From Elusimicrobiota bacterium (lineage in GTDB: Bacteria; Elusimicrobiota; Elusimicrobia; Elusimicrobiales; UBA9959), in NCBI GenBank assembly GCA_030651035.1, contig JAUSCK010000271.1, forward strand, positions 1 to 47,720: a stretch of 47,720 bases of DNA, written 5' to 3'. Both the position numbers and the translations under genes were made by a program. Below the pieces are notes generated by a model that searched no databases, was not told the DNA's origin, and saw nothing but the letters and a program-made list of their open reading frames with translations. Below are positions 1-47,720 of the stretch, in pieces (the stretch's first letter is position 1; every line of letters starts with the position of its first letter).

Positions 1-873
1 TCTTTTTTTGCGCTGGCGGAAGAATTTTACGACCGGGCCGTGCACGGGCAGGGCCGGGTCTATGTCTATCCAGTCCGAGCCCGCGGAGCGCAGCGCGGCC
101 TCCATGACCTCCCGGCGGCCGGCGGCCGCGGCTTCGTAGGCCGCGCGGTAGGCCGGGCTTGAGAGGTCGGCGGTGAAACTCTCCCCGCCTTCAAGCTGCT
201 CGGTCACCAGCAGCGCGCGCGCCTCGGGCAGCGAGCGCTCGAAGCGGTCCGTTATTACCACGGGTATCAGGTCGTGGCGGCGGGCGGTCAGGCGCGTCTC
301 CGTGGTGTAGTCCGGGGAGTTGAAGTCCGAGATGAGGATAATGATGCCGCTGTGCTTCATAACCCTGTTAGCCATTTTGAGGGCGGCGGCTATGTCCGTG
401 CCGCGGCTTTTGGGCGTATAGGCCAGCAGCTCCCGGATTATGCGCAGGCTGTGGTTCCTGCCCTTGCGGGGCGGGATGTAGAGCTCCGTCTTGTCGCTGA
501 ACAGCAGCAGCCCGCTCTTGTCGCTGTTCTTAAGCGCCGAGAAGGCGAACATCGCCGCCAGCTCGGCGGCGGCTTCGCTCTTGGGCTTTCCCGACGAGCC
601 GAAGGACTGCGACGCCGAGACGTCGCAGAGTATCATCAGCGTAAGCTCGCGCTCCTCTATGAAGCGCTTTATGAAAGGTTTCCCGGCGCGGGCCGTAACG
701 TTCCAGTCTATGGAGCGCACGTCGTCGCCGGCCACGTATTCCCGCACCTCGGAGAACTCCACGCCGCGGCCTTTGAACACGCTCTGGTACTGGCCGGAGA
801 AAGTTTCGCTGACCAGGCGTCCGGTCTTTATCTCTATCTGCCGGACCTTTTTTAGGATTTCAGCGGTATTCAT
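1..873 (-). CDS. DUF58 domain protein (partial, 3' end outside window)
   Basis: I translated this frame directly; it is open from ATG at 873 to the window edge, giving 291 residues with no stop. It starts MNTAEILKKVRQIEIKTGR. It carries the DUF58 core: GRGVEFSEVREYVAGDDVRS followed by IDWNVTARAGKPFIKRF. A von Willebrand A-like fold follows, with LMILCDVSASQSFGSSG, where DxSxS is the MIDAS-type metal site, and later IIILISDFNSP. DUF58 proteins are usually about 290-300 residues, so only a few residues should be missing; the last visible residues are basic (QRKKR). The gene lies downstream of a MoxR ATPase in the same orientation. That is the classic MoxR-DUF58 pair, thought to assemble or activate metal-binding, periplasmic or membrane complexes. 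The substrate is unknown. There is no transmembrane segment in the visible part, so it is probably cytoplasmic. Confidence 0.92.
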   Translation of the reverse strand, partial: MNTAEILKKVRQIEIKTGRLVSETFSGQYQSVFKGRGVEFSEVREYVAGDDVRSIDWNVTARAGKPFIKRFIEERELTLMILCDVSASQSFGSSGKPKSEAAAELAAMFAFSALKNSDKSGLLLFSDKTELYIPPRKGRNHSLRIIRELLAYTPKSRGTDIAAALKMANRVMKHSGIIILISDFNSPDYTTETRLTARRHDLIPVVITDRFERSLPEARALLVTEQLEGGESFTADLSSPAYRAAYEAAAAGRREVMEAALRSAGSDWIDIDPALPVHGPVVKFFRQRKKR

Positions 874-880
874 AAATAAA

Positions 881-958
881 TCGAAAGTCGAAAGTCGAAA
901 ATCGAAAATCTGGAATCGGGAATCTGAACTCCGCGATTTTCGATCTTCGATTTTCGAT
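881..958. repeat. Intergenic inverted repeat, family A (heptamer TCNNNAA/G)
   Basis: The left arm reads as consecutive heptamers of the form TCNNNAR (TCGAAAG, TCGAAAG, TCGAAAA, TCGAAAA, TCTGGAA, TCGGGAA, TCTGAAC). The right arm at 934-958 is the reverse complement of the TCGAAAA-type units. The element fills almost the whole spacer between the DUF58 start and the MoxR stop. It should fold into a hairpin in the MoxR-DUF58 transcript. A second member lies at 6845-6936. Confidence 0.8.
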
Positions 959-963
959 TGTTT

Positions 964-1953
964 TTACGGTACCTCGACGGCTTCGAAGATGCTTTTGATG
1001 ATATCTTCCGAGCCGATATTCTCGGCTTCGGCCTCGTAGGTGAGCAGGATGCGGTGGCGCATTATATCGAAGCCCACGGCCTTTATATCCTCGGGCGTAA
1101 CGTAGCCGCGGCCGTTTATGAACGCGTAGGCCTTGGCGGCCTGTATCATGAAGATGGTGGCGCGCGGGCTGGCGCCGTAATTTATCCAGGGCTTGATCTT
1201 ATCAAGGCCGTGCTTTCCCGGGTCGCGCGTGGCTATCACCAGGTCCAGCACGTAGTTCTTGATCTTGTCGTCCACGTAGATCAGGTCGGCGGTCTGCCGG
1301 GCCTTCAGTATCTCCTCCATGCTGACCGCTTTGCCGGCCTGCGGCATGGTCTGGCAGGCCATCAGCTCCAGCACGCGGGCCTCCTCCGTCTTGGACGGGT
1401 AGGTGATGTTTATCTTAAGCATGAAGCGGTCCACCTGCGCCTCGGGCAGCGGGTAGGTGCCTTCCTGCTCGATGGGGTTCATGGTGGCCAGGACCATGAA
1501 CAGGTCCGGCAGTTTGTAGGTGGTGTCGGAGATGGTGACCTGGCGCTCCTGCATGCCTTCCAGCAGCGCGCTCTGCACTTTAGCCGGGGCGCGGTTTATT
1601 TCGTCGGCCAGGATTATGTTGGCGAAGATGGGTCCCTTGCGCACCGAGAAAGAGCTTTCCTTGGGGTTGAAGATCAGCGTGCCCGTGATGTCGGCGGGCA
1701 GCAGGTCCGGGGTGAACTGTATGCGCTGGAAGGAGGCCGAGATGGCCTGCGCCAGCGTCTTTACGGCGAGCGTCTTGGCCAGGCCGGGCACGCCTTCCAC
1801 CAGCACGTGGCCGTTGGCGATAAGCCCTACGAGCAGGCCGTTTATCAGGTCCTCCTGGCCGACTATCACCTTGGCCATTTCCTTGCGCAGGTCCTGTATG
1901 AAAAGCGAGTCCTGCTGAATTTTCTGGTTCAGTCTGGAGATTTCCGAGTCCAT
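964..1953 (-). CDS. MoxR-family AAA+ ATPase
   Basis: The product has 329 residues, normal for MoxR. It has a Walker A motif in the MoxR form (EGVPGLAKT), Walker B (ILADEINRAP) and the sensor segment ATMNPIEQEGTYPLPEAQVD, which is diagnostic of the family. The start at 1953 is supported by a purine-rich site (AAAAGGGGA) about 7 nt upstream. MoxR ATPases work as cytoplasmic chaperones on partner proteins carrying vWA or DUF58 domains, and the next gene downstream is exactly such a DUF58 protein. The 90-nt spacer between them is occupied by a hairpin-forming repeat, so the pair is probably co-transcribed but separated by RNA structure. A second repeat of another family lies just upstream of the start. 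The family call is very secure; the client is not known. Confidence 0.97.
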   Translation of the reverse strand: MDSEISRLNQKIQQDSLFIQDLRKEMAKVIVGQEDLINGLLVGLIANGHVLVEGVPGLAKTLAVKTLAQAISASFQRIQFTPDLLPADITGTLIFNPKESSFSVRKGPIFANIILADEINRAPAKVQSALLEGMQERQVTISDTTYKLPDLFMVLATMNPIEQEGTYPLPEAQVDRFMLKINITYPSKTEEARVLELMACQTMPQAGKAVSMEEILKARQTADLIYVDDKIKNYVLDLVIATRDPGKHGLDKIKPWINYGASPRATIFMIQAAKAYAFINGRGYVTPEDIKAVGFDIMRHRILLTYEAEAENIGSEDIIKSIFEAVEVP

Positions 1954-1978
1954 GTGATTCCCCTTTTAGAAATATTTT

Positions 1979-2095
1979 TCACCGCCGAGGCGCGGAGGTC
2001 GCAGAGTGAGAGCAGAGCAAGATGATTTTATTGTAACTGATAAGAAGAATATTGCTCATGTGCCCTTCTCTGCGACCTCTGCGTCTCTGCGGTGA
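1979..2095. repeat. Intergenic inverted repeat, family B (CGCAGAG unit)
   Basis: Two 28-nt arms, 1979-2006 and 2068-2095, are reverse complements with three mismatches. Each arm is built from short tandem CGCAGAG-type units (TCACCGC, GAG, CGC, GAGGTCGCAGAG). A 61-nt unrelated, AT-richer spacer separates them. The element lies between the MoxR start and the HEAT-protein stop. A second copy is at 15351-15480. Confidence 0.85.
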
Positions 2096-2132
2096 TATTC
2101 AGTAATTTATCCAGTTGTTAACGTTCTGCTGT

Positions 2133-2756
2133 TTATTCTATGCGGAAGAGCGGCTTTGAATCCAGCTCGCGCAGCTGCTGCTCCTTGTGCGCTTCTATAT
2201 CCCTGCGGATGCTGTTCACGGCTTCGAGGGCCTTGAGGCGCACTTCCTCGTCGTAGTCCTCCAGCGCGCGGCTCAGGGCCGGTATGGCTTCCTTGTTGGA
2301 AAAGGAGCCGATGGCGGAGACGGCGCGCAGGCGGGTTTCCTTGTCGTAGTCCTTAAGCGCCTCGGTGAGCAGCGCCAGGCTCAGCTTGGTCTTGTCCTTG
2401 GCCAGCATCTCTATGATGTTCTTTTTCACGACCGCCTCGGTTTCGTTCTCAAGCATGTTTTTCAGCACGCCGGGGGCGCTCTCGTCCTGCAGCTGCCACA
2501 GCAGCTCGGCCGCGGCGAAGCGCACCTTTTCGTTGGCGTCCTCGGTGAGCCCGCGCAGCGTCTTGAGGGTCTGCAGGGAGAACTTTATAAGGAAGGTCTT
2601 TTCTGTCTTTACCGGCAGCGCGGGATCGAGCTGGGTGGCTATCTGCTCCTTTTTCGCCTGCTGCATCATTTCCTTCTTTTTTAAGTCGTCCTTTTTCTGG
2701 GCGATCAGGTAGTAAATCCCGGCGATAAAAATAAGAAGCATCAGGAACCATTTCAT
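2133..2756 (-). CDS. Membrane-anchored HEAT-repeat protein
   Basis: The protein has 207 residues. Residues 1-19 (MKWFLMLLIFIAGIYYLIA) form a single hydrophobic anchor, followed by a very lysine-rich stretch (QKKDDLKKKEMMQQAKKEQ), so the bulk should be cytoplasmic. Residues about 55-195 are HEAT/PBS-lyase-type helical repeats, for example LRGLTEDANEKVRFAAAELL, LKDYDKETRLRAVSAIGS and LEDYDEEVRLKALEAVNS. These repeats act as protein-binding scaffolds. The start is backed by AGAGGA about 8 nt upstream. It is followed at 39 nt by no other minus gene than MoxR across a 180-nt spacer holding a family B repeat, and preceded by an amidotransferase gene. No catalytic residues are seen and the partner is unknown. 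Confidence 0.88.
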   Translation of the reverse strand: MKWFLMLLIFIAGIYYLIAQKKDDLKKKEMMQQAKKEQIATQLDPALPVKTEKTFLIKFSLQTLKTLRGLTEDANEKVRFAAAELLWQLQDESAPGVLKNMLENETEAVVKKNIIEMLAKDKTKLSLALLTEALKDYDKETRLRAVSAIGSFSNKEAIPALSRALEDYDEEVRLKALEAVNSIRRDIEAHKEQQLRELDSKPLFRIE

Positions 2757-2795
2757 AGCGTAATCCTCTTGGCCGTCCGATGGGCATAGCCCCTG

Positions 2796-3635
2796 TTACG
2801 GCACCGGCAATGCCTTGAAGCTGAGCAGTATCTTCCCGCCGCGCGCTTCGGCGCGCGCGATCTCCGGGTCGTTCATCTTTTTCCAGCCGGGCCCCGCGTC
2901 CGCCGGCTCGCTTGAAAACACTACCCTGTCCTTTTCCCGGCGCCAGGCCACGCGGCCGAACTCCCAGCCGGGGGTAAGCAGCGCGTCCTTCCCCCCCTCA
3001 TTCTTAAGCTGGTAGTGACAGAGCACGGTAAGGCTGTCCGCCGAGGCCAGGAAGATGTTGAGCCCGCGGTACGGGGCCCGCCGCCCAGGGTATTTATCCC
3101 TGCAGGAGGTCCAGACGGTTCGTATCTCGTCGAGGGCCATCGCCAGCGCGGCCTCGGGGGAGCCGTAGGCGTCCAGCATTTTCACTACCTGCCAGAAAAG
3201 CACTTCAGAGTCGTTCGCGCCCTTTACCTTTGAGGCGTATTTGCCCAGCAGCGCGCGTATTTCGTCCTTGATGAAAAGCGTGCCGTTATGCGCGAAGACC
3301 AGGCCGTCCGCCGAGAAAGGCTGGGTGCAGTTCCTGGAGATGAGCCTGGCCTTCGGCAGGCCCGCCGGGTTGGAGGCGTCGCGCAGGTGGGCCACTGTAA
3401 CGCGGGAAACCGCCGTGTCCGCGGCCGCTTCAAAAGCCGGTTTTTCCAGGCGCGCCGGCCCGGGGCTCTTCACCACCGCCGGGACCGGGCCGCGGTAAAA
3501 GCCTATGCCCCAGCCGTCGTCCTGAAACCTGCCCTTGACGGCGCCGGCCTGCGCCAGCAGGCTTTTGGGATTTCCGTAAAGGAGGTCCCGGCCGGAGGCC
3601 GGACGGTTAGAGATCGCCGCGGTGATTCTGCACAT
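2796..3635 (-). CDS. Class II glutamine amidotransferase (YafJ-like)
   Basis: The protein has 279 residues and begins MCRITAAISNRPASG. Class II (Ntn) amidotransferases use the N-terminal Cys, here Cys2, as nucleophile after Met removal, and this fixes the start codon. Further family segments are QDDGWGIGFYRG, VAHLRDAS and VFAHNGTLF, the last two matching the glutamine-binding loops of YafJ/DUG3-type proteins. The enzyme would release ammonia from glutamine or a gamma-glutamyl compound; no synthase domain is fused, so the acceptor is unknown. There is no clear Shine-Dalgarno sequence upstream of the ATG, so it may be translated from a very short leader. The gene is divergent from the RDD gene across a 99-nt AT-rich spacer. 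The class is certain, the substrate is not. Confidence 0.92.
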   Translation of the reverse strand: MCRITAAISNRPASGRDLLYGNPKSLLAQAGAVKGRFQDDGWGIGFYRGPVPAVVKSPGPARLEKPAFEAAADTAVSRVTVAHLRDASNPAGLPKARLISRNCTQPFSADGLVFAHNGTLFIKDEIRALLGKYASKVKGANDSEVLFWQVVKMLDAYGSPEAALAMALDEIRTVWTSCRDKYPGRRAPYRGLNIFLASADSLTVLCHYQLKNEGGKDALLTPGWEFGRVAWRREKDRVVFSSEPADAGPGWKKMNDPEIARAEARGGKILLSFKALPVP

Positions 3636-3669
3636 ATATAGGGATATTTAAACAATTTTGGACGGGGTA

Positions 3670-3697
3670 TTCAAATACTTCGCGAAGTTGATATAAT
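3670..3697 (+). promoter_or_regulatory. Candidate promoter with 12-bp palindrome, for the RDD gene
   Basis: A perfect TATAAT lies at 3692-3697, 38 nt before the plus-strand ATG. A weak -35 candidate (TTCAAA, 3670-3675) sits 16 bp upstream. Between them is a perfect 12-bp palindrome, ACTTCGCGAAGT (3677-3688), which could be an operator. The region also lies upstream of the divergent amidotransferase gene. The -10 is convincing; the rest is inference. Confidence 0.5.
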
Positions 3698-3734
3698 AAA
3701 GCCAGCAAATAAATCACAGCCGGACAGGTTTATC

Positions 3735-4622
3735 ATGGAAAATAATAATTTTGAATTCAAGCCGCTGAGGGGTATCCCGGAGCTGGAGGACGCCGCGCTG
3801 CCCGGGGCGGAGGGGCCGGTTCCCGCCGGTTTCAACGAGCGGTTCGTGGCTTATGTGATAGACGCGCTGCCGTTCGTGCTGGTCACTTATTTCACGCTGA
3901 AGCTGGCCGTGAAAGCGGGGCTTTTCCCCTATACCACCGGCAATGAGTGGCTCTGGAAATTCCTCTGGATGGGCGTCTATGTGGTTTACGAGGCCGTCTT
4001 TTCAAGCGGGGGACGCGCCACGCTGGGCAAGTATATAATGAATATACGGGTGAAGGCCCTGGACGGGAGCGATCTCTCCTTCTCTAAAGCTTTTGTAAGG
4101 GCCCTGTCCTATTTCCTTAGCTCCGCCACTTTCAACCTGGGCTACCTGGCGGCGCTGGTGACCGATAAGAACCGCGCCCTGCACGATTTTGTGGCGGGGA
4201 GCCGCGTGATAAGCATACGCGAGCGCAGCGACTGGGCCGGCGGGCTGGTGCTGGCCGCCTCCTGGGGCATGATGGTGATCTTAGCCGGCACCTGGCTGAA
4301 CAACACGGTGCTGAAGATGACTCCGTCCGAGAAAAAGCAGGTAATAGCGGCGCACCGCACCATTTCGAAGCTGGCCAAGCTGGAGGAGATATACCTGCAG
4401 CGCGAAGGGCATTACACCAACGACCTGCGGACCCTGGCAAGCCTCACCGGCAACGTTAACGCGGTCAGGGCCGAACTTTTCAAGACGCTTCAGCCTAACA
4501 CCCTCGTGATCTCCTCCAACGGGCGGAAGTTCCTGATAACCGCCAAGGCCAATAACTGGCGCAAGACGGAGGTGCAGGTTTCGTCGCGGGTGGACGCCCC
4601 CCCGCCCAGGCTTATGCCCTGA
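3735..4622 (+). CDS. RDD-family membrane protein with pilin-like C-terminal region
   Basis: The protein has 295 residues and is the only plus-strand gene in the window. The RDD domain spans about residues 33-165, with FNERFVAYVIDALPF carrying the signature Arg36 and Asp43, two membrane segments, and GRATLGKYIMNIRV between the second and third helices. A further hydrophobic segment lies at about 175-195 (LVLAASWGMMVILAGTWL). The remaining 100 residues are soluble and contain IYLQREGHYTNDLRTLASLT, which resembles the region after the N-terminal helix of type IV pilin-like proteins; this resemblance is my reading only. RDD proteins are integral membrane proteins, some linked to ion transport. 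It is preceded by GGACAGG about 6 nt from the ATG and followed by a strong terminator. The function is unknown. Confidence 0.85.
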   Translation: MENNNFEFKPLRGIPELEDAALPGAEGPVPAGFNERFVAYVIDALPFVLVTYFTLKLAVKAGLFPYTTGNEWLWKFLWMGVYVVYEAVFSSGGRATLGKYIMNIRVKALDGSDLSFSKAFVRALSYFLSSATFNLGYLAALVTDKNRALHDFVAGSRVISIRERSDWAGGLVLAASWGMMVILAGTWLNNTVLKMTPSEKKQVIAAHRTISKLAKLEEIYLQREGHYTNDLRTLASLTGNVNAVRAELFKTLQPNTLVISSNGRKFLITAKANNWRKTEVQVSSRVDAPPPRLMP

Positions 4623-4628
4623 TCAAAC

Positions 4629-4665
4629 AAAAAAACAGCCCTCCGGTCCGGCGGGCTGTTTTTTT
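4629..4665. terminator. Bidirectional intrinsic terminator
   Basis: Arms AAAAAAACAGCCC (4629-4641) and GGGCTGTTTTTTT (4653-4665) are perfectly complementary around an 11-nt loop. There are T-runs on both strands. It stands between the convergent RDD gene (stop at 4622) and the DksA-like gene (stop at 4743), so it can serve both. Confidence 0.93.
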
Positions 4666-4742
4666 GCAGGGCTAAGCGGCAGAAGAATTCAGGGATCTCT
4701 GCGGTCTTTCATCCTTCAGCCCTCTCCCTTGGTCCTTTCCGC

Positions 4743-5285
4743 TCACACCTTTTTCTTTTCCGAGCCGTTCTGGCAGTCTATGCAGTAGCGGGCAGAGGGC
4801 AGCGCTTTTATGCGCTTCCTGTCAATGATGTCCTTGCAGTGCTCGCAGAGGCCGTAGGTACCTTTCTCCATCTTGCGCAGGGCCGATTCTATGTCGCGCA
4901 GTATCTTGCGCTCGTTGTCTGAAAGCTCGAAGAGTATTTCCTTGTCCAGGCTCTGCGTGGCCTGGTCTATCGAGTCGCCCACCTCGGGCTCGAGCATGTC
5001 CAGGTTTTTCTTATCCTCGACGTTCTTGGCGATGTCCGTCTTCATCTCGCTGAGGACGGCCGCGATCGCCGCCAGCTCGGCCTTTGTCAGCGCCTCCGCC
5101 GGCCGGCTTTTTTTAACCGGGGCGGCTTTGGCCGGCCCGACGGCCGCGGGCCGCTTAGGCGGCGCCAGCTTCTTTTGAATTGTGCTTTTCGCCGCCGCAG
5201 GCCTGGCTGTTTTTTTCGCCGCCGCTTTTTTCGCCGGGGCTTTCTTTACCGCCGTTTTTTTAGCTGTCTTTACTGGTTTTTTCAT
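4743..5285 (-). CDS. DksA/TraR C4 zinc-finger protein with histone H1-like N-terminal tail
   Basis: The protein has 180 residues. Residues 1-62 are almost only Lys, Ala and Pro (KKTAVKKAPAKKAAAKK), like histone H1/HctB-type tails. Residues about 65-180 are a DksA/TraR domain: a coiled coil with D104-x-x-D107-x-A109 at the tip position (the DxxDxA motif that DksA uses in the RNA polymerase secondary channel), then a zinc finger C147-x2-C150-x17-C168-x2-C171 (CEHC, CIDC). The tip residues are kept, so a transcription role at RNA polymerase is plausible; the basic tail would add DNA or RNA binding. The start is supported by GGAG 7 nt upstream. It is 17 nt downstream-spaced from the aminopropyltransferase stop, in the same direction on the other side. 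Family call secure; the role of the tail is inferred. Confidence 0.93.
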   Translation of the reverse strand: MKKPVKTAKKTAVKKAPAKKAAAKKTARPAAAKSTIQKKLAPPKRPAAVGPAKAAPVKKSRPAEALTKAELAAIAAVLSEMKTDIAKNVEDKKNLDMLEPEVGDSIDQATQSLDKEILFELSDNERKILRDIESALRKMEKGTYGLCEHCKDIIDRKRIKALPSARYCIDCQNGSEKKKV

Positions 5286-5302
5286 AAGGCTCCATTTATC
5301 CG

Positions 5303-6283
5303 TTAATGCTGCGAAGTACTGAAAAACATGGGGCGCGCCGCGGTTATTACGGCGCGCGAGGCCTTAATCCTGTCCCGGTAGTACCTGGGAAGGCTGAAGG
5401 CCCCGGTTATGGTCGGGCCGTCGGAATATTTCAGCGGGCGCCTGAGTCTTTTGGCCGCCGAGCGGTCAAGGGCGGCGGCTTGAAGCCCGGCGGGAGCGCG
5501 GGCGGGGCTGTCCGTGCAGTAGAGGAAGGTCCACGGCATATCGTAAGAGGGGATGAAGGCGGTGTAGCCGGCAACGAAGCGGAAGACCCTCCTGAGGGTG
5601 TTGTAAATGGCCGGGTGCAGGTCGAACTGCAGCGGGGTACCGGGGCCGGCCTGTATGGCGAAGATCCCGCCCGGGGCCATTATCTTCTTCAGGCGGCGGT
5701 AGAACTCCAGCGTGTAAAGGGCGTAGGCCGGGCCGCTCTCGATGGGGCTCGGCAGGTCCGAATAGATAAGGTCGAATTTCAGCGAGGTGTTTTCGACGTA
5801 TTTCCCGGCGTCCTGGGCCAGCAGGCGCAGCCGCGGGTCGGCAAAGGCGCCGCGGTGCCAGGTTCCAAGGTGTTTCCCGGCGAAGCGCAGTATGTTGTAG
5901 TCTATGTCGGCCATAACCAGGCGCTCTATGCCGCGGTCATTGAGGACGTCCCTGGCGGTGGCGCCCTCCCCCCCGCCCAGTATCAGCGCGTTCCTGGGTG
6001 CCGGGTGGGCCAGCAGGGCCGGGCAGACTAGGGATTCATGGTAGAAGGCCTCGTCGTACTGGCTGGACTGGGTTTCACCGTCTATCACCAGCACCTTCCC
6101 GAAAGTATGCGTCTGTATCAGCGCGGCTTCCTGGAAGGCCGTGGAAGAAGTCTCGATCACCTTCAGCGCGCGGTGGGCGTGCAGCTCTCCAGGCGTGAAA
6201 AATTCCACGAACCATTCCCCCTTCGGCAGAATGCTGCTTGAATCTTTTATCCAGTCAAATTTAGTCTTCTTTTTCATTCTCAT
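5303..6283 (-). CDS. speE: Spermidine synthase-family aminopropyltransferase
   Basis: With the start at 6283 the product is 326 residues. The open frame reaches up to 6334, but those extra residues are coded by a tandem-repeat element (family C) and look spurious, so the true start is ATG at 6283 or 6277. The domain has the decarboxylated-AdoMet site ALILGGGEGATARDVL, then LVMADIDYNILRFAG and FDLIYSDLPSP. Spermidine synthase adds an aminopropyl group from decarboxylated AdoMet to putrescine. The GGGEGATAR form also occurs in thermospermine and aminopropylagmatine synthases, so the acceptor is open. The gene follows speD, which makes the donor substrate, in the same direction across 120 nt filled by the repeat. 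This context strongly supports polyamine synthesis. Confidence 0.9.
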   Translation of the reverse strand: MRMKKKTKFDWIKDSSSILPKGEWFVEFFTPGELHAHRALKVIETSSTAFQEAALIQTHTFGKVLVIDGETQSSQYDEAFYHESLVCPALLAHPAPRNALILGGGEGATARDVLNDRGIERLVMADIDYNILRFAGKHLGTWHRGAFADPRLRLLAQDAGKYVENTSLKFDLIYSDLPSPIESGPAYALYTLEFYRRLKKIMAPGGIFAIQAGPGTPLQFDLHPAIYNTLRRVFRFVAGYTAFIPSYDMPWTFLYCTDSPARAPAGLQAAALDRSAAKRLRRPLKYSDGPTITGAFSLPRYYRDRIKASRAVITAARPMFFSTSQH

Positions 6284-6288
6284 TTTTG

Positions 6289-6402
6289 CGCAAAGAAACA
6301 CAAAGAGTTTCCACACAAAGCCACAAAGCCACAAAGCACATCTACCTTTACTTTATTCTTTATCATTTCTTCTTCGTGTCTTCGTGCCTTTGTGTGATAT
6401 TG
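6289..6402. repeat. Intergenic inverted repeat, family C (CACAAAG unit)
   Basis: The left arm (6289-6339) has tandem ACACAAAG / CCACAAAG units of 8-9 nt. The right arm (about 6369-6402) is the inverted counterpart (CTTCGTG, CTTCGTG, CCTTTGTGTG). A T-rich spacer lies between. The element fills the speD-speE spacer and overlaps an unlikely N-terminal extension of the speE frame. A left-arm-only copy is at 17801-17839. Confidence 0.75.
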
Positions 6403-6405
6403 CTC

Positions 6406-6759
6406 TCATTTCGGCAGCAGGCCGCGTTCCATGTTCATCACGCTGAAATGCGTGGCCCTGAAAAGTTTCTTGACCACCTTGAAAGCCTCCCAGGGGCGGG
6501 TTCTGGCGCCGCAGGTGAAAAGGTCCACCGCGGCGTAGCGGTGCTCCGGCCAGGTGTGTATGGCGAAATGGGATTCGGCTATAACCACCACGCCCGAGAC
6601 GCCGCAGGGCTTGAAGTGGTGGAAGATCGAGTCTATTATCGTGGTGTCGGCCGCCTTGGCGGCTTTCAGCATAGCGTCCTGGACTTTGGCCACGGAGGAG
6701 AGCGCCGCGGCGCTGCAGCCGTAAAGTTCAAGTATAAGGTGCTGGCCAAGTGCTTTCAT
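6406..6759 (-). CDS. speD: S-adenosylmethionine decarboxylase proenzyme
   Basis: The protein has 117 residues, the usual size of the short bacterial class 1B enzyme. The self-cleavage site is E62-S63 in AESHFAIHTWPE; Ser63 becomes the pyruvoyl cofactor. His68 and Cys83 (FTCGAR), which assist processing and catalysis in the Thermotoga enzyme, fall at the expected positions. The enzyme makes decarboxylated AdoMet, the aminopropyl donor for the aminopropyltransferase coded immediately downstream. A sigma-70-type promoter lies upstream at 6802-6830. There is no clear Shine-Dalgarno sequence before the ATG, only an AU-rich ATAATAATA run. Very secure. Confidence 0.96.
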   Translation of the reverse strand: MKALGQHLILELYGCSAAALSSVAKVQDAMLKAAKAADTTIIDSIFHHFKPCGVSGVVVIAESHFAIHTWPEHRYAAVDLFTCGARTRPWEAFKVVKKLFRATHFSVMNMERGLLPK

Positions 6760-6801
6760 TATTATTATTCGGTCACTGTTCCGGCCGTCGTATGGCCTAA
6801 C

Positions 6802-6830
6802 AATCTATATTATTTGCCGGGGGGTGTCAA
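6802..6830 (-). promoter_or_regulatory. Sigma-70-type promoter for speD-speE
   Basis: On the minus strand there is a perfect -35 TTGACA (6830-6825), a 17-bp spacer and a -10 TAGATT (6807-6802; 4 of 6 consensus bases). The predicted start of transcription, near 6795, leaves a leader of about 36 nt before the speD ATG at 6759. This is the best-matching promoter I saw in the window. Confidence 0.72.
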
Positions 6831-6844
6831 CCGACGGGATGGAA

Positions 6845-6936
6845 AGTCGGGGGTCGGGAGTCGGGGGGCGGCTAAAACGAGTGCTGTTCGGGTCTCCCGA
6901 CTCCCGACTCTAGACTCCTGACTCTAGACTCTGACT
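6845..6936. repeat. Intergenic inverted repeat, family A (second copy)
   Basis: The left arm is GTCGGGG/GTCGGGA-type heptamers (6845-6868). The right arm (6891-6936) is inverted heptamers that read TCAGAGT, CTAGAGT, CAGGAGT, CTAGAGT, CGGGAGT on the opposite strand. The unit keeps the TCNNNAG pattern of the copy at 881-958 although the middle bases differ. The element lies between the speD promoter and the stop codon of the PorV-type gene. Confidence 0.8.
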
Positions 6937-6943
6937 TAGATCG

Positions 6944-8002
6944 TTACTTGAACGAGATGCCTTTCATTTTGGTGAAGATCGTGCGGTCGCGGCGCTGGAA
7001 GATGGGGCTGCGGAAAGGGAAGTCGAAGGTGAGCGAGATGCGGTGGGTGGAACCGAGCTCACCCATCGGAACGAAGGCGTAGTCCAGGCTGAAGAAGTGC
7101 AGGGTGGCCCCGACCCCGGCGGACAAGCCGCCGATGCCGTCGTGCATCTGCTGGAGGTTGAGGCCGGCGCGTATGCACAGGCGGGTGAGTTCGTTGGGCG
7201 TTAACGCCAGTTCCGCGCCGAACAGCACGTTGGGATTGTTCTGCTTGGGGAACACGATGTCGGTGGCTATCAGTATGTTGCGGAAGGGGTTTACCGCCCC
7301 GCCCAGCTTGAAGGTGAGCGGCAGGGGGTTGGATTCCTTGTCGTACTTGAGGCCGCCGCCCATGTTGACGGCGGTGACGGCCAGGCGGTAGGGGATGTCG
7401 CCGAAGTTGTAGGTCATTATCCCCACGTCCCCGGCGTAGCTTTTTGCCGAGCCGACTATTTCGGACTTTAGGTACTTTGCCGAGACGCCGATCGACACGT
7501 CGATGTCCTTGTCGGAAAATTCGAGTATGGCCTTGCTGAAGGAGAGCGTGAAGACCTGGTCGCGCGGGGTGAAGCTGCCCGACGGCATTATGCCGCCCGA
7601 GAGGTCCCGCTCCGTTATCGAGCCGATGTCGGTCATCAGCACCGAGCCGGCCACCACGGTGTCGTAGGAGAGGCGGTGCGCGTAGGCGGCGTACTGATAG
7701 CTGATTTCCTCAAGGTACTGGGCGCGCATGAACACCGCGGAAAGCTTGGGTATCTGCACCAGGCCCGCCGGGTTCCAGTAGACGGCGGAGGCTTCCTCGC
7801 TTATCGCCGAATAGGCGCCGCCCATGGCCGCCGCCCGGGCCCCTACCGGCAGGTTAAGGAAGTCGGCCGTGGTGGTGCCCGCGGCCCTGTCTGAAAAATA
7901 GCGGGGATCCTCGCCGGCAAGAAGCGGCTGGGAAAAGGCGCAGGCCAGGCAGGCGGCCGCCAGGGAGGCCGTCAGGGCTGCATTGGTGTAAGTCTTTTTC
8001 AT
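6944..8002 (-). CDS. PorV/PorQ-family (UPF0164) outer-membrane protein
   Basis: The protein has 352 residues. A signal peptide covers residues 1-29 (AACLACAFSQPLLAG). The family signature follows: FLNLPVGARAAAMGGAYSAI, then EEASAVYWNPAGLVQI, then alternating beta-strand segments to the C terminus, as in the FadL/PorV barrel. PorV in Bacteroidota is the outer-membrane shuttle that carries type IX cargo to the cell-surface attachment complex. The start at 8002 has GGAAAGG about 6 nt upstream and lies only 3 nt after the stop of a 1,961-residue secreted kelch protein with a sorting-type C terminus, so the two are almost surely co-translated. This suggests that the barrel serves that cargo. Secretion by a type IX route is inference; no core type IX genes are in the window. 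Confidence 0.88.
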   Translation of the reverse strand: MKKTYTNAALTASLAAACLACAFSQPLLAGEDPRYFSDRAAGTTTADFLNLPVGARAAAMGGAYSAISEEASAVYWNPAGLVQIPKLSAVFMRAQYLEEISYQYAAYAHRLSYDTVVAGSVLMTDIGSITERDLSGGIMPSGSFTPRDQVFTLSFSKAILEFSDKDIDVSIGVSAKYLKSEIVGSAKSYAGDVGIMTYNFGDIPYRLAVTAVNMGGGLKYDKESNPLPLTFKLGGAVNPFRNILIATDIVFPKQNNPNVLFGAELALTPNELTRLCIRAGLNLQQMHDGIGGLSAGVGATLHFFSLDYAFVPMGELGSTHRISLTFDFPFRSPIFQRRDRTIFTKMKGISFK

Positions 8003-8005
8003 AAC

Positions 8006-11000
8006 TTACCTTTCCACCGCCAGCTTGAACACTTTCTTTCCCGAGGTGGAATCTATCACGGCAAGGTAAATGCCGCTGGCCACCAGGTAGCCGGACTTGT
8101 TCATGCCCTTCCAGATAATGACGCCGGTGGTTCCGGCGGCAGCTTCCCAGATCTTCTCGCCCGAAAGGGTGTAGATGCGCACCTTGGAGTTGGCGGGGAT
8201 CTTGTCGATGGTCACAAAACCCTGCCCGCGGTTGGCATAAAAGGGGTTGGGGTAGATCAGCACGTTGTTCAGGTCCGAAGCCGCGGTGCGCTTCATGAGC
8301 TGGAACAGGCTGAAATGGTTGAGCGTAGCCGTTATCGTGCGCAGCCCGATGTTAACCGTGGTCTCAAGAGGCAGGCACTGCCCCGAGAGCGGGTTATAGC
8401 GGGCCAGGACCAGGTTCGGAGCGTCGGTGATTATGGTGCCCTTTCCGGGGTCCTGGTTGAAATTGAGCGTGAGCGTTATCGGCATCTGCGGCTGGCCGCT
8501 GCTGGCCTCGGAGAAGACGGCGACCTCGACCGGGAAGCCGCCGGGCAGGTAGCCGCAGCGGTTAGTGCCGTCGGTGGGAGAGAAGGAAGAGATGGCTATG
8601 GCCGTGACTCCGGGGAAAGAGCCGGCGGGGATATCCATCGCGATATAGCGGCCGTTGGGCAGGGTCCCGGAGATAGTTACCGCTTTGGACGGATCGCTGG
8701 TCCCGCCTATGGAGCCGGGCGGGGCGCCGCCGGGGCCCGGCAGGGTGACGATCTCCACTGACTGCTTCCTGGCCGTTACGCCGACGGCGACGGGCTCCGG
8801 CGGTATCGGCGTGCAGCCCAGGGAAACGCCTTCGCCGTTGCAGGCGGCCACGTCGAAAGAGTAGGTGGTGGAGGTGAGCAGGCCGTTTACGAAGGTGTAG
8901 TTGTCCGTTTGCAGCTCCGAGAAAGCGACATGGGTCCTTATAGGGGCGGCGAAGGTGAAGGCGGTGGAGCTGCGCACTTCGTAAATGGTCTCCGGGGAGT
9001 TGCCGGCGGTATCCCAGCCGAGCATCAGCCCTGACATCGATCTCGAAAGGAGGGCGAGGCTGGCCGGCACCTTGGCCAGCGTGTATTTTGAGCCCATGTC
9101 TACGGCCGTTCCCGCTATGCTGTCGCCGTTGTACGGGGTGAGCGACACAGAATAGCGGACATTGGGCAGCAGGCCGGTGAAGGCCATCGTGGACAGCCTG
9201 GTGGAGTAGGTCCCGATCGTCGCCCCCGTGGAGAGCGTTAAGCTGTAGACGGTCCAGGTGGAGTTGCCGTTGGTTATCCAGTTGGTGATAAAGCTGCCGG
9301 TGGTGACACTGGTGAACACGTTGGGCGTGCCCTTCAGCGGCTGCACAGTGAGCGTGAAAACTCCCGCCGACACGGCCGTCGGGCCCCGGATCGGGCCGTA
9401 GCCGGTGGTGGTGTTGACCGCGGCTACCTGCGCAATGTAGCGCATGTTCGCGGCCAGTCCGGTCTGCGACAGGTTATTCTCCAGGGTGGTGCCGATGAGG
9501 CTGGCGGTCGGCGTCCCGTTGGTTACATCGTAAAGCTCGTAGTAGGTGGCGCCGGGGGCCGAGTCCCAGGACCAGTTTATGCTGGAGCTGCTCCGTGCCA
9601 GGCCGGTAAAGTTGGTCACGCCGCTGACGGTCAGGGTGGACACGATATTGGTGAAATCGGTCATAACGCCGCCGGTATTCATCGCCCTTACGCGGAAGTC
9701 GTACTCCTGGTTGGCGGAGAGCGACGTTATCACGGTGGAGGTGCTCATCAGGTTTACGCTGAAGGGCACGGGGGTGGAGATGGCCAGCGCGTCGGAGAAT
9801 TTGATTGTCTTGACCTTGGACATCGAAACTTCATAAGTGGTGATCACGGAGTTGGCGTTCCGGGTCCATTCCAGGGCGACGGTCTCGAAACTCGCGGAGT
9901 TTATTCTGAGCGGCGTGGGAACGGCCGCCAGGGTGTAATAGGTGGCGGATTTGGAGAACAGGCCGTCGCCGCCCAGGTTGTAGCCGGCGACCTTTATGGA
10001 GACCGCCGTGTTGGGGATAAGGTTGGTCTGAGTGTAGCGCGCCACGGCCCCGTTTACGAACGCCGTGGTGGCGATAAAGACGTTGTCGGTGGCCGAATAA
10101 ATGGAGTAGCCGTCGGCCGCCGTTACGGTTCCCTGCTCCCAGGTCCAGGTGATGGAGCTTGTGCCCTGCGTGGCGCCGACGGGCGCGGTGGGAGTGCCGG
10201 TCGGGCGGGGCCCGGCTACCTGCACTGTGGCGCCGTTGGAGAAGACTCCGGCGGCGGCGACGCGCATGTGGTACCAGCCGTACGGCATTACGCCGGGCAG
10301 GTTGGGCATGTTCAGGGTTATGGAGGAAAGCGTGTTCTCCCAGGAGGGGTTGGGGTTGGCGGCGTCGTACCGGGAATATATCCTGGTGGAGAGGTCCACC
10401 ATGAAGCCGCTGGGATTGTCTATCTGCTGCATGTAGACCCTGGGGTTATGGAAAGAGGAGTTGGCCGAGCCGGCGCCGCCGCCGGAGGCCTCGGTGATGC
10501 CGTGGAAATTGGAGGCGTCGTTCAGCAGCGTGGCGCGCGCGCCGTAGTCGAACAGGACCGTGCCGGAGGAGATCGTAGTCTGCCTGGTGGTTTCCGCCTG
10601 CAGGCCGTTCATGTCAGGTGAAAAATTGAAATCGGCGTATTCCGTGGTGTCCAGGTAGGCGCCGCCGCTCCAGCCGCCTATGTTCATCACCAGGTTGTCC
10701 TTGGTGAGTATCGAGGTGTGGTGGGTTCTGCCGGCAGCCGAGCCCTGCGTGCTCCAGCCCTTGTAATCAGGGTCGAAGCTCGCCGGCGCGGATTGGGCCG
10801 TGCCGCGCATTTCGCCGCCGGTGACCATCAGCTTGCCGTTAGGCAGCAGCACGCTGCGGTGGTTGGCGCGGGCATATTTTAGCAGTATGTCGTCCCCGTT
10901 AATGTCAAGCAGGGGCGACCACCATGTCCCGTCGAAAATCTCCGAGTAGTTCATGCTCTCCGTGTTGTCGGTGCCGCCTATAACGATAACGCTGCCGTCC

Positions 11001-13891
11001 CTGAGCTGGTTGGCAGTGTGGGAGTACCGGGCCCGGGTCATTGTGTTGCCTGTATCGGCGAAGGTCCTGCTGGTGTAATTATACACTTCGGCCCGGCTCG
11101 TGGCGCCGGCGCTGGTGACGCCGCCGGCTAACAGCACATTCCCGTTCTTTAGCAGGGTGGCGGTATGCTGGGACCTGCCGTAACCCAGGGTTCCGCCGTT
11201 GATCCATAAAGCGGCGGAGGTGATATAGATCTCGGCGGAGTTGGAATAGCTGCTCAGCGTGGAGCCGCCGGTGACCAGCACGTTGCCGTCCGGCATAAGC
11301 GTAGCCGTATGCAGCTGCCTGGCGTTTGCCAGTGAGGAGGTGGGCACCCAGCGCCCGGTTTGGGAATAGAAGATCTCCGCGGAGTTTACCGCTATTCCCG
11401 ACGGCGTAATGCCGCCGGCGGCCAGCACATTGCCGTTGGGCAGCAGCGTGGCGGTATGGTTGGCGCGCGGGGAGTACATCGGGGCGGTGGCGGCCCAGGT
11501 TTTTGTAAGCGGGTCCATCAGTTCGCAGGTGGACAGCGGCTTGACGCCGTCGGAGCCGCCGCAGGTAAGTATGCGGCCGTCGGGCAGCAGCGTGCTGGTA
11601 TGGAAGGCCCGTTTGGAGACAAGCGAATTCCCGAGCGGCCAGTCTATAGTTCCCGCCTGGTTCGTGTAGACGGGTATGAAGGTTGTGTCCACCGATTGGG
11701 CGTTAAAAGTCATTGCGGTCCTGAGGCAGTCCACGGTGGGAGCGTTTTCGCAGTTGCGGCCGCCAATTATGGCGGTATCGCCCGCGGGGGTCAGCAGGGC
11801 GGTGTGGTTGAAAGACGGCATTTCCATGGCCGGGGACACCTGCTTGTCCGCAAGGTCGGCCCAGGTATTGCTGTTCGGGGTATAGGCGAGCTCGCTGGAG
11901 AAGATCATTCCCCTGATAACCATTGTGGACCTGTCGAAGTTGTAAGTAGGTTCCCTGTCCAGCGCGGAAACCTGCCTTGCGATGTAGTCCAGTTCAAGCG
12001 AAAGGACTATCGGGTCCCCCACCAGCACTTGCTGGGGGTTGACGCCCAACCCGTTAGTGGAGGGGTTGACGGTGGCGTAATAGGTGGTTCCGGATTCAAG
12101 GGTGGTCAGGTTGGTCATCTCCCCGGACAAGCCGGTGAAAGCGACGGTTACGTCCTCAAAAACGCAGGAGTCGTCGACACAGGAGATCGGGGCGCCCGGT
12201 ATATCGAAGGTCCCGGTGCCGCCCGACTTGAAGACTATAGAGTATTGATTTCCGTTGTCGAGTATCGTGCCGCCCAGGACGCTCGCCACGCCCACGACGC
12301 TGCGGAAAGTGCTCGGCAGGGTCAGCTTCACATTTGCGGTGAGCCCCCCTGTGATAGTCCCGGTCTTGGAAGGGTAGAGATCGAGGGCGAGGTTCATGCC
12401 AGAGACCGATATGGACGTTGTATTCGGACTTTCTCCGGAAGAGACCGTCGTTTTCGGGAAAACCGCGGTTCCCGTCGGGCTCGCCAGCGTGACTCTGCCG
12501 TCAAAATCACCGGGATCGAATTTGTCGCCCAAATGCAGTCCGACCTTGAAGCCGTCTACCGGGGCCCTGCTCCTGGGCAGGAGGAATTCAGCGGTATCAA
12601 TAGTAAAAGAAGGAACTTTTGAATCCGACGGCGGGGAAATGAAAGCGTCGGCGTTCACCAGCATGCCGGATACCGGCCTGGCAAGCGGGAATTTCAGCGG
12701 GAACTTTATAATGCTTGGTGTCGGGGCGTTGTTTATAGTGGCGTGATGGAGGCCGAGGGCCGGAGCCAGGGTAAGGTATATTATCGAGTCGGTTGTAAGG
12801 GCCGGGGAGTTGGTGAAAAAAGTGGGGACAATGTTCCCGTAGCCGCCGTGCATTCTCCACCTGCCGTCCGGCTCCAGCACCGCCGACTGCTGCGAGACCC
12901 TGTAGGGGATTTCCCCGTAGGTCTCCTCGGCCAGCACCACCCTGGCGCCGTTCGGGTCAAAGAACTCCGCCCCGTCAAGATAGCCCCAGTTGCCGGCGCC
13001 CTGGGTATCCGCGATATCGTATTCTATATGCCAGCATTCGTCCTCGAGGCTGTCGGGTTCCGGCGCCTGGCAGTATAAGTATCTTGCGGCGTTATAGCCG
13101 CCGGCTATCATTATCTTGCCGTTGTTCAGCACGGTAGCCGTGTGGCCTATCCTGCCGGAGTTCAGGGCCGAAACAGGCGTCCATGAGCCGGCTCCGGCGG
13201 CTCCGCCCTCCGGGTCGAACATCTCGTTCGTAGTCTCGTAAAACCAGGCCGGTATCGGGAGCGCCGCCGTGTTCCAGAGCCTGCCGCCGGTTACGAACAC
13301 CCTGCCGGAGCGAAGCAGCGTCGCGGCTTGCCCCATGCGCGGGCTGACCATCGGGCCGGCTGTTGCCCTGGTATTGGTAACCGGGTCGTAAGTCTCGCAC
13401 AATTCCGTGATCGTGGTATTAGCCGCCGCCGACTGGCCGCCGCAGAGCAGCACCTGGCCGGCCCTCAGGCCCCTGGACAGGAGCGTGGCGGTATGCCCCC
13501 CCCTGGCCGTGAGCATAGCGACGCCGGCCGCGGCGCAGGTCCTTACGGTGGGGTCGCAGATCTCAAGCGAACTCATGGGAGTCCCGCCGGTCGCAAACCC
13601 GCCGGCTATAAGCACGCGGCCGTCGGACATCAGCGTGGCCGTGTGGGAGGACCTTGCGGTTATGCCGCCGGTCCAGTTGATGTAGAGGTTGGTGGACATG
13701 TCATACATCTCCACGCTGCCAGTTACGGTGGCCGTATTGGAAGTCCCGCCGGTTATAAGTATATTGCCGTCGGGCAGCAGGGTGGAGGTGTGGCCGAAGC
13801 GGGCGTTGATGGTAGTACCCAGAGCGCCTGCGCCCGGCACAAGAAGGGCCGGGGCGAGCAGGGATAAAGCGAGTACTTTTCTGAAATTCAT
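8006..13891 (-). CDS. Large secreted kelch/FN3 surface protein with C-terminal sorting-type domain
   Basis: The protein has 1,961 residues. A signal peptide covers residues 1-24 (VLALSLLAPALLVPGAGALG). I count 14 kelch-type motifs of the form RxxHTATLLxxGxVLxxGG, six in the first 350 residues and eight between about 690 and 1,100, separated by a beta-rich insertion; this could make two propellers. FN3-like domains follow (about 1,240-1,650), then a ZU5-like region ending LNHFSLFQLM. The last 90 residues (VLIYPNPF, VRIYTLSGEKIW, YLVASGIYLAVI, FKLAVER) resemble type A sorting/FlgD-like Ig domains. It is coupled to a PorV-type gene downstream (3-nt gap). The likely place is the cell surface, as an adhesin or binding protein. 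No enzyme residues were recognised and the ligand is unknown. Confidence 0.88.
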   Translation of the reverse strand: MNFRKVLALSLLAPALLVPGAGALGTTINARFGHTSTLLPDGNILITGGTSNTATVTGSVEMYDMSTNLYINWTGGITARSSHTATLMSDGRVLIAGGFATGGTPMSSLEICDPTVRTCAAAGVAMLTARGGHTATLLSRGLRAGQVLLCGGQSAAANTTITELCETYDPVTNTRATAGPMVSPRMGQAATLLRSGRVFVTGGRLWNTAALPIPAWFYETTNEMFDPEGGAAGAGSWTPVSALNSGRIGHTATVLNNGKIMIAGGYNAARYLYCQAPEPDSLEDECWHIEYDIADTQGAGNWGYLDGAEFFDPNGARVVLAEETYGEIPYRVSQQSAVLEPDGRWRMHGGYGNIVPTFFTNSPALTTDSIIYLTLAPALGLHHATINNAPTPSIIKFPLKFPLARPVSGMLVNADAFISPPSDSKVPSFTIDTAEFLLPRSRAPVDGFKVGLHLGDKFDPGDFDGRVTLASPTGTAVFPKTTVSSGESPNTTSISVSGMNLALDLYPSKTGTITGGLTANVKLTLPSTFRSVVGVASVLGGTILDNGNQYSIVFKSGGTGTFDIPGAPISCVDDSCVFEDVTVAFTGLSGEMTNLTTLESGTTYYATVNPSTNGLGVNPQQVLVGDPIVLSLELDYIARQVSALDREPTYNFDRSTMVIRGMIFSSELAYTPNSNTWADLADKQVSPAMEMPSFNHTALLTPAGDTAIIGGRNCENAPTVDCLRTAMTFNAQSVDTTFIPVYTNQAGTIDWPLGNSLVSKRAFHTSTLLPDGRILTCGGSDGVKPLSTCELMDPLTKTWAATAPMYSPRANHTATLLPNGNVLAAGGITPSGIAVNSAEIFYSQTGRWVPTSSLANARQLHTATLMPDGNVLVTGGSTLSSYSNSAEIYITSAALWINGGTLGYGRSQHTATLLKNGNVLLAGGVTSAGATSRAEVYNYTSRTFADTGNTMTRARYSHTANQLRDGSVIVIGGTDNTESMNYSEIFDGTWWSPLLDINGDDILLKYARANHRSVLLPNGKLMVTGGEMRGTAQSAPASFDPDYKGWSTQGSAAGRTHHTSILTKDNLVMNIGGWSGGAYLDTTEYADFNFSPDMNGLQAETTRQTTISSGTVLFDYGARATLLNDASNFHGITEASGGGAGSANSSFHNPRVYMQQIDNPSGFMVDLSTRIYSRYDAANPNPSWENTLSSITLNMPNLPGVMPYGWYHMRVAAAGVFSNGATVQVAGPRPTGTPTAPVGATQGTSSITWTWEQGTVTAADGYSIYSATDNVFIATTAFVNGAVARYTQTNLIPNTAVSIKVAGYNLGGDGLFSKSATYYTLAAVPTPLRINSASFETVALEWTRNANSVITTYEVSMSKVKTIKFSDALAISTPVPFSVNLMSTSTVITSLSANQEYDFRVRAMNTGGVMTDFTNIVSTLTVSGVTNFTGLARSSSSINWSWDSAPGATYYELYDVTNGTPTASLIGTTLENNLSQTGLAANMRYIAQVAAVNTTTGYGPIRGPTAVSAGVFTLTVQPLKGTPNVFTSVTTGSFITNWITNGNSTWTVYSLTLSTGATIGTYSTRLSTMAFTGLLPNVRYSVSLTPYNGDSIAGTAVDMGSKYTLAKVPASLALLSRSMSGLMLGWDTAGNSPETIYEVRSSTAFTFAAPIRTHVAFSELQTDNYTFVNGLLTSTTYSFDVAACNGEGVSLGCTPIPPEPVAVGVTARKQSVEIVTLPGPGGAPPGSIGGTSDPSKAVTISGTLPNGRYIAMDIPAGSFPGVTAIAISSFSPTDGTNRCGYLPGGFPVEVAVFSEASSGQPQMPITLTLNFNQDPGKGTIITDAPNLVLARYNPLSGQCLPLETTVNIGLRTITATLNHFSLFQLMKRTAASDLNNVLIYPNPFYANRGQGFVTIDKIPANSKVRIYTLSGEKIWEAAAGTTGVIIWKGMNKSGYLVASGIYLAVIDSTSGKKVFKLAVER

Positions 13892-13929
13892 AAACGCGTC
13901 CGCAAATAGTTTACCAAAAGCCTGTTACA

Positions 13930-13958
13930 GGATTGTTGCCGAAATTGAGATACAATCC
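13930..13958 (-). terminator. Small hairpin after the CBM48-like gene (weak terminator candidate)
   Basis: GGATTGT (13930-13936) and ACAATCC (13952-13958) are perfect 7-bp arms directly after the stop codon of the upstream minus gene. Only a poor U-run follows on the minus strand (CTTTTGG), so termination would be weak. It lies between two genes with a 68-nt gap. Confidence 0.3.
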
Positions 13959-13959
13959 G

Positions 13960-14514
13960 CTAGTTCACTTGCACCAGGGAATCCCCGGTGGGGGCTTTGG
14001 GCTTGCCCGGGTCCAGTTTCTTCTTGCCGTCAACGGTGAAATGGTAGGGATAGGTGCCCGGCAGGATGTAGACGTCGGTTTTCCAGACGCCGTCCTTCTT
14101 CGTCATCTTTTTATCTTTCCAGGAGGTGAAGCTGCCGGCTATCAGCACGGACCTGGCGGCGGCGTCCTTGTATTCAAAGGTGGTTTTTACGGCCCTGGTT
14201 TTGCCGGTTTCGGCCGCCGCCGGCTCCGGCGGGCGGACGCTGTTCTGGCGGACGGCCTTCGCGGGCGCGGCGGCCGCCTTGCCGGCTTTGGCCTCTTCTT
14301 CCCTGTCTTTTTTTTCCTCTTTGGCGGCGGCGGCCTCTTTGGCGGCCGTGTCTTCCTCCTCCTCCTGCGGCACCGGGACAGGCACCGGCCTTACCTCTAT
14401 GGTGTCCCCGGAGAAATGCAGGGTCATGCGCCCGTAGATGGAATAGCCGGCAAAAACCATGACGGCCAGGCTTACGAACGCGGAGGCCGCCCAGAATTTT
14501 TTGGATTTTGTCAT
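13960..14514 (-). CDS. Membrane-anchored protein with CBM48/AMPK-type glycogen-binding domain
   Basis: The protein has 184 residues. It has an N-terminal hydrophobic anchor at residues 7-30 (FWAASAFVSLAVMVFAGYSIYG). A low-complexity acidic, Ala- and Lys-rich linker follows (about 45-100, EEEEDTAAKEAAAAKEEKKD). The C-terminal domain (about 108-184) has SVLIAGSFTSWKDKKMTKKD, then VWKTDVYILPGTYPYHFTVD, the pattern of the CBM48/AMPK-beta glycogen-binding E-set fold. No enzyme domain is attached, so it is a membrane-tethered binding or sensing module. The ATG lies 7 nt from the 3' end of a tRNA gene and has no Shine-Dalgarno sequence. If tRNA and gene are co-transcribed, tRNA 3' processing would leave an almost leaderless mRNA. 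Fold call good, ligand not shown. Confidence 0.8.
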   Translation of the reverse strand: MTKSKKFWAASAFVSLAVMVFAGYSIYGRMTLHFSGDTIEVRPVPVPVPQEEEEDTAAKEAAAAKEEKKDREEEAKAGKAAAAPAKAVRQNSVRPPEPAAAETGKTRAVKTTFEYKDAAARSVLIAGSFTSWKDKKMTKKDGVWKTDVYILPGTYPYHFTVDGKKKLDPGKPKAPTGDSLVQVN

Positions 14515-14521
14515 AAAGGAG

Positions 14522-14592
14522 AGCGGGTGATGGGAATCGAACCCACGTCTAATGCTTGGGAAGCACTCGTACTACCATTGTACTACACCCGC
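14522..14592 (-). tRNA. tRNA-Gly (anticodon CCC)
   Basis: The 71-nt sequence folds as a full cloverleaf: acceptor GCGGGTG/CACCCGC with discriminator T, D stem GTAC/GTAC, anticodon stem AGTGC/GCATT with loop TTCCCAA, and T arm GTGGG-TTCGATT-CCCAT. The anticodon CCC reads GGG (glycine). The 3' CCA is not encoded, so it must be added after transcription; a CCA-adding-type enzyme is coded at 16288-17769. Confidence 0.97.
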
Positions 14593-14709
14593 TTCATTAT
14601 CCTCCGTCAGGGCTGTCTAAGGGAACCAGCCGCTGTTTCTGGCGTACAGACAGCTGTAAAGAACAATACCCTTAAATTTTACTTAAAACCGCCCTCTATA
14701 TCAATAATA

Positions 14710-15273
14710 TTATTGTTTCTTTATAAGAGTGAGGAATTCTTCCCTTACTTTGTTGTCGGTCCGGAAGACTCCCAGCATGGAACTGGTGGTCGCGAAAGAG
14801 GTCTCGTTCTTAACCCCGCGCATGCTGACGCAGAGGTGCTCCGCCTCCATTACCACTCCCACCCCGCGCGGCTTAAGCTCCTTGAACAGCGTGCCGGCTA
14901 TTTCCACGGTGAGCCGCTCCTGCACCTGCAGGCGGCGGGCGAAGGCCTCTACAAGGCGCGGTATTTTCGAAAGGCCCACTATGCGGCCGTCGGGGATGTA
15001 GGCCACGTGGGCCCTGCCGAAGAAGGGAAGCATATGGTGCTCGCAGAGGGAGTAAAAAGCTATGTCCCTCACTATCACCATCTCCCGGTAATTCACCTTG
15101 AAGAAGGCGCCGTTGAAGATCTTGTCCATGTCGGCGCCGTAGCCGGAGGTTATTTCGCGCAGCGCCCGCGCCATGCGCCGGGGCGTTTTCTTCAGGCCCT
15201 CCCTGTCCGGGTTTTCACCCAGGGTTTTAAGGATCTGCAGCGCAGCCGTTTCAAGCGGATCTTTCATGAACAT
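14710..15273 (-). CDS. folE: GTP cyclohydrolase I
   Basis: The protein has 187 residues, normal for FolE type I. The zinc ligands Cys77, His80 and Cys148 lie in SLCEHHMLPF and HLCVSMRG. Other conserved segments are NPDREGLKKTPRRMARA, GLSKIPRLVEAFARRLQVQE and RGVGVVMEAEHLC. It opens the imidazole ring of GTP to make dihydroneopterin triphosphate, the first step to tetrahydrofolate and, in some bacteria, to queuosine or biopterin. It acts as a cytoplasmic decamer. There are two possible starts two codons apart (15273 and 15267); neither has a clear Shine-Dalgarno sequence. No other folate genes are nearby. Confidence 0.97.
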   Translation of the reverse strand: MFMKDPLETAALQILKTLGENPDREGLKKTPRRMARALREITSGYGADMDKIFNGAFFKVNYREMVIVRDIAFYSLCEHHMLPFFGRAHVAYIPDGRIVGLSKIPRLVEAFARRLQVQERLTVEIAGTLFKELKPRGVGVVMEAEHLCVSMRGVKNETSFATTSSMLGVFRTDNKVREEFLTLIKKQ

Positions 15274-15296
15274 AATTTTAGCAACTTTGCGCGAAC

Positions 15297-15330
15297 AAAA
15301 AAATCCTTCGGGTTATAGGCGAAGGATTTT
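15297..15330 (-). terminator. Intrinsic terminator downstream of the 15489-16163 gene
   Basis: Arms AAAATCCTTCG (15300-15310) and CGAAGGATTTT (15320-15330) pair perfectly around a 9-nt loop. On the minus strand the hairpin is followed by a seven-T run (15303-15297). It lies between folE and the preceding minus gene, after a family B repeat. Confidence 0.8.
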
Positions 15331-15350
15331 AATTGCGGAGTTAAAGAATT

Positions 15351-15480
15351 TCACCGCAGAGGCGCAGAGGTCGCAGAGACAAGAAACAGAAGTAAGCCGG
15401 AAGGGTGTGGGGATGAATAATGTGCTGGATTTATTCCCTACTCTGCGCTTTTCTCCGCGAGCTCTGCGCCTCTGCGGTGA
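15351..15480. repeat. Intergenic inverted repeat, family B (second copy)
   Basis: The left arm at 15351-15378 (TCACCGCAGAGGCGCAGAGG then TCGCAGAG) and right arm at 15441-15480 are inverted. The outer 19 bases of each arm match perfectly, with a one-base difference just inside. The arm sequence is nearly the same as at 1979-2095, while the 62-nt middle is unrelated. It ends 9 nt from the stop codon of the gene at 15489. Confidence 0.85.
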
Positions 15481-15488
15481 AAATAATC

Positions 15489-16163
15489 TCACTTCGAAGC
15501 GATGTACAGCCACTTGCTGGTGGCGCTGAGGTTGCGCGAGGCCGTCCGCAGGTTCTTCACGTCCGCTGAAAGCTTTTCCACGGCCTTCTGCTCAGCAAGC
15601 AGCTGGGTCAGATTCTTGCCGCGGCCTTTCTTAACGCCTTTCTTTGAGGAGACGGCGTCGCGCATGGAGGCCTTCTTGTTCTTTGCGGCCAGCTGCGCCA
15701 CCAGGACATGTACCTGGCCCACTTTGCGGTTCACTTTGCGGCTGTAGCTGAGTATGGTGTTGGTGTAAGTTGAAAGGTTGGAGTCGGGCTGTATGGCGGC
15801 GAACTCCGCCTTGTTGAGGGCGGAAACGTGGTTGAGGTTATTGGCTATCGCCTTCAGGCTGACGCCGAGGGCTGAAATATCCTGCAGTTCGACGGGGGCT
15901 CCGCATGCGAGCGTTAGCGAGCCTCCCCTTAAGGAACTATTCCCATCGCAGCGATGGGAATCCAGGGTCTCGATGGCTTCGTCCAGGTATTCGTCCTGGC
16001 GCACCAGCTTGAAGAGGATATCCTTGAATTCTTTGATCTTCGCGTCCTGCTGCTGCGCGGCTGTGGCCTGGACGGGGGCGGTTTTTGCCGCTGCTCCCGC
16101 AAAAGCCAAACCCAGGCCGCTGAGAAGTATGAGCCCGGCCGAAAGCGCAAATTTGATTTTCAT
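15489..16163 (-). CDS. Exported helical protein of unknown function, with in-frame palindromic insert
   Basis: The protein has 224 residues. A signal peptide covers residues 1-23 (ALSAGLILLSGLGLAFAGA). The mature part is Ala-, Lys- and Gln-rich and predicted mostly helical (AQQQDAKIKEFKDILFKLVR, LSADVKNLRTASRNLSATSK), likely periplasmic. Residues about 68-90 (DSHRCDGNSSLRGGSLTLAC) break the pattern: they include the only two cysteines and are coded by a stretch with a perfect 23-nt palindrome and a second imperfect inverted repeat. This looks like a mobile palindromic element that inserted without breaking the frame. The start has AGAGGA about 8 nt upstream, and a terminator lies downstream. 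I do not recognise the family. Confidence 0.8.
   Translation of the reverse strand: MKIKFALSAGLILLSGLGLAFAGAAAKTAPVQATAAQQQDAKIKEFKDILFKLVRQDEYLDEAIETLDSHRCDGNSSLRGGSLTLACGAPVELQDISALGVSLKAIANNLNHVSALNKAEFAAIQPDSNLSTYTNTILSYSRKVNRKVGQVHVLVAQLAAKNKKASMRDAVSSKKGVKKGRGKNLTQLLAEQKAVEKLSADVKNLRTASRNLSATSKWLYIASK
15939..15961. repeat. Perfect 23-nt palindrome inside a coding sequence
   Basis: ATTCCCATCGC and GCGATGGGAAT are exact reverse complements around a single A. The adjoining 15895-15925 holds GGCTC...GAGCC and two copies of GCGAGC. The whole stretch is in frame within the 15489-16163 gene and codes for a segment of unlike composition. Confidence 0.85.
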
Positions 16164-16240
16164 ATATTATCCTCTGTCCTGCAGATATAGTCTACCTGTT
16201 GGAGGGCGCACGCACACGGGCCATGGGGCTATTTATATAT

Positions 16241-16268
16241 AAAAAAAAGGCCTACGGCTAAGTAGGCC
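16241..16268 (-). terminator. Intrinsic terminator after the CCA nucleotidyltransferase gene
   Basis: On the minus strand, GGCCTAC and GTAGGCC arms (16268-16262 and 16255-16249) enclose a 6-nt loop and are followed by eight T (16248-16241). It lies 20 nt beyond the stop codon at 16288. Confidence 0.9.
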
Positions 16269-16287
16269 CTTCGGGTAAACCTGCGCG

Positions 16288-17769
16288 CTACCCCATGCCT
16301 TTAAGGGCTTTGAGGGCCTGGTCGCGGGTTTTTATTTTGCCCTCGAACTGCAGCAGGTGTATCTTCTCAAGCAGCTCGCCCACGCGGGGGCCTTCCGGCA
16401 GCTTCAGGGTCTTTATCACGTCGTTGCCGTCTATGAGCCTGGCGGAGCGGGATTTCATGTTCTTGTTGATATAAACGCCGAAGAGCTGGTTGAGCACCTG
16501 CATGTAGCGCAGCGTCTTTTTCGGCGAATTGTACGGCAGGCCGGGGGTGAGCGGGGCCGGCTGGTCCTGCAGGCGCCGCAGCATCGTCCCGAGCCGCCCG
16601 GCGGAAACATAGCTGGCGTGGTCCGCCCAGGAAAGCACGAGCAGCGGGATGGTGCATTCCCCCATCGTCCGGAAGAAGCGGAACATGGCCCTGTCAGAAA
16701 TGACGTCGTTGGCGGCCAGGTTGCCGGGGCGCAGGTGCGTGCCTATGATCTTCGAGACCAGCCGGATGTCGTCGCGGGAAAAGCGCAGCCTCTCCATCAC
16801 TTTTTCCGCCATTATCGCGCCGTATTCCTCGTGGCCGAAGAAGCGCAGGCGCCCGTTTATCATGGCGGCCTTCGGCGGCTTGGCAATGTCGTGCAGCAGG
16901 GCCGCGAATTTAAGCGTGCGCGGGGCGGGCATCAGCTCAGCCACTTTTTTATGGCCGGGCAGGCAGGCGGGCAGGTTTTCGAAAAGGAAGTCCAGCCGCT
17001 GGACTACGCGCAGCGTGTGGGTGAGCACGCCGCCCTTGCCGTAGTAGGCGGTGGCGCAGCTTTCCTGCGCCGCCAGCTCCGGGAAGACGGCGCAGAGCAG
17101 GCCGTATTTATGCATCAGGGCCAGCCACTTATGTGAGACGGGGCTTTCAAAAAGCCGCATCAGCTCTTCCCTCACGCGCTCCTGCGCGGTGGAGGTTATC
17201 AGGGCGGAATGGTTTTTGACGGCCTTCAGGGCCTCCGGGGTTATGCTGAAATCCAGCGCGGCCGCCACGCGGAACGCCCGCAGCAGGCGCACCGGGTCGT
17301 CGGCGAAGATCGAGGCGGAAACCGGCCTGACTTTTTTGGCGGCCAGGTCCTTAAGCCCGCCGGCCAGGTCCGTAACCGCGGACCTGTCGACGCGCAGCCG
17401 GAAATTGCCGGTCTTTCTGTCCGGCGTGAAGACCGCGCCGGGGGTAAGTTTATAGGCCAGCGCGTTTATCGTGAAGTCGCGCCTCTTAAGGTCGGAGCCG
17501 AGCGAGCCGCCGACAAAAGGCATTATGTCCAGCTGGCAGAAAGGGGCTTTGCGCTGCGCCAGGCGGTAAACCTGGTTCTCCTCGTCGAGCGGGAAGCAGG
17601 ACGCGCCGAGCCTGCGGGCCAGCCGCTGCGTCCTGGCTTTGAAATCCGCCGAGGGCGGCACGGCCAGGTCTATGTCCTTGAAGGGGCGTTTCAGCAGGGC
17701 GTCGCGCAGCGCCCCCCCCACCAGGTAAACTTCTTTGAAGACGCAGTTTATGTCGGCCGCCAGGTTCAT
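16288..17769 (-). CDS. cca: CCA-adding-type tRNA nucleotidyltransferase/poly(A) polymerase with HD domain
   Basis: The protein has 493 residues. The class II nucleotidyltransferase head holds YLVGGALRDALLKRPFKDID with catalytic Asp32 and Asp34 (KDIDLAV). Then come RRDFTINALAY, DPVRLLRAFRVAA and a neck-body region, and an HD phosphohydrolase domain from about residue 250 (KFAALLHDIAKPP, FFGHEEYGAIMAEKVMERL). CCA-adding enzymes complete the 3' end of tRNAs; poly(A) polymerases share the same head, so the exact reaction is not fixed by sequence alone. The HD domain and the fact that the nearby tRNA-Gly lacks an encoded CCA favour the CCA-adding role. The start has AAGGC about 9 nt upstream; a terminator follows. 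Cytoplasmic. Confidence 0.9.
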   Translation of the reverse strand: MNLAADINCVFKEVYLVGGALRDALLKRPFKDIDLAVPPSADFKARTQRLARRLGASCFPLDEENQVYRLAQRKAPFCQLDIMPFVGGSLGSDLKRRDFTINALAYKLTPGAVFTPDRKTGNFRLRVDRSAVTDLAGGLKDLAAKKVRPVSASIFADDPVRLLRAFRVAAALDFSITPEALKAVKNHSALITSTAQERVREELMRLFESPVSHKWLALMHKYGLLCAVFPELAAQESCATAYYGKGGVLTHTLRVVQRLDFLFENLPACLPGHKKVAELMPAPRTLKFAALLHDIAKPPKAAMINGRLRFFGHEEYGAIMAEKVMERLRFSRDDIRLVSKIIGTHLRPGNLAANDVISDRAMFRFFRTMGECTIPLLVLSWADHASYVSAGRLGTMLRRLQDQPAPLTPGLPYNSPKKTLRYMQVLNQLFGVYINKNMKSRSARLIDGNDVIKTLKLPEGPRVGELLEKIHLLQFEGKIKTRDQALKALKGMG

Positions 17770-17800
17770 TTGATTAAAGCCTTGTAACTGACCAGCTTAA

Positions 17801-17839
17801 CCGCAAAGAGCGCAAAGCAAACGCAAAGGACACAAAGTA
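17801..17839. repeat. Half copy of repeat family C
   Basis: ACCGCAAAG, GCGCAAAG, ACGCAAAG and ACACAAAG units follow each other in tandem, but no inverted right arm is present. A complete family D element begins 7 nt later, so this is a composite or nested pair. Confidence 0.65.
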
Positions 17840-17845
17840 TTTTAA

Positions 17846-17924
17846 ACATGGATGGACAGGATATACAGGATTTTATGTTTCCTTTTTTTATCCTATCCAT
17901 CCTGTCCATCCTGTTCATCCATGT
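17846..17924. repeat. Intergenic inverted repeat, family D (GGATGNACA unit), copy 1
   Basis: The left arm (17846-17871) begins ACATGGATGGACAGGATATA. The right arm (17890-17924) is its inverted counterpart with one extra 9-nt unit. Nonamer units of the type GGATGGACA repeat in each arm. It ends 7 nt from the stop codon of the acyl-CoA ligase gene. Confidence 0.88.
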
Positions 17925-17930
17925 GAATAA

Positions 17931-19511
17931 TCAGTCCGCCAGTACCGCGCCGGCCCGCTTTTCCAGCTCGCGCCTGAGCAGCTCGCGCTTGAGCACCTTC
18001 TGGAGGGTATTTTTGGGCAGGGCGGCCACCATCTCGACCTCGCGGGGGCGCTTGTAGGGGTCCAGGCTGGTCCGTATATACTGCATCACCTCGGACTTCT
18101 CCAGCCGCGTCTCCGGCCTGGCCACGCAGAAGCACTTCATCGTCTCGTTGCCGGAGCCGTCGGGGATGCCGATCACCGCGTTCTCCAGCACCTTCGGGTG
18201 CGCGTTGATGACCTGCTCCACCTGCGCCGGGAAAACCTTCAGGCCCTTCACTATCACCATGTCCTTTTTCCGGTCGCGGATGAACAGGAAACCGTCGGTA
18301 TCCAGCACGCCTATGTCGCCGGTCTTAAGCCAGCCGTCCTGCGTGAACAGCTCCGAGGTCGCGCGGGCGTCGCCGTGGTAGCCGCGGGTTATGCTGGGGC
18401 CCGTCACGCAGATCTCCCCCTCCTCGCCGTGCCCGAGATGGTTGCCGAGCTCGTCGACTATCTTTATGCTGACGCCTGGTATGGCCTTGCCCACCGAGCC
18501 GTGCCTGCGCGCCCCGGGCGGGACTATCGTGACCACCGGGCTGGTTTCGGTAAGGCCGTAGCCCTCCAGTATGTGCAGGCCGAAGGCTTTGTGGAAGTGC
18601 TGGGCGATGGCGTGGCTCAGCGGGGCGGCCCCGGAGAGGCACAGCCGCACCCTGCGCAGGCTCCAGAACCTGAGGAAGTACCTCTTGAGCCCGCGGGCCT
18701 CCTTGGCCAGCACGCCGAAGATCTGGGGCACGGCTATCATCACGGTCACGCCCTCGCGCCCCATGGCCTGCAGCCAGGGCTTGGGCGGGGTTATGCTTTT
18801 TACTATGAGGGTCTTGGAGCCGAGCAGCACGGGCGTTATCACGTTGCCGGTCCAGGAGAAGGTATGGAACATCGGCAGCAGCGCCATGAATACGTCTTTC
18901 TTTGTGGGCTCAAGTATTTTTATGGCGGCCCTGGCGTTCTCTATCAGGTTGTGGTGGGTCAGCAGCACGCCCTTGGGGTGGCCGGTGGTGCCGGAGGTGT
19001 AAAGTATCGTGGCAACGGCGTGCTCGTCCGCCGCGGGTTTCCGCGTCTGCGGGTGGTAATGGGCGTGCCTGAGGCAAGGCCAGAAGTCCGTGACGCCGCC
19101 CGCGCCGCAGGGGTCCGCCGAGATGATGAAGAGGCCGGGGAGGTTCTTTTTTACCGCGGCGTAGCTCCTGACAAATTCTTTTTCGGTTACCACGCCCTTG
19201 CAGGCGGAATTCCGCAGGATATATAAAAGCTCGTCGGCTTTGGAAACCAGGAAGTTTACGGGCACGGCTACCGCGCCGATCTTTACCAGGGCGAAGTAGG
19301 CTATTATGAACTCGGGGGAGTTGCGCAGCGCCAGGGCGGCGCGGTCGTCCCTGCGCAGGCCGAGCTGCCAGAACATGTCGGCGGCGCGGTCTACGGCGGA
19401 AAGGACCTCGCGCCAGGACAGGCGGTTCTCCCCGGTTACAAAGGCGGTCCCTTCCGGGTCCCTTCCGGCGGTCCCGGCAAGGCAGGAATAAAGGTCTTTA
19501 GGTTCGGTCAT
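17931..19511 (-). CDS. AMP-forming acyl-CoA synthetase (fatty-acid CoA ligase)
   Basis: The protein has 526 residues, the normal size. The adenylate-forming signature is complete: TILYTSGTTGHPKGVLLTHH (P-loop), LEGYGLTETSP, then GWLKTGDIGVLDTDGFLFI with the hinge region RKKDMVIVKGLKVFP, and a C-terminal domain with a lysine near NTLQKVLKRELLR. These enzymes activate a carboxylic acid with ATP and transfer it to CoA. The sequence is closest in feel to long- or medium-chain fatty-acyl ligases, but the acid is not fixed. There is no membrane segment, so it is cytoplasmic or membrane-associated. It lies between two family D repeats; no beta-oxidation genes are near. The ATG at 19511 has no clear Shine-Dalgarno sequence, and its leader shares sequence with that of the 21439 gene. 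Confidence 0.93.
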   Translation of the reverse strand: MTEPKDLYSCLAGTAGRDPEGTAFVTGENRLSWREVLSAVDRAADMFWQLGLRRDDRAALALRNSPEFIIAYFALVKIGAVAVPVNFLVSKADELLYILRNSACKGVVTEKEFVRSYAAVKKNLPGLFIISADPCGAGGVTDFWPCLRHAHYHPQTRKPAADEHAVATILYTSGTTGHPKGVLLTHHNLIENARAAIKILEPTKKDVFMALLPMFHTFSWTGNVITPVLLGSKTLIVKSITPPKPWLQAMGREGVTVMIAVPQIFGVLAKEARGLKRYFLRFWSLRRVRLCLSGAAPLSHAIAQHFHKAFGLHILEGYGLTETSPVVTIVPPGARRHGSVGKAIPGVSIKIVDELGNHLGHGEEGEICVTGPSITRGYHGDARATSELFTQDGWLKTGDIGVLDTDGFLFIRDRKKDMVIVKGLKVFPAQVEQVINAHPKVLENAVIGIPDGSGNETMKCFCVARPETRLEKSEVMQYIRTSLDPYKRPREVEMVAALPKNTLQKVLKRELLRRELEKRAGAVLAD

Positions 19512-19523
19512 GGGTTACAGTGT

Positions 19524-19564
19524 TTAAATTAGCGCCCCCCGGGCGGACTCTTTATGGAGCGTTC
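19524..19564 (-). promoter_or_regulatory. Leader segment shared with the gene starting at 21439
   Basis: This flank aligns without gaps to 21442-21482: TTAAATTA at one end, GCGGACTCTT in the middle and TTCAC next to the family D hairpin. In both places it lies between the hairpin and the start codon of the next minus gene. It may be part of a larger mobile repeat or a shared promoter/leader; no convincing -35/-10 pair was found. Confidence 0.5.
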
Positions 19565-19635
19565 ACATGGATGAACAGGATAGACAGGATAAAATAAAGA
19601 AAATAAAAAATCCTGTATATCCTGTCTATCCATGT
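19565..19635. repeat. Intergenic inverted repeat, family D, copy 2
   Basis: Two 26-nt arms (19565-19590 and 19610-19635) are inverted copies beginning ACATGGATGAACAGGAT and ACATGGATAGACAGGAT. The 19-nt spacer is almost pure A/T. It lies in the spacer between the LysM gene stop and the ligase start. Confidence 0.9.
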
Positions 19636-19662
19636 TCAACCTTTAATTCGGGGCCGGGAAAT

Positions 19663-20295
19663 TTATTTATCGAGCGGGATAAGCAGCTTAACGCCTTTTT
19701 CCAGGCGGTGCGGGTTGGCGACCTGCGGGTTGGCCGCCCAGATCTTCTCCCATTTTGTAAAATCGTTATAGTATATCATGGCTATATCGGCCATGGTCTC
19801 GCCTTCCCAGACCATGTGCACCGTGTAGCGGCCGCCCTTGGCGCAGGGGCCGTCGCCGAAAAGGCACTCAAAAACCGAGTTGATCTCGGCGGTAGTTTCC
19901 AGCGAGGCGATCGCCGTTGAAATGGATACCGACGGCGTCGGGGCGCTTTCTTCCATTTCGGCCAGCAGGCCCAGTATTTTAAGTTCCCGGTTCTGCGGTA
20001 AAAACTCCTCCGCGGCGGCCAGCGCCGCGCGGGCCTGCGCGTATTGGCCGTCCCGCAGGGCCTCTTTGCCCTTTATCACCAGGCAGTAGACGAGTATTTC
20101 CTTCGCGCGGGAATCATTGGGGTTTTCCTTTATCGCCGCAGAGAAGAAGGTTATGGCGTTGTCCAGCCTGCCGGCAAGGAAAAAGTTGGCGCCGCCGTCC
20201 AGCGCGTCCTGGGCGCACAGGCGTCCCGCCGCCGCAAGGAAGACCAGCGACAGCAGGGCCCCGCGCAATTTAGGGCTTGGGCGCACTGTTCCCAC
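19663..20295 (-). CDS. Exported TPR-LysM protein
   Basis: The protein has 210 residues. A signal peptide lies at about residues 10-29 (RGALLSLVFLAAAGRLCAQ). Two or three TPR-like helical pairs follow (FFLAGRLDNAITFFSAAIKE, LRDGQYAQARAALAAAEEFL). The C-terminal 60 residues are a LysM-like module (YTVHMVWEGETMADIAMIYY, KIWAANPQVANPHRLEKGVK, LLIPLD) expected to bind peptidoglycan. The start overlaps the end of the PorV-type gene by 26 nt, so the two are translationally linked. The protein could tie an outer-membrane complex to the cell wall. It is the last gene of the surface and motor cluster before a family D repeat. Domain call good, role inferred. Confidence 0.85.
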   Translation of the reverse strand: MGTVRPSPKLRGALLSLVFLAAAGRLCAQDALDGGANFFLAGRLDNAITFFSAAIKENPNDSRAKEILVYCLVIKGKEALRDGQYAQARAALAAAEEFLPQNRELKILGLLAEMEESAPTPSVSISTAIASLETTAEINSVFECLFGDGPCAKGGRYTVHMVWEGETMADIAMIYYNDFTKWEKIWAANPQVANPHRLEKGVKLLIPLDK

Positions 20296-21439
20296 CTCCC
20301 AGTTTCTGCCTGGCCGTCGAGACGTCTACGCCCAGCGGGGCGAATTTGTCTATTATGCGCTGCAGTATAACGGCCTGCTCGTCGCGGCTCAGCTTTTCGG
20401 AGGCCGTCTTGCCGGAGAACCACAGCATGGCTTCTTTGTAGACTTCCGCGGCGTTCCGCTTTACCTTTGCCCCGTCCTTCACCACGGTTATCTCCCCGAC
20501 CTCGGTTTTGGAGGTGAGCAGGTCGAATTTGATCTTCAGGCCCAGGCGGTGCGACATGCCCAGGTCGCCGTAGGGGCTGAGGGCGTAGTCCAGGCCTACC
20601 GCGCCGACTTCGGCGCCGAAGCCCAGCGTGATCGCGGACGTCGCGCCCAGGTAGCTCATGGCGGAGGACTTTACCCCGGCGCGCAGGGCCAGGCGGACGC
20701 CTTTCACCGAGGGGTAGATGTATTCGGTCCCCAGGTGGAGGCCGAGCGAGTCGTCCAGCGGCAGGCTGATATCGGAGGTGATCAGCATGTTCGTGCTTAC
20801 CTGCAGGGCCGCGCCGGCGCGCAGGCCCAGCGGCAGCGGGCACGCCGTCTTATTGAACGTAAGGCCGGTGCCAAGGTTCTGGACCGTGAATCCCAGCTTG
20901 AGCTTCCTGGAGGCCTCGTAGATGACGCCGGCGTCAGCGGCGAAGGCCTGGGCGCTGGCGCTCTCTATGCGCTCCCGGATAACTTTCAGATTCACTCCCG
21001 CCGCCAGCCTGGGCTTGAGGCGGCGCGCGTAAGAAAAGATCACGGCCAGGTCGTTGGCGCTGTAATAGCCTTCGGTATAGCCGTATTTGTTGCCCCTTTC
21101 AATGTCCCCGGCGTTCAGGAAGAAGGCGCCGGCGCCGATCACGGAAACGGTGCTGCTCCTGACGGCGAAAGCGGCGTGCTCGACATTGAGGCCTTCGATC
21201 CAGCTGTTGTGGCCGAAGGTCTGCTGAAGGCGCTTGACGTAATTCAGGCCCGCGGGGTTCCAGTACAGCGCGTCCACGTCGTCGGCCGCGGCGGTGAAGG
21301 CTTCGCCCATCGCGGCGGGCCTCGCCCCCCAGCCTACGCGCAGGAAGGAGCCCGAAGCGGAGCCGGCGGCCCGCGCGCCCGCCCCCGGCAGCAGCAGCGC
21401 GGCCAGCAGAAGGAACAGGAGGTGACTGGACTTTCTCAT
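20270..21439 (-). CDS. PorV/PorQ-family (UPF0164) outer-membrane protein
   Basis: With the start at 21439 (MRKSSHLLFLLLAALLLPGA) it has 389 residues. An in-frame ATG at 21460 is less likely, because the DNA there belongs to a leader shared with the ligase gene. After the signal peptide comes FLRVGWGARPAAMGEAFTAA, then DDVDALYWNPAGLNYVKR, the PorV/PorQ signature, and beta-strand-rich sequence to about residue 310. A soluble helical tail follows (YKEAMLWFSGKTASEKLSRD). It lies downstream of a secreted propeller protein with a sorting-type C terminus and overlaps the TPR-LysM gene. This is the second of three barrel genes each placed after a large cargo-like gene. Transport function is inferred from the family. 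Confidence 0.88.
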   Translation of the reverse strand: MRKSSHLLFLLLAALLLPGAGARAAGSASGSFLRVGWGARPAAMGEAFTAAADDVDALYWNPAGLNYVKRLQQTFGHNSWIEGLNVEHAAFAVRSSTVSVIGAGAFFLNAGDIERGNKYGYTEGYYSANDLAVIFSYARRLKPRLAAGVNLKVIRERIESASAQAFAADAGVIYEASRKLKLGFTVQNLGTGLTFNKTACPLPLGLRAGAALQVSTNMLITSDISLPLDDSLGLHLGTEYIYPSVKGVRLALRAGVKSSAMSYLGATSAITLGFGAEVGAVGLDYALSPYGDLGMSHRLGLKIKFDLLTSKTEVGEITVVKDGAKVKRNAAEVYKEAMLWFSGKTASEKLSRDEQAVILQRIIDKFAPLGVDVSTARQKLGGGNSAPKP

Positions 21440-21441
21440 AG

Positions 21442-21482
21442 TTAAATTAACGCACTTCATGCGGACTCTTCATTAGAGATTC
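21442..21482 (-). promoter_or_regulatory. Leader segment shared with the gene starting at 19511
   Basis: This is the partner of the segment at 19524-19564, aligned without gaps over the flank and the first hairpin arm. It places the conserved TTAAATTA end 2 nt from ATG 21439, which argues that 21439 and not 21460 is the true start of the barrel gene. Confidence 0.5.
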
Positions 21483-21551
21483 ACATGGATGAACAGGATG
21501 GACAGGATAGCAAAGGGGCAATAAAATCCTCCTTATCCTGTTTATCCATGT
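21483..21551. repeat. Intergenic inverted repeat, family D, copy 3
   Basis: Arms at 21483-21508 and 21526-21551 are inverted, again starting ACATGGAT and with GGATGNACA-type units. The 17-nt spacer differs from the other copies. It occupies the spacer between the propeller gene stop and the barrel gene start. Confidence 0.9.
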
Positions 21552-21591
21552 TAAATCTCTCATTGCACCTGCTAATACAATTAGTGTCAAG

Positions 21592-23739
21592 TTACCGGAT
21601 TATGGAGAACTTGCCTTTCTTCGTCTCGCCGCCGCCAGTTATCAGGTAAATATAGACGCCGCTGGCGGCCTCGCCTCCGGAGACGGTCTTGGTGTCCCAA
21701 AGGTACTTGCCCGCGCTGTCGGCGGCCGCCGCTTTCTGGTATACCAGCCGGCCCGCCAGGTCCACTATGGTCAGCTTGAAGGCCCGGCTGGCGCCCAGCT
21801 TCGAGAAAACTATGCCGTCGCCCAGCGTCGACTGGTCGAAGCTGCCCCCGCTGCCGGGCCTGTAGGGGTTGGGGTAAACATTAGCGGGGATGCCGCTGCC
21901 GCCGGCGCCGCCGGTGCCGTCGCCGGTGCCGCCGCCGGAGCCGGCGCCCTCCGCCTCTTTAACGACCGCGAATTTCGTATTGATGGCCTTGGAGAGGCCG
22001 GTGACGCTTTTCTCGCCGGTGTTGACGGAGGACGTCACGGTGACCCAGCCCGCCGCCGCGTCGTAGTAGGCCAGCAGGAGCGAGGCCTCCGGGTAGCCGC
22101 CCAGGTCCTCGACCCTGTAGCGGAGCTTGATGGAAATGTTGACCGCCGGGGGAGAAGAATTAGCCACCGAGAAATATAGCGCCTCGCCGATCTGGCGCAG
22201 GTCGCCGGCCGCCACCGGCACCATGGAGCTGATGATGTCCTCCTGGTACGGGAAAGAATTGGAAGGGATATTTATGACGATCGCGCCGAGCTTTGTCATG
22301 GCGTCTAAAGTCGCGGACTGGTTCGCCGGCACGGTCGTGCTCAGCCAGGTGCTGGCCAGGTAGTAGCTGACGGCGTCGCCGTTGGCATTCGTTACGGTGA
22401 TGGTGGTAACGCCCAGCACCACCGCGGTGGAAACCGCCACCTGCTGCGTTACCGACTGGCCTGAAATATAAGTGACGGCCGTGATGGTAGAGATGCCGGC
22501 ATCCGGAAAAGAAATCTGCGTGTCGGCGAGGAAGCCCTTGCCCGTCAGCGCGACGGTCGGAGTTTTGCCTATATAGAGCGGGGAGGCCGCGGTTATTTTA
22601 GGCGAGGCGTTATACTTGATGGTGAAATAAACGAAGTTAGAGACGTTGCTCTGGCCTGTTACTATCACGTTGTCGTCCGCGTCCACCGCGATCGCGTTGG
22701 AAATGTCGTTTGACCCGGCGTTGTAGGTGGAGGAGGAGAGGACGTTGAAATTCCGGTCGTATTTTATCGAGACATAGTTAGCCGCCGGGCCGGTGCCGGT
22801 CTGGCCTGTCACTATTATGTTGTCGTTGGAGTCCACGGCTACTCCGGTGGGAATGTCCGTGCCGCCGCTGTCATACACGGCGGAGGAGACCAGGTTGAGG
22901 AAACCGTCGTATTTGAGAGTGCAGTAGTCCTGGTTGACCCCGTTGTGCAATCTGCCTGTGACTATGATATTGTTGCTGTTGTCCACCGCCACGCCTGTGG
23001 CCCGGTCGTCGCTGATGCCAAAGCCACCGTCGAGAGTGGCCTCGTAGAGTTTGTGGAGGTTGTTGTCGTATTTGTACACCAGGAAATTTGCATTGGCGGC
23101 CGTGGTATAGCCGGCCGCTATCACATTGTCGTTGCGGTCTATGGCGAGAGCAGTGAACTGGTCGGTGCCTCCCCCGGCGTAGGAGGCGGTAGAGAGCTTG
23201 TTGAGCACGGGGCTGTATTTTATGACGTACAGGTCCTGGTTGCCGGCGACTTCGGTGTAGCCGGCCACGAAGATATTGTTCTGGCTGTCGGCCTTTACGG
23301 CCGCCGCGGAGTCGTATCCCGTCCCCCCGCTGTTGTATACGGCTGAGGAAAGCAGCCCCGCGAAGTTGGGGCTGTATTTCAGGGCCAGGAAGTCCAGGTT
23401 GCCTGAAGAGTTCATCTCCTCCCCGGCCACTATGATATTGCCCTGCCCGTCCAGGGTTATAGCCTTGGCCGTGCCGCCCGGGATGGCAGGGGTATAAAGC
23501 TGCTGCGCCGAGGGGCTGACGACAAGGGTCTTGCTGTACTTCTGGGAGAGGTAGTTGGTGCCGCTGTTGCCAGTAAGGAAGACATTGCCGTCAGCGTCCG
23601 TGGTCAGGGCGTAGGCCTTGTTATCCGACCCGGTAGTGGCATAGGTGGCCGAGGTGATGACCGTCAGCGGCGTCACGGCGCCGGCAGCCGCCGCGCAGCA
23701 GGCGACGAGAAGCGCCGTAATGAATGTTTTCCCTTTCAT
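21592..23739 (-). CDS. Secreted seven-repeat beta-propeller protein with C-terminal sorting-type domain
   Basis: The protein has 715 residues. A signal peptide covers residues 1-21 (FITALLVACCAAAAGAV). Residues about 30-380 hold seven SBBP/delta-60-like repeats of the pattern DxxxNIIVTGxxxxxxxYxxxKY, for example VDSNDNIIVTGQ and VDADDNVIVTGQ; this is the number expected for one seven-bladed propeller. An IPT/TIG-like domain follows (ITAASPLYIGKTPTVALTGK), then a ZU5-like region, a Gly-rich linker, and a C-terminal type A sorting-like domain (NVYPNPYRPG, LTIVDLAGRLVYQK, ASGVYIYLITG, KGKFSIIR). It starts only 6 nt after the stop of the second CheY-like gene, so it belongs to the motor operon. 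Likely surface protein; ligand unknown. Confidence 0.88.
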   Translation of the reverse strand: MKGKTFITALLVACCAAAAGAVTPLTVITSATYATTGSDNKAYALTTDADGNVFLTGNSGTNYLSQKYSKTLVVSPSAQQLYTPAIPGGTAKAITLDGQGNIIVAGEEMNSSGNLDFLALKYSPNFAGLLSSAVYNSGGTGYDSAAAVKADSQNNIFVAGYTEVAGNQDLYVIKYSPVLNKLSTASYAGGGTDQFTALAIDRNDNVIAAGYTTAANANFLVYKYDNNLHKLYEATLDGGFGISDDRATGVAVDNSNNIIVTGRLHNGVNQDYCTLKYDGFLNLVSSAVYDSGGTDIPTGVAVDSNDNIIVTGQTGTGPAANYVSIKYDRNFNVLSSSTYNAGSNDISNAIAVDADDNVIVTGQSNVSNFVYFTIKYNASPKITAASPLYIGKTPTVALTGKGFLADTQISFPDAGISTITAVTYISGQSVTQQVAVSTAVVLGVTTITVTNANGDAVSYYLASTWLSTTVPANQSATLDAMTKLGAIVINIPSNSFPYQEDIISSMVPVAAGDLRQIGEALYFSVANSSPPAVNISIKLRYRVEDLGGYPEASLLLAYYDAAAGWVTVTSSVNTGEKSVTGLSKAINTKFAVVKEAEGAGSGGGTGDGTGGAGGSGIPANVYPNPYRPGSGGSFDQSTLGDGIVFSKLGASRAFKLTIVDLAGRLVYQKAAAADSAGKYLWDTKTVSGGEAASGVYIYLITGGGETKKGKFSIIR

Positions 23740-23745
23740 AAAAAA

Positions 23746-24120
23746 CTATTCGTCCTTGCCGTAAGCCGCCAGCAGCATTTTTATGTGCTTTATCAGGTCC
23801 GCGTACTCCACCGGCTTGGCCATGTAGTCGTCGGCGCCCCTGTCCTTGGCCGAGCCCAGCGTGACGTACTTGGCGCCGGTCAGGAGTATCACGGGCATCT
23901 CCTTGAACCTTTCGTCTTCCCTTATGAGGTCAAGCAGCTCCAGGCCGTCCATCTCGGGCATATTCACATCCAGCACGGCGATGTCGGCCCCTTCTTTTTG
24001 AAGGGCTTCCCAGGCAATCTTCCCGTCTTCACAGGCCAGGACCGTATAGCCGGAGTCAGTAAGGAACTCGGTAGCGATATCCCTGAGAAACGGATCGTCG
24101 TCGGCGATTAATACTTTCAT
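23746..24120 (-). CDS. CheY-like single-domain response regulator (second of two)
   Basis: The protein has 124 residues from the start MKVLIADDDPF at 24120, which has AAGGAAG about 11 nt upstream. A longer in-frame start at 24171 would run into the neighbouring gene and add an unrelated basic leader. Acid pocket Asp7-Asp9, phospho-acceptor Asp51 (AVLDVNMPEMDG), the switch Thr in ILLTGAK and Lys in MAKPVEY are all present, and there is no output domain. It should act by binding a partner when phosphorylated, as CheY binds the flagellar switch. It sits after MotA/MotB-type genes and 6 nt before the propeller gene. No kinase gene is in the window. Confidence 0.93.
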   Translation of the reverse strand: MKVLIADDDPFLRDIATEFLTDSGYTVLACEDGKIAWEALQKEGADIAVLDVNMPEMDGLELLDLIREDERFKEMPVILLTGAKYVTLGSAKDRGADDYMAKPVEYADLIKHIKMLLAAYGKDE

Positions 24121-24142
24121 AAATTTCAGCTTCCTTATCCGC

Positions 24143-24520
24143 CTAGCCGTTGGCCGGGTAGGCCTGGGCAAGGAGCTTTACCCTCCGTACAAGTTCTTCG
24201 TTCTCGAACGGCTTGGTAAGGTAGTCGTCGGCGCCGCGCTCTATGCCCTTGGCGCGCTCGTCCATGCCTTTCCTGGCGGTCAGCAGCATCACCGGCATTT
24301 CCTTGTAGCGGTCGTCGCCGCGTATCAGGTCCAGCAGCTCCAGGCCGTCCATCTCCGGCATGTTTATGTCCAGCACGGCCATGTCGGCCCCTTTCTTCTG
24401 AAGGCCTTCCCAGGCCAGTTTGCCGTTGGCGTGCGCCGAAACCTCGTAGCCGGCCGAGCTCAGGATCATCTCCACCAGGTCCCGGATCTCGTCGTCGTCG
24501 TCAGCTATGAGTATCTTCAT
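24143..24520 (-). CDS. CheY-like single-domain response regulator (first of two)
   Basis: The protein has 125 residues and starts MKILIADDDDEIRD with AGGAG about 12 nt upstream. It has the acid pocket, phospho-acceptor Asp51 (AVLDINMPEMDG), Thr in MLLTARKG and Lys in LTKPFENEE; there is no output domain. It is close in sequence to its downstream neighbour around the phosphorylation site but differs after it (GMDERAKG against YVTLGSAKD), so the two are diverged duplicates with perhaps different partners. It stands 36 nt after the second MotB-type gene. The likely role is to signal to the motor or another complex in this cluster; that link is inference from position. Confidence 0.93.
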   Translation of the reverse strand: MKILIADDDDEIRDLVEMILSSAGYEVSAHANGKLAWEGLQKKGADMAVLDINMPEMDGLELLDLIRGDDRYKEMPVMLLTARKGMDERAKGIERGADDYLTKPFENEELVRRVKLLAQAYPANG

Positions 24521-24556
24521 AAATTCGTTCTCCTGCTTTTGCCTTACAGAGCCGCT

Positions 24557-25204
24557 TTACGGCTTGGCTACCGCGCGGCCCTGCCGCACTACAACCTCGG
24601 TCAGCGGGGTCGCCGAGGAGCTCCTCTTGCGTATCAATATCTCTACCCTGCGGTTCGCCGTCTGCTGCTCGGGGGTGTCGTTGGGCGCGAGCGGGTTGAA
24701 TTCCCCGTGCCCGGCGGCCACAAAAAGGTCGGCGCTGTTCCCCTCTTTCACCAGGAAATCTATGACGCTGATGGCGCGGTACAGCGAAAGTTCCCAGTTG
24801 GAGGAAAAGTCCCCGCCGTAGAACACCGGGGCGTTATCCGTGTGGCCGTCCACCGTGATCAGGTAGCGCCTGTCCAGGTTCTTGATGCTGGCCGCGAATT
24901 TCTGCATGGTGGGCAGGGCCGAGTCCTTCAGCTTCGCCACGCTCAGGTCGAACACCACGGAGGAAGGCAGCGTTACCTTGATGCCGTCCTCCATGACCTC
25001 CACTTTTACGTCCTCCATTTCTTTCAGGTCTTCTTTTACCGTCTGCGCGATGGTCTCGTTGCGCTCCGCGTTCTTCTTCTTAAGTTTTTCAGCGTAGTCG
25101 GCGTACTCTATCAGGAAGAAGATGCACAATATCGTCATGACCCCGATATAGGGGAGCAGATAGGCGGTCATGGCCGCTGACATATCGACACTTTTCTTTT
25201 GCAT
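24557..25204 (-). CDS. MotB/OmpA-family protein lacking the ion-binding Asp
   Basis: The protein has 215 residues. It has one N-terminal membrane helix at about 10-32 (YLLPYIGVMTILCIFFLIEY), a coiled segment (about 35-65) and a C-terminal OmpA/MotB peptidoglycan-binding domain (LITVDGHTDNAPV, ELSLYRAISVIDFL, NRRVEILIRK). The helix aligns with MotB's YxDxxT pattern, but here it reads Y19-I-G21-V-M-T24: Gly stands where the essential proton-binding Asp belongs. Its neighbour upstream (25227-25913) keeps the Asp. The two could form a mixed dimer in the stator, or this one may only anchor. The start is 22 nt after the previous stop and has a weak ribosome site. Family secure, role of the loss inferred. 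Confidence 0.88.
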   Translation of the reverse strand: MQKKSVDMSAAMTAYLLPYIGVMTILCIFFLIEYADYAEKLKKKNAERNETIAQTVKEDLKEMEDVKVEVMEDGIKVTLPSSVVFDLSVAKLKDSALPTMQKFAASIKNLDRRYLITVDGHTDNAPVFYGGDFSSNWELSLYRAISVIDFLVKEGNSADLFVAAGHGEFNPLAPNDTPEQQTANRRVEILIRKRSSSATPLTEVVVRQGRAVAKP

Positions 25205-25226
25205 CTTTTACGGGCCGCCCTGACCT

Positions 25227-25913
25227 CTACTTTTTCAGCACCAGCCTTATCTCTATGCGCCGGTTAGTGGCGCGGTTCGCATCGCTGTTGTTGGGCGCCG
25301 CCGGCATGAACTCGCCGTAGGCGCTGGCCGACACCCTCTCCGGGGCCAGCAGCTTCTCGCGGGTAAAGAACTGCAGCACCTGCAGCGCGCGCGCGGCCGA
25401 AAGCTCCCTGTTGGAGTAATAGGGCCCCAGCCCGGTGGAGCGCGCCATCGCGAGCTGCCAGCGCTTCATGCCCGCCGGCGCGGTCTGGAGAATAGGGACG
25501 TCGTCGGTATGGCCTTCCACGCTCAGGATGTACCGCGTCGGCGCCAGCGTAGTCCCGATCTTATTCAGCACGTCCCGCGCGGTCTCCTTGAGCTTCGCCT
25601 GGCCCGATTCGAAGAGCACCGGCTCCGGCAGCACTATGTGCAGGTCCTTCTCACCGATATTGACGCCCGAGATGCCCTCTATCTTGGAGAGCTTCTTCGC
25701 CGTTTCCGTTATCGTCTTGACTGCGGCTTCCTTCTGGTAAATGGCCGTGGAAACGCCCTTCATATAATCCCTGAACTCCTGCTCCGTCATGCCTTTCTGG
25801 TAAGCTATCAGGACGCTGGCGAAAAGCATCATGAAGAAAAGGGCTTCGTTGGTGATGAGGTCGCTGTAGACGCACAGCCACACCACGGGGATACTGAGCT
25901 TTTTTTTCTTCAT
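25227..25913 (-). CDS. MotB-type stator protein with conserved membrane Asp
   Basis: The protein has 228 residues. The N-terminal helix at about 10-36 reads WLCVYSDLITNEALFFMMLF; Asp18 matches the proton- or sodium-binding Asp of MotB/PomB. A linker helix follows (residues about 37-75), then an OmpA-like peptidoglycan-binding domain (ILSVEGHTDDVPIL, ELSAARALQVLQFF, ASAYGEFMPAAPNN, NRRIEIRLVL). MotB binds MotA in a 2:5 complex, and ion flow past the Asp turns MotA. The gene starts 13 nt after the MotA stop, so a MotAB-type stator is clearly coded here. It is slightly shorter than typical flagellar MotB (250-310 residues). Secure family call; the load is not a known flagellum. Confidence 0.93.
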   Translation of the reverse strand: MKKKKLSIPVVWLCVYSDLITNEALFFMMLFASVLIAYQKGMTEQEFRDYMKGVSTAIYQKEAAVKTITETAKKLSKIEGISGVNIGEKDLHIVLPEPVLFESGQAKLKETARDVLNKIGTTLAPTRYILSVEGHTDDVPILQTAPAGMKRWQLAMARSTGLGPYYSNRELSAARALQVLQFFTREKLLAPERVSASAYGEFMPAAPNNSDANRATNRRIEIRLVLKK

Positions 25914-25928
25914 GTCTTATAGCCGGCG

Positions 25929-26687
25929 TTATTCGTCTTTCCTCAGGCGCGCGGCTACGAACTTCTCCAGCTTGCGCCGCAGCACCAGCGGGGTTTCCTC
26001 TTTCTTGAAAGACAGCAGGCCTATAAGCATGAGCTGCTTGCCCAGGAGTTCTTTGTCGCTGTAACTCTCCAGTTTCCCGGCCGTGGGTAACGCGATGAAA
26101 TTGGCCATGAAGATGCCGTAGAAGGTTGTCACGATGGCCACGGTCATGGCCGCGCCCATGGCTTTGGGGTTGTCCAGGAAGCGGAGAACGCCCAAGATGC
26201 CCACCAGCGTGCCCAGCAGGCCGTAAACCGGGCCGTAGCCGCCCATGGCGGCGAAGGCTTTCTGCACCTGCTGGTGACGCTCCAGCGTGAACTCCATGTC
26301 CTTTTCAAGGCTGTCTTTTATGTCGTCCTCGTGCCACTCGCTGAGTATCAGCTTTACACCGGACCTAAGGAATTTATCGTCCTTGGCGGTGCTTTCGGTC
26401 AGGGAGTCCACGCCTTTAGTCTTGACCGTTTTTGCAATTTCGCAAAGCCGGCTGATCACGAGCAGCGGTCTGGTTACCTTCTTCGGAAAAAAGGTCAGCA
26501 GAAGCGAGCTCGGCACGTCTTTCATAACATCCAGCGGGAAGGTCATCATGGTGGAGGCGATGGTTCCCCCGACTACCAGGATAAAGGACGGCTTGTCCCA
26601 GAGAAGACTCATGATGTCTCCGGCCGCCATAGCGTACCACACGCAGCCCACGCCCATTATCAGTCCCAGCACAGTTGAAAAATCCAC
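25929..26687 (-). CDS. motA: MotA-type stator proton/sodium channel protein
   Basis: The protein has 252 residues, typical of MotA/PomA. Four membrane segments are visible (about 4-24, 32-52, 150-170, 182-205). The two functional prolines lie in GYGPVYGLLGTLVGILGVL and FIALPTAGKLE, and the cytoplasmic loop carries the charged region ILSEWHEDDIKDSLEKDMEF used in MotA to contact FliG. The start is GTG at 26687, decided by a strong AAGGAGG site 6-7 nt upstream. It lies 81 nt after the FliF-FliG fusion gene, with a stable hairpin in the gap, and 15 nt before a MotB-type gene. It resembles the flagellar MotA/PomA branch more than TolQ/ExbB. Five copies would surround two MotB-type chains. Confidence 0.93.
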   Translation of the reverse strand: MDFSTVLGLIMGVGCVWYAMAAGDIMSLLWDKPSFILVVGGTIASTMMTFPLDVMKDVPSSLLLTFFPKKVTRPLLVISRLCEIAKTVKTKGVDSLTESTAKDDKFLRSGVKLILSEWHEDDIKDSLEKDMEFTLERHQQVQKAFAAMGGYGPVYGLLGTLVGILGVLRFLDNPKAMGAAMTVAIVTTFYGIFMANFIALPTAGKLESYSDKELLGKQLMLIGLLSFKKEETPLVLRRKLEKFVAARLRKDE

Positions 26688-26708
26688 GTTGCGCCTCCTT
26701 TATTCTTC

Positions 26709-26730
26709 CCGCGGGGGTAATACCCCGCGG
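26709..26730 (-). promoter_or_regulatory. Stable intercistronic hairpin before MotA
   Basis: CCGCGGGG (26709-26716) and CCCCGCGG (26723-26730) are perfect 8-bp arms with a short AT-rich loop, 21 nt upstream of the MotA GTG. There is no U-run after it on the minus strand, so it is not a standard terminator. It may protect or process the mRNA and set the ratio of rotor to stator. Confidence 0.6.
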
Positions 26731-26768
26731 CCTTGCCCTTTCTTCCGGCTGAGCAGCTGTCCGGCTGT

Positions 26769-28190
26769 CTAAGTCTTCACTTGCTTCACGTCGGCCAGCG
26801 GCAGTATCAGACCTTTGAGGGCCAGCGCGGTCACCGCGCTGAGTATGATCAGCTCCGATTCGTTGCTGTCCCCGGTTATCAGCATGCTCATCATGCGCGC
26901 CGCCACAAGGTCCCGTATGGCCGGGCCCAGCATCTCGGAGAAGGCCTCCGCGGTGGCCGGGTCGCAGCTCTTCAGGCAGCGCGCGAACGATTCGGCGCCC
27001 GCCTTGCGGAAGATCCTGCGCATCGCCGTCTCGTCGTAGAGCAGCAGGTCCTCGAACTTGAAGTAGCGGGTCTCCACCGCCTTCGCGAAGGCGACGTCCT
27101 TCGCCCTGAGGAAGGAGAGCGTGCTCTCCTGCGTCTTCTTGTCCATTATCTGTACCAGGTTGCCCAGGCGCGCCTCGCCGCCGAAGCTGCCCGTCATCTT
27201 GTCCTTTATGGAGGTCAGCAGCTCCTTGACTTTATCCGGCTCCAGGAACTCGCGCTTCATGAACTGCTCCAGCACTTCATTCATCTTGTATTTCGGGATG
27301 GCCGTGAAAGCCAGCTTCTGCGGGATGCGCTGCACCACCTTTGCTATCACTTCGGGGGTTTCGTCGTGGAGGATGATCATCAGGTCGTCGACGTTGTCCT
27401 TGTTGACGAAATCGCCCAGCGCCACGTTCTCGCCCGAATCGAAGTTGAGCACCGAAGCTCCGCCGCCGCCGCCGGTGAGGCTCAGCGCGCCGGTCATGGT
27501 GGATTCTCCGCCCTCTTCGCCGGCGCCGCCTTCGCCCTTTTTTACGACCGGGGCTGTCAGTGCGACGGCCACGGCGGCCAGGTTGTCGTTAAGGCGCTTC
27601 AGAAAGCCGCGGAAGGGCCAGTAGAGGAAGACGGCCAGCACGATCAGGCAGACAAGCGCCAATACGGCGCGTATGTCGATAGCGGGGAAGGCCGGGGGCG
27701 TGCTTTCTATGGTGATCGTGTCGCCGGCGGCCGCCTCCAGGCCCAGGGCGTCCGTGATCAGTTTTTTAAGCTTGGTATCCTGGTCCTTGGTGACCTTCTT
27801 GCCCACTATTACCCAGATGTTCACGCTGGCGACGCCCAGGCGCACCTGCTTCCTGGCGGCGTCGGCGGCCTTGGCCGCCGTGCTGTCTTTGGTCATCGAG
27901 GCCGCGGCCGGTACGCCGGGGAGTATCAGCTCTTCCTTCGCGTCCCATTTGCGCACGGCGTCGCCCTGCTCTTCTGATTTTTTTACCAGGATGTTCACCT
28001 TGGCCGCCACCGACACGTCCTTGGTATTGAGGTAGGAGGAGACCATGGTGCGCAGCCTTTCCTCTATCCGCGCCTCCAGCTCGACCTTGCTGCGCAGGGC
28101 GTCTACCGCCTGCCCCGAGGCCAGCCTGTAGGCGCCCGGCAGCGCAGCTGCCGCCAGCAGCGCTATAATAAAATAATTCTTTATCTTCAT
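26769..28190 (-). CDS. FliF (C-terminal)-FliG fusion: membrane-anchored rotor protein
   Basis: The protein has 473 residues. Residues 5-25 are a signal anchor. Residues about 33-168 match the last ring-building part of FliF (LEARIEERLRTMVSSYL, ELILPGVPAAASM, GVASVNIWVIVG, then LITDALGLEAAAGDTITIES and PPAF). A membrane helix follows (174-192, AVLALVCLIVLAVFLYWPF) and a Gly-rich cytoplasmic linker. Residues about 262-435 match FliG middle and C-terminal domains (DDLMIILHDETPEVIAKVV, GGEARLGNLVQIMD, YFKFEDLLLYDETAMRRIF), including the charged torque helix D386-E387...R391-R392. FliF and FliG are separate in standard flagella. The fusion would give a small rotor ring held in the inner membrane. 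AGGAG lies about 10 nt upstream. MotA and two MotB-type genes follow. Confidence 0.82.
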   Translation of the reverse strand: MKIKNYFIIALLAAAALPGAYRLASGQAVDALRSKVELEARIEERLRTMVSSYLNTKDVSVAAKVNILVKKSEEQGDAVRKWDAKEELILPGVPAAASMTKDSTAAKAADAARKQVRLGVASVNIWVIVGKKVTKDQDTKLKKLITDALGLEAAAGDTITIESTPPAFPAIDIRAVLALVCLIVLAVFLYWPFRGFLKRLNDNLAAVAVALTAPVVKKGEGGAGEEGGESTMTGALSLTGGGGGASVLNFDSGENVALGDFVNKDNVDDLMIILHDETPEVIAKVVQRIPQKLAFTAIPKYKMNEVLEQFMKREFLEPDKVKELLTSIKDKMTGSFGGEARLGNLVQIMDKKTQESTLSFLRAKDVAFAKAVETRYFKFEDLLLYDETAMRRIFRKAGAESFARCLKSCDPATAEAFSEMLGPAIRDLVAARMMSMLITGDSNESELIILSAVTALALKGLILPLADVKQVKT

Positions 28191-28226
28191 GTATTTCCAC
28201 TCCTAATTAAACTAAATAAAACCATA

Positions 28227-28263
28227 GCAGCGCCGGCCGGGTGAATCTCCCGCCGGGCGCTGC
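28227..28263 (-). terminator. Hairpin between the barrel-TPR gene and the motor genes
   Basis: GCAGCGCC (28227-28234) and GGGCGCTGC (28255-28263) form a strong GC-rich stem with further pairing inside, directly after the stop at 28268. On the minus strand it is followed by the moderately U-rich TATGGTTTTATTT. It may partly end the giant-gene transcript before the FliF-FliG gene. Confidence 0.5.
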
Positions 28264-28267
28264 CTTT

Positions 28268-29905
28268 TTAATTCATTTTCATGAACTGGAGAACTTCTTT
28301 GTTGTTCGGATCAAGCTCTATTACCCTTTCCCAGTTTTTCCTCGCCACATCCTTCTTTTCCATGGCCCAGTAAGCGGAGCCCATGCGGGTGAGAGCCGGT
28401 ATATTGTTCGGCTCAAGCTGCAGCACCCTCTGCAGGGTCGAAATGGCCTGTATGTAGCGGCCGGTCCTTATGAAATCCAGCGCATCCTGCAGCAGCTGGT
28501 CTATGATCGTTATGTCCGGGAGTATCCTCATCCCCGCTGCCGTTTCCGGGAATTCCCGCGCAATAACATTATACAATCTTGCGACGGTTGTGTCTTTTAT
28601 CCATTTCTGGCGGGCGTAGGTGATGTAAAGCATCGCATCCGTGTTCTTGTCGGCGTAGCGGTTCACGGCTTTGCGCACCAGGTCTTCCCGCTCGGTGGCG
28701 CCGGTGGCTTCAGGCATGATGACGCTTATCGCCGCTATCTTCGTCAGCGCCTCCTTGACCTCCATGTTGCTGATGAACAGCTCGTCGGCTTTTCTGAATG
28801 TGGCCGTGGCCTCGGCGTATGCGCCGCGCCGCATGGCGTTCCTGGCCTCCGGCAGCAGCTTCTCGGCCCTGGCGATCTCGCCCTTGGTCGCCACGGTCCT
28901 CGGCCCCTCTTCCGGCTTAACGGGGCTGGTGAGGGCCTTTTCCTCTTTAAGCTCTTCCTCTTTTTCCTTGCTGAGGGACAGGGGGCCGCGCGGTTCGCCC
29001 CAGGCCACCACGACTCCCAGCTGGTGCGAGCCCATGGTCCCGGAAATGCCGCTGAGAGGGTAAACGAAAGAATAGTCCACGCGGTAAGCGCCGCCGTTAT
29101 AGCCGAAGCCGGCGGAGGCCGACCGGTAGTCGCGCGAGCCCAGGCTGAACCCGCCGCGGGCCTGCACGCGGCTGTTGAATTTTTTCGCCATCAGCGGGAT
29201 CTCCGCCCCGGTTTTAAGGCGCAGGTCAGCGCCGGAAATAACCAGGTCGAAGTCCCAGGTATAAGTTTCCCTCTTGAACGCCACGCCCAGGCCGATCTTC
29301 CTGTCCACCTTGTTGGGATATTTTATGCCCAGGTCCGGCTCGTTGGCGTTCTGAATGGAAAGGCCCAGGTCCATGGACTCCAAGCGGTAGATCGCCCCGA
29401 TGTCTATGCCCATGGCCGATTTGCCGGTGGCGCTCTGTAAAACCGGGTTGATCGCCGTGTAGAGGTCGCTGCCGTAAGTGACGCCCATGCGGGCCAGCGC
29501 CAGGCCGACCCAGAGATTGTCCTTTACGGGGTAAGCGTAGCCCAGGCGCATGCGCGATTCGCTGTAGAGGCTGTCCAGGCTTAAGCTGTCCAGGCCGAAA
29601 GCCGCGGCGCCCCAGTAGGAGCCGCCGAAGACCAGCGGGGCGCCGATAGCTATCCCCCCGCGTGAAAGCGAGCTGCCGTCGGTAAGCCCCATCAGCATCT
29701 TTTCCTGCGAGATCGCCGCTTCGTAGCGGGTCAGCCCTATGATGCCGGCGGGATTGTAGAAAAGGGAGGAGGCGCCGTCGGTCTGCGCGGCGTAAGCCCC
29801 GGACATGGCCGTAGCCCTGGCCCCGGCGTCCACGTCCTCGAAAGCGGCGCGGGCGGGAGCTGCCAGCAGGGCAAATAGGCAGAAGGTAGAAAGAATAGTC
29901 TTCAT
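28268..29905 (-). CDS. PorV-type outer-membrane barrel fused to TPR domain
   Basis: The protein has 545 residues. A signal peptide covers residues 1-20 (LSTFCLFALLAAPARAA). The PorV/UPF0164 part (about 21-305) has VDAGARATAMSGAYAAQTDG and ASSLFYNPAGIIGLTRYE, then many beta strands. A charged segment (SLSKEKEEELKEEKALTS) leads to about 200 residues of helical repeats, with clear TPRs at the end (AISTLQRVLQLEPNNIPALT, NWERVIELDPNNKEVLQF). The ATG overlaps the stop of the giant Ig-repeat gene by four bases (ATGA), a sign of translational coupling. The barrel probably handles export or surface display of that giant, while the periplasmic TPRs recruit a partner. A hairpin and then the motor genes follow. 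Confidence 0.87.
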   Translation of the reverse strand: MKTILSTFCLFALLAAPARAAFEDVDAGARATAMSGAYAAQTDGASSLFYNPAGIIGLTRYEAAISQEKMLMGLTDGSSLSRGGIAIGAPLVFGGSYWGAAAFGLDSLSLDSLYSESRMRLGYAYPVKDNLWVGLALARMGVTYGSDLYTAINPVLQSATGKSAMGIDIGAIYRLESMDLGLSIQNANEPDLGIKYPNKVDRKIGLGVAFKRETYTWDFDLVISGADLRLKTGAEIPLMAKKFNSRVQARGGFSLGSRDYRSASAGFGYNGGAYRVDYSFVYPLSGISGTMGSHQLGVVVAWGEPRGPLSLSKEKEEELKEEKALTSPVKPEEGPRTVATKGEIARAEKLLPEARNAMRRGAYAEATATFRKADELFISNMEVKEALTKIAAISVIMPEATGATEREDLVRKAVNRYADKNTDAMLYITYARQKWIKDTTVARLYNVIAREFPETAAGMRILPDITIIDQLLQDALDFIRTGRYIQAISTLQRVLQLEPNNIPALTRMGSAYWAMEKKDVARKNWERVIELDPNNKEVLQFMKMN

Positions 29906-32900
29906 TTTGCCACCACCACGGTGCCGGTGAGCACCTCTTCCCCGGCCTCCATCTGGTAGATATACACGCCGCCCTTAACCAGGGTCCCGGCCTGGTTCTT
30001 GCCGTTCCAGAACATGATATTGGCGCCTTCGGACTCCAGGTTCCTGCGCACCAGGGAGCCGGTTATGTCGAAGATCCTTATCGTGACTTCGTTCCCGGCC
30101 GGGTTCTCGAAATAGAACCTGGCGCGGTTCACGTTCGTGTCAGCCTCGTCGGGGCTGAAGATGCGCGGGGCTACCTTGGTGAGCGTGAAGGAGGACGCCA
30201 GCGGGGCTGCCTTGATGGCGAACTGCCCCAGCACGCGGGAGTAGGTGTAGATCTCGCCGGTCTGCACGTCTATTTCCCCGCCCAGCTTTATCCACTCCAC
30301 GCCGTTGAACCAGTATATGGCCCGCAGGTCGCCGGTGGCCGAGGTCCCCGTGCCTGACTTAACAGGATAGGCGATAGTGAGCCTCACTCCTTTCTTGTCG
30401 GAGGCCTTCAGGTCCGCGGCCATTTTCTTCTGGTCACCGTGCGCGGTTATGGTGTAGGAGGCGAGGAACCCGGACCTGTTGTCTTTCTTAACCTCGATCT
30501 TGAAGTCGGCGGCGGCGGCGGTAACCTTGTCCATGACCTTGCCGGGGATCTTGACCCACGCGGCATATTCGTACTCCCCCTCGTCCGGGCTTATATAGTA
30601 ATAATTGGGCACACGGTCGGGGTCGTCGGTCTTGCTCGGGACCTCTACTATCAGGGAAGTTGCGCCTTCCTGGTCGTCGTCCAGCTTGGTCTTGATCTTA
30701 AAGTAGGTCGCCGTGTCCGCGGACGCGGTGCTGGTGTAGCCCAGCGTCGAGGAGCTTACGATAACGGTCGTAGAGGGCTTGCCGCGCAGCGTTAAGCCTT
30801 CCTCTATGATGTAGCCGTCCAGCTGGTCCTGGATGATGGGGGCCCAGACCAGCGTTACCGAGGCCGAAGCTACTTCCACCTTCAGGGTGGCCGGCGGCTC
30901 GGGCTGTTTCCTGAATACTACCGAAACAGCGGCAGTAGCCAGCGCAGCGTTGTAGGCGTCGTCGCCGGCGAAGCTGGCCTGGAGGACGAACGTGCCGCTG
31001 GAGGACGGGGCGGTGAAGGTGGAGAAGGCCAGCCCCCCGGAGGTGGTGGTGGAGATGCGCGTGATGCCCTGGAAGGTTATGGAGACGGCCTTGCCCGGGA
31101 CAGCTAAACCCTTGGAAGTGAAGGAGGACATCGCCACGAAAACCTCGCCGGTGCCGATGAAGATTTCGTAGGCGATAAGGTCGGCGCTGGAGCCCTTCGA
31201 GGCTATCAGGATGGCGGCCGCATCCTGGCTGTCTGCATATTCTGAGGTACCGGCGAAGAGGGCTTTGAACGTGTAGTCGCCGGGCGCGGAAGGCGCGGTG
31301 AACGTGGTTTCGGCGGAGCCGGTGGAGCTGGTGACGGCCATTTTGGTGGCGGTGGAGATCCCGTTGAAGAATTGGAAGGTTACGGTCCTGCCGGCGATGA
31401 CGAGCTGCGTCAGGCTGTCGCGCAGCACCGCCTTCGCGGGGAACACCTCTCCGGCGTAGGCCACCACGGCCTGGGCCGCCAGCGAGTCGGGGTAGCGGAG
31501 CGCCGTAACGGTCCCGGTCCCGGTAGCGGAGGAATAGTTCGGATCCCCCGTAGAGAAGGAGGCCGTGATGAGATAAGCGCCGGAAGAGGCGGGAGCCGTG
31601 AAGGACGCGGTGGACAGGCCCAGCTCGTCGGTGAAGCCGAGGGCCTGGGAGGTGGACGCGCCGTTGAAGAACTCGAACAGCACGTACTTTCCGGGCACCG
31701 GCAGCTCCGTGGCGGTAAGGGTGCCTGACGCTACGAACGTTTTGGTTATGTAGGAGGTCGCGCTTTCCAGGCGCAGCCTCGTCTTTATGGCCCCGGTGCC
31801 GTCATCCAGGAGCACGGTCAGCGTGACGGAAGAGAGGGCGCCCTCATAGATCGGGTCGCCGTTGCCGAACCTGGCGGTCAGCAGATAGGTGCCGGTGGAG
31901 GACGGGGCTATGAAGCTCGCGGTGGAAACGCCCAGCGCGGAGGTGACGGCGGTGCGGGTCTGGGTGAAGGTGGAGTAGTTGAGCTCGAATATTATGGTTT
32001 TGCCGGGGATTATATTGCCCATGAAGGCGCTGCCGTTCACGTTATCGTAGAACTTGGCTTCTGCGGTGAAGGCCTTTGACGGCACCGCCTGGGCGTCCCT
32101 TGCTATAAGCAGGGAGTCGCGCCTGTAGACGGACACCACGTTGGAGGTGTCGCTGGAGGCCATGTAGAGCGTGCCGCCGGAGTAGTCCGCGGAGTAATTA
32201 TAGGTGCCGGTCGAAGGCATATCCATAGTGGAGAAGGTTGCCGTGGCTTTGCCGAAACCGTCAGTTATGCTGGTGAGGGACGAGCTCATCAAGTTAAAGC
32301 TTATCGGCAGGCCGGGCAGCCGGACGTCGCCGGACATGATCGTGGCCTCTACCTGCAGAGGCTCGAAGATCTTCAGCGAGATGCCGGTCGCGGCTACCAG
32401 GGTAGTAAGGTTCATAGCCACGGTCACGGGCGCCGAAGAGGAGCTGCCTAAGTAGGTGACCCCGTTGCCGTTGAAGACCGCCTCGTAGGAATAGGATCCC
32501 GTGGAGAGCGGGGCGGCGAAAGTTACCGTGGAAACGCCCAAGCTGTCGGTTAAAGCCGTCAGGGTGGAGCCCTCGAAGTAGAAGCTCAGAGGCTCTCCCT
32601 GTATGCCGCCCTGGTTGCTTACATCCACCAGCCTTGCGGACAGGCTCACCGGGTCGCCCAGCTTCGCGGAGGTCGCGGAGGTGAATACCAGCGTGGGCCT
32701 GGGGCCGACCGTGACGCTCCCCGAACTGCTGGTCCCCACATAGAGGGAATCTTCGTAGAAGACGGCGTTATAGGCGTAGACACCGCTGGAGGCCGGGGCG
32801 GTAAAAATTACTTCGGCCATGCCGAACGCGTCGGCCGTCCCGATGGCGGGGGCCCCGCCGAAATCGAAGGACACGCCGAGGCCCGGTACGGGATCGCCGT

Positions 32901-35900
32901 CGTTCTCCTTCATCTGTACCTTGGCGGTAAAGGTGCTGTTGGCCGTGACGTCCGTGACGTTGTAGGTCAGCATGTTGATGGGCCTGCGCGTAACGGTGAC
33001 AGTCCCGACCCTGACGGACGAGGAATAGGTGTCATCGCCGCTGAAAGACGCGCTGAAGCTGAACGTCCCGGAGGAGGCGGAGGCGAAGAAGAGCGCGCTG
33101 GCCAGGCCGTCGCCGTCCGTAACGGCCGTTATAGTGTTGCCTTTGAAGGAGATATCCACGTTCCTTCCGGCTATGCTGTCGTACGGCTCAAGTATATTCC
33201 CAAGCTGCATGGTAGCGGTGAAAGAACTGAAAGCCATGGCCGTAGCGGGGTAGACCAGTATGCCGGAAGGCCTCAACTTGACAATTACCGTCGCGGTCGC
33301 GTTGCTGGCCGAGTAGATGGAGTCCCCGTCGAAATAGGCGTAATAGTAGTAGGTGCCGGAGGAGGACGGGGCGGTGAATGAGGACGAGGCGACGCCGGAA
33401 TTGCCGTCCGCGGATGTCCGGCCTGAATTAATTTGATCCAGGAAGGTGAACCTGACCGGCTTGTCGTCGAGCGTGGTGGAGAGGTAGTCGGTAAGCTTGG
33501 CTTTTCCGGTGAACTTCTCAAGAGCCACGGTCTCTACGTCAAAAGCCACAATGGAGGTAAGCAGGCCCACCTTTACCATGGCGGTGGCGCTGCTGGCCGA
33601 GTAAGTGTAGTTGCCGTAGAAGGAGGCGGTGTAGAAATAGACTGAAGGCTCGCCGGGGCCGTTGAGGGTGACGGTAGCTACGCCTATCTCGTTCGTTATA
33701 GCGTAGGCGGTATCAACCAGCACGCCGTCCTTGTCCTTAAACTTGAATTGCATTTGAACGTTGGGGACGAAAAATCCGTCGAGTCCCTCTTTGGCCGGGT
33801 CGGTCAGCACGCCTTTCAGTGTGAAGGGTTCGCCCACGTTGGCGTTCATGTCGCGGGCTACAACCCTGGTGAAGCGCGTCCCCACGGCTACCGCCCCGGT
33901 GGAGTAGCTGACCGCGTAGACGCTGCTCCCCGCGAACCTGGCCTGGTAGTAGTAGGTGCCGGAGGACACCGGCGCCGTGAAAGAGGCCGCCGCGACCCCG
34001 TAGGCGTCCGTAGTGCCCGTGCTGGACACGCCTTCGAAAGTGAAAACGATGTCCTGTCCCGCAATGACCGTGGAGAACCTGATGTCTGAGAGAGTGGCGC
34101 TGGCCGTAAAGACATCAAGGGCGATAGTGCCGGCATCCAGCGCGTATACGGTAGTGGGGCGCTGCAATACCTGAACCGTGCCGAAGGATGTGGTGGAGGC
34201 GTAGGTAGCGTCCCCTGCGAACTCCGCTCTCAGGCTATAGGCCCCGGATTCGCTGGGCGGAGTATAGGTTACGGTAGCCACGCCGACGTCGTTAGTCACG
34301 CCGCCGGAGGAGACGCTGTTAAGGAGGAAACCCAGGTAGCGCCCGGCCACGGGACCCTGCGTTGTGCGGTCCTTCAGCAGGCCGGCGGCCGTGAAAGTCT
34401 CTAAAGGGTAGGCCGAGCTGTCGGTTACGGCTATGTCGGCCGCGCGCTGCAGCACGACAGCCAGGACGCTTGAATAGCTTGCAGCGTAAACCGAGTCGCC
34501 CGCGAAGCTGGCCTCCAGCAGGTAGGTGCCGGAGGAAACGGGGCCGGCGAAGGTGGAGACGGCTATACCGTCGCCGTCGGTGACGGAGTTGAAGTTTTCG
34601 CCCCTGAACGAGAAGGTTATATTCCTGTTGCCTGCAAAGACGCCGGGGATGTTCTTGTCCGAGAGGATGGCGCCGGCCGTGAGCACGTCCATAGCCGCGA
34701 TCGTGACCGGGTTAAGCGTCATGAGGGACAGCCTCTGGAGCACGGTGACGGTGGTAGAGGCGGCGCTGGCCTGGTAGCGGGGGTCGCCGGCAAAAGAGAT
34801 GTCGAGCCTGGCCGTGCCGCTGGAGGGAGGCGACATGAAGGTAGCTGTGGCCAGGCCCAGGGAGTCGGTCAGCGCCGTAAAACTGCTGGCCCCGAAGGTG
34901 AACCACAGCTGGCGTCCGGCCGGATTGTCGGAGGGCTTAAGCGTGTCGCGCAGGGTGGCCGTGGCCGTGAAGATCTCGCTGGCCCGCGTGATGATCGTCT
35001 CGGGGTTTATGGCCGACGGGCGCTTGTCCACGCTGATCTGTACGGTGGTGCTGTTCGGCAGGTGCCTGTCGGTCCCGTAGAAGTTTATGGTCGCGTATTG
35101 CATGCCGCTGGGAGCCGGCGCGGAGAAGGTTGAGACGGCAATGCCGCCGGCGCTGGTCAGGGACAGGAAGGTGTTGCCGGAGAATGCGAAGGACATGGTG
35201 CTTCCGGAGATCTTGTCGGCGGGCTGCAGCGCGTCGGAGACGGTGACGGTGGCGGTGAAGACCTCGTCTATTATGCCTGAAATATCCGGCGCGGTCAGCA
35301 GCGCGGTACGCCTTATCACCGTCAGCACGGCCGTAGAGTTGGCGGCCGTGTAAGTGGTGTCGCCAGCGGCGAAGGCCGAGCTCAGCGCGTAGGGGCCGGA
35401 GGAAGACGGCGCGGTAAAGCCCACTGAGGCTTTCCCGCCCGCCGCGGTCAGGGCCGAGGAGGAAGGGTTGACGCCGAAACCGAAGACTATCATTTTGGAG
35501 AGGATAGGCTGCGAGGTCTCAATGTCCACCAGTGTGGCCGTGGTGCGGAAGAGCTCGTCTATGATACCGATGGCGTTATCCTGCATCAGCCTGGCAGGGC
35601 GGGGATCTACCGTTGCCGCGCTGTAGGTCTCCAGCGGATAGTAGGTGGCGTTGCCGCTGAAATAGGTCCTTATCTGGTAGCCGCCGATTTCGGCCGGGGC
35701 GGTGAAGGTCGAGACCGCCACGCCGTTTATGTCAGTGACGCCGCTGTTGGTAATGGGGCTGGCGCCCACAAGGAATTCGAAGATTACGGTCTGGCCGTTC
35801 AGTTTCTGGGACGTATTGCGCAAGTCCGACAGCGTGGCGGTGGCCGTGAAAATATTCAGCGCCTTGACCGTTACGGGGTCAGTGGTAAGCAGCGCCGTGC

Positions 35901-38900
35901 GCTTTTTCACCAGCACGGGTATGGCGGTGTTCGTCGATTCGTACTGCGAGTCCCCGGCGTAGGAAACCGGCAGCATGTAGGTGCCCGAGGCCACCCCCAC
36001 CGTTGAATAGTCGGCGTAGGCGATGCCTGAGCCATTGGTCAAAGGGGTTTGGTCGGGGAGGGTCAGGAAGCTAAAGGTCAGGGTTTGAGTCTGCACCGCG
36101 TCATCCTTATAATTTGTAAGGGTGGCGGTGGCCGTGAGCACCTCGTTCATGGTCACGGTTATGGCCGGGGCCGCCAGCTTGGTCGGGTATCTGACCACTA
36201 CAATGCTGCGGGTGGAGACGCTTGGGTTATAGGTGGCGTCGCCCGCAAAGGAGGCCTGCAGCGCAAAGGTGCCGGTGGTAAGCAGGGCTGTGTACACGGT
36301 GCTGGTAGCGCCAAAAACGTTGGTTGTAGCGGGAACTGTAGTTCCCTGGAAATGGAAGGAGATGAGCCTTGACTGCGCAAATCCGCCGCTGACCGAGTCA
36401 TACATGGTTCCGCCCGCGGTAAATGAGCTGCCGATAATAGAGGCGGTCGGGCCGGTGAGAGCGATGGAGCTGTCGCGGCGGGCCAGCGTGGCGCTGCTGT
36501 AATAGACGCTGGTCGCGTTATAGGTGGCGTCAGCATCGGCCCAGATGGAAAGGATATAGGTGCCTGACGCGGCCGGGGCCGTGAAATCCACGGAGTACAC
36601 TCCGGCGGTTTCCGAGGTGGCCGTCAGGGTGCTGCCGTTCTGCAGCCCGAACTTCATAGTGCGGGCTGATACGGTCGACAGCGTGACGCTGTCATAGAAA
36701 GTGCCGATGGCGGTGAAAACGTCGAGAACCCTTGTGGAAACGTAGACGCCGGTAACAAAGCCGTCGCGCTTTATCACGGGGAAGGGGATCACCGTGCTGG
36801 TGGAGGCGTAGGTGGCGTCCCCCGCGAAGGAGCCGGTAAGGGTGTAGTCGTTGTCGGCTATGGCAGTGGCGGAATAGGAGGCCGTGGCCACGCCAACGCC
36901 GTCGGTCGAGGCTATTGTGTTCTCTCCCCAGCTGAAGCTGAAGGTGACGGGCCTGGTGGAAACCTTGAACGACGCGTTGTTAAGGTCGGTGAGGGTGGCG
37001 GTCGATTTGAAAGGATCCAGCGCCTTGACCGAGGTTAAGAGGGTGGCGAGGTTTATGCCGGCGGGGCGCTGCTGGACGGTCACCGTTATGGCGGCCGCGC
37101 TGGGCTCGTACTCGGAGTCGCCGTCGAAGTAGATGTTGGCATAGTAGGTGCCGGAGGAAGCCGGCGCTGCGTAGGTGGAGACAGCGACTCCTGCCCCGTC
37201 CGTGACTTTCGTGAAGCTGCTGCTGGAGAAAATGTAATACACGGGCTTGGGGATGGTCAGCGGGGTATTATCCATGTCGCGCAGCGTGGCGGTGGCGTAG
37301 AACACGTCCAGCGCGCGCACGGTGATGTTGCTGCTGAGCGGCAGTATGCTGGTGGGGCGCTTCTGCACTGTCATCTGGAGGGTTGTTGTGCTGGCGATAT
37401 ATTTATAATCGCCGTCGAAATGGACCCAGATCGGCCACAGGCCGGTAGCAACGTTCGCCAGGTACGCGGCGGTGGCTACGCCTACGGAGTTGGTATTGGT
37501 TGTGAGGGTGACGGTGTTGAATTCAAAAGACACCGGCCTTCCCGGCACTTCCAGGCCGTCTATATCTTTAAGCGTGCCCGTGGCTATGAAAACCAGGTCC
37601 TTTACGGCCATAAAGGAATAGTTCGTGATCGCGGTCGGGCGCATGGCGGCTGTTACGGTGGCGGTAGCGGGGGAAGGGACGTTGGCCAGGTAGGAGGCGT
37701 CCCCGGCGAAGTCGGCGAATATCTGGGTGCCGCCTGTGGAAATGGTCACGGTGAAAGTGGCCACGGCTATGCCCGCGCCGGATGCCCCCCCGGTTTTGGC
37801 GTTGAAAGTTCTTCCTTCGAAAGTGAACAGGACGTCCCTGTCATCCAGCAGCACGGAGAAGTTGCTGAGCGTTGCGGTGGCGGTGAACACCCGGCCTATC
37901 ATGGTGCTTACGTTCGCCAGCGACAGTTGGGTGGAGCGCTTGGTGACGGTGACGGTGGCCGTTGAGGCGATGCTGGGGTTATAGGTGGCGTCGCCGAGGA
38001 ACCAGGATTCCACTTTGTATATGCCGGATTCGGGCGGGGCGGTCTGGTTCTGGAAGTACGCCTTGCCGGCGCCGTTCGTGGCCGTGTTGGTGGTGCCGGT
38101 GCTGGGGATCCAGGTCGGGGTAAACGCCACCCTGGCGTATTTGCCCGCGGGCGTGCTGGAGCTGGTCACGTCCCTGAAGGTGACGGTGGCGTTGAAGGTG
38201 TCATAGACCTTCATTGAAATATTGTCCGGGAAGGCCACGCAGTCGCGGCGCAGCACCGTTATGGTGTTGGAGCCGGAGCTGAGGTCGTATGCGGTGTCGG
38301 TGGCGTCTACAAAAGCTGCGTCCACCTGCCAGGGCCCGGAAGAAGCATCGGCGTTGAAATACGGGCTGTAGGATTTGCCGTCGACGTCGGTCGCCGTACC
38401 ATCCTGGCTGACGCCTTTATAGGTGAACCTTATTATCTTTCCCGGCACCGCGATGGTTCCGTTGCTCCACTTAAGCGTGGCGGTGGCGTTGAAAACATCC
38501 AGGGCGGGTATTGTGTAGGGGGACACCGTAAGCTGCGTCGCGCGTTTGGCCACAAAGACCGTGGCTGCGGTGCTGGTGGAGTTGTAAATGGGGTCGCCGG
38601 TGAATGTGGACGTGATCACGAACGCGCCGAATCCGGGCGGGGCTGTAAAAGAAGTGGTGGCCACGCCCACGCCGTTGGTGGCGGCCGTGGATGTCAGTCC
38701 GTTATTAAACTGGAAATTCACCTGCCTGCCGGCTACCAGGGTATTGGGGCTGGCGCTGAGGTCGCTCAGCGTGGCGGTGGCTATAAACACGGCGCTGACC
38801 GTAGTGTTGGCATTGGACATGGCGATGCCCGAGGCGCGCCTGTTAACCGTTATGGTGGCCGAGCCCGAAGTGGCGAAGAAAGCCGCGTCGCCCGCAAAAG

Positions 38901-41900
38901 CGACATCCAGCTGGAAGGTTCCTGTGGAGAGGGGCGTGAACGATTGCACCGCCGTGCCGCCTACAACCGTTAACGGCGTACCTTTCAGGACGCTGTTGTA
39001 GGTGACGCTGACCGGCTTGTTGACCAGGCCCACTCCGCTCTCCTTACCCTTCAGCGTGGCGGTGGCGAAGAAGATAGTGTTGACTAAAAGGGTACCGTCG
39101 GGCGTGGTCAGCGTGGTGGAGGCCACATTGACCTTGACAAGATTGATAAGGTCGCATTTTCCAGCGTAGGTGTTATCTCCGGGATAGCACACCGTATAAT
39201 TGAAGTTACCGGTGCTTAACGGGGCCGTAAAGACGGCGGTGGTATACCCGGAACCGTTGGTAGTCCCTTCGGCGTTGAAAGTGCCCCCCCCCACGAACTC
39301 GAAGTCGATTTGGGCAAGGTCGATCCCGGAGCCGGAGATATCGTCCGTCAAAGTGGCCGCCGCGATGAACGTTGTGCCGGCCGGCTGGTTGTTAAATTCA
39401 ACGCCCGTAATGCTCGTAGGCCTTTTTATAACGTGCACGGTCAGCGCCATGGTGTTTGAGGCGTAGGTGGCGTTCCCCTCATAGGTTATGTTGCAGGTGT
39501 AGTCGGCCGAGACGGCCTGGGCGGTGAACGTGGCGGTGGCTACGCCGGAATTGTTGGTAGTCCCGTAGCGGGTGATGCCGTTGTATACGAATTTCACCGG
39601 AACATTGACGCCGATTCCCATGAGAACGGGAGAAGCCAGGGTGGGCGTATTATCCCTCAGTGTAACTGTCGCCGTAAAAATTGTGTTGGTCGGAGCTATA
39701 GGTTCCACCGTCGCGGCCAGGATGGTAGTGCGCTTGAGCACGTTAACCCCGGCGTCAGCGGCCGTGACCGCGGCGTAAAGGGTGTCGCCGTCGAAAGAGG
39801 CCGTGTAGGACTTAGAGCCGAACTCGAGCGGGGAAGTAAAGCCCCTGGTTGCCCGGCCAAGGGGCGAAGCGACCGTTGCCCCGGTGCCGCTCGTGTCGCC
39901 CTCTGACCCTCCCCTGTGGAGCGTAAAGTTTATGGTCTGCCCTATCAGGCTTGCCAGGTTCAGCGGGCTGGGAAGGTTTATAGCCGAGTCCAGGTCCGTT
40001 AAGGTGGCGGTGGAAGTGAAACTGTTCTGTATATATACGGGGTTAACGTCCACGGAAGCAAGGCTGGTGCGGCGCTTAACCACCTGCACCCTCCTGTTGG
40101 GGTCAATGGCGCTGGCCCCCAGGTCATTCGCGTTCTCCGTAAGGACGGCGGTAAAAACGTATTCCCCCGGTGTCTGTGGGGAGGTAAAGGTTACCTGGGC
40201 TATGCCCTGGGTGTCAGTGACCTGGCCGACGCCCGTATTGCCCGGGAAAGTGAAATTAATGGTTCTTCCCTGGGCCGGCTCGTACGCCGTGCCGACCAGG
40301 ACATTTAAGGTCACTTTCGCTACAAAGTTATTGCCGGCCGGCACCAGGGTTACCGGCATCCCGACGATCTGGGTGACGTTCTTTTGAACAGTTACATTGC
40401 CAACCGGGGTTAAGAAAGTGGAGTTGTAAGCCACATCGCCGGCAAAGGTAGCCGTGTAAGTATAGTTGCCTACCGGCTTGCCCGGGAATGAATACTGCGC
40501 GTAGCCTCCGCTGATCGTTGTCACGTCCTGCGGGGTGCCGCCGTCGAGCGTGATAATTACATTCTTGCCGACTACGCCGATGTTGCCCTGGGAGGTGCTG
40601 ACCAGCTTTACTTTTATGGTGATCGGCATCTGCGCGCCGACTATCAGGGGATCCGCCGTCCCCAGCTGCATCGCGGTAGGCCTCAGGCCGACCCGTAAAA
40701 TCCTCGGGTCTTCAGATACCCACCACTGGTAAAACGAACTAGAACCCGGGAAGTATACCTCAATGGGGTAATCGCCGATCTCCAGCGGAGTGTGTACGGT
40801 GGCGGTAGCCGTGTAAGCGGCGTCTACTACCGACCAGCTTGCCGGACCCCAGCTGCCTCCGGGACAATTGGACGGGTACGGGTTGCAGGCGACGCCCGAT
40901 ATCCGGTATCTCACCGGCGTCCCTATCAGTTTGAGCCTGGCGTTAGCCCTGCCCCAGTAATCCTGCGCGACTCCGGAAACAATGTAGTCCATATCCGGGT
41001 ACGCGTTTTCATGTATAGCGTTCAGCGCAATGCGGGCCGGGGACGGCTCGATGCGCACTTTTCCTTCCTGCGGCATGGACCAATTTGTCCCGCCGGGCAG
41101 GATGCTCGCGGCATAGGTCTGGTTTCCGTCAAACCTGGCCGTCAGCGGATAGGTACCCAGGTTATCATATGCGGCAAACGCCGCGCTGGAGGTGGCCTGG
41201 CCGAGCGGCGCCGCCAGGGTCACGCCCGTAATAGTCGAGCCTTGCGTGACAAAGTTGACCGTCAGCCCCGCGACGCCGACATTTCCGGCTAAGGGGTCGA
41301 ACACATACACTGTCGGCTGATAGCCGAAGAAGGTATAGGTCCATACCACCTCGCCATTGCCCAGGTTGGCCAGGACGGAGGTGGGGCGGGGATTGATCTT
41401 TACTATCTTTTCACTCTGTTCGTTAACATCGTTAGGGCTATAGCTTGCATCGCCGTCAAAAGTGCCGGCGCACCTGTAGTCCCCTAAAGAGTCTCCCGCG
41501 TAGAAAGTGGTGGAGGCGATGCCAAGCGAGTCCGTTTGCAGCGTTTGAGTCGTGCCGGAAACCGCGAAAAAGAACTTTAACGTTTTATTCGCCAAAGGCA
41601 GTCCCGCCACCTTCCCGTCGTAGAGTGTGCCTTTAACCCAGAAATTGGTAAGAGTGTACGGCTCAATGGGATTGACCTCAATGGAGAACATGACCGACCG
41701 GCGCTTCACGGTGACCGTGCCCGTGCTCTGGCTGGAGCCGTACGTGCCGTCGCCCGCGAAAGTGGCGGTATAGGTGTAAGTGCCTACAACAAGCGGCGCT
41801 ACAAACGCGGCCGTAGCCACCCCGACCTCCGTGATAGAGTTCGCCGCGGCGGTGCTGAACGCAAAAGATATTGTTTTAGTGGACAGCACCAGCGCGTTGC

Positions 41901-44900
41901 CCATCTCTATGTCGCGCAGCTTTGCCATGCCGGAGAAGGGGAGCCCTACTACGGCTTCAATGTCCAGCACTTCCAGCACGGTGGGCTTGAGCACCACTCC
42001 CACGCTGCCGCTGGCGGAGCCGGGTTTGTAGAGCGGGTCCCCGTCCGGGAAAGTCACCGTGTAGGAGAAAGTGCCGGTGCTGGACGGCGACATGAAGCTG
42101 GTGGAGGCGACGCCTATGCCGTTGGTAATTGCGGGCTTGGTGTCGGGAGTGAAGAAGAAGCTGAGCGTCTTGGCCGGGATCGCTGCGCCGCCGTCCCTCA
42201 GCAGGGCCGAGGCGGTGAAGGTGCTGCTGGCCGGGATACCGGTGTAGTCCGCCGGCTCGAGAATTATATTCCTCCTGTTCACGAGGACGGAGGAGGTGTT
42301 GCTGTAGCCGTTATAAAGCGCGGTGGCGTCAAAAGTGGCGGTATAGGTATAGTTGCCGGTTGAGACAGGGGCGGAAAAAACCGCCCTGGCCGTGCCGTTG
42401 GCGTCGGTGATGGTGGTGGAGGAGGGAAGGCCGTTGAAATCGAAGCGCACGCTTTTCCCGGGCAGGTAGGTGCCCAGTTCGAAGTCTTTCAGCCGCGCGG
42501 TTACGGTAAAGGTATCCAGGGCCACCGCGCCGAGCATGTCGTTGGTCTCCAGCGCGGTATTGCGCTTGCCGGGGAATACGACCTTGTTTATGGAGGCGGC
42601 GGAATAGAGCGTGTCCCCGGCGAAAGAGGCGCTTATGGGGGCGCTCGCCGTGCTGGCTATCGCAAAATAAGTGGCGGAGGCGTAGCCCACTGCGTCCGTG
42701 ACTACCGGTTTGGTGACGCCGTCGAAGAGGAATGAAATGGTCCGTGAGGCTATCTTGCCGCCGGTGGTGAAATCCTTCAGCACGGCATAAGCTGTAAAGG
42801 AGCTTCCGGCCGGCGGGTAATAGTCCGACATTTCAAGCGCGGCGGGCCGCAGCGTAACGGTTAAGGTATTGCTGCTGGTGGAGGGGCCGTAGTTTGTGTT
42901 CCCGTAGTATGTGGCGGAGTAGGTGTAGCTGTTGATTACTGAAGAAGAGGTATAGACGGCCCGGGCGGTGCCGTTGACATCGGTGATGGCCGTAACCCCG
43001 TAGGTGGAGTCCTGCAGCGTGAAGTTGACGGGCTTGCCGTTCATGACCCTGAGCCCGTTGTTGGTGTCTACCAGGGTGGCTGTCAGCGCGACGGTGGAAT
43101 TGGCTATGGCGGAGATCGGCCCGAGGCTTAGATTGGAGGGCCTGACGCTCACGGTCAGCGTGGAGCTGCCGGTCTGGGCGGAATAGTTGCTGTCGCCCGC
43201 GAACGCGATAGTGTAGCCGTAAATACCCGGGGCGCTGATGGAGGAGAAGGCTACGAACGTGTTGGTCGTGCCTGAGCCGTTGGTCGCGGCCGTCCTGGTG
43301 GAGCCCTGGAAGTAAAAGTTGATATTCTTTGAGGCGATGGGAACGCCATCATCAAGGAAGGTGGCGCTGAAGTAGACGTCATCCCAGACGAACTTGCTGG
43401 CCGCCAGCGGCGTGAGCGAGGGCGCGCGCCGGGTGACAGTGATCGTGCCGGTGGAGCTGGCGGCGGTGTAGGCCGTGTCGCCCGAGAAATTCGCGAACCA
43501 GCTGAATGTGCCTGTGCTCAGGGGGGTGCTGAAGGTGGAGGTTACTACCCCCTCCGCGCTGGTAACAGAGTTTATGGCGGCGGCGGTGCTGAAGGCTATC
43601 CTTATCGCCTTCCCGCTCTTCAGCTCGTTGCTGGCCCCGTCCCGGAATTCGGCTGTCACGGTGAAGGTGGTGCCCAGGACGGCGGTCTGCGGGAAGGCGG
43701 ACAGGTTCACCGGGCGGGAACTGACGGTTATGGAGGCTGTGCTGCTGTTTGCGGCATAGAGCAAATTGCCGGGGAAATCCGCGTAATAGGAGTAAATCCC
43801 GGCCACGCCGGTGGACGGGTACGTCGCGTAGGCCCTGCCCAGGGCCCCCCCGGAGGAGCCGGTAGTTGTTGACTGCGGCACTCCGTTGTAGCTGAAAATT
43901 ATGGTCTGGCTGCTCATATATTCGTTGGTCCCGACGTCTTTCAGGGCTACCACGGGCTTTATGGCGTCATTGGCTAAGCTGTACGCGGGGTATGCCGTGA
44001 TCGCCACCATGCGCTTAGCCATGGTCACGGTGCCCGTGTCGTTGCCGGCCAGGTAGACGTCGTCCTGGTCGAACGAAGCGTAGAATTCGTACGCGCCGGT
44101 GGAGACTCCTGACTGGTAGGTGACCGAGGCCACGCCCGTGGAGCCGGTGACCCCGGTTTTAATTTCGCCCAGGAAGCTGAAGGTTATGATTTTCCCGGCT
44201 ACGACCACCGGGGGGTTAAAGGCCATGTCCTTTAGCGTAGCTACGGCGGTGAAGCTGGAGTTGAGCTGGGTGGTGACGCCGGAGGCCGCCAGCGCTATCG
44301 GGCGCCTTTCTATGGAGACCGTGGCCGTGGAGTCCGCGAACTGGTAGGCGGCGTCGCCGGAGAAGTAATAGTAGCAGGTGGAACCGCGGGGCAGCGAGCC
44401 GGAATTAAACACGGCGGTGGACACGCCGTTGGCGTCGGTCAGCACCGTGGCCGAGGAGGTCTCGAAAACGAAGACTATAGGTTTCCCCGCCACCTTCAAT
44501 GCGCCGTCGGAGAGCACCGCGCGGGCCTGGAACGAGGCATTCACATAGCCCGTCAGGTTGTCGCCGGCCAGGCTGGGCTGCCGCCGGCTCACGGTAATTG
44601 TAGCTTCGCCGTAGCTGGCCGCGTAGGTTTCATCGCCGTAGAAGAACGCGGTATAGTTGTAGGTGCCGGAGGAAGCCGGAGCCGTGAAGGAGGAAACCGC
44701 TATGCCGGAGGCGTTCGTGAGCGCGGTATACGAGGAATTCTGGAAGACAAAGTTTATGGTCGCCCCCGCCACAAAGAAGGCCCCGTCCTTCAGAACGGCC
44801 TGGACCCAGAACTCGGTATCCACCGGGGCTGTGACGGGCGACGCCACCAGGCTGGTCACTTTGTATCCCACGCCTACCCTGCCCGTGGCTGACTTAGCGG

Positions 44901-47720
44901 CGTAGACCGGCCCCCCCGCGTAAGAGGCTGTGTAGTCATAGAAACCTACGGGGACAGGGGCCGTGAAGGTAACAGTGGCTACGCCTATGCCGTTGGTCGC
45001 GGCAGTTGCCGTCATGCTCTCGAAATTAAAGGTCACCGTGGCGCCGATTATCAGCGCCGCGGGGTCGCTGTCGCGGTCTTTAAGGATAGCCTTGGCGGTG
45101 AAGGACGTATTGGAAGTGCCGTTTATGTCCTCTGTGATCAGGTTGGTGGGACGCTGCGTGGCGGTTACAGTGCCGGTGCTGCTGCTGGCCGAGTAGACGC
45201 CGTCCGTTGAGAAAGAGACCCCGTAAACATATGTCCCGGTCGCCGCCGGCACGTAAAAGTCGGCCGCGGCCGCGCCATAGGAGTCCGTTTCCGCGGTCCT
45301 GGAAGAGCCGTTGAAATAGAAGGTGAGGGTCTTTCCTGCCAGCGGGTCTCCGGTAGGCTTCCAGCTAAGGGTCGCACTGGCGGTGAATGTCGACACCTCG
45401 GCCGGCACCGACATCACGCCGCTGGCCGTGCCGGATTTGGCGGCGCCGAGCAGCGAGGTTTTTGAGTCCAGGAGGATGTTGTCGTAGGGGTAGGTGGAGC
45501 CGCCGGCATTATTGGTTACGCGGTAATAGACCCTCTTGTCCCCGTCCCCTTCGCTGAGCGTCCAACCGGTGGTGGCGCGGGCTAACTCGGGAGTAGTATA
45601 TGTGGACGGGTTGTTGACGTCGTTATTGTATGAAACTTCTTTTACCCCGGACTCCGGGTCGGCATAGGTCAGCGAAAGCGTCACTTCCCGGCGCGGGGTG
45701 TAGGTGTTGCCTCCGTTTATTATTACGCCACCGGTGGGAATAGACGTGTCTATCTTGTAGGGATTGTTTACGGGGTTGGCGCCGGAGTAGTTGTAGCCTA
45801 AATTGCCGGCGATATCCTCTACTTCAATGTGCAGATACCATTGGCCGTCGGTGGCTTTGTTCGTGTTGTAGGTGCCGCTGTCGCCTGAAACGGTGTAGGC
45901 CCATCCCTGCCAGCCCCCATCGCCGGTGGCAGGCCGGCTGATGCTGTTAGTCCAATTGCGGCGCACCCGCCGAAGCTTGGAGCCGCCTGTGTCTGAAACC
46001 GAAACTACAGGGTTGACACCGACGCTGCTCCACGGGCTGGAGGAGGGGCTGAAGCCTGTAACTGTAGGCGCAGTCTTGTCGTACCAGTACGGGCCGTAGG
46101 TCTGGTAGCCGGGCAGCGGAACATTCTCGGCGTTGTAGGATTTTACGTGAAGGTAGTATGTGCCGGAAATCGTCACTGGATTCGGAAGCGTGCCGGAGAG
46201 CCACTGCGTCTCCGCGCCGGTCCAAAAAGCTTTAGAGGCGCTTGTGTTCCAGGCGTAGCGGTAGTAAGCGACGCCGCCATTGCCGAAGCCGGCCATATTG
46301 AAGCAGGTGAGCGTGCCGGTGAGCCAGGTGCTGGCGGGAAAGTCGCAGCTGACGCTGGGTTCGGCGGCCAGCGTGTACTTTGAGACCGGGGAAGGGACGC
46401 TGACTCCGGCGAAGTTGTAGCCGACTATCAGGCGGGAATACAGCGTGTTGGGGAGGAGCGAGGTTTCAATCCAGAAGGTCGTGCCCGCGGCCACGGACCC
46501 CATCAGGACGCTGGTGGTGCCGTGCAGCACCCGGAAACCCTCCTCCTCGTATTGGGCGGAGGAATTGTCCGTCCAGCGCCAATTTATGGAGTTTGCCGAG
46601 ATGGTGGTTCCGGCGGCGCCGCTGGGAGCGTTCGGCGGGGAGCCGTAGGTAAGCGTTACGCTGCTTAACGTGGCCGTATAGCGCGGGTCCAGCGTCGACA
46701 GGTTAAGGCGGTACTGGACATAGCGCCCCATAACCGCGGGGTTCCCCCCTTTGGAGGCGGCCGTGAAGGTGCTCAGTTCGACGTCGGTTTCGTGCGCGCG
46801 CATTTCAAACGTCAAAGAGGCGCTCGACGGCGTTACCGACGCCCAGTCTATGCCCTGGTACTTCGTGCCGGACACCGAGCTGTCCTTTACCTGCGAGACG
46901 AAATTTCCCGAGGGGTAGCGGAGGCCCTGCCCAAGGCCGGGAGAATCGTAAACCGGTTCCGGGTACGAATAGGGCTGTACGGAGATGTCGTCGAAAAGGA
47001 ATTCTTGCAGCGGGGAGGAGTCGTTGGCCGCTTCCAGGTAGATATAGGGGCTGATGAAAGGGAGGTCGTTCACGGCGCTGTAGATCTGCGTGCCGTCGAG
47101 CAGGACGGTGAAGGAGGAGGCGTTTACAAGGATGTCCACCCCGCGGAAGCCCGCGCCCGCGGCGCCGGAAACCAGCGTGGTTTTTGAGCCGTAGTCGCTG
47201 CGCTCAAGAAAATACGAGGCCCCGGCGGCGGAATGTTTTATGGAAAAGCGGAGCCAGTGCTCCTGGCCGAAGGAGGTATTATAGATCGTCTGGCACAGCG
47301 TCATGGCTGACCAGGATTCGCCGCCCGTGCTTGCGTTCAGGCTCGCGCGGTAGTGCCTGCCCGCCGCGAACGAGTACTGGTTGACGCTGCGCAGGCCGTA
47401 ATAGCGCATGTTGAGGGGGCTGCCGAAGAGCAGGCGCAGCCGGTTCGACTGTATATCGACCAGCGAGCCTGTCTGCGGGGGCGCCGACGCGATGGTCGAC
47501 CAGGTGATGGCGCCGGGGGCGGTGCCGTCGGCGGCGTTGAAGTTATCGCCCATCACGAATGTGCCGGCCATGCTGGAGGCGGCCGCGGCGGAGGTGCTGC
47601 CGGAGTAAAGGTAGACGGCGCCGGCGCCGGCGGCTGCCGAGGGGAGCTTTACCCAGATCTTTGTGGCGGCGGTGTTGATGCCCGACTCGATATAGTAGGA
47701 CAGGGTGGCGGCGCTGCCGG
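29902..47720 (-). CDS. Giant secreted Ig-repeat adhesin-like protein (partial, N terminus outside window)
   Basis: The frame is open to the window edge: at least 5,938 residues. An internal Met at 47571 is not the start, because the sequence before it continues a DUF2341-like domain (TKIWVKLPSAAAGAGAVYLY). Then follow a LamG-like region (about 47570-46960), an FN3-like domain, beta-rich modules, and about 49 tandem Ig-like domains of about 99 residues (Big_3_5-like; consensus FTATATLxD..., VxFxF, TNxxGVATATFTAP, STGTY, FAGDxTY, TVTVxRRPT). Near the C terminus are one FN3 domain, a ZU5-like region and a sorting/FlgD-like domain (VTIRIFDITGSLVRR, KGGVYIYQME, TGTVVVAK). It overlaps the barrel-TPR gene by ATGA. 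Its size and layout recall SprB-type gliding adhesins. Surface location is likely; the ligand is unknown. Confidence 0.9.
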   Translation of the reverse strand, partial: GSAATLSYYIESGINTAATKIWVKLPSAAAGAGAVYLYSGSTSAAAASSMAGTFVMGDNFNAADGTAPGAITWSTIASAPPQTGSLVDIQSNRLRLLFGSPLNMRYYGLRSVNQYSFAAGRHYRASLNASTGGESWSAMTLCQTIYNTSFGQEHWLRFSIKHSAAGASYFLERSDYGSKTTLVSGAAGAGFRGVDILVNASSFTVLLDGTQIYSAVNDLPFISPYIYLEAANDSSPLQEFLFDDISVQPYSYPEPVYDSPGLGQGLRYPSGNFVSQVKDSSVSGTKYQGIDWASVTPSSASLTFEMRAHETDVELSTFTAASKGGNPAVMGRYVQYRLNLSTLDPRYTATLSSVTLTYGSPPNAPSGAAGTTISANSINWRWTDNSSAQYEEEGFRVLHGTTSVLMGSVAAGTTFWIETSLLPNTLYSRLIVGYNFAGVSVPSPVSKYTLAAEPSVSCDFPASTWLTGTLTCFNMAGFGNGGVAYYRYAWNTSASKAFWTGAETQWLSGTLPNPVTISGTYYLHVKSYNAENVPLPGYQTYGPYWYDKTAPTVTGFSPSSSPWSSVGVNPVVSVSDTGGSKLRRVRRNWTNSISRPATGDGGWQGWAYTVSGDSGTYNTNKATDGQWYLHIEVEDIAGNLGYNYSGANPVNNPYKIDTSIPTGGVIINGGNTYTPRREVTLSLTYADPESGVKEVSYNNDVNNPSTYTTPELARATTGWTLSEGDGDKRVYYRVTNNAGGSTYPYDNILLDSKTSLLGAAKSGTASGVMSVPAEVSTFTASATLSWKPTGDPLAGKTLTFYFNGSSRTAETDSYGAAAADFYVPAATGTYVYGVSFSTDGVYSASSSTGTVTATQRPTNLITEDINGTSNTSFTAKAILKDRDSDPAALIIGATVTFNFESMTATAATNGIGVATVTFTAPVPVGFYDYTASYAGGPVYAAKSATGRVGVGYKVTSLVASPVTAPVDTEFWVQAVLKDGAFFVAGATINFVFQNSSYTALTNASGIAVSSFTAPASSGTYNYTAFFYGDETYAASYGEATITVSRRQPSLAGDNLTGYVNASFQARAVLSDGALKVAGKPIVFVFETSSATVLTDANGVSTAVFNSGSLPRGSTCYYYFSGDAAYQFADSTATVSIERRPIALAASGVTTQLNSSFTAVATLKDMAFNPPVVVAGKIITFSFLGEIKTGVTGSTGVASVTYQSGVSTGAYEFYASFDQDDVYLAGNDTGTVTMAKRMVAITAYPAYSLANDAIKPVVALKDVGTNEYMSSQTIIFSYNGVPQSTTTGSSGGALGRAYATYPSTGVAGIYSYYADFPGNLLYAANSSTASITVSSRPVNLSAFPQTAVLGTTFTVTAEFRDGASNELKSGKAIRIAFSTAAAINSVTSAEGVVTSTFSTPLSTGTFSWFANFSGDTAYTAASSTGTITVTRRAPSLTPLAASKFVWDDVYFSATFLDDGVPIASKNINFYFQGSTRTAATNGSGTTNTFVAFSSISAPGIYGYTIAFAGDSNYSAQTGSSTLTVSVRPSNLSLGPISAIANSTVALTATLVDTNNGLRVMNGKPVNFTLQDSTYGVTAITDVNGTARAVYTSSSVINSYTYSATYYGNTNYGPSTSSNTLTVTLRPAALEMSDYYPPAGSSFTAYAVLKDFTTGGKIASRTISFLFDGVTKPVVTDAVGYASATYFAIASTASAPISASFAGDTLYSAASINKVVFPGKRNTALETNDMLGAVALDTFTVTARLKDFELGTYLPGKSVRFDFNGLPSSTTITDANGTARAVFSAPVSTGNYTYTATFDATALYNGYSNTSSVLVNRRNIILEPADYTGIPASSTFTASALLRDGGAAIPAKTLSFFFTPDTKPAITNGIGVASTSFMSPSSTGTFSYTVTFPDGDPLYKPGSASGSVGVVLKPTVLEVLDIEAVVGLPFSGMAKLRDIEMGNALVLSTKTISFAFSTAAANSITEVGVATAAFVAPLVVGTYTYTATFAGDGTYGSSQSTGTVTVKRRSVMFSIEVNPIEPYTLTNFWVKGTLYDGKVAGLPLANKTLKFFFAVSGTTQTLQTDSLGIASTTFYAGDSLGDYRCAGTFDGDASYSPNDVNEQSEKIVKINPRPTSVLANLGNGEVVWTYTFFGYQPTVYVFDPLAGNVGVAGLTVNFVTQGSTITGVTLAAPLGQATSSAAFAAYDNLGTYPLTARFDGNQTYAASILPGGTNWSMPQEGKVRIEPSPARIALNAIHENAYPDMDYIVSGVAQDYWGRANARLKLIGTPVRYRISGVACNPYPSNCPGGSWGPASWSVVDAAYTATATVHTPLEIGDYPIEVYFPGSSSFYQWWVSEDPRILRVGLRPTAMQLGTADPLIVGAQMPITIKVKLVSTSQGNIGVVGKNVIITLDGGTPQDVTTISGGYAQYSFPGKPVGNYTYTATFAGDVAYNSTFLTPVGNVTVQKNVTQIVGMPVTLVPAGNNFVAKVTLNVLVGTAYEPAQGRTINFTFPGNTGVGQVTDTQGIAQVTFTSPQTPGEYVFTAVLTENANDLGASAIDPNRRVQVVKRRTSLASVDVNPVYIQNSFTSTATLTDLDSAINLPSPLNLASLIGQTINFTLHRGGSEGDTSGTGATVASPLGRATRGFTSPLEFGSKSYTASFDGDTLYAAVTAADAGVNVLKRTTILAATVEPIAPTNTIFTATVTLRDNTPTLASPVLMGIGVNVPVKFVYNGITRYGTTNNSGVATATFTAQAVSADYTCNITYEGNATYASNTMALTVHVIKRPTSITGVEFNNQPAGTTFIAAATLTDDISGSGIDLAQIDFEFVGGGTFNAEGTTNGSGYTTAVFTAPLSTGNFNYTVCYPGDNTYAGKCDLINLVKVNVASTTLTTPDGTLLVNTIFFATATLKGKESGVGLVNKPVSVTYNSVLKGTPLTVVGGTAVQSFTPLSTGTFQLDVAFAGDAAFFATSGSATITVNRRASGIAMSNANTTVSAVFIATATLSDLSASPNTLVAGRQVNFQFNNGLTSTAATNGVGVATTSFTAPPGFGAFVITSTFTGDPIYNSTSTAATVFVAKRATQLTVSPYTIPALDVFNATATLKWSNGTIAVPGKIIRFTYKGVSQDGTATDVDGKSYSPYFNADASSGPWQVDAAFVDATDTAYDLSSGSNTITVLRRDCVAFPDNISMKVYDTFNATVTFRDVTSSSTPAGKYARVAFTPTWIPSTGTTNTATNGAGKAYFQNQTAPPESGIYKVESWFLGDATYNPSIASTATVTVTKRSTQLSLANVSTMIGRVFTATATLSNFSVLLDDRDVLFTFEGRTFNAKTGGASGAGIAVATFTVTISTGGTQIFADFAGDASYLANVPSPATATVTAAMRPTAITNYSFMAVKDLVFIATGTLKDIDGLEVPGRPVSFEFNTVTLTTNTNSVGVATAAYLANVATGLWPIWVHFDGDYKYIASTTTLQMTVQKRPTSILPLSSNITVRALDVFYATATLRDMDNTPLTIPKPVYYIFSSSSFTKVTDGAGVAVSTYAAPASSGTYYANIYFDGDSEYEPSAAAITVTVQQRPAGINLATLLTSVKALDPFKSTATLTDLNNASFKVSTRPVTFSFSWGENTIASTDGVGVATASYSATAIADNDYTLTGSFAGDATYASTSTVIPFPVIKRDGFVTGVYVSTRVLDVFTAIGTFYDSVTLSTVSARTMKFGLQNGSTLTATSETAGVYSVDFTAPAASGTYILSIWADADATYNATSVYYSSATLARRDSSIALTGPTASIIGSSFTAGGTMYDSVSGGFAQSRLISFHFQGTTVPATTNVFGATSTVYTALLTTGTFALQASFAGDATYNPSVSTRSIVVVRYPTKLAAPAITVTMNEVLTATATLTNYKDDAVQTQTLTFSFLTLPDQTPLTNGSGIAYADYSTVGVASGTYMLPVSYAGDSQYESTNTAIPVLVKKRTALLTTDPVTVKALNIFTATATLSDLRNTSQKLNGQTVIFEFLVGASPITNSGVTDINGVAVSTFTAPAEIGGYQIRTYFSGNATYYPLETYSAATVDPRPARLMQDNAIGIIDELFRTTATLVDIETSQPILSKMIVFGFGVNPSSSALTAAGGKASVGFTAPSSSGPYALSSAFAAGDTTYTAANSTAVLTVIRRTALLTAPDISGIIDEVFTATVTVSDALQPADKISGSTMSFAFSGNTFLSLTSAGGIAVSTFSAPAPSGMQYATINFYGTDRHLPNSTTVQISVDKRPSAINPETIITRASEIFTATATLRDTLKPSDNPAGRQLWFTFGASSFTALTDSLGLATATFMSPPSSGTARLDISFAGDPRYQASAASTTVTVLQRLSLMTLNPVTIAAMDVLTAGAILSDKNIPGVFAGNRNITFSFRGENFNSVTDGDGIAVSTFAGPVSSGTYLLEASFAGDSVYAASYSSVLAVVLQRAADIAVTDSSAYPLETFTAAGLLKDRTTQGPVAGRYLGFLLNSVSSGGVTNDVGVATVTYTPPSESGAYSLRAEFAGDATYASTTSFGTVQVLQRPTTVYALDAGTIALDVFTASATLSDIRFSTVIAGQDIVFTFEGVSSTGTTDAYGVAAASFTAPVSSGTYYYQARFAGSSVYAVSYSTGAVAVGTRFTRVVARDMNANVGEPFTLKGVLTDPAKEGLDGFFVPNVQMQFKFKDKDGVLVDTAYAITNEIGVATVTLNGPGEPSVYFYTASFYGNYTYSASSATAMVKVGLLTSIVAFDVETVALEKFTGKAKLTDYLSTTLDDKPVRFTFLDQINSGRTSADGNSGVASSSFTAPSSSGTYYYYAYFDGDSIYSASNATATVIVKLRPSGILVYPATAMAFSSFTATMQLGNILEPYDSIAGRNVDISFKGNTITAVTDGDGLASALFFASASSGTFSFSASFSGDDTYSSSVRVGTVTVTRRPINMLTYNVTDVTANSTFTAKVQMKENDGDPVPGLGVSFDFGGAPAIGTADAFGMAEVIFTAPASSGVYAYNAVFYEDSLYVGTSSSGSVTVGPRPTLVFTSATSAKLGDPVSLSARLVDVSNQGGIQGEPLSFYFEGSTLTALTDSLGVSTVTFAAPLSTGSYSYEAVFNGNGVTYLGSSSSAPVTVAMNLTTLVAATGISLKIFEPLQVEATIMSGDVRLPGLPISFNLMSSSLTSITDGFGKATATFSTMDMPSTGTYNYSADYSGGTLYMASSDTSNVVSVYRRDSLLIARDAQAVPSKAFTAEAKFYDNVNGSAFMGNIIPGKTIIFELNYSTFTQTRTAVTSALGVSTASFIAPSSTGTYLLTARFGNGDPIYEGALSSVTLTVLLDDGTGAIKTRLRLESATSYITKTFVASGTLTATELPVPGKYVLFEFFNGASTSQALGFTDELGLSTASFTAPASSGAYLITASFSTGDPNYSSATGTGTVTALRYPDSLAAQAVVAYAGEVFPAKAVLRDSLTQLVIAGRTVTFQFFNGISTATKMAVTSSTGSAETTFTAPSAPGDYTFKALFAGTSEYADSQDAAAILIASKGSSADLIAYEIFIGTGEVFVAMSSFTSKGLAVPGKAVSITFQGITRISTTTSGGLAFSTFTAPSSSGTFVLQASFAGDDAYNAALATAAVSVVFRKQPEPPATLKVEVASASVTLVWAPIIQDQLDGYIIEEGLTLRGKPSTTVIVSSSTLGYTSTASADTATYFKIKTKLDDDQEGATSLIVEVPSKTDDPDRVPNYYYISPDEGEYEYAAWVKIPGKVMDKVTAAAADFKIEVKKDNRSGFLASYTITAHGDQKKMAADLKASDKKGVRLTIAYPVKSGTGTSATGDLRAIYWFNGVEWIKLGGEIDVQTGEIYTYSRVLGQFAIKAAPLASSFTLTKVAPRIFSPDEADTNVNRARFYFENPAGNEVTIRIFDITGSLVRRNLESEGANIMFWNGKNQAGTLVKGGVYIYQMEAGEEVLTGTVVVAK
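30905..45430 (-). repeat. Array of about 49 Ig-like domain repeats (protein-level)
   Basis: By hand I split this part of the giant protein into 49 units averaging about 99 residues, most ending in a linker like TVTVxRRPT. The units are diverged in DNA sequence, with no long identical copies, so the array is old or under diversifying pressure rather than freshly amplified. Units 14-19 are longer and less regular, near the middle of the array. Confidence 0.85.

Follow-up and report, generated by a model that had tools for sequence, protein, structure and literature searches.

Gliding and type IX secretion (T9SS) in Bacteroidota, with GldKLMN, SprA, PorV and SprB-SprF as components, combine an ion-driven motor of the 5:2 type with giant adhesins bearing sorting CTDs and with PorV-class barrels; cargo and barrel are paired there, as in SprB-SprF. 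In the AglRQS-Glt machinery of Myxococcus, surface components are driven by flagellar stator homologues of the TolQR class, two different B subunits being present per motor; to our knowledge, no FliG/FliF rotor takes part in this machine. MotAB-class proteins also occur outside the flagellum in the defence system Zorya (ZorAB), for which we know of no rotor, PorV or adhesin. A survey of flagellar loss reported that 11% of non-motile species keep rotor proteins although they lack filament genes, and raised the question of another function (PMC12199754). Flagellar genes were found to be absent in Elusimicrobia by single-cell genomics (PMC7031533), and a phylogeny of MotAB makes no mention of Elusimicrobiota (PMC12505986). 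No prior description of a motor-adhesin system of the kind considered here was found in the literature searched, the scope of which left aside bioRxiv and the 2020 groundwater Elusimicrobia genome paper; this suggests that the system is undescribed.

The stretch of DNA analysed here (the window, 47,720 bases) is an entire contig, C111, of a 4.47-Mb Elusimicrobiota MAG. It shares with the flagellar motor the homologous RBM3 domain of FliF, the middle and C-terminal domains of FliG, and a MotA/MotB pair of the flagellar stator clade. In contrast to the flagellar motor, FliF and FliG are fused, neither FliM/FliN nor FlhA was found, the EHPQ motif is not kept, and an outer-membrane barrel and an adhesin replace rod, hook and filament as partners. 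The system is not a flagellum, as it has no export gate, no FliM/FliN and no complete FliF. The T9SS features present in the window are PorV-family barrels and a sorting CTD on the cargo, and its cargo-barrel gene pairs resemble SprB-SprF; unlike the Bacteroidota machinery, however, it uses MotAB and a FliF-FliG rotor rather than GldLM, and its barrel carries a TPR tail. The AglRQS-Glt machinery differs in that the stator of the window is of the PomA/MotA class and a FliG rotor is present. The non-flagellar use of MotAB-class proteins is shared with Zorya, whereas rotor, PorV and adhesin are found here in addition, and the operon, as far as it is annotated, shows no defence genes. The system appears to work like a motor-driven adhesin system, yet it is assigned to neither the flagellum nor type IX secretion.

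A preliminary description of this DNA had placed all named genes in one direction and had pointed to their tight packing. Each of them was confirmed on the minus strand at its position, and the ATGA overlap, the 6-nt gap and the 26-nt overlap were all borne out (Table 1). A further cargo-barrel pair, Kelch-PorV (6944-13891), was absent from the list of that description; it lies outside the motor block, follows the same cargo-PorV design and is kept in relatives.

Table 1. Genes of the motor block in transcription order and the additional cargo-PorV pair of the window.
Feature	Positions	Strand	Spacing	Remarks
Giant surface protein	29902-47571	-		First in transcription order; Ig repeats and CTD
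PorV-TPR	28268-29905	-	4-nt ATGA overlap with giant	Pfam/NCBIfam, AF2, VIA
FliF-FliG fusion rotor	26769-28190	-	77-nt gap after PorV-TPR	Pfam, PDB profile search, AF2 and VIA
MotA	25929-26687	-	81-nt gap after rotor	Stator A subunit of MotA/PomA type
MotB1	25227-25913	-	15-nt gap	Stator B subunit; Asp18 and OmpA/peptidoglycan-binding domain
MotB2	24557-25204	-	22-nt gap	Second B subunit; channel Asp replaced by Gly
CheY-like response regulator	24143-24520	-	36-nt gap	Single domain
Second CheY-like receiver	23746-24171	-		Listed TTG start; likely ATG 17 codons in, at ~24120
Propeller protein	21592-23739	-	6-nt gap	Secreted; beta-propeller/delta-60 repeat; T9SS type A sorting domain
PorV/PorQ family barrel	20270-21460	-	131-nt gap	Directly downstream of the propeller cargo
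TPR-LysM protein	19663-20295	-	26-nt overlap with PorV gene	Periplasmic
Third cargo-PorV pair	6944-13891	-		Kelch/Fn3 protein of 1961 aa with CTD (8006-13891) and PorV (6944-8002)

The rotor protein (473 aa) comprises an N-terminal helix and an RBM3 domain (residues ~24-167), a transmembrane segment (~173-196) and the middle and C-terminal domains of FliG (~250-464). For the window protein, FliG_C lies above the Pfam cut-off and FliF_C and FliG_M match more weakly; in its paralogues all three are above the cut-off. When a profile of 30 homologues was compared with solved structures (PDB profile search), FliG was matched with an E value of 7e-55 and FliF with 4e-8. In the AF2 model (pLDDT 67), residues 250-464 align to C-ring FliG (VIA, Z 15.7) and residues 24-167 to FliF RBM3 (VIA, Z 12.6, 1.8 Å over 101 residues). 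Weak Foldseek matches of the latter segment to the OsmC/Ohr fold were outranked in Z by RBM3 and discarded. Because of the Pfam matches, the profile search and the AF2/VIA alignments, the protein is identified as a mini-FliF, that is, the third ring-building domain alone, followed by a membrane helix and the FliG middle and C-terminal domains. The designation as a FliF-FliG rotor, given in the preliminary description, therefore holds for the fusion and for the FliG middle and C-terminal domains, but not for a whole FliF: no complete FliF with RBM1-3 was encountered, only residues ~24-167 of the 473-aa fusion being periplasmic and matching RBM3, and neither RBM1, RBM2 nor FliG_N was recognised in it. 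Furthermore, the FliM-binding EHPQ motif of FliG is not kept in the rotor, and the torque helix of the window type is devoid of R281, D288 and D289 (E. coli FliG numbering), whereas the other rotor types retain an acidic residue at position 288. With these canonical charges missing from the torque helix, stator and rotor must make their classical contact weakly or in a rewired form. Orthologues of the rotor gene are present in the Elusimicrobia MAGs GWC2_64_44, GWB2_63_16 and HGW-Elusimicrobia-3, which places the window in the order Elusimicrobiales of the Elusimicrobiota; such relatives were recovered with an alignment search, a single-protein search having given none.

For the stator, a search of solved chains gave a full-length match of the window MotA to PomA (residues 1-244, 1.5e-37), and residues P153, P201 and T160 are invariant in 59 of 59 homologues. 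A motor of the ExbB/TolQ/GldL type was ruled out, the closest solved chains being PomA and MotA, with the TolQ model matching at 0.0056 only. Judged by their sequences, MotA and MotB are assigned to the true stators of the flagellar (FIT) class, of the PomA/MotA type. The TT pair in the channel region of MotA (residues 187-188), together with PomA as the closest match, weakly hints at sodium use. Both MotB-type proteins of the preliminary description are present; it had overlooked, however, that MotB2 has a glycine at the position of the ion-binding Asp18 of MotB1. This substitution is not isolated. Across the examined loci, the channel aspartate is kept in 70 of the 82 MotB-like proteins, and in the 12 without it (D to G, N or A) the partner MotB at the same locus is intact in every case. 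An aspartate-less MotB2 is seen in the window (24557-25204) and at loci L098, L100, L105, L113, L116, L120 and L123. The aspartate pattern points to a recurring asymmetric MotB pair, and it is possible that MotB1 and MotB2 form a heterodimeric stator axle with a single ion site. As a separate observation, the MotA-MotB1-MotB2 trio is diverged in the relatives G020 and G003 (L038:16752-18903, L041:3545-5720), with 43-50% vs 73-85% identity, and in G020 it is placed downstream of TPR-LysM; this may reflect a stator exchange between otherwise orthologous motors.

The two CheY-like regulators that had been described are likewise both present. The first (24143-24520) is conserved in all relatives, but the second is peculiar to the window genome, the relatives having a single regulator at this place. 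A histidine kinase and a receiver are encoded upstream of the giant in the relatives. At L056 and at the motor loci of type C (L067, L070, L074, L077, L079, L083), several receivers adjoin the rotor; L056 has, in addition to these, three kinase-like proteins that contain HATPase_c domains, one of them with dCache and PAS. These kinases and receivers may represent a non-MCP sensory control of the rotor.

The PorV-TPR protein consists of a PorV/FadL-type barrel (residues ~20-310) and a C-terminal TPR part (~340-545), as assigned by Pfam/NCBIfam. Its AF2 model (pLDDT 80.6) matches the T9SS protein PorV (8gl6_F; VIA, Z 31.2, 2.6 Å over 276 residues), a match that is tied with FadL/TodX channels, and it scores 42 bits on NF033709, below the cut-off of 90. 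The window barrel at 20270-21460 reaches 168.9 bits against the same cut-off of 90, and that at 6944-8002 also exceeds it. By analogy with FadL/PorV topology, the TPR domain, which follows the last strand, should be located in the periplasm. The window genome contains ~37 PorV-family matches, few of which have a TPR tail. In nine genomes, TPR-tailed barrels adjoin a rotor gene in 20 of the 22 resolvable high-scoring cases; three TPR-tailed barrels are without a rotor nearby, and some rotor loci are likewise without a nearby barrel. At type E loci the TPR part has a gene of its own, located after two MotBs inside the motor operon, as if it belonged to the motor. The TPR-LysM protein of the window is a possible peptidoglycan anchor.

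The giant is built of Big_3_5 and Invasin_D3 Ig repeats, and its last 95 residues form a FlgD_ig/T9SS type A-like CTD, which lies at the limit of TIGR04183 (23.1 vs cut-off 23); the propeller and Kelch proteins are above this cut-off. A giant Ig-repeat protein is thus present where it had been placed, but the start at 47571 is not the true one, as the gene runs past the contig end and its frame stays open to base 47720. Complete orthologues measure 6,022-6,821 aa, with an N-terminus ~170-190 residues longer that carries a signal peptide and DUF2341. In relatives (L038:8708-9055, L044:19628-19978), a gene of 115 aa lies between the giant and PorV-TPR and encodes a signal peptide and a stand-alone CTD, ~70% identical to the giant's own CTD. 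Mini-CTD genes occupy the same position at the distant loci L105, L104 and L108. In the window (29902-30190) this gene is missing and the giant abuts PorV-TPR directly, as if recombination had taken place between the two CTD copies.

Barrels placed after their cargo are not confined to the motor block. As seen from a comparison of coordinates, a PorV barrel lies directly downstream of 14 of the 22 T9SS-CTD matches in the window genome, three of these pairs being inside the window. Cargo-barrel pairs are therefore a general design, to which a motor has been added in the TPR-tailed ones. The arrangement of large CTD cargo directly followed by a dedicated PorV is genome-wide, with examples on the G000 contigs C183, C235, C198, C153, C259, C117, C67, C130 and C27. 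Among the cargo ORFs, some are longer than 5,000 aa, and an ORF of the relative G001 (C102) encodes 11,748 aa.

Conservation of the gene order in relatives, which the preliminary description had proposed as a check, was found within the genus and again in other families and classes, where it is joined by the co-evolution of rotor and barrel. At the genus level, the block is kept in six complete and three partial relatives. The genes for an AMP-binding enzyme, a CCA-adding enzyme and GTP cyclohydrolase, housekeeping neighbours of the block, are syntenic as well; same-genus synteny is therefore weak and was set aside as proof, and the argument rests on distant loci. The distant comparison covers 40 loci from other families and classes, with 71 rotor genes overall. 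The window genome itself and its relatives have additional rotor loci, whose rotors are 14-22% identical to that of the window; they fall into the recurring types B to E, which gives five locus types (A-E) in all and up to five motors per genome, with 4-5 cognate sets. In 58 of the 71 loci, a TPR-tailed PorV is encoded no more than 3.5 kb from the rotor, and MotA and MotB occur in the fetched stretch around the rotor in 58/71; a CTD gene stands directly upstream of the TPR-tailed barrel in 44 of the 71 rotor loci. Locus L105, from another class, reads CTD giant, CTD mini-protein, PorV-TPR, FliF-FliG, MotA, MotB, MotB, CTD protein and PorV, which is the order of the window minus the receivers. 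The distances among rotors and among barrels are correlated (r = 0.93), and rotor and barrel are cognate nearest neighbours in 43 of 44 cases, compared with a mean of 16.6 and a maximum of 30 when partners are permuted within genomes (500 shuffles), a control for species and not for the shared ancestry of locus types, from which some of the correlation arises. Rotor and barrel co-evolve as cognate pairs.

Of the 341 Elusimicrobiota genomes, 154 carry the rotor fusion, and they represent 69 of 100 genera, with near-full profile coverage among the matches listed; a few weaker matches within this count, in FlhA-bearing genomes, could be genuine flagellar FliG. Nearly all members of a small-genome sister family lack the fusion, and those sampled have few PorV barrels and few CTDs. 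The FlhA export gate was found in none of 61 relatives and in five of the 341 genomes of the phylum, the window genome not being among them, and FliM/FliN (PF01052) gave no match above the cut-off in 61 genomes; the controls for these flagellar searches (E. coli, B. subtilis, Caulobacter, Thermotoga) were positive. Nearly all Elusimicrobiota are without flagella. The five genomes with a real FlhA include G144, G148 and G187 (L095, L096), and G144 combines FlhA with a full rotor-barrel locus (L133). Searches for the SprA translocon and for GldL (0/41 genomes each) and for the PorU C25 peptidase (0/61 genomes) were equally silent in the control genomes, and these results are not counted as absence.

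Collectively, these findings make it probable that the locus encodes a non-flagellar, ion-driven rotor-stator motor, coupled through TPR to a PorV-bound giant adhesin that it moves, rotates or exports. The machine is known here from genes and models, that is, from the identities of its components, their linkage and their co-evolution. MotA and MotB1 (and MotB2), in keeping with their homology, would form a 5:2-type stator that is held by peptidoglycan and driven by ions. The fusion protein, to judge by its domains, would assemble into a ring whose RBM3 part lies in the periplasm and whose FliG part lies in the cytoplasm, and to which the stator would impart torque; such a ring would need neither FliM and FliN nor a rod, a hook or an export gate. 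The rotating RBM3 ring may be met in the periplasm by the TPR tail of the barrel protein, through which torque would reach the outer membrane; such a contact is suggested by the linkage of the genes, by co-evolution and by the recurrence of the TPR part. The barrel would in turn hold the CTD of the giant, which would be moved, rotated or exported by the motor, resulting in surface movement or attachment. The linked histidine kinases and CheY-like receivers would switch or gate the motor. That flagellar motor parts take the place of GldLM beside PorV-exported adhesins, as had been put forward, is consistent with the linkage, order and co-evolution, with the restriction that "FliF" is RBM3 alone. 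Gliding is a plausible output, although sequence alone cannot separate it from powered export or from a rotating fibre used for attachment.

Powered export and fibre rotation would be outputs of the same coupled motor, and the probabilities given to them consequently overlap with that of the main reading. According to the former, the motor substitutes for GldLM in a type IX-like secretion of CTD cargo and moves neither the cell nor the adhesins. T9SS type A-like CTDs and PorV barrels are indeed present in the operon and as about a dozen pairs throughout the genome, and Bacteroidota use one motor for both secretion and gliding (PMC8986121). However, most cargo-PorV pairs have no adjoining motor, which is tied to one TPR-tailed type of barrel; a motor that served secretion in general should be present once and not in 4-5 cognate sets per genome; and the sensory kinases and CheY-like receivers linked to the motor speak for a control of movement more than for constitutive export. 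We regard export as the sole function as a tentative option, on the unlikely side. It is unlikely, too, that the motor serves to turn or retract a fibre for attachment, or to sense contact with a surface through the load on that fibre, without net movement of the cell: the great length of the Ig-repeat fibre (5,900-6,800 aa), the linked kinases and receivers and the peptidoglycan-binding partners would fit such a role, while five parallel motor types in the lineage, and as many as five in one genome, are more than a sensor would seem to need.

The remaining explanations do without any coupling between motor and adhesin. The barrel and the giant could simply serve adhesin export as an ordinary pair, with a MotAB-FliG envelope machine that works independently of them encoded in the same operon; the motorless cargo-PorV pairs scattered all over the genome would fit this. 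The rotor, however, goes with the TPR-tailed barrel only and co-evolves with it across classes (43/44 vs at most 30 in permutations), which renders this explanation quite improbable. A vestige of flagellar genes, standing beside surface-protein genes by chance, is barely conceivable. Rotor remnants without filament genes do occur in many non-motile species (PMC12199754), and five Elusimicrobiota genomes retain FlhA, but the rotor frames are open over their full length, multicopy and spread over 69/100 genera, the rotor is co-inherited with the barrel, and the key residues of MotA and MotB are kept. The vestigial flagellum was thus rejected on distribution, full-length frames and co-evolution.

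The proposed motor-adhesin machine provides a concrete and testable set of partners for a flagellar rotor without a flagellum, and bears on the question of what use a flagellar motor can have when only part of it is present. If the reading is correct, giant surface adhesins would be coupled to an ion-driven motor in a second, independent way, GldLM being the other, and the flagellar rotor-stator core would be able to work and diversify without a flagellum or type III export. At somewhat less than an even chance, the loci may belong to a phylum-wide class of trans-envelope rotary machines, in which a minimal flagellar core turns or translocates PorV-anchored giants, with several cognate copies per cell and, in some of them, a one-aspartate MotB pair. 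The proposed machine leads one to expect motility on surfaces, or a display of adhesins driven by the motor, in a large phylum of which hardly any member has been cultured, and Elusimicrobiota would, if it holds true, gain a flagellum-free surface motility.
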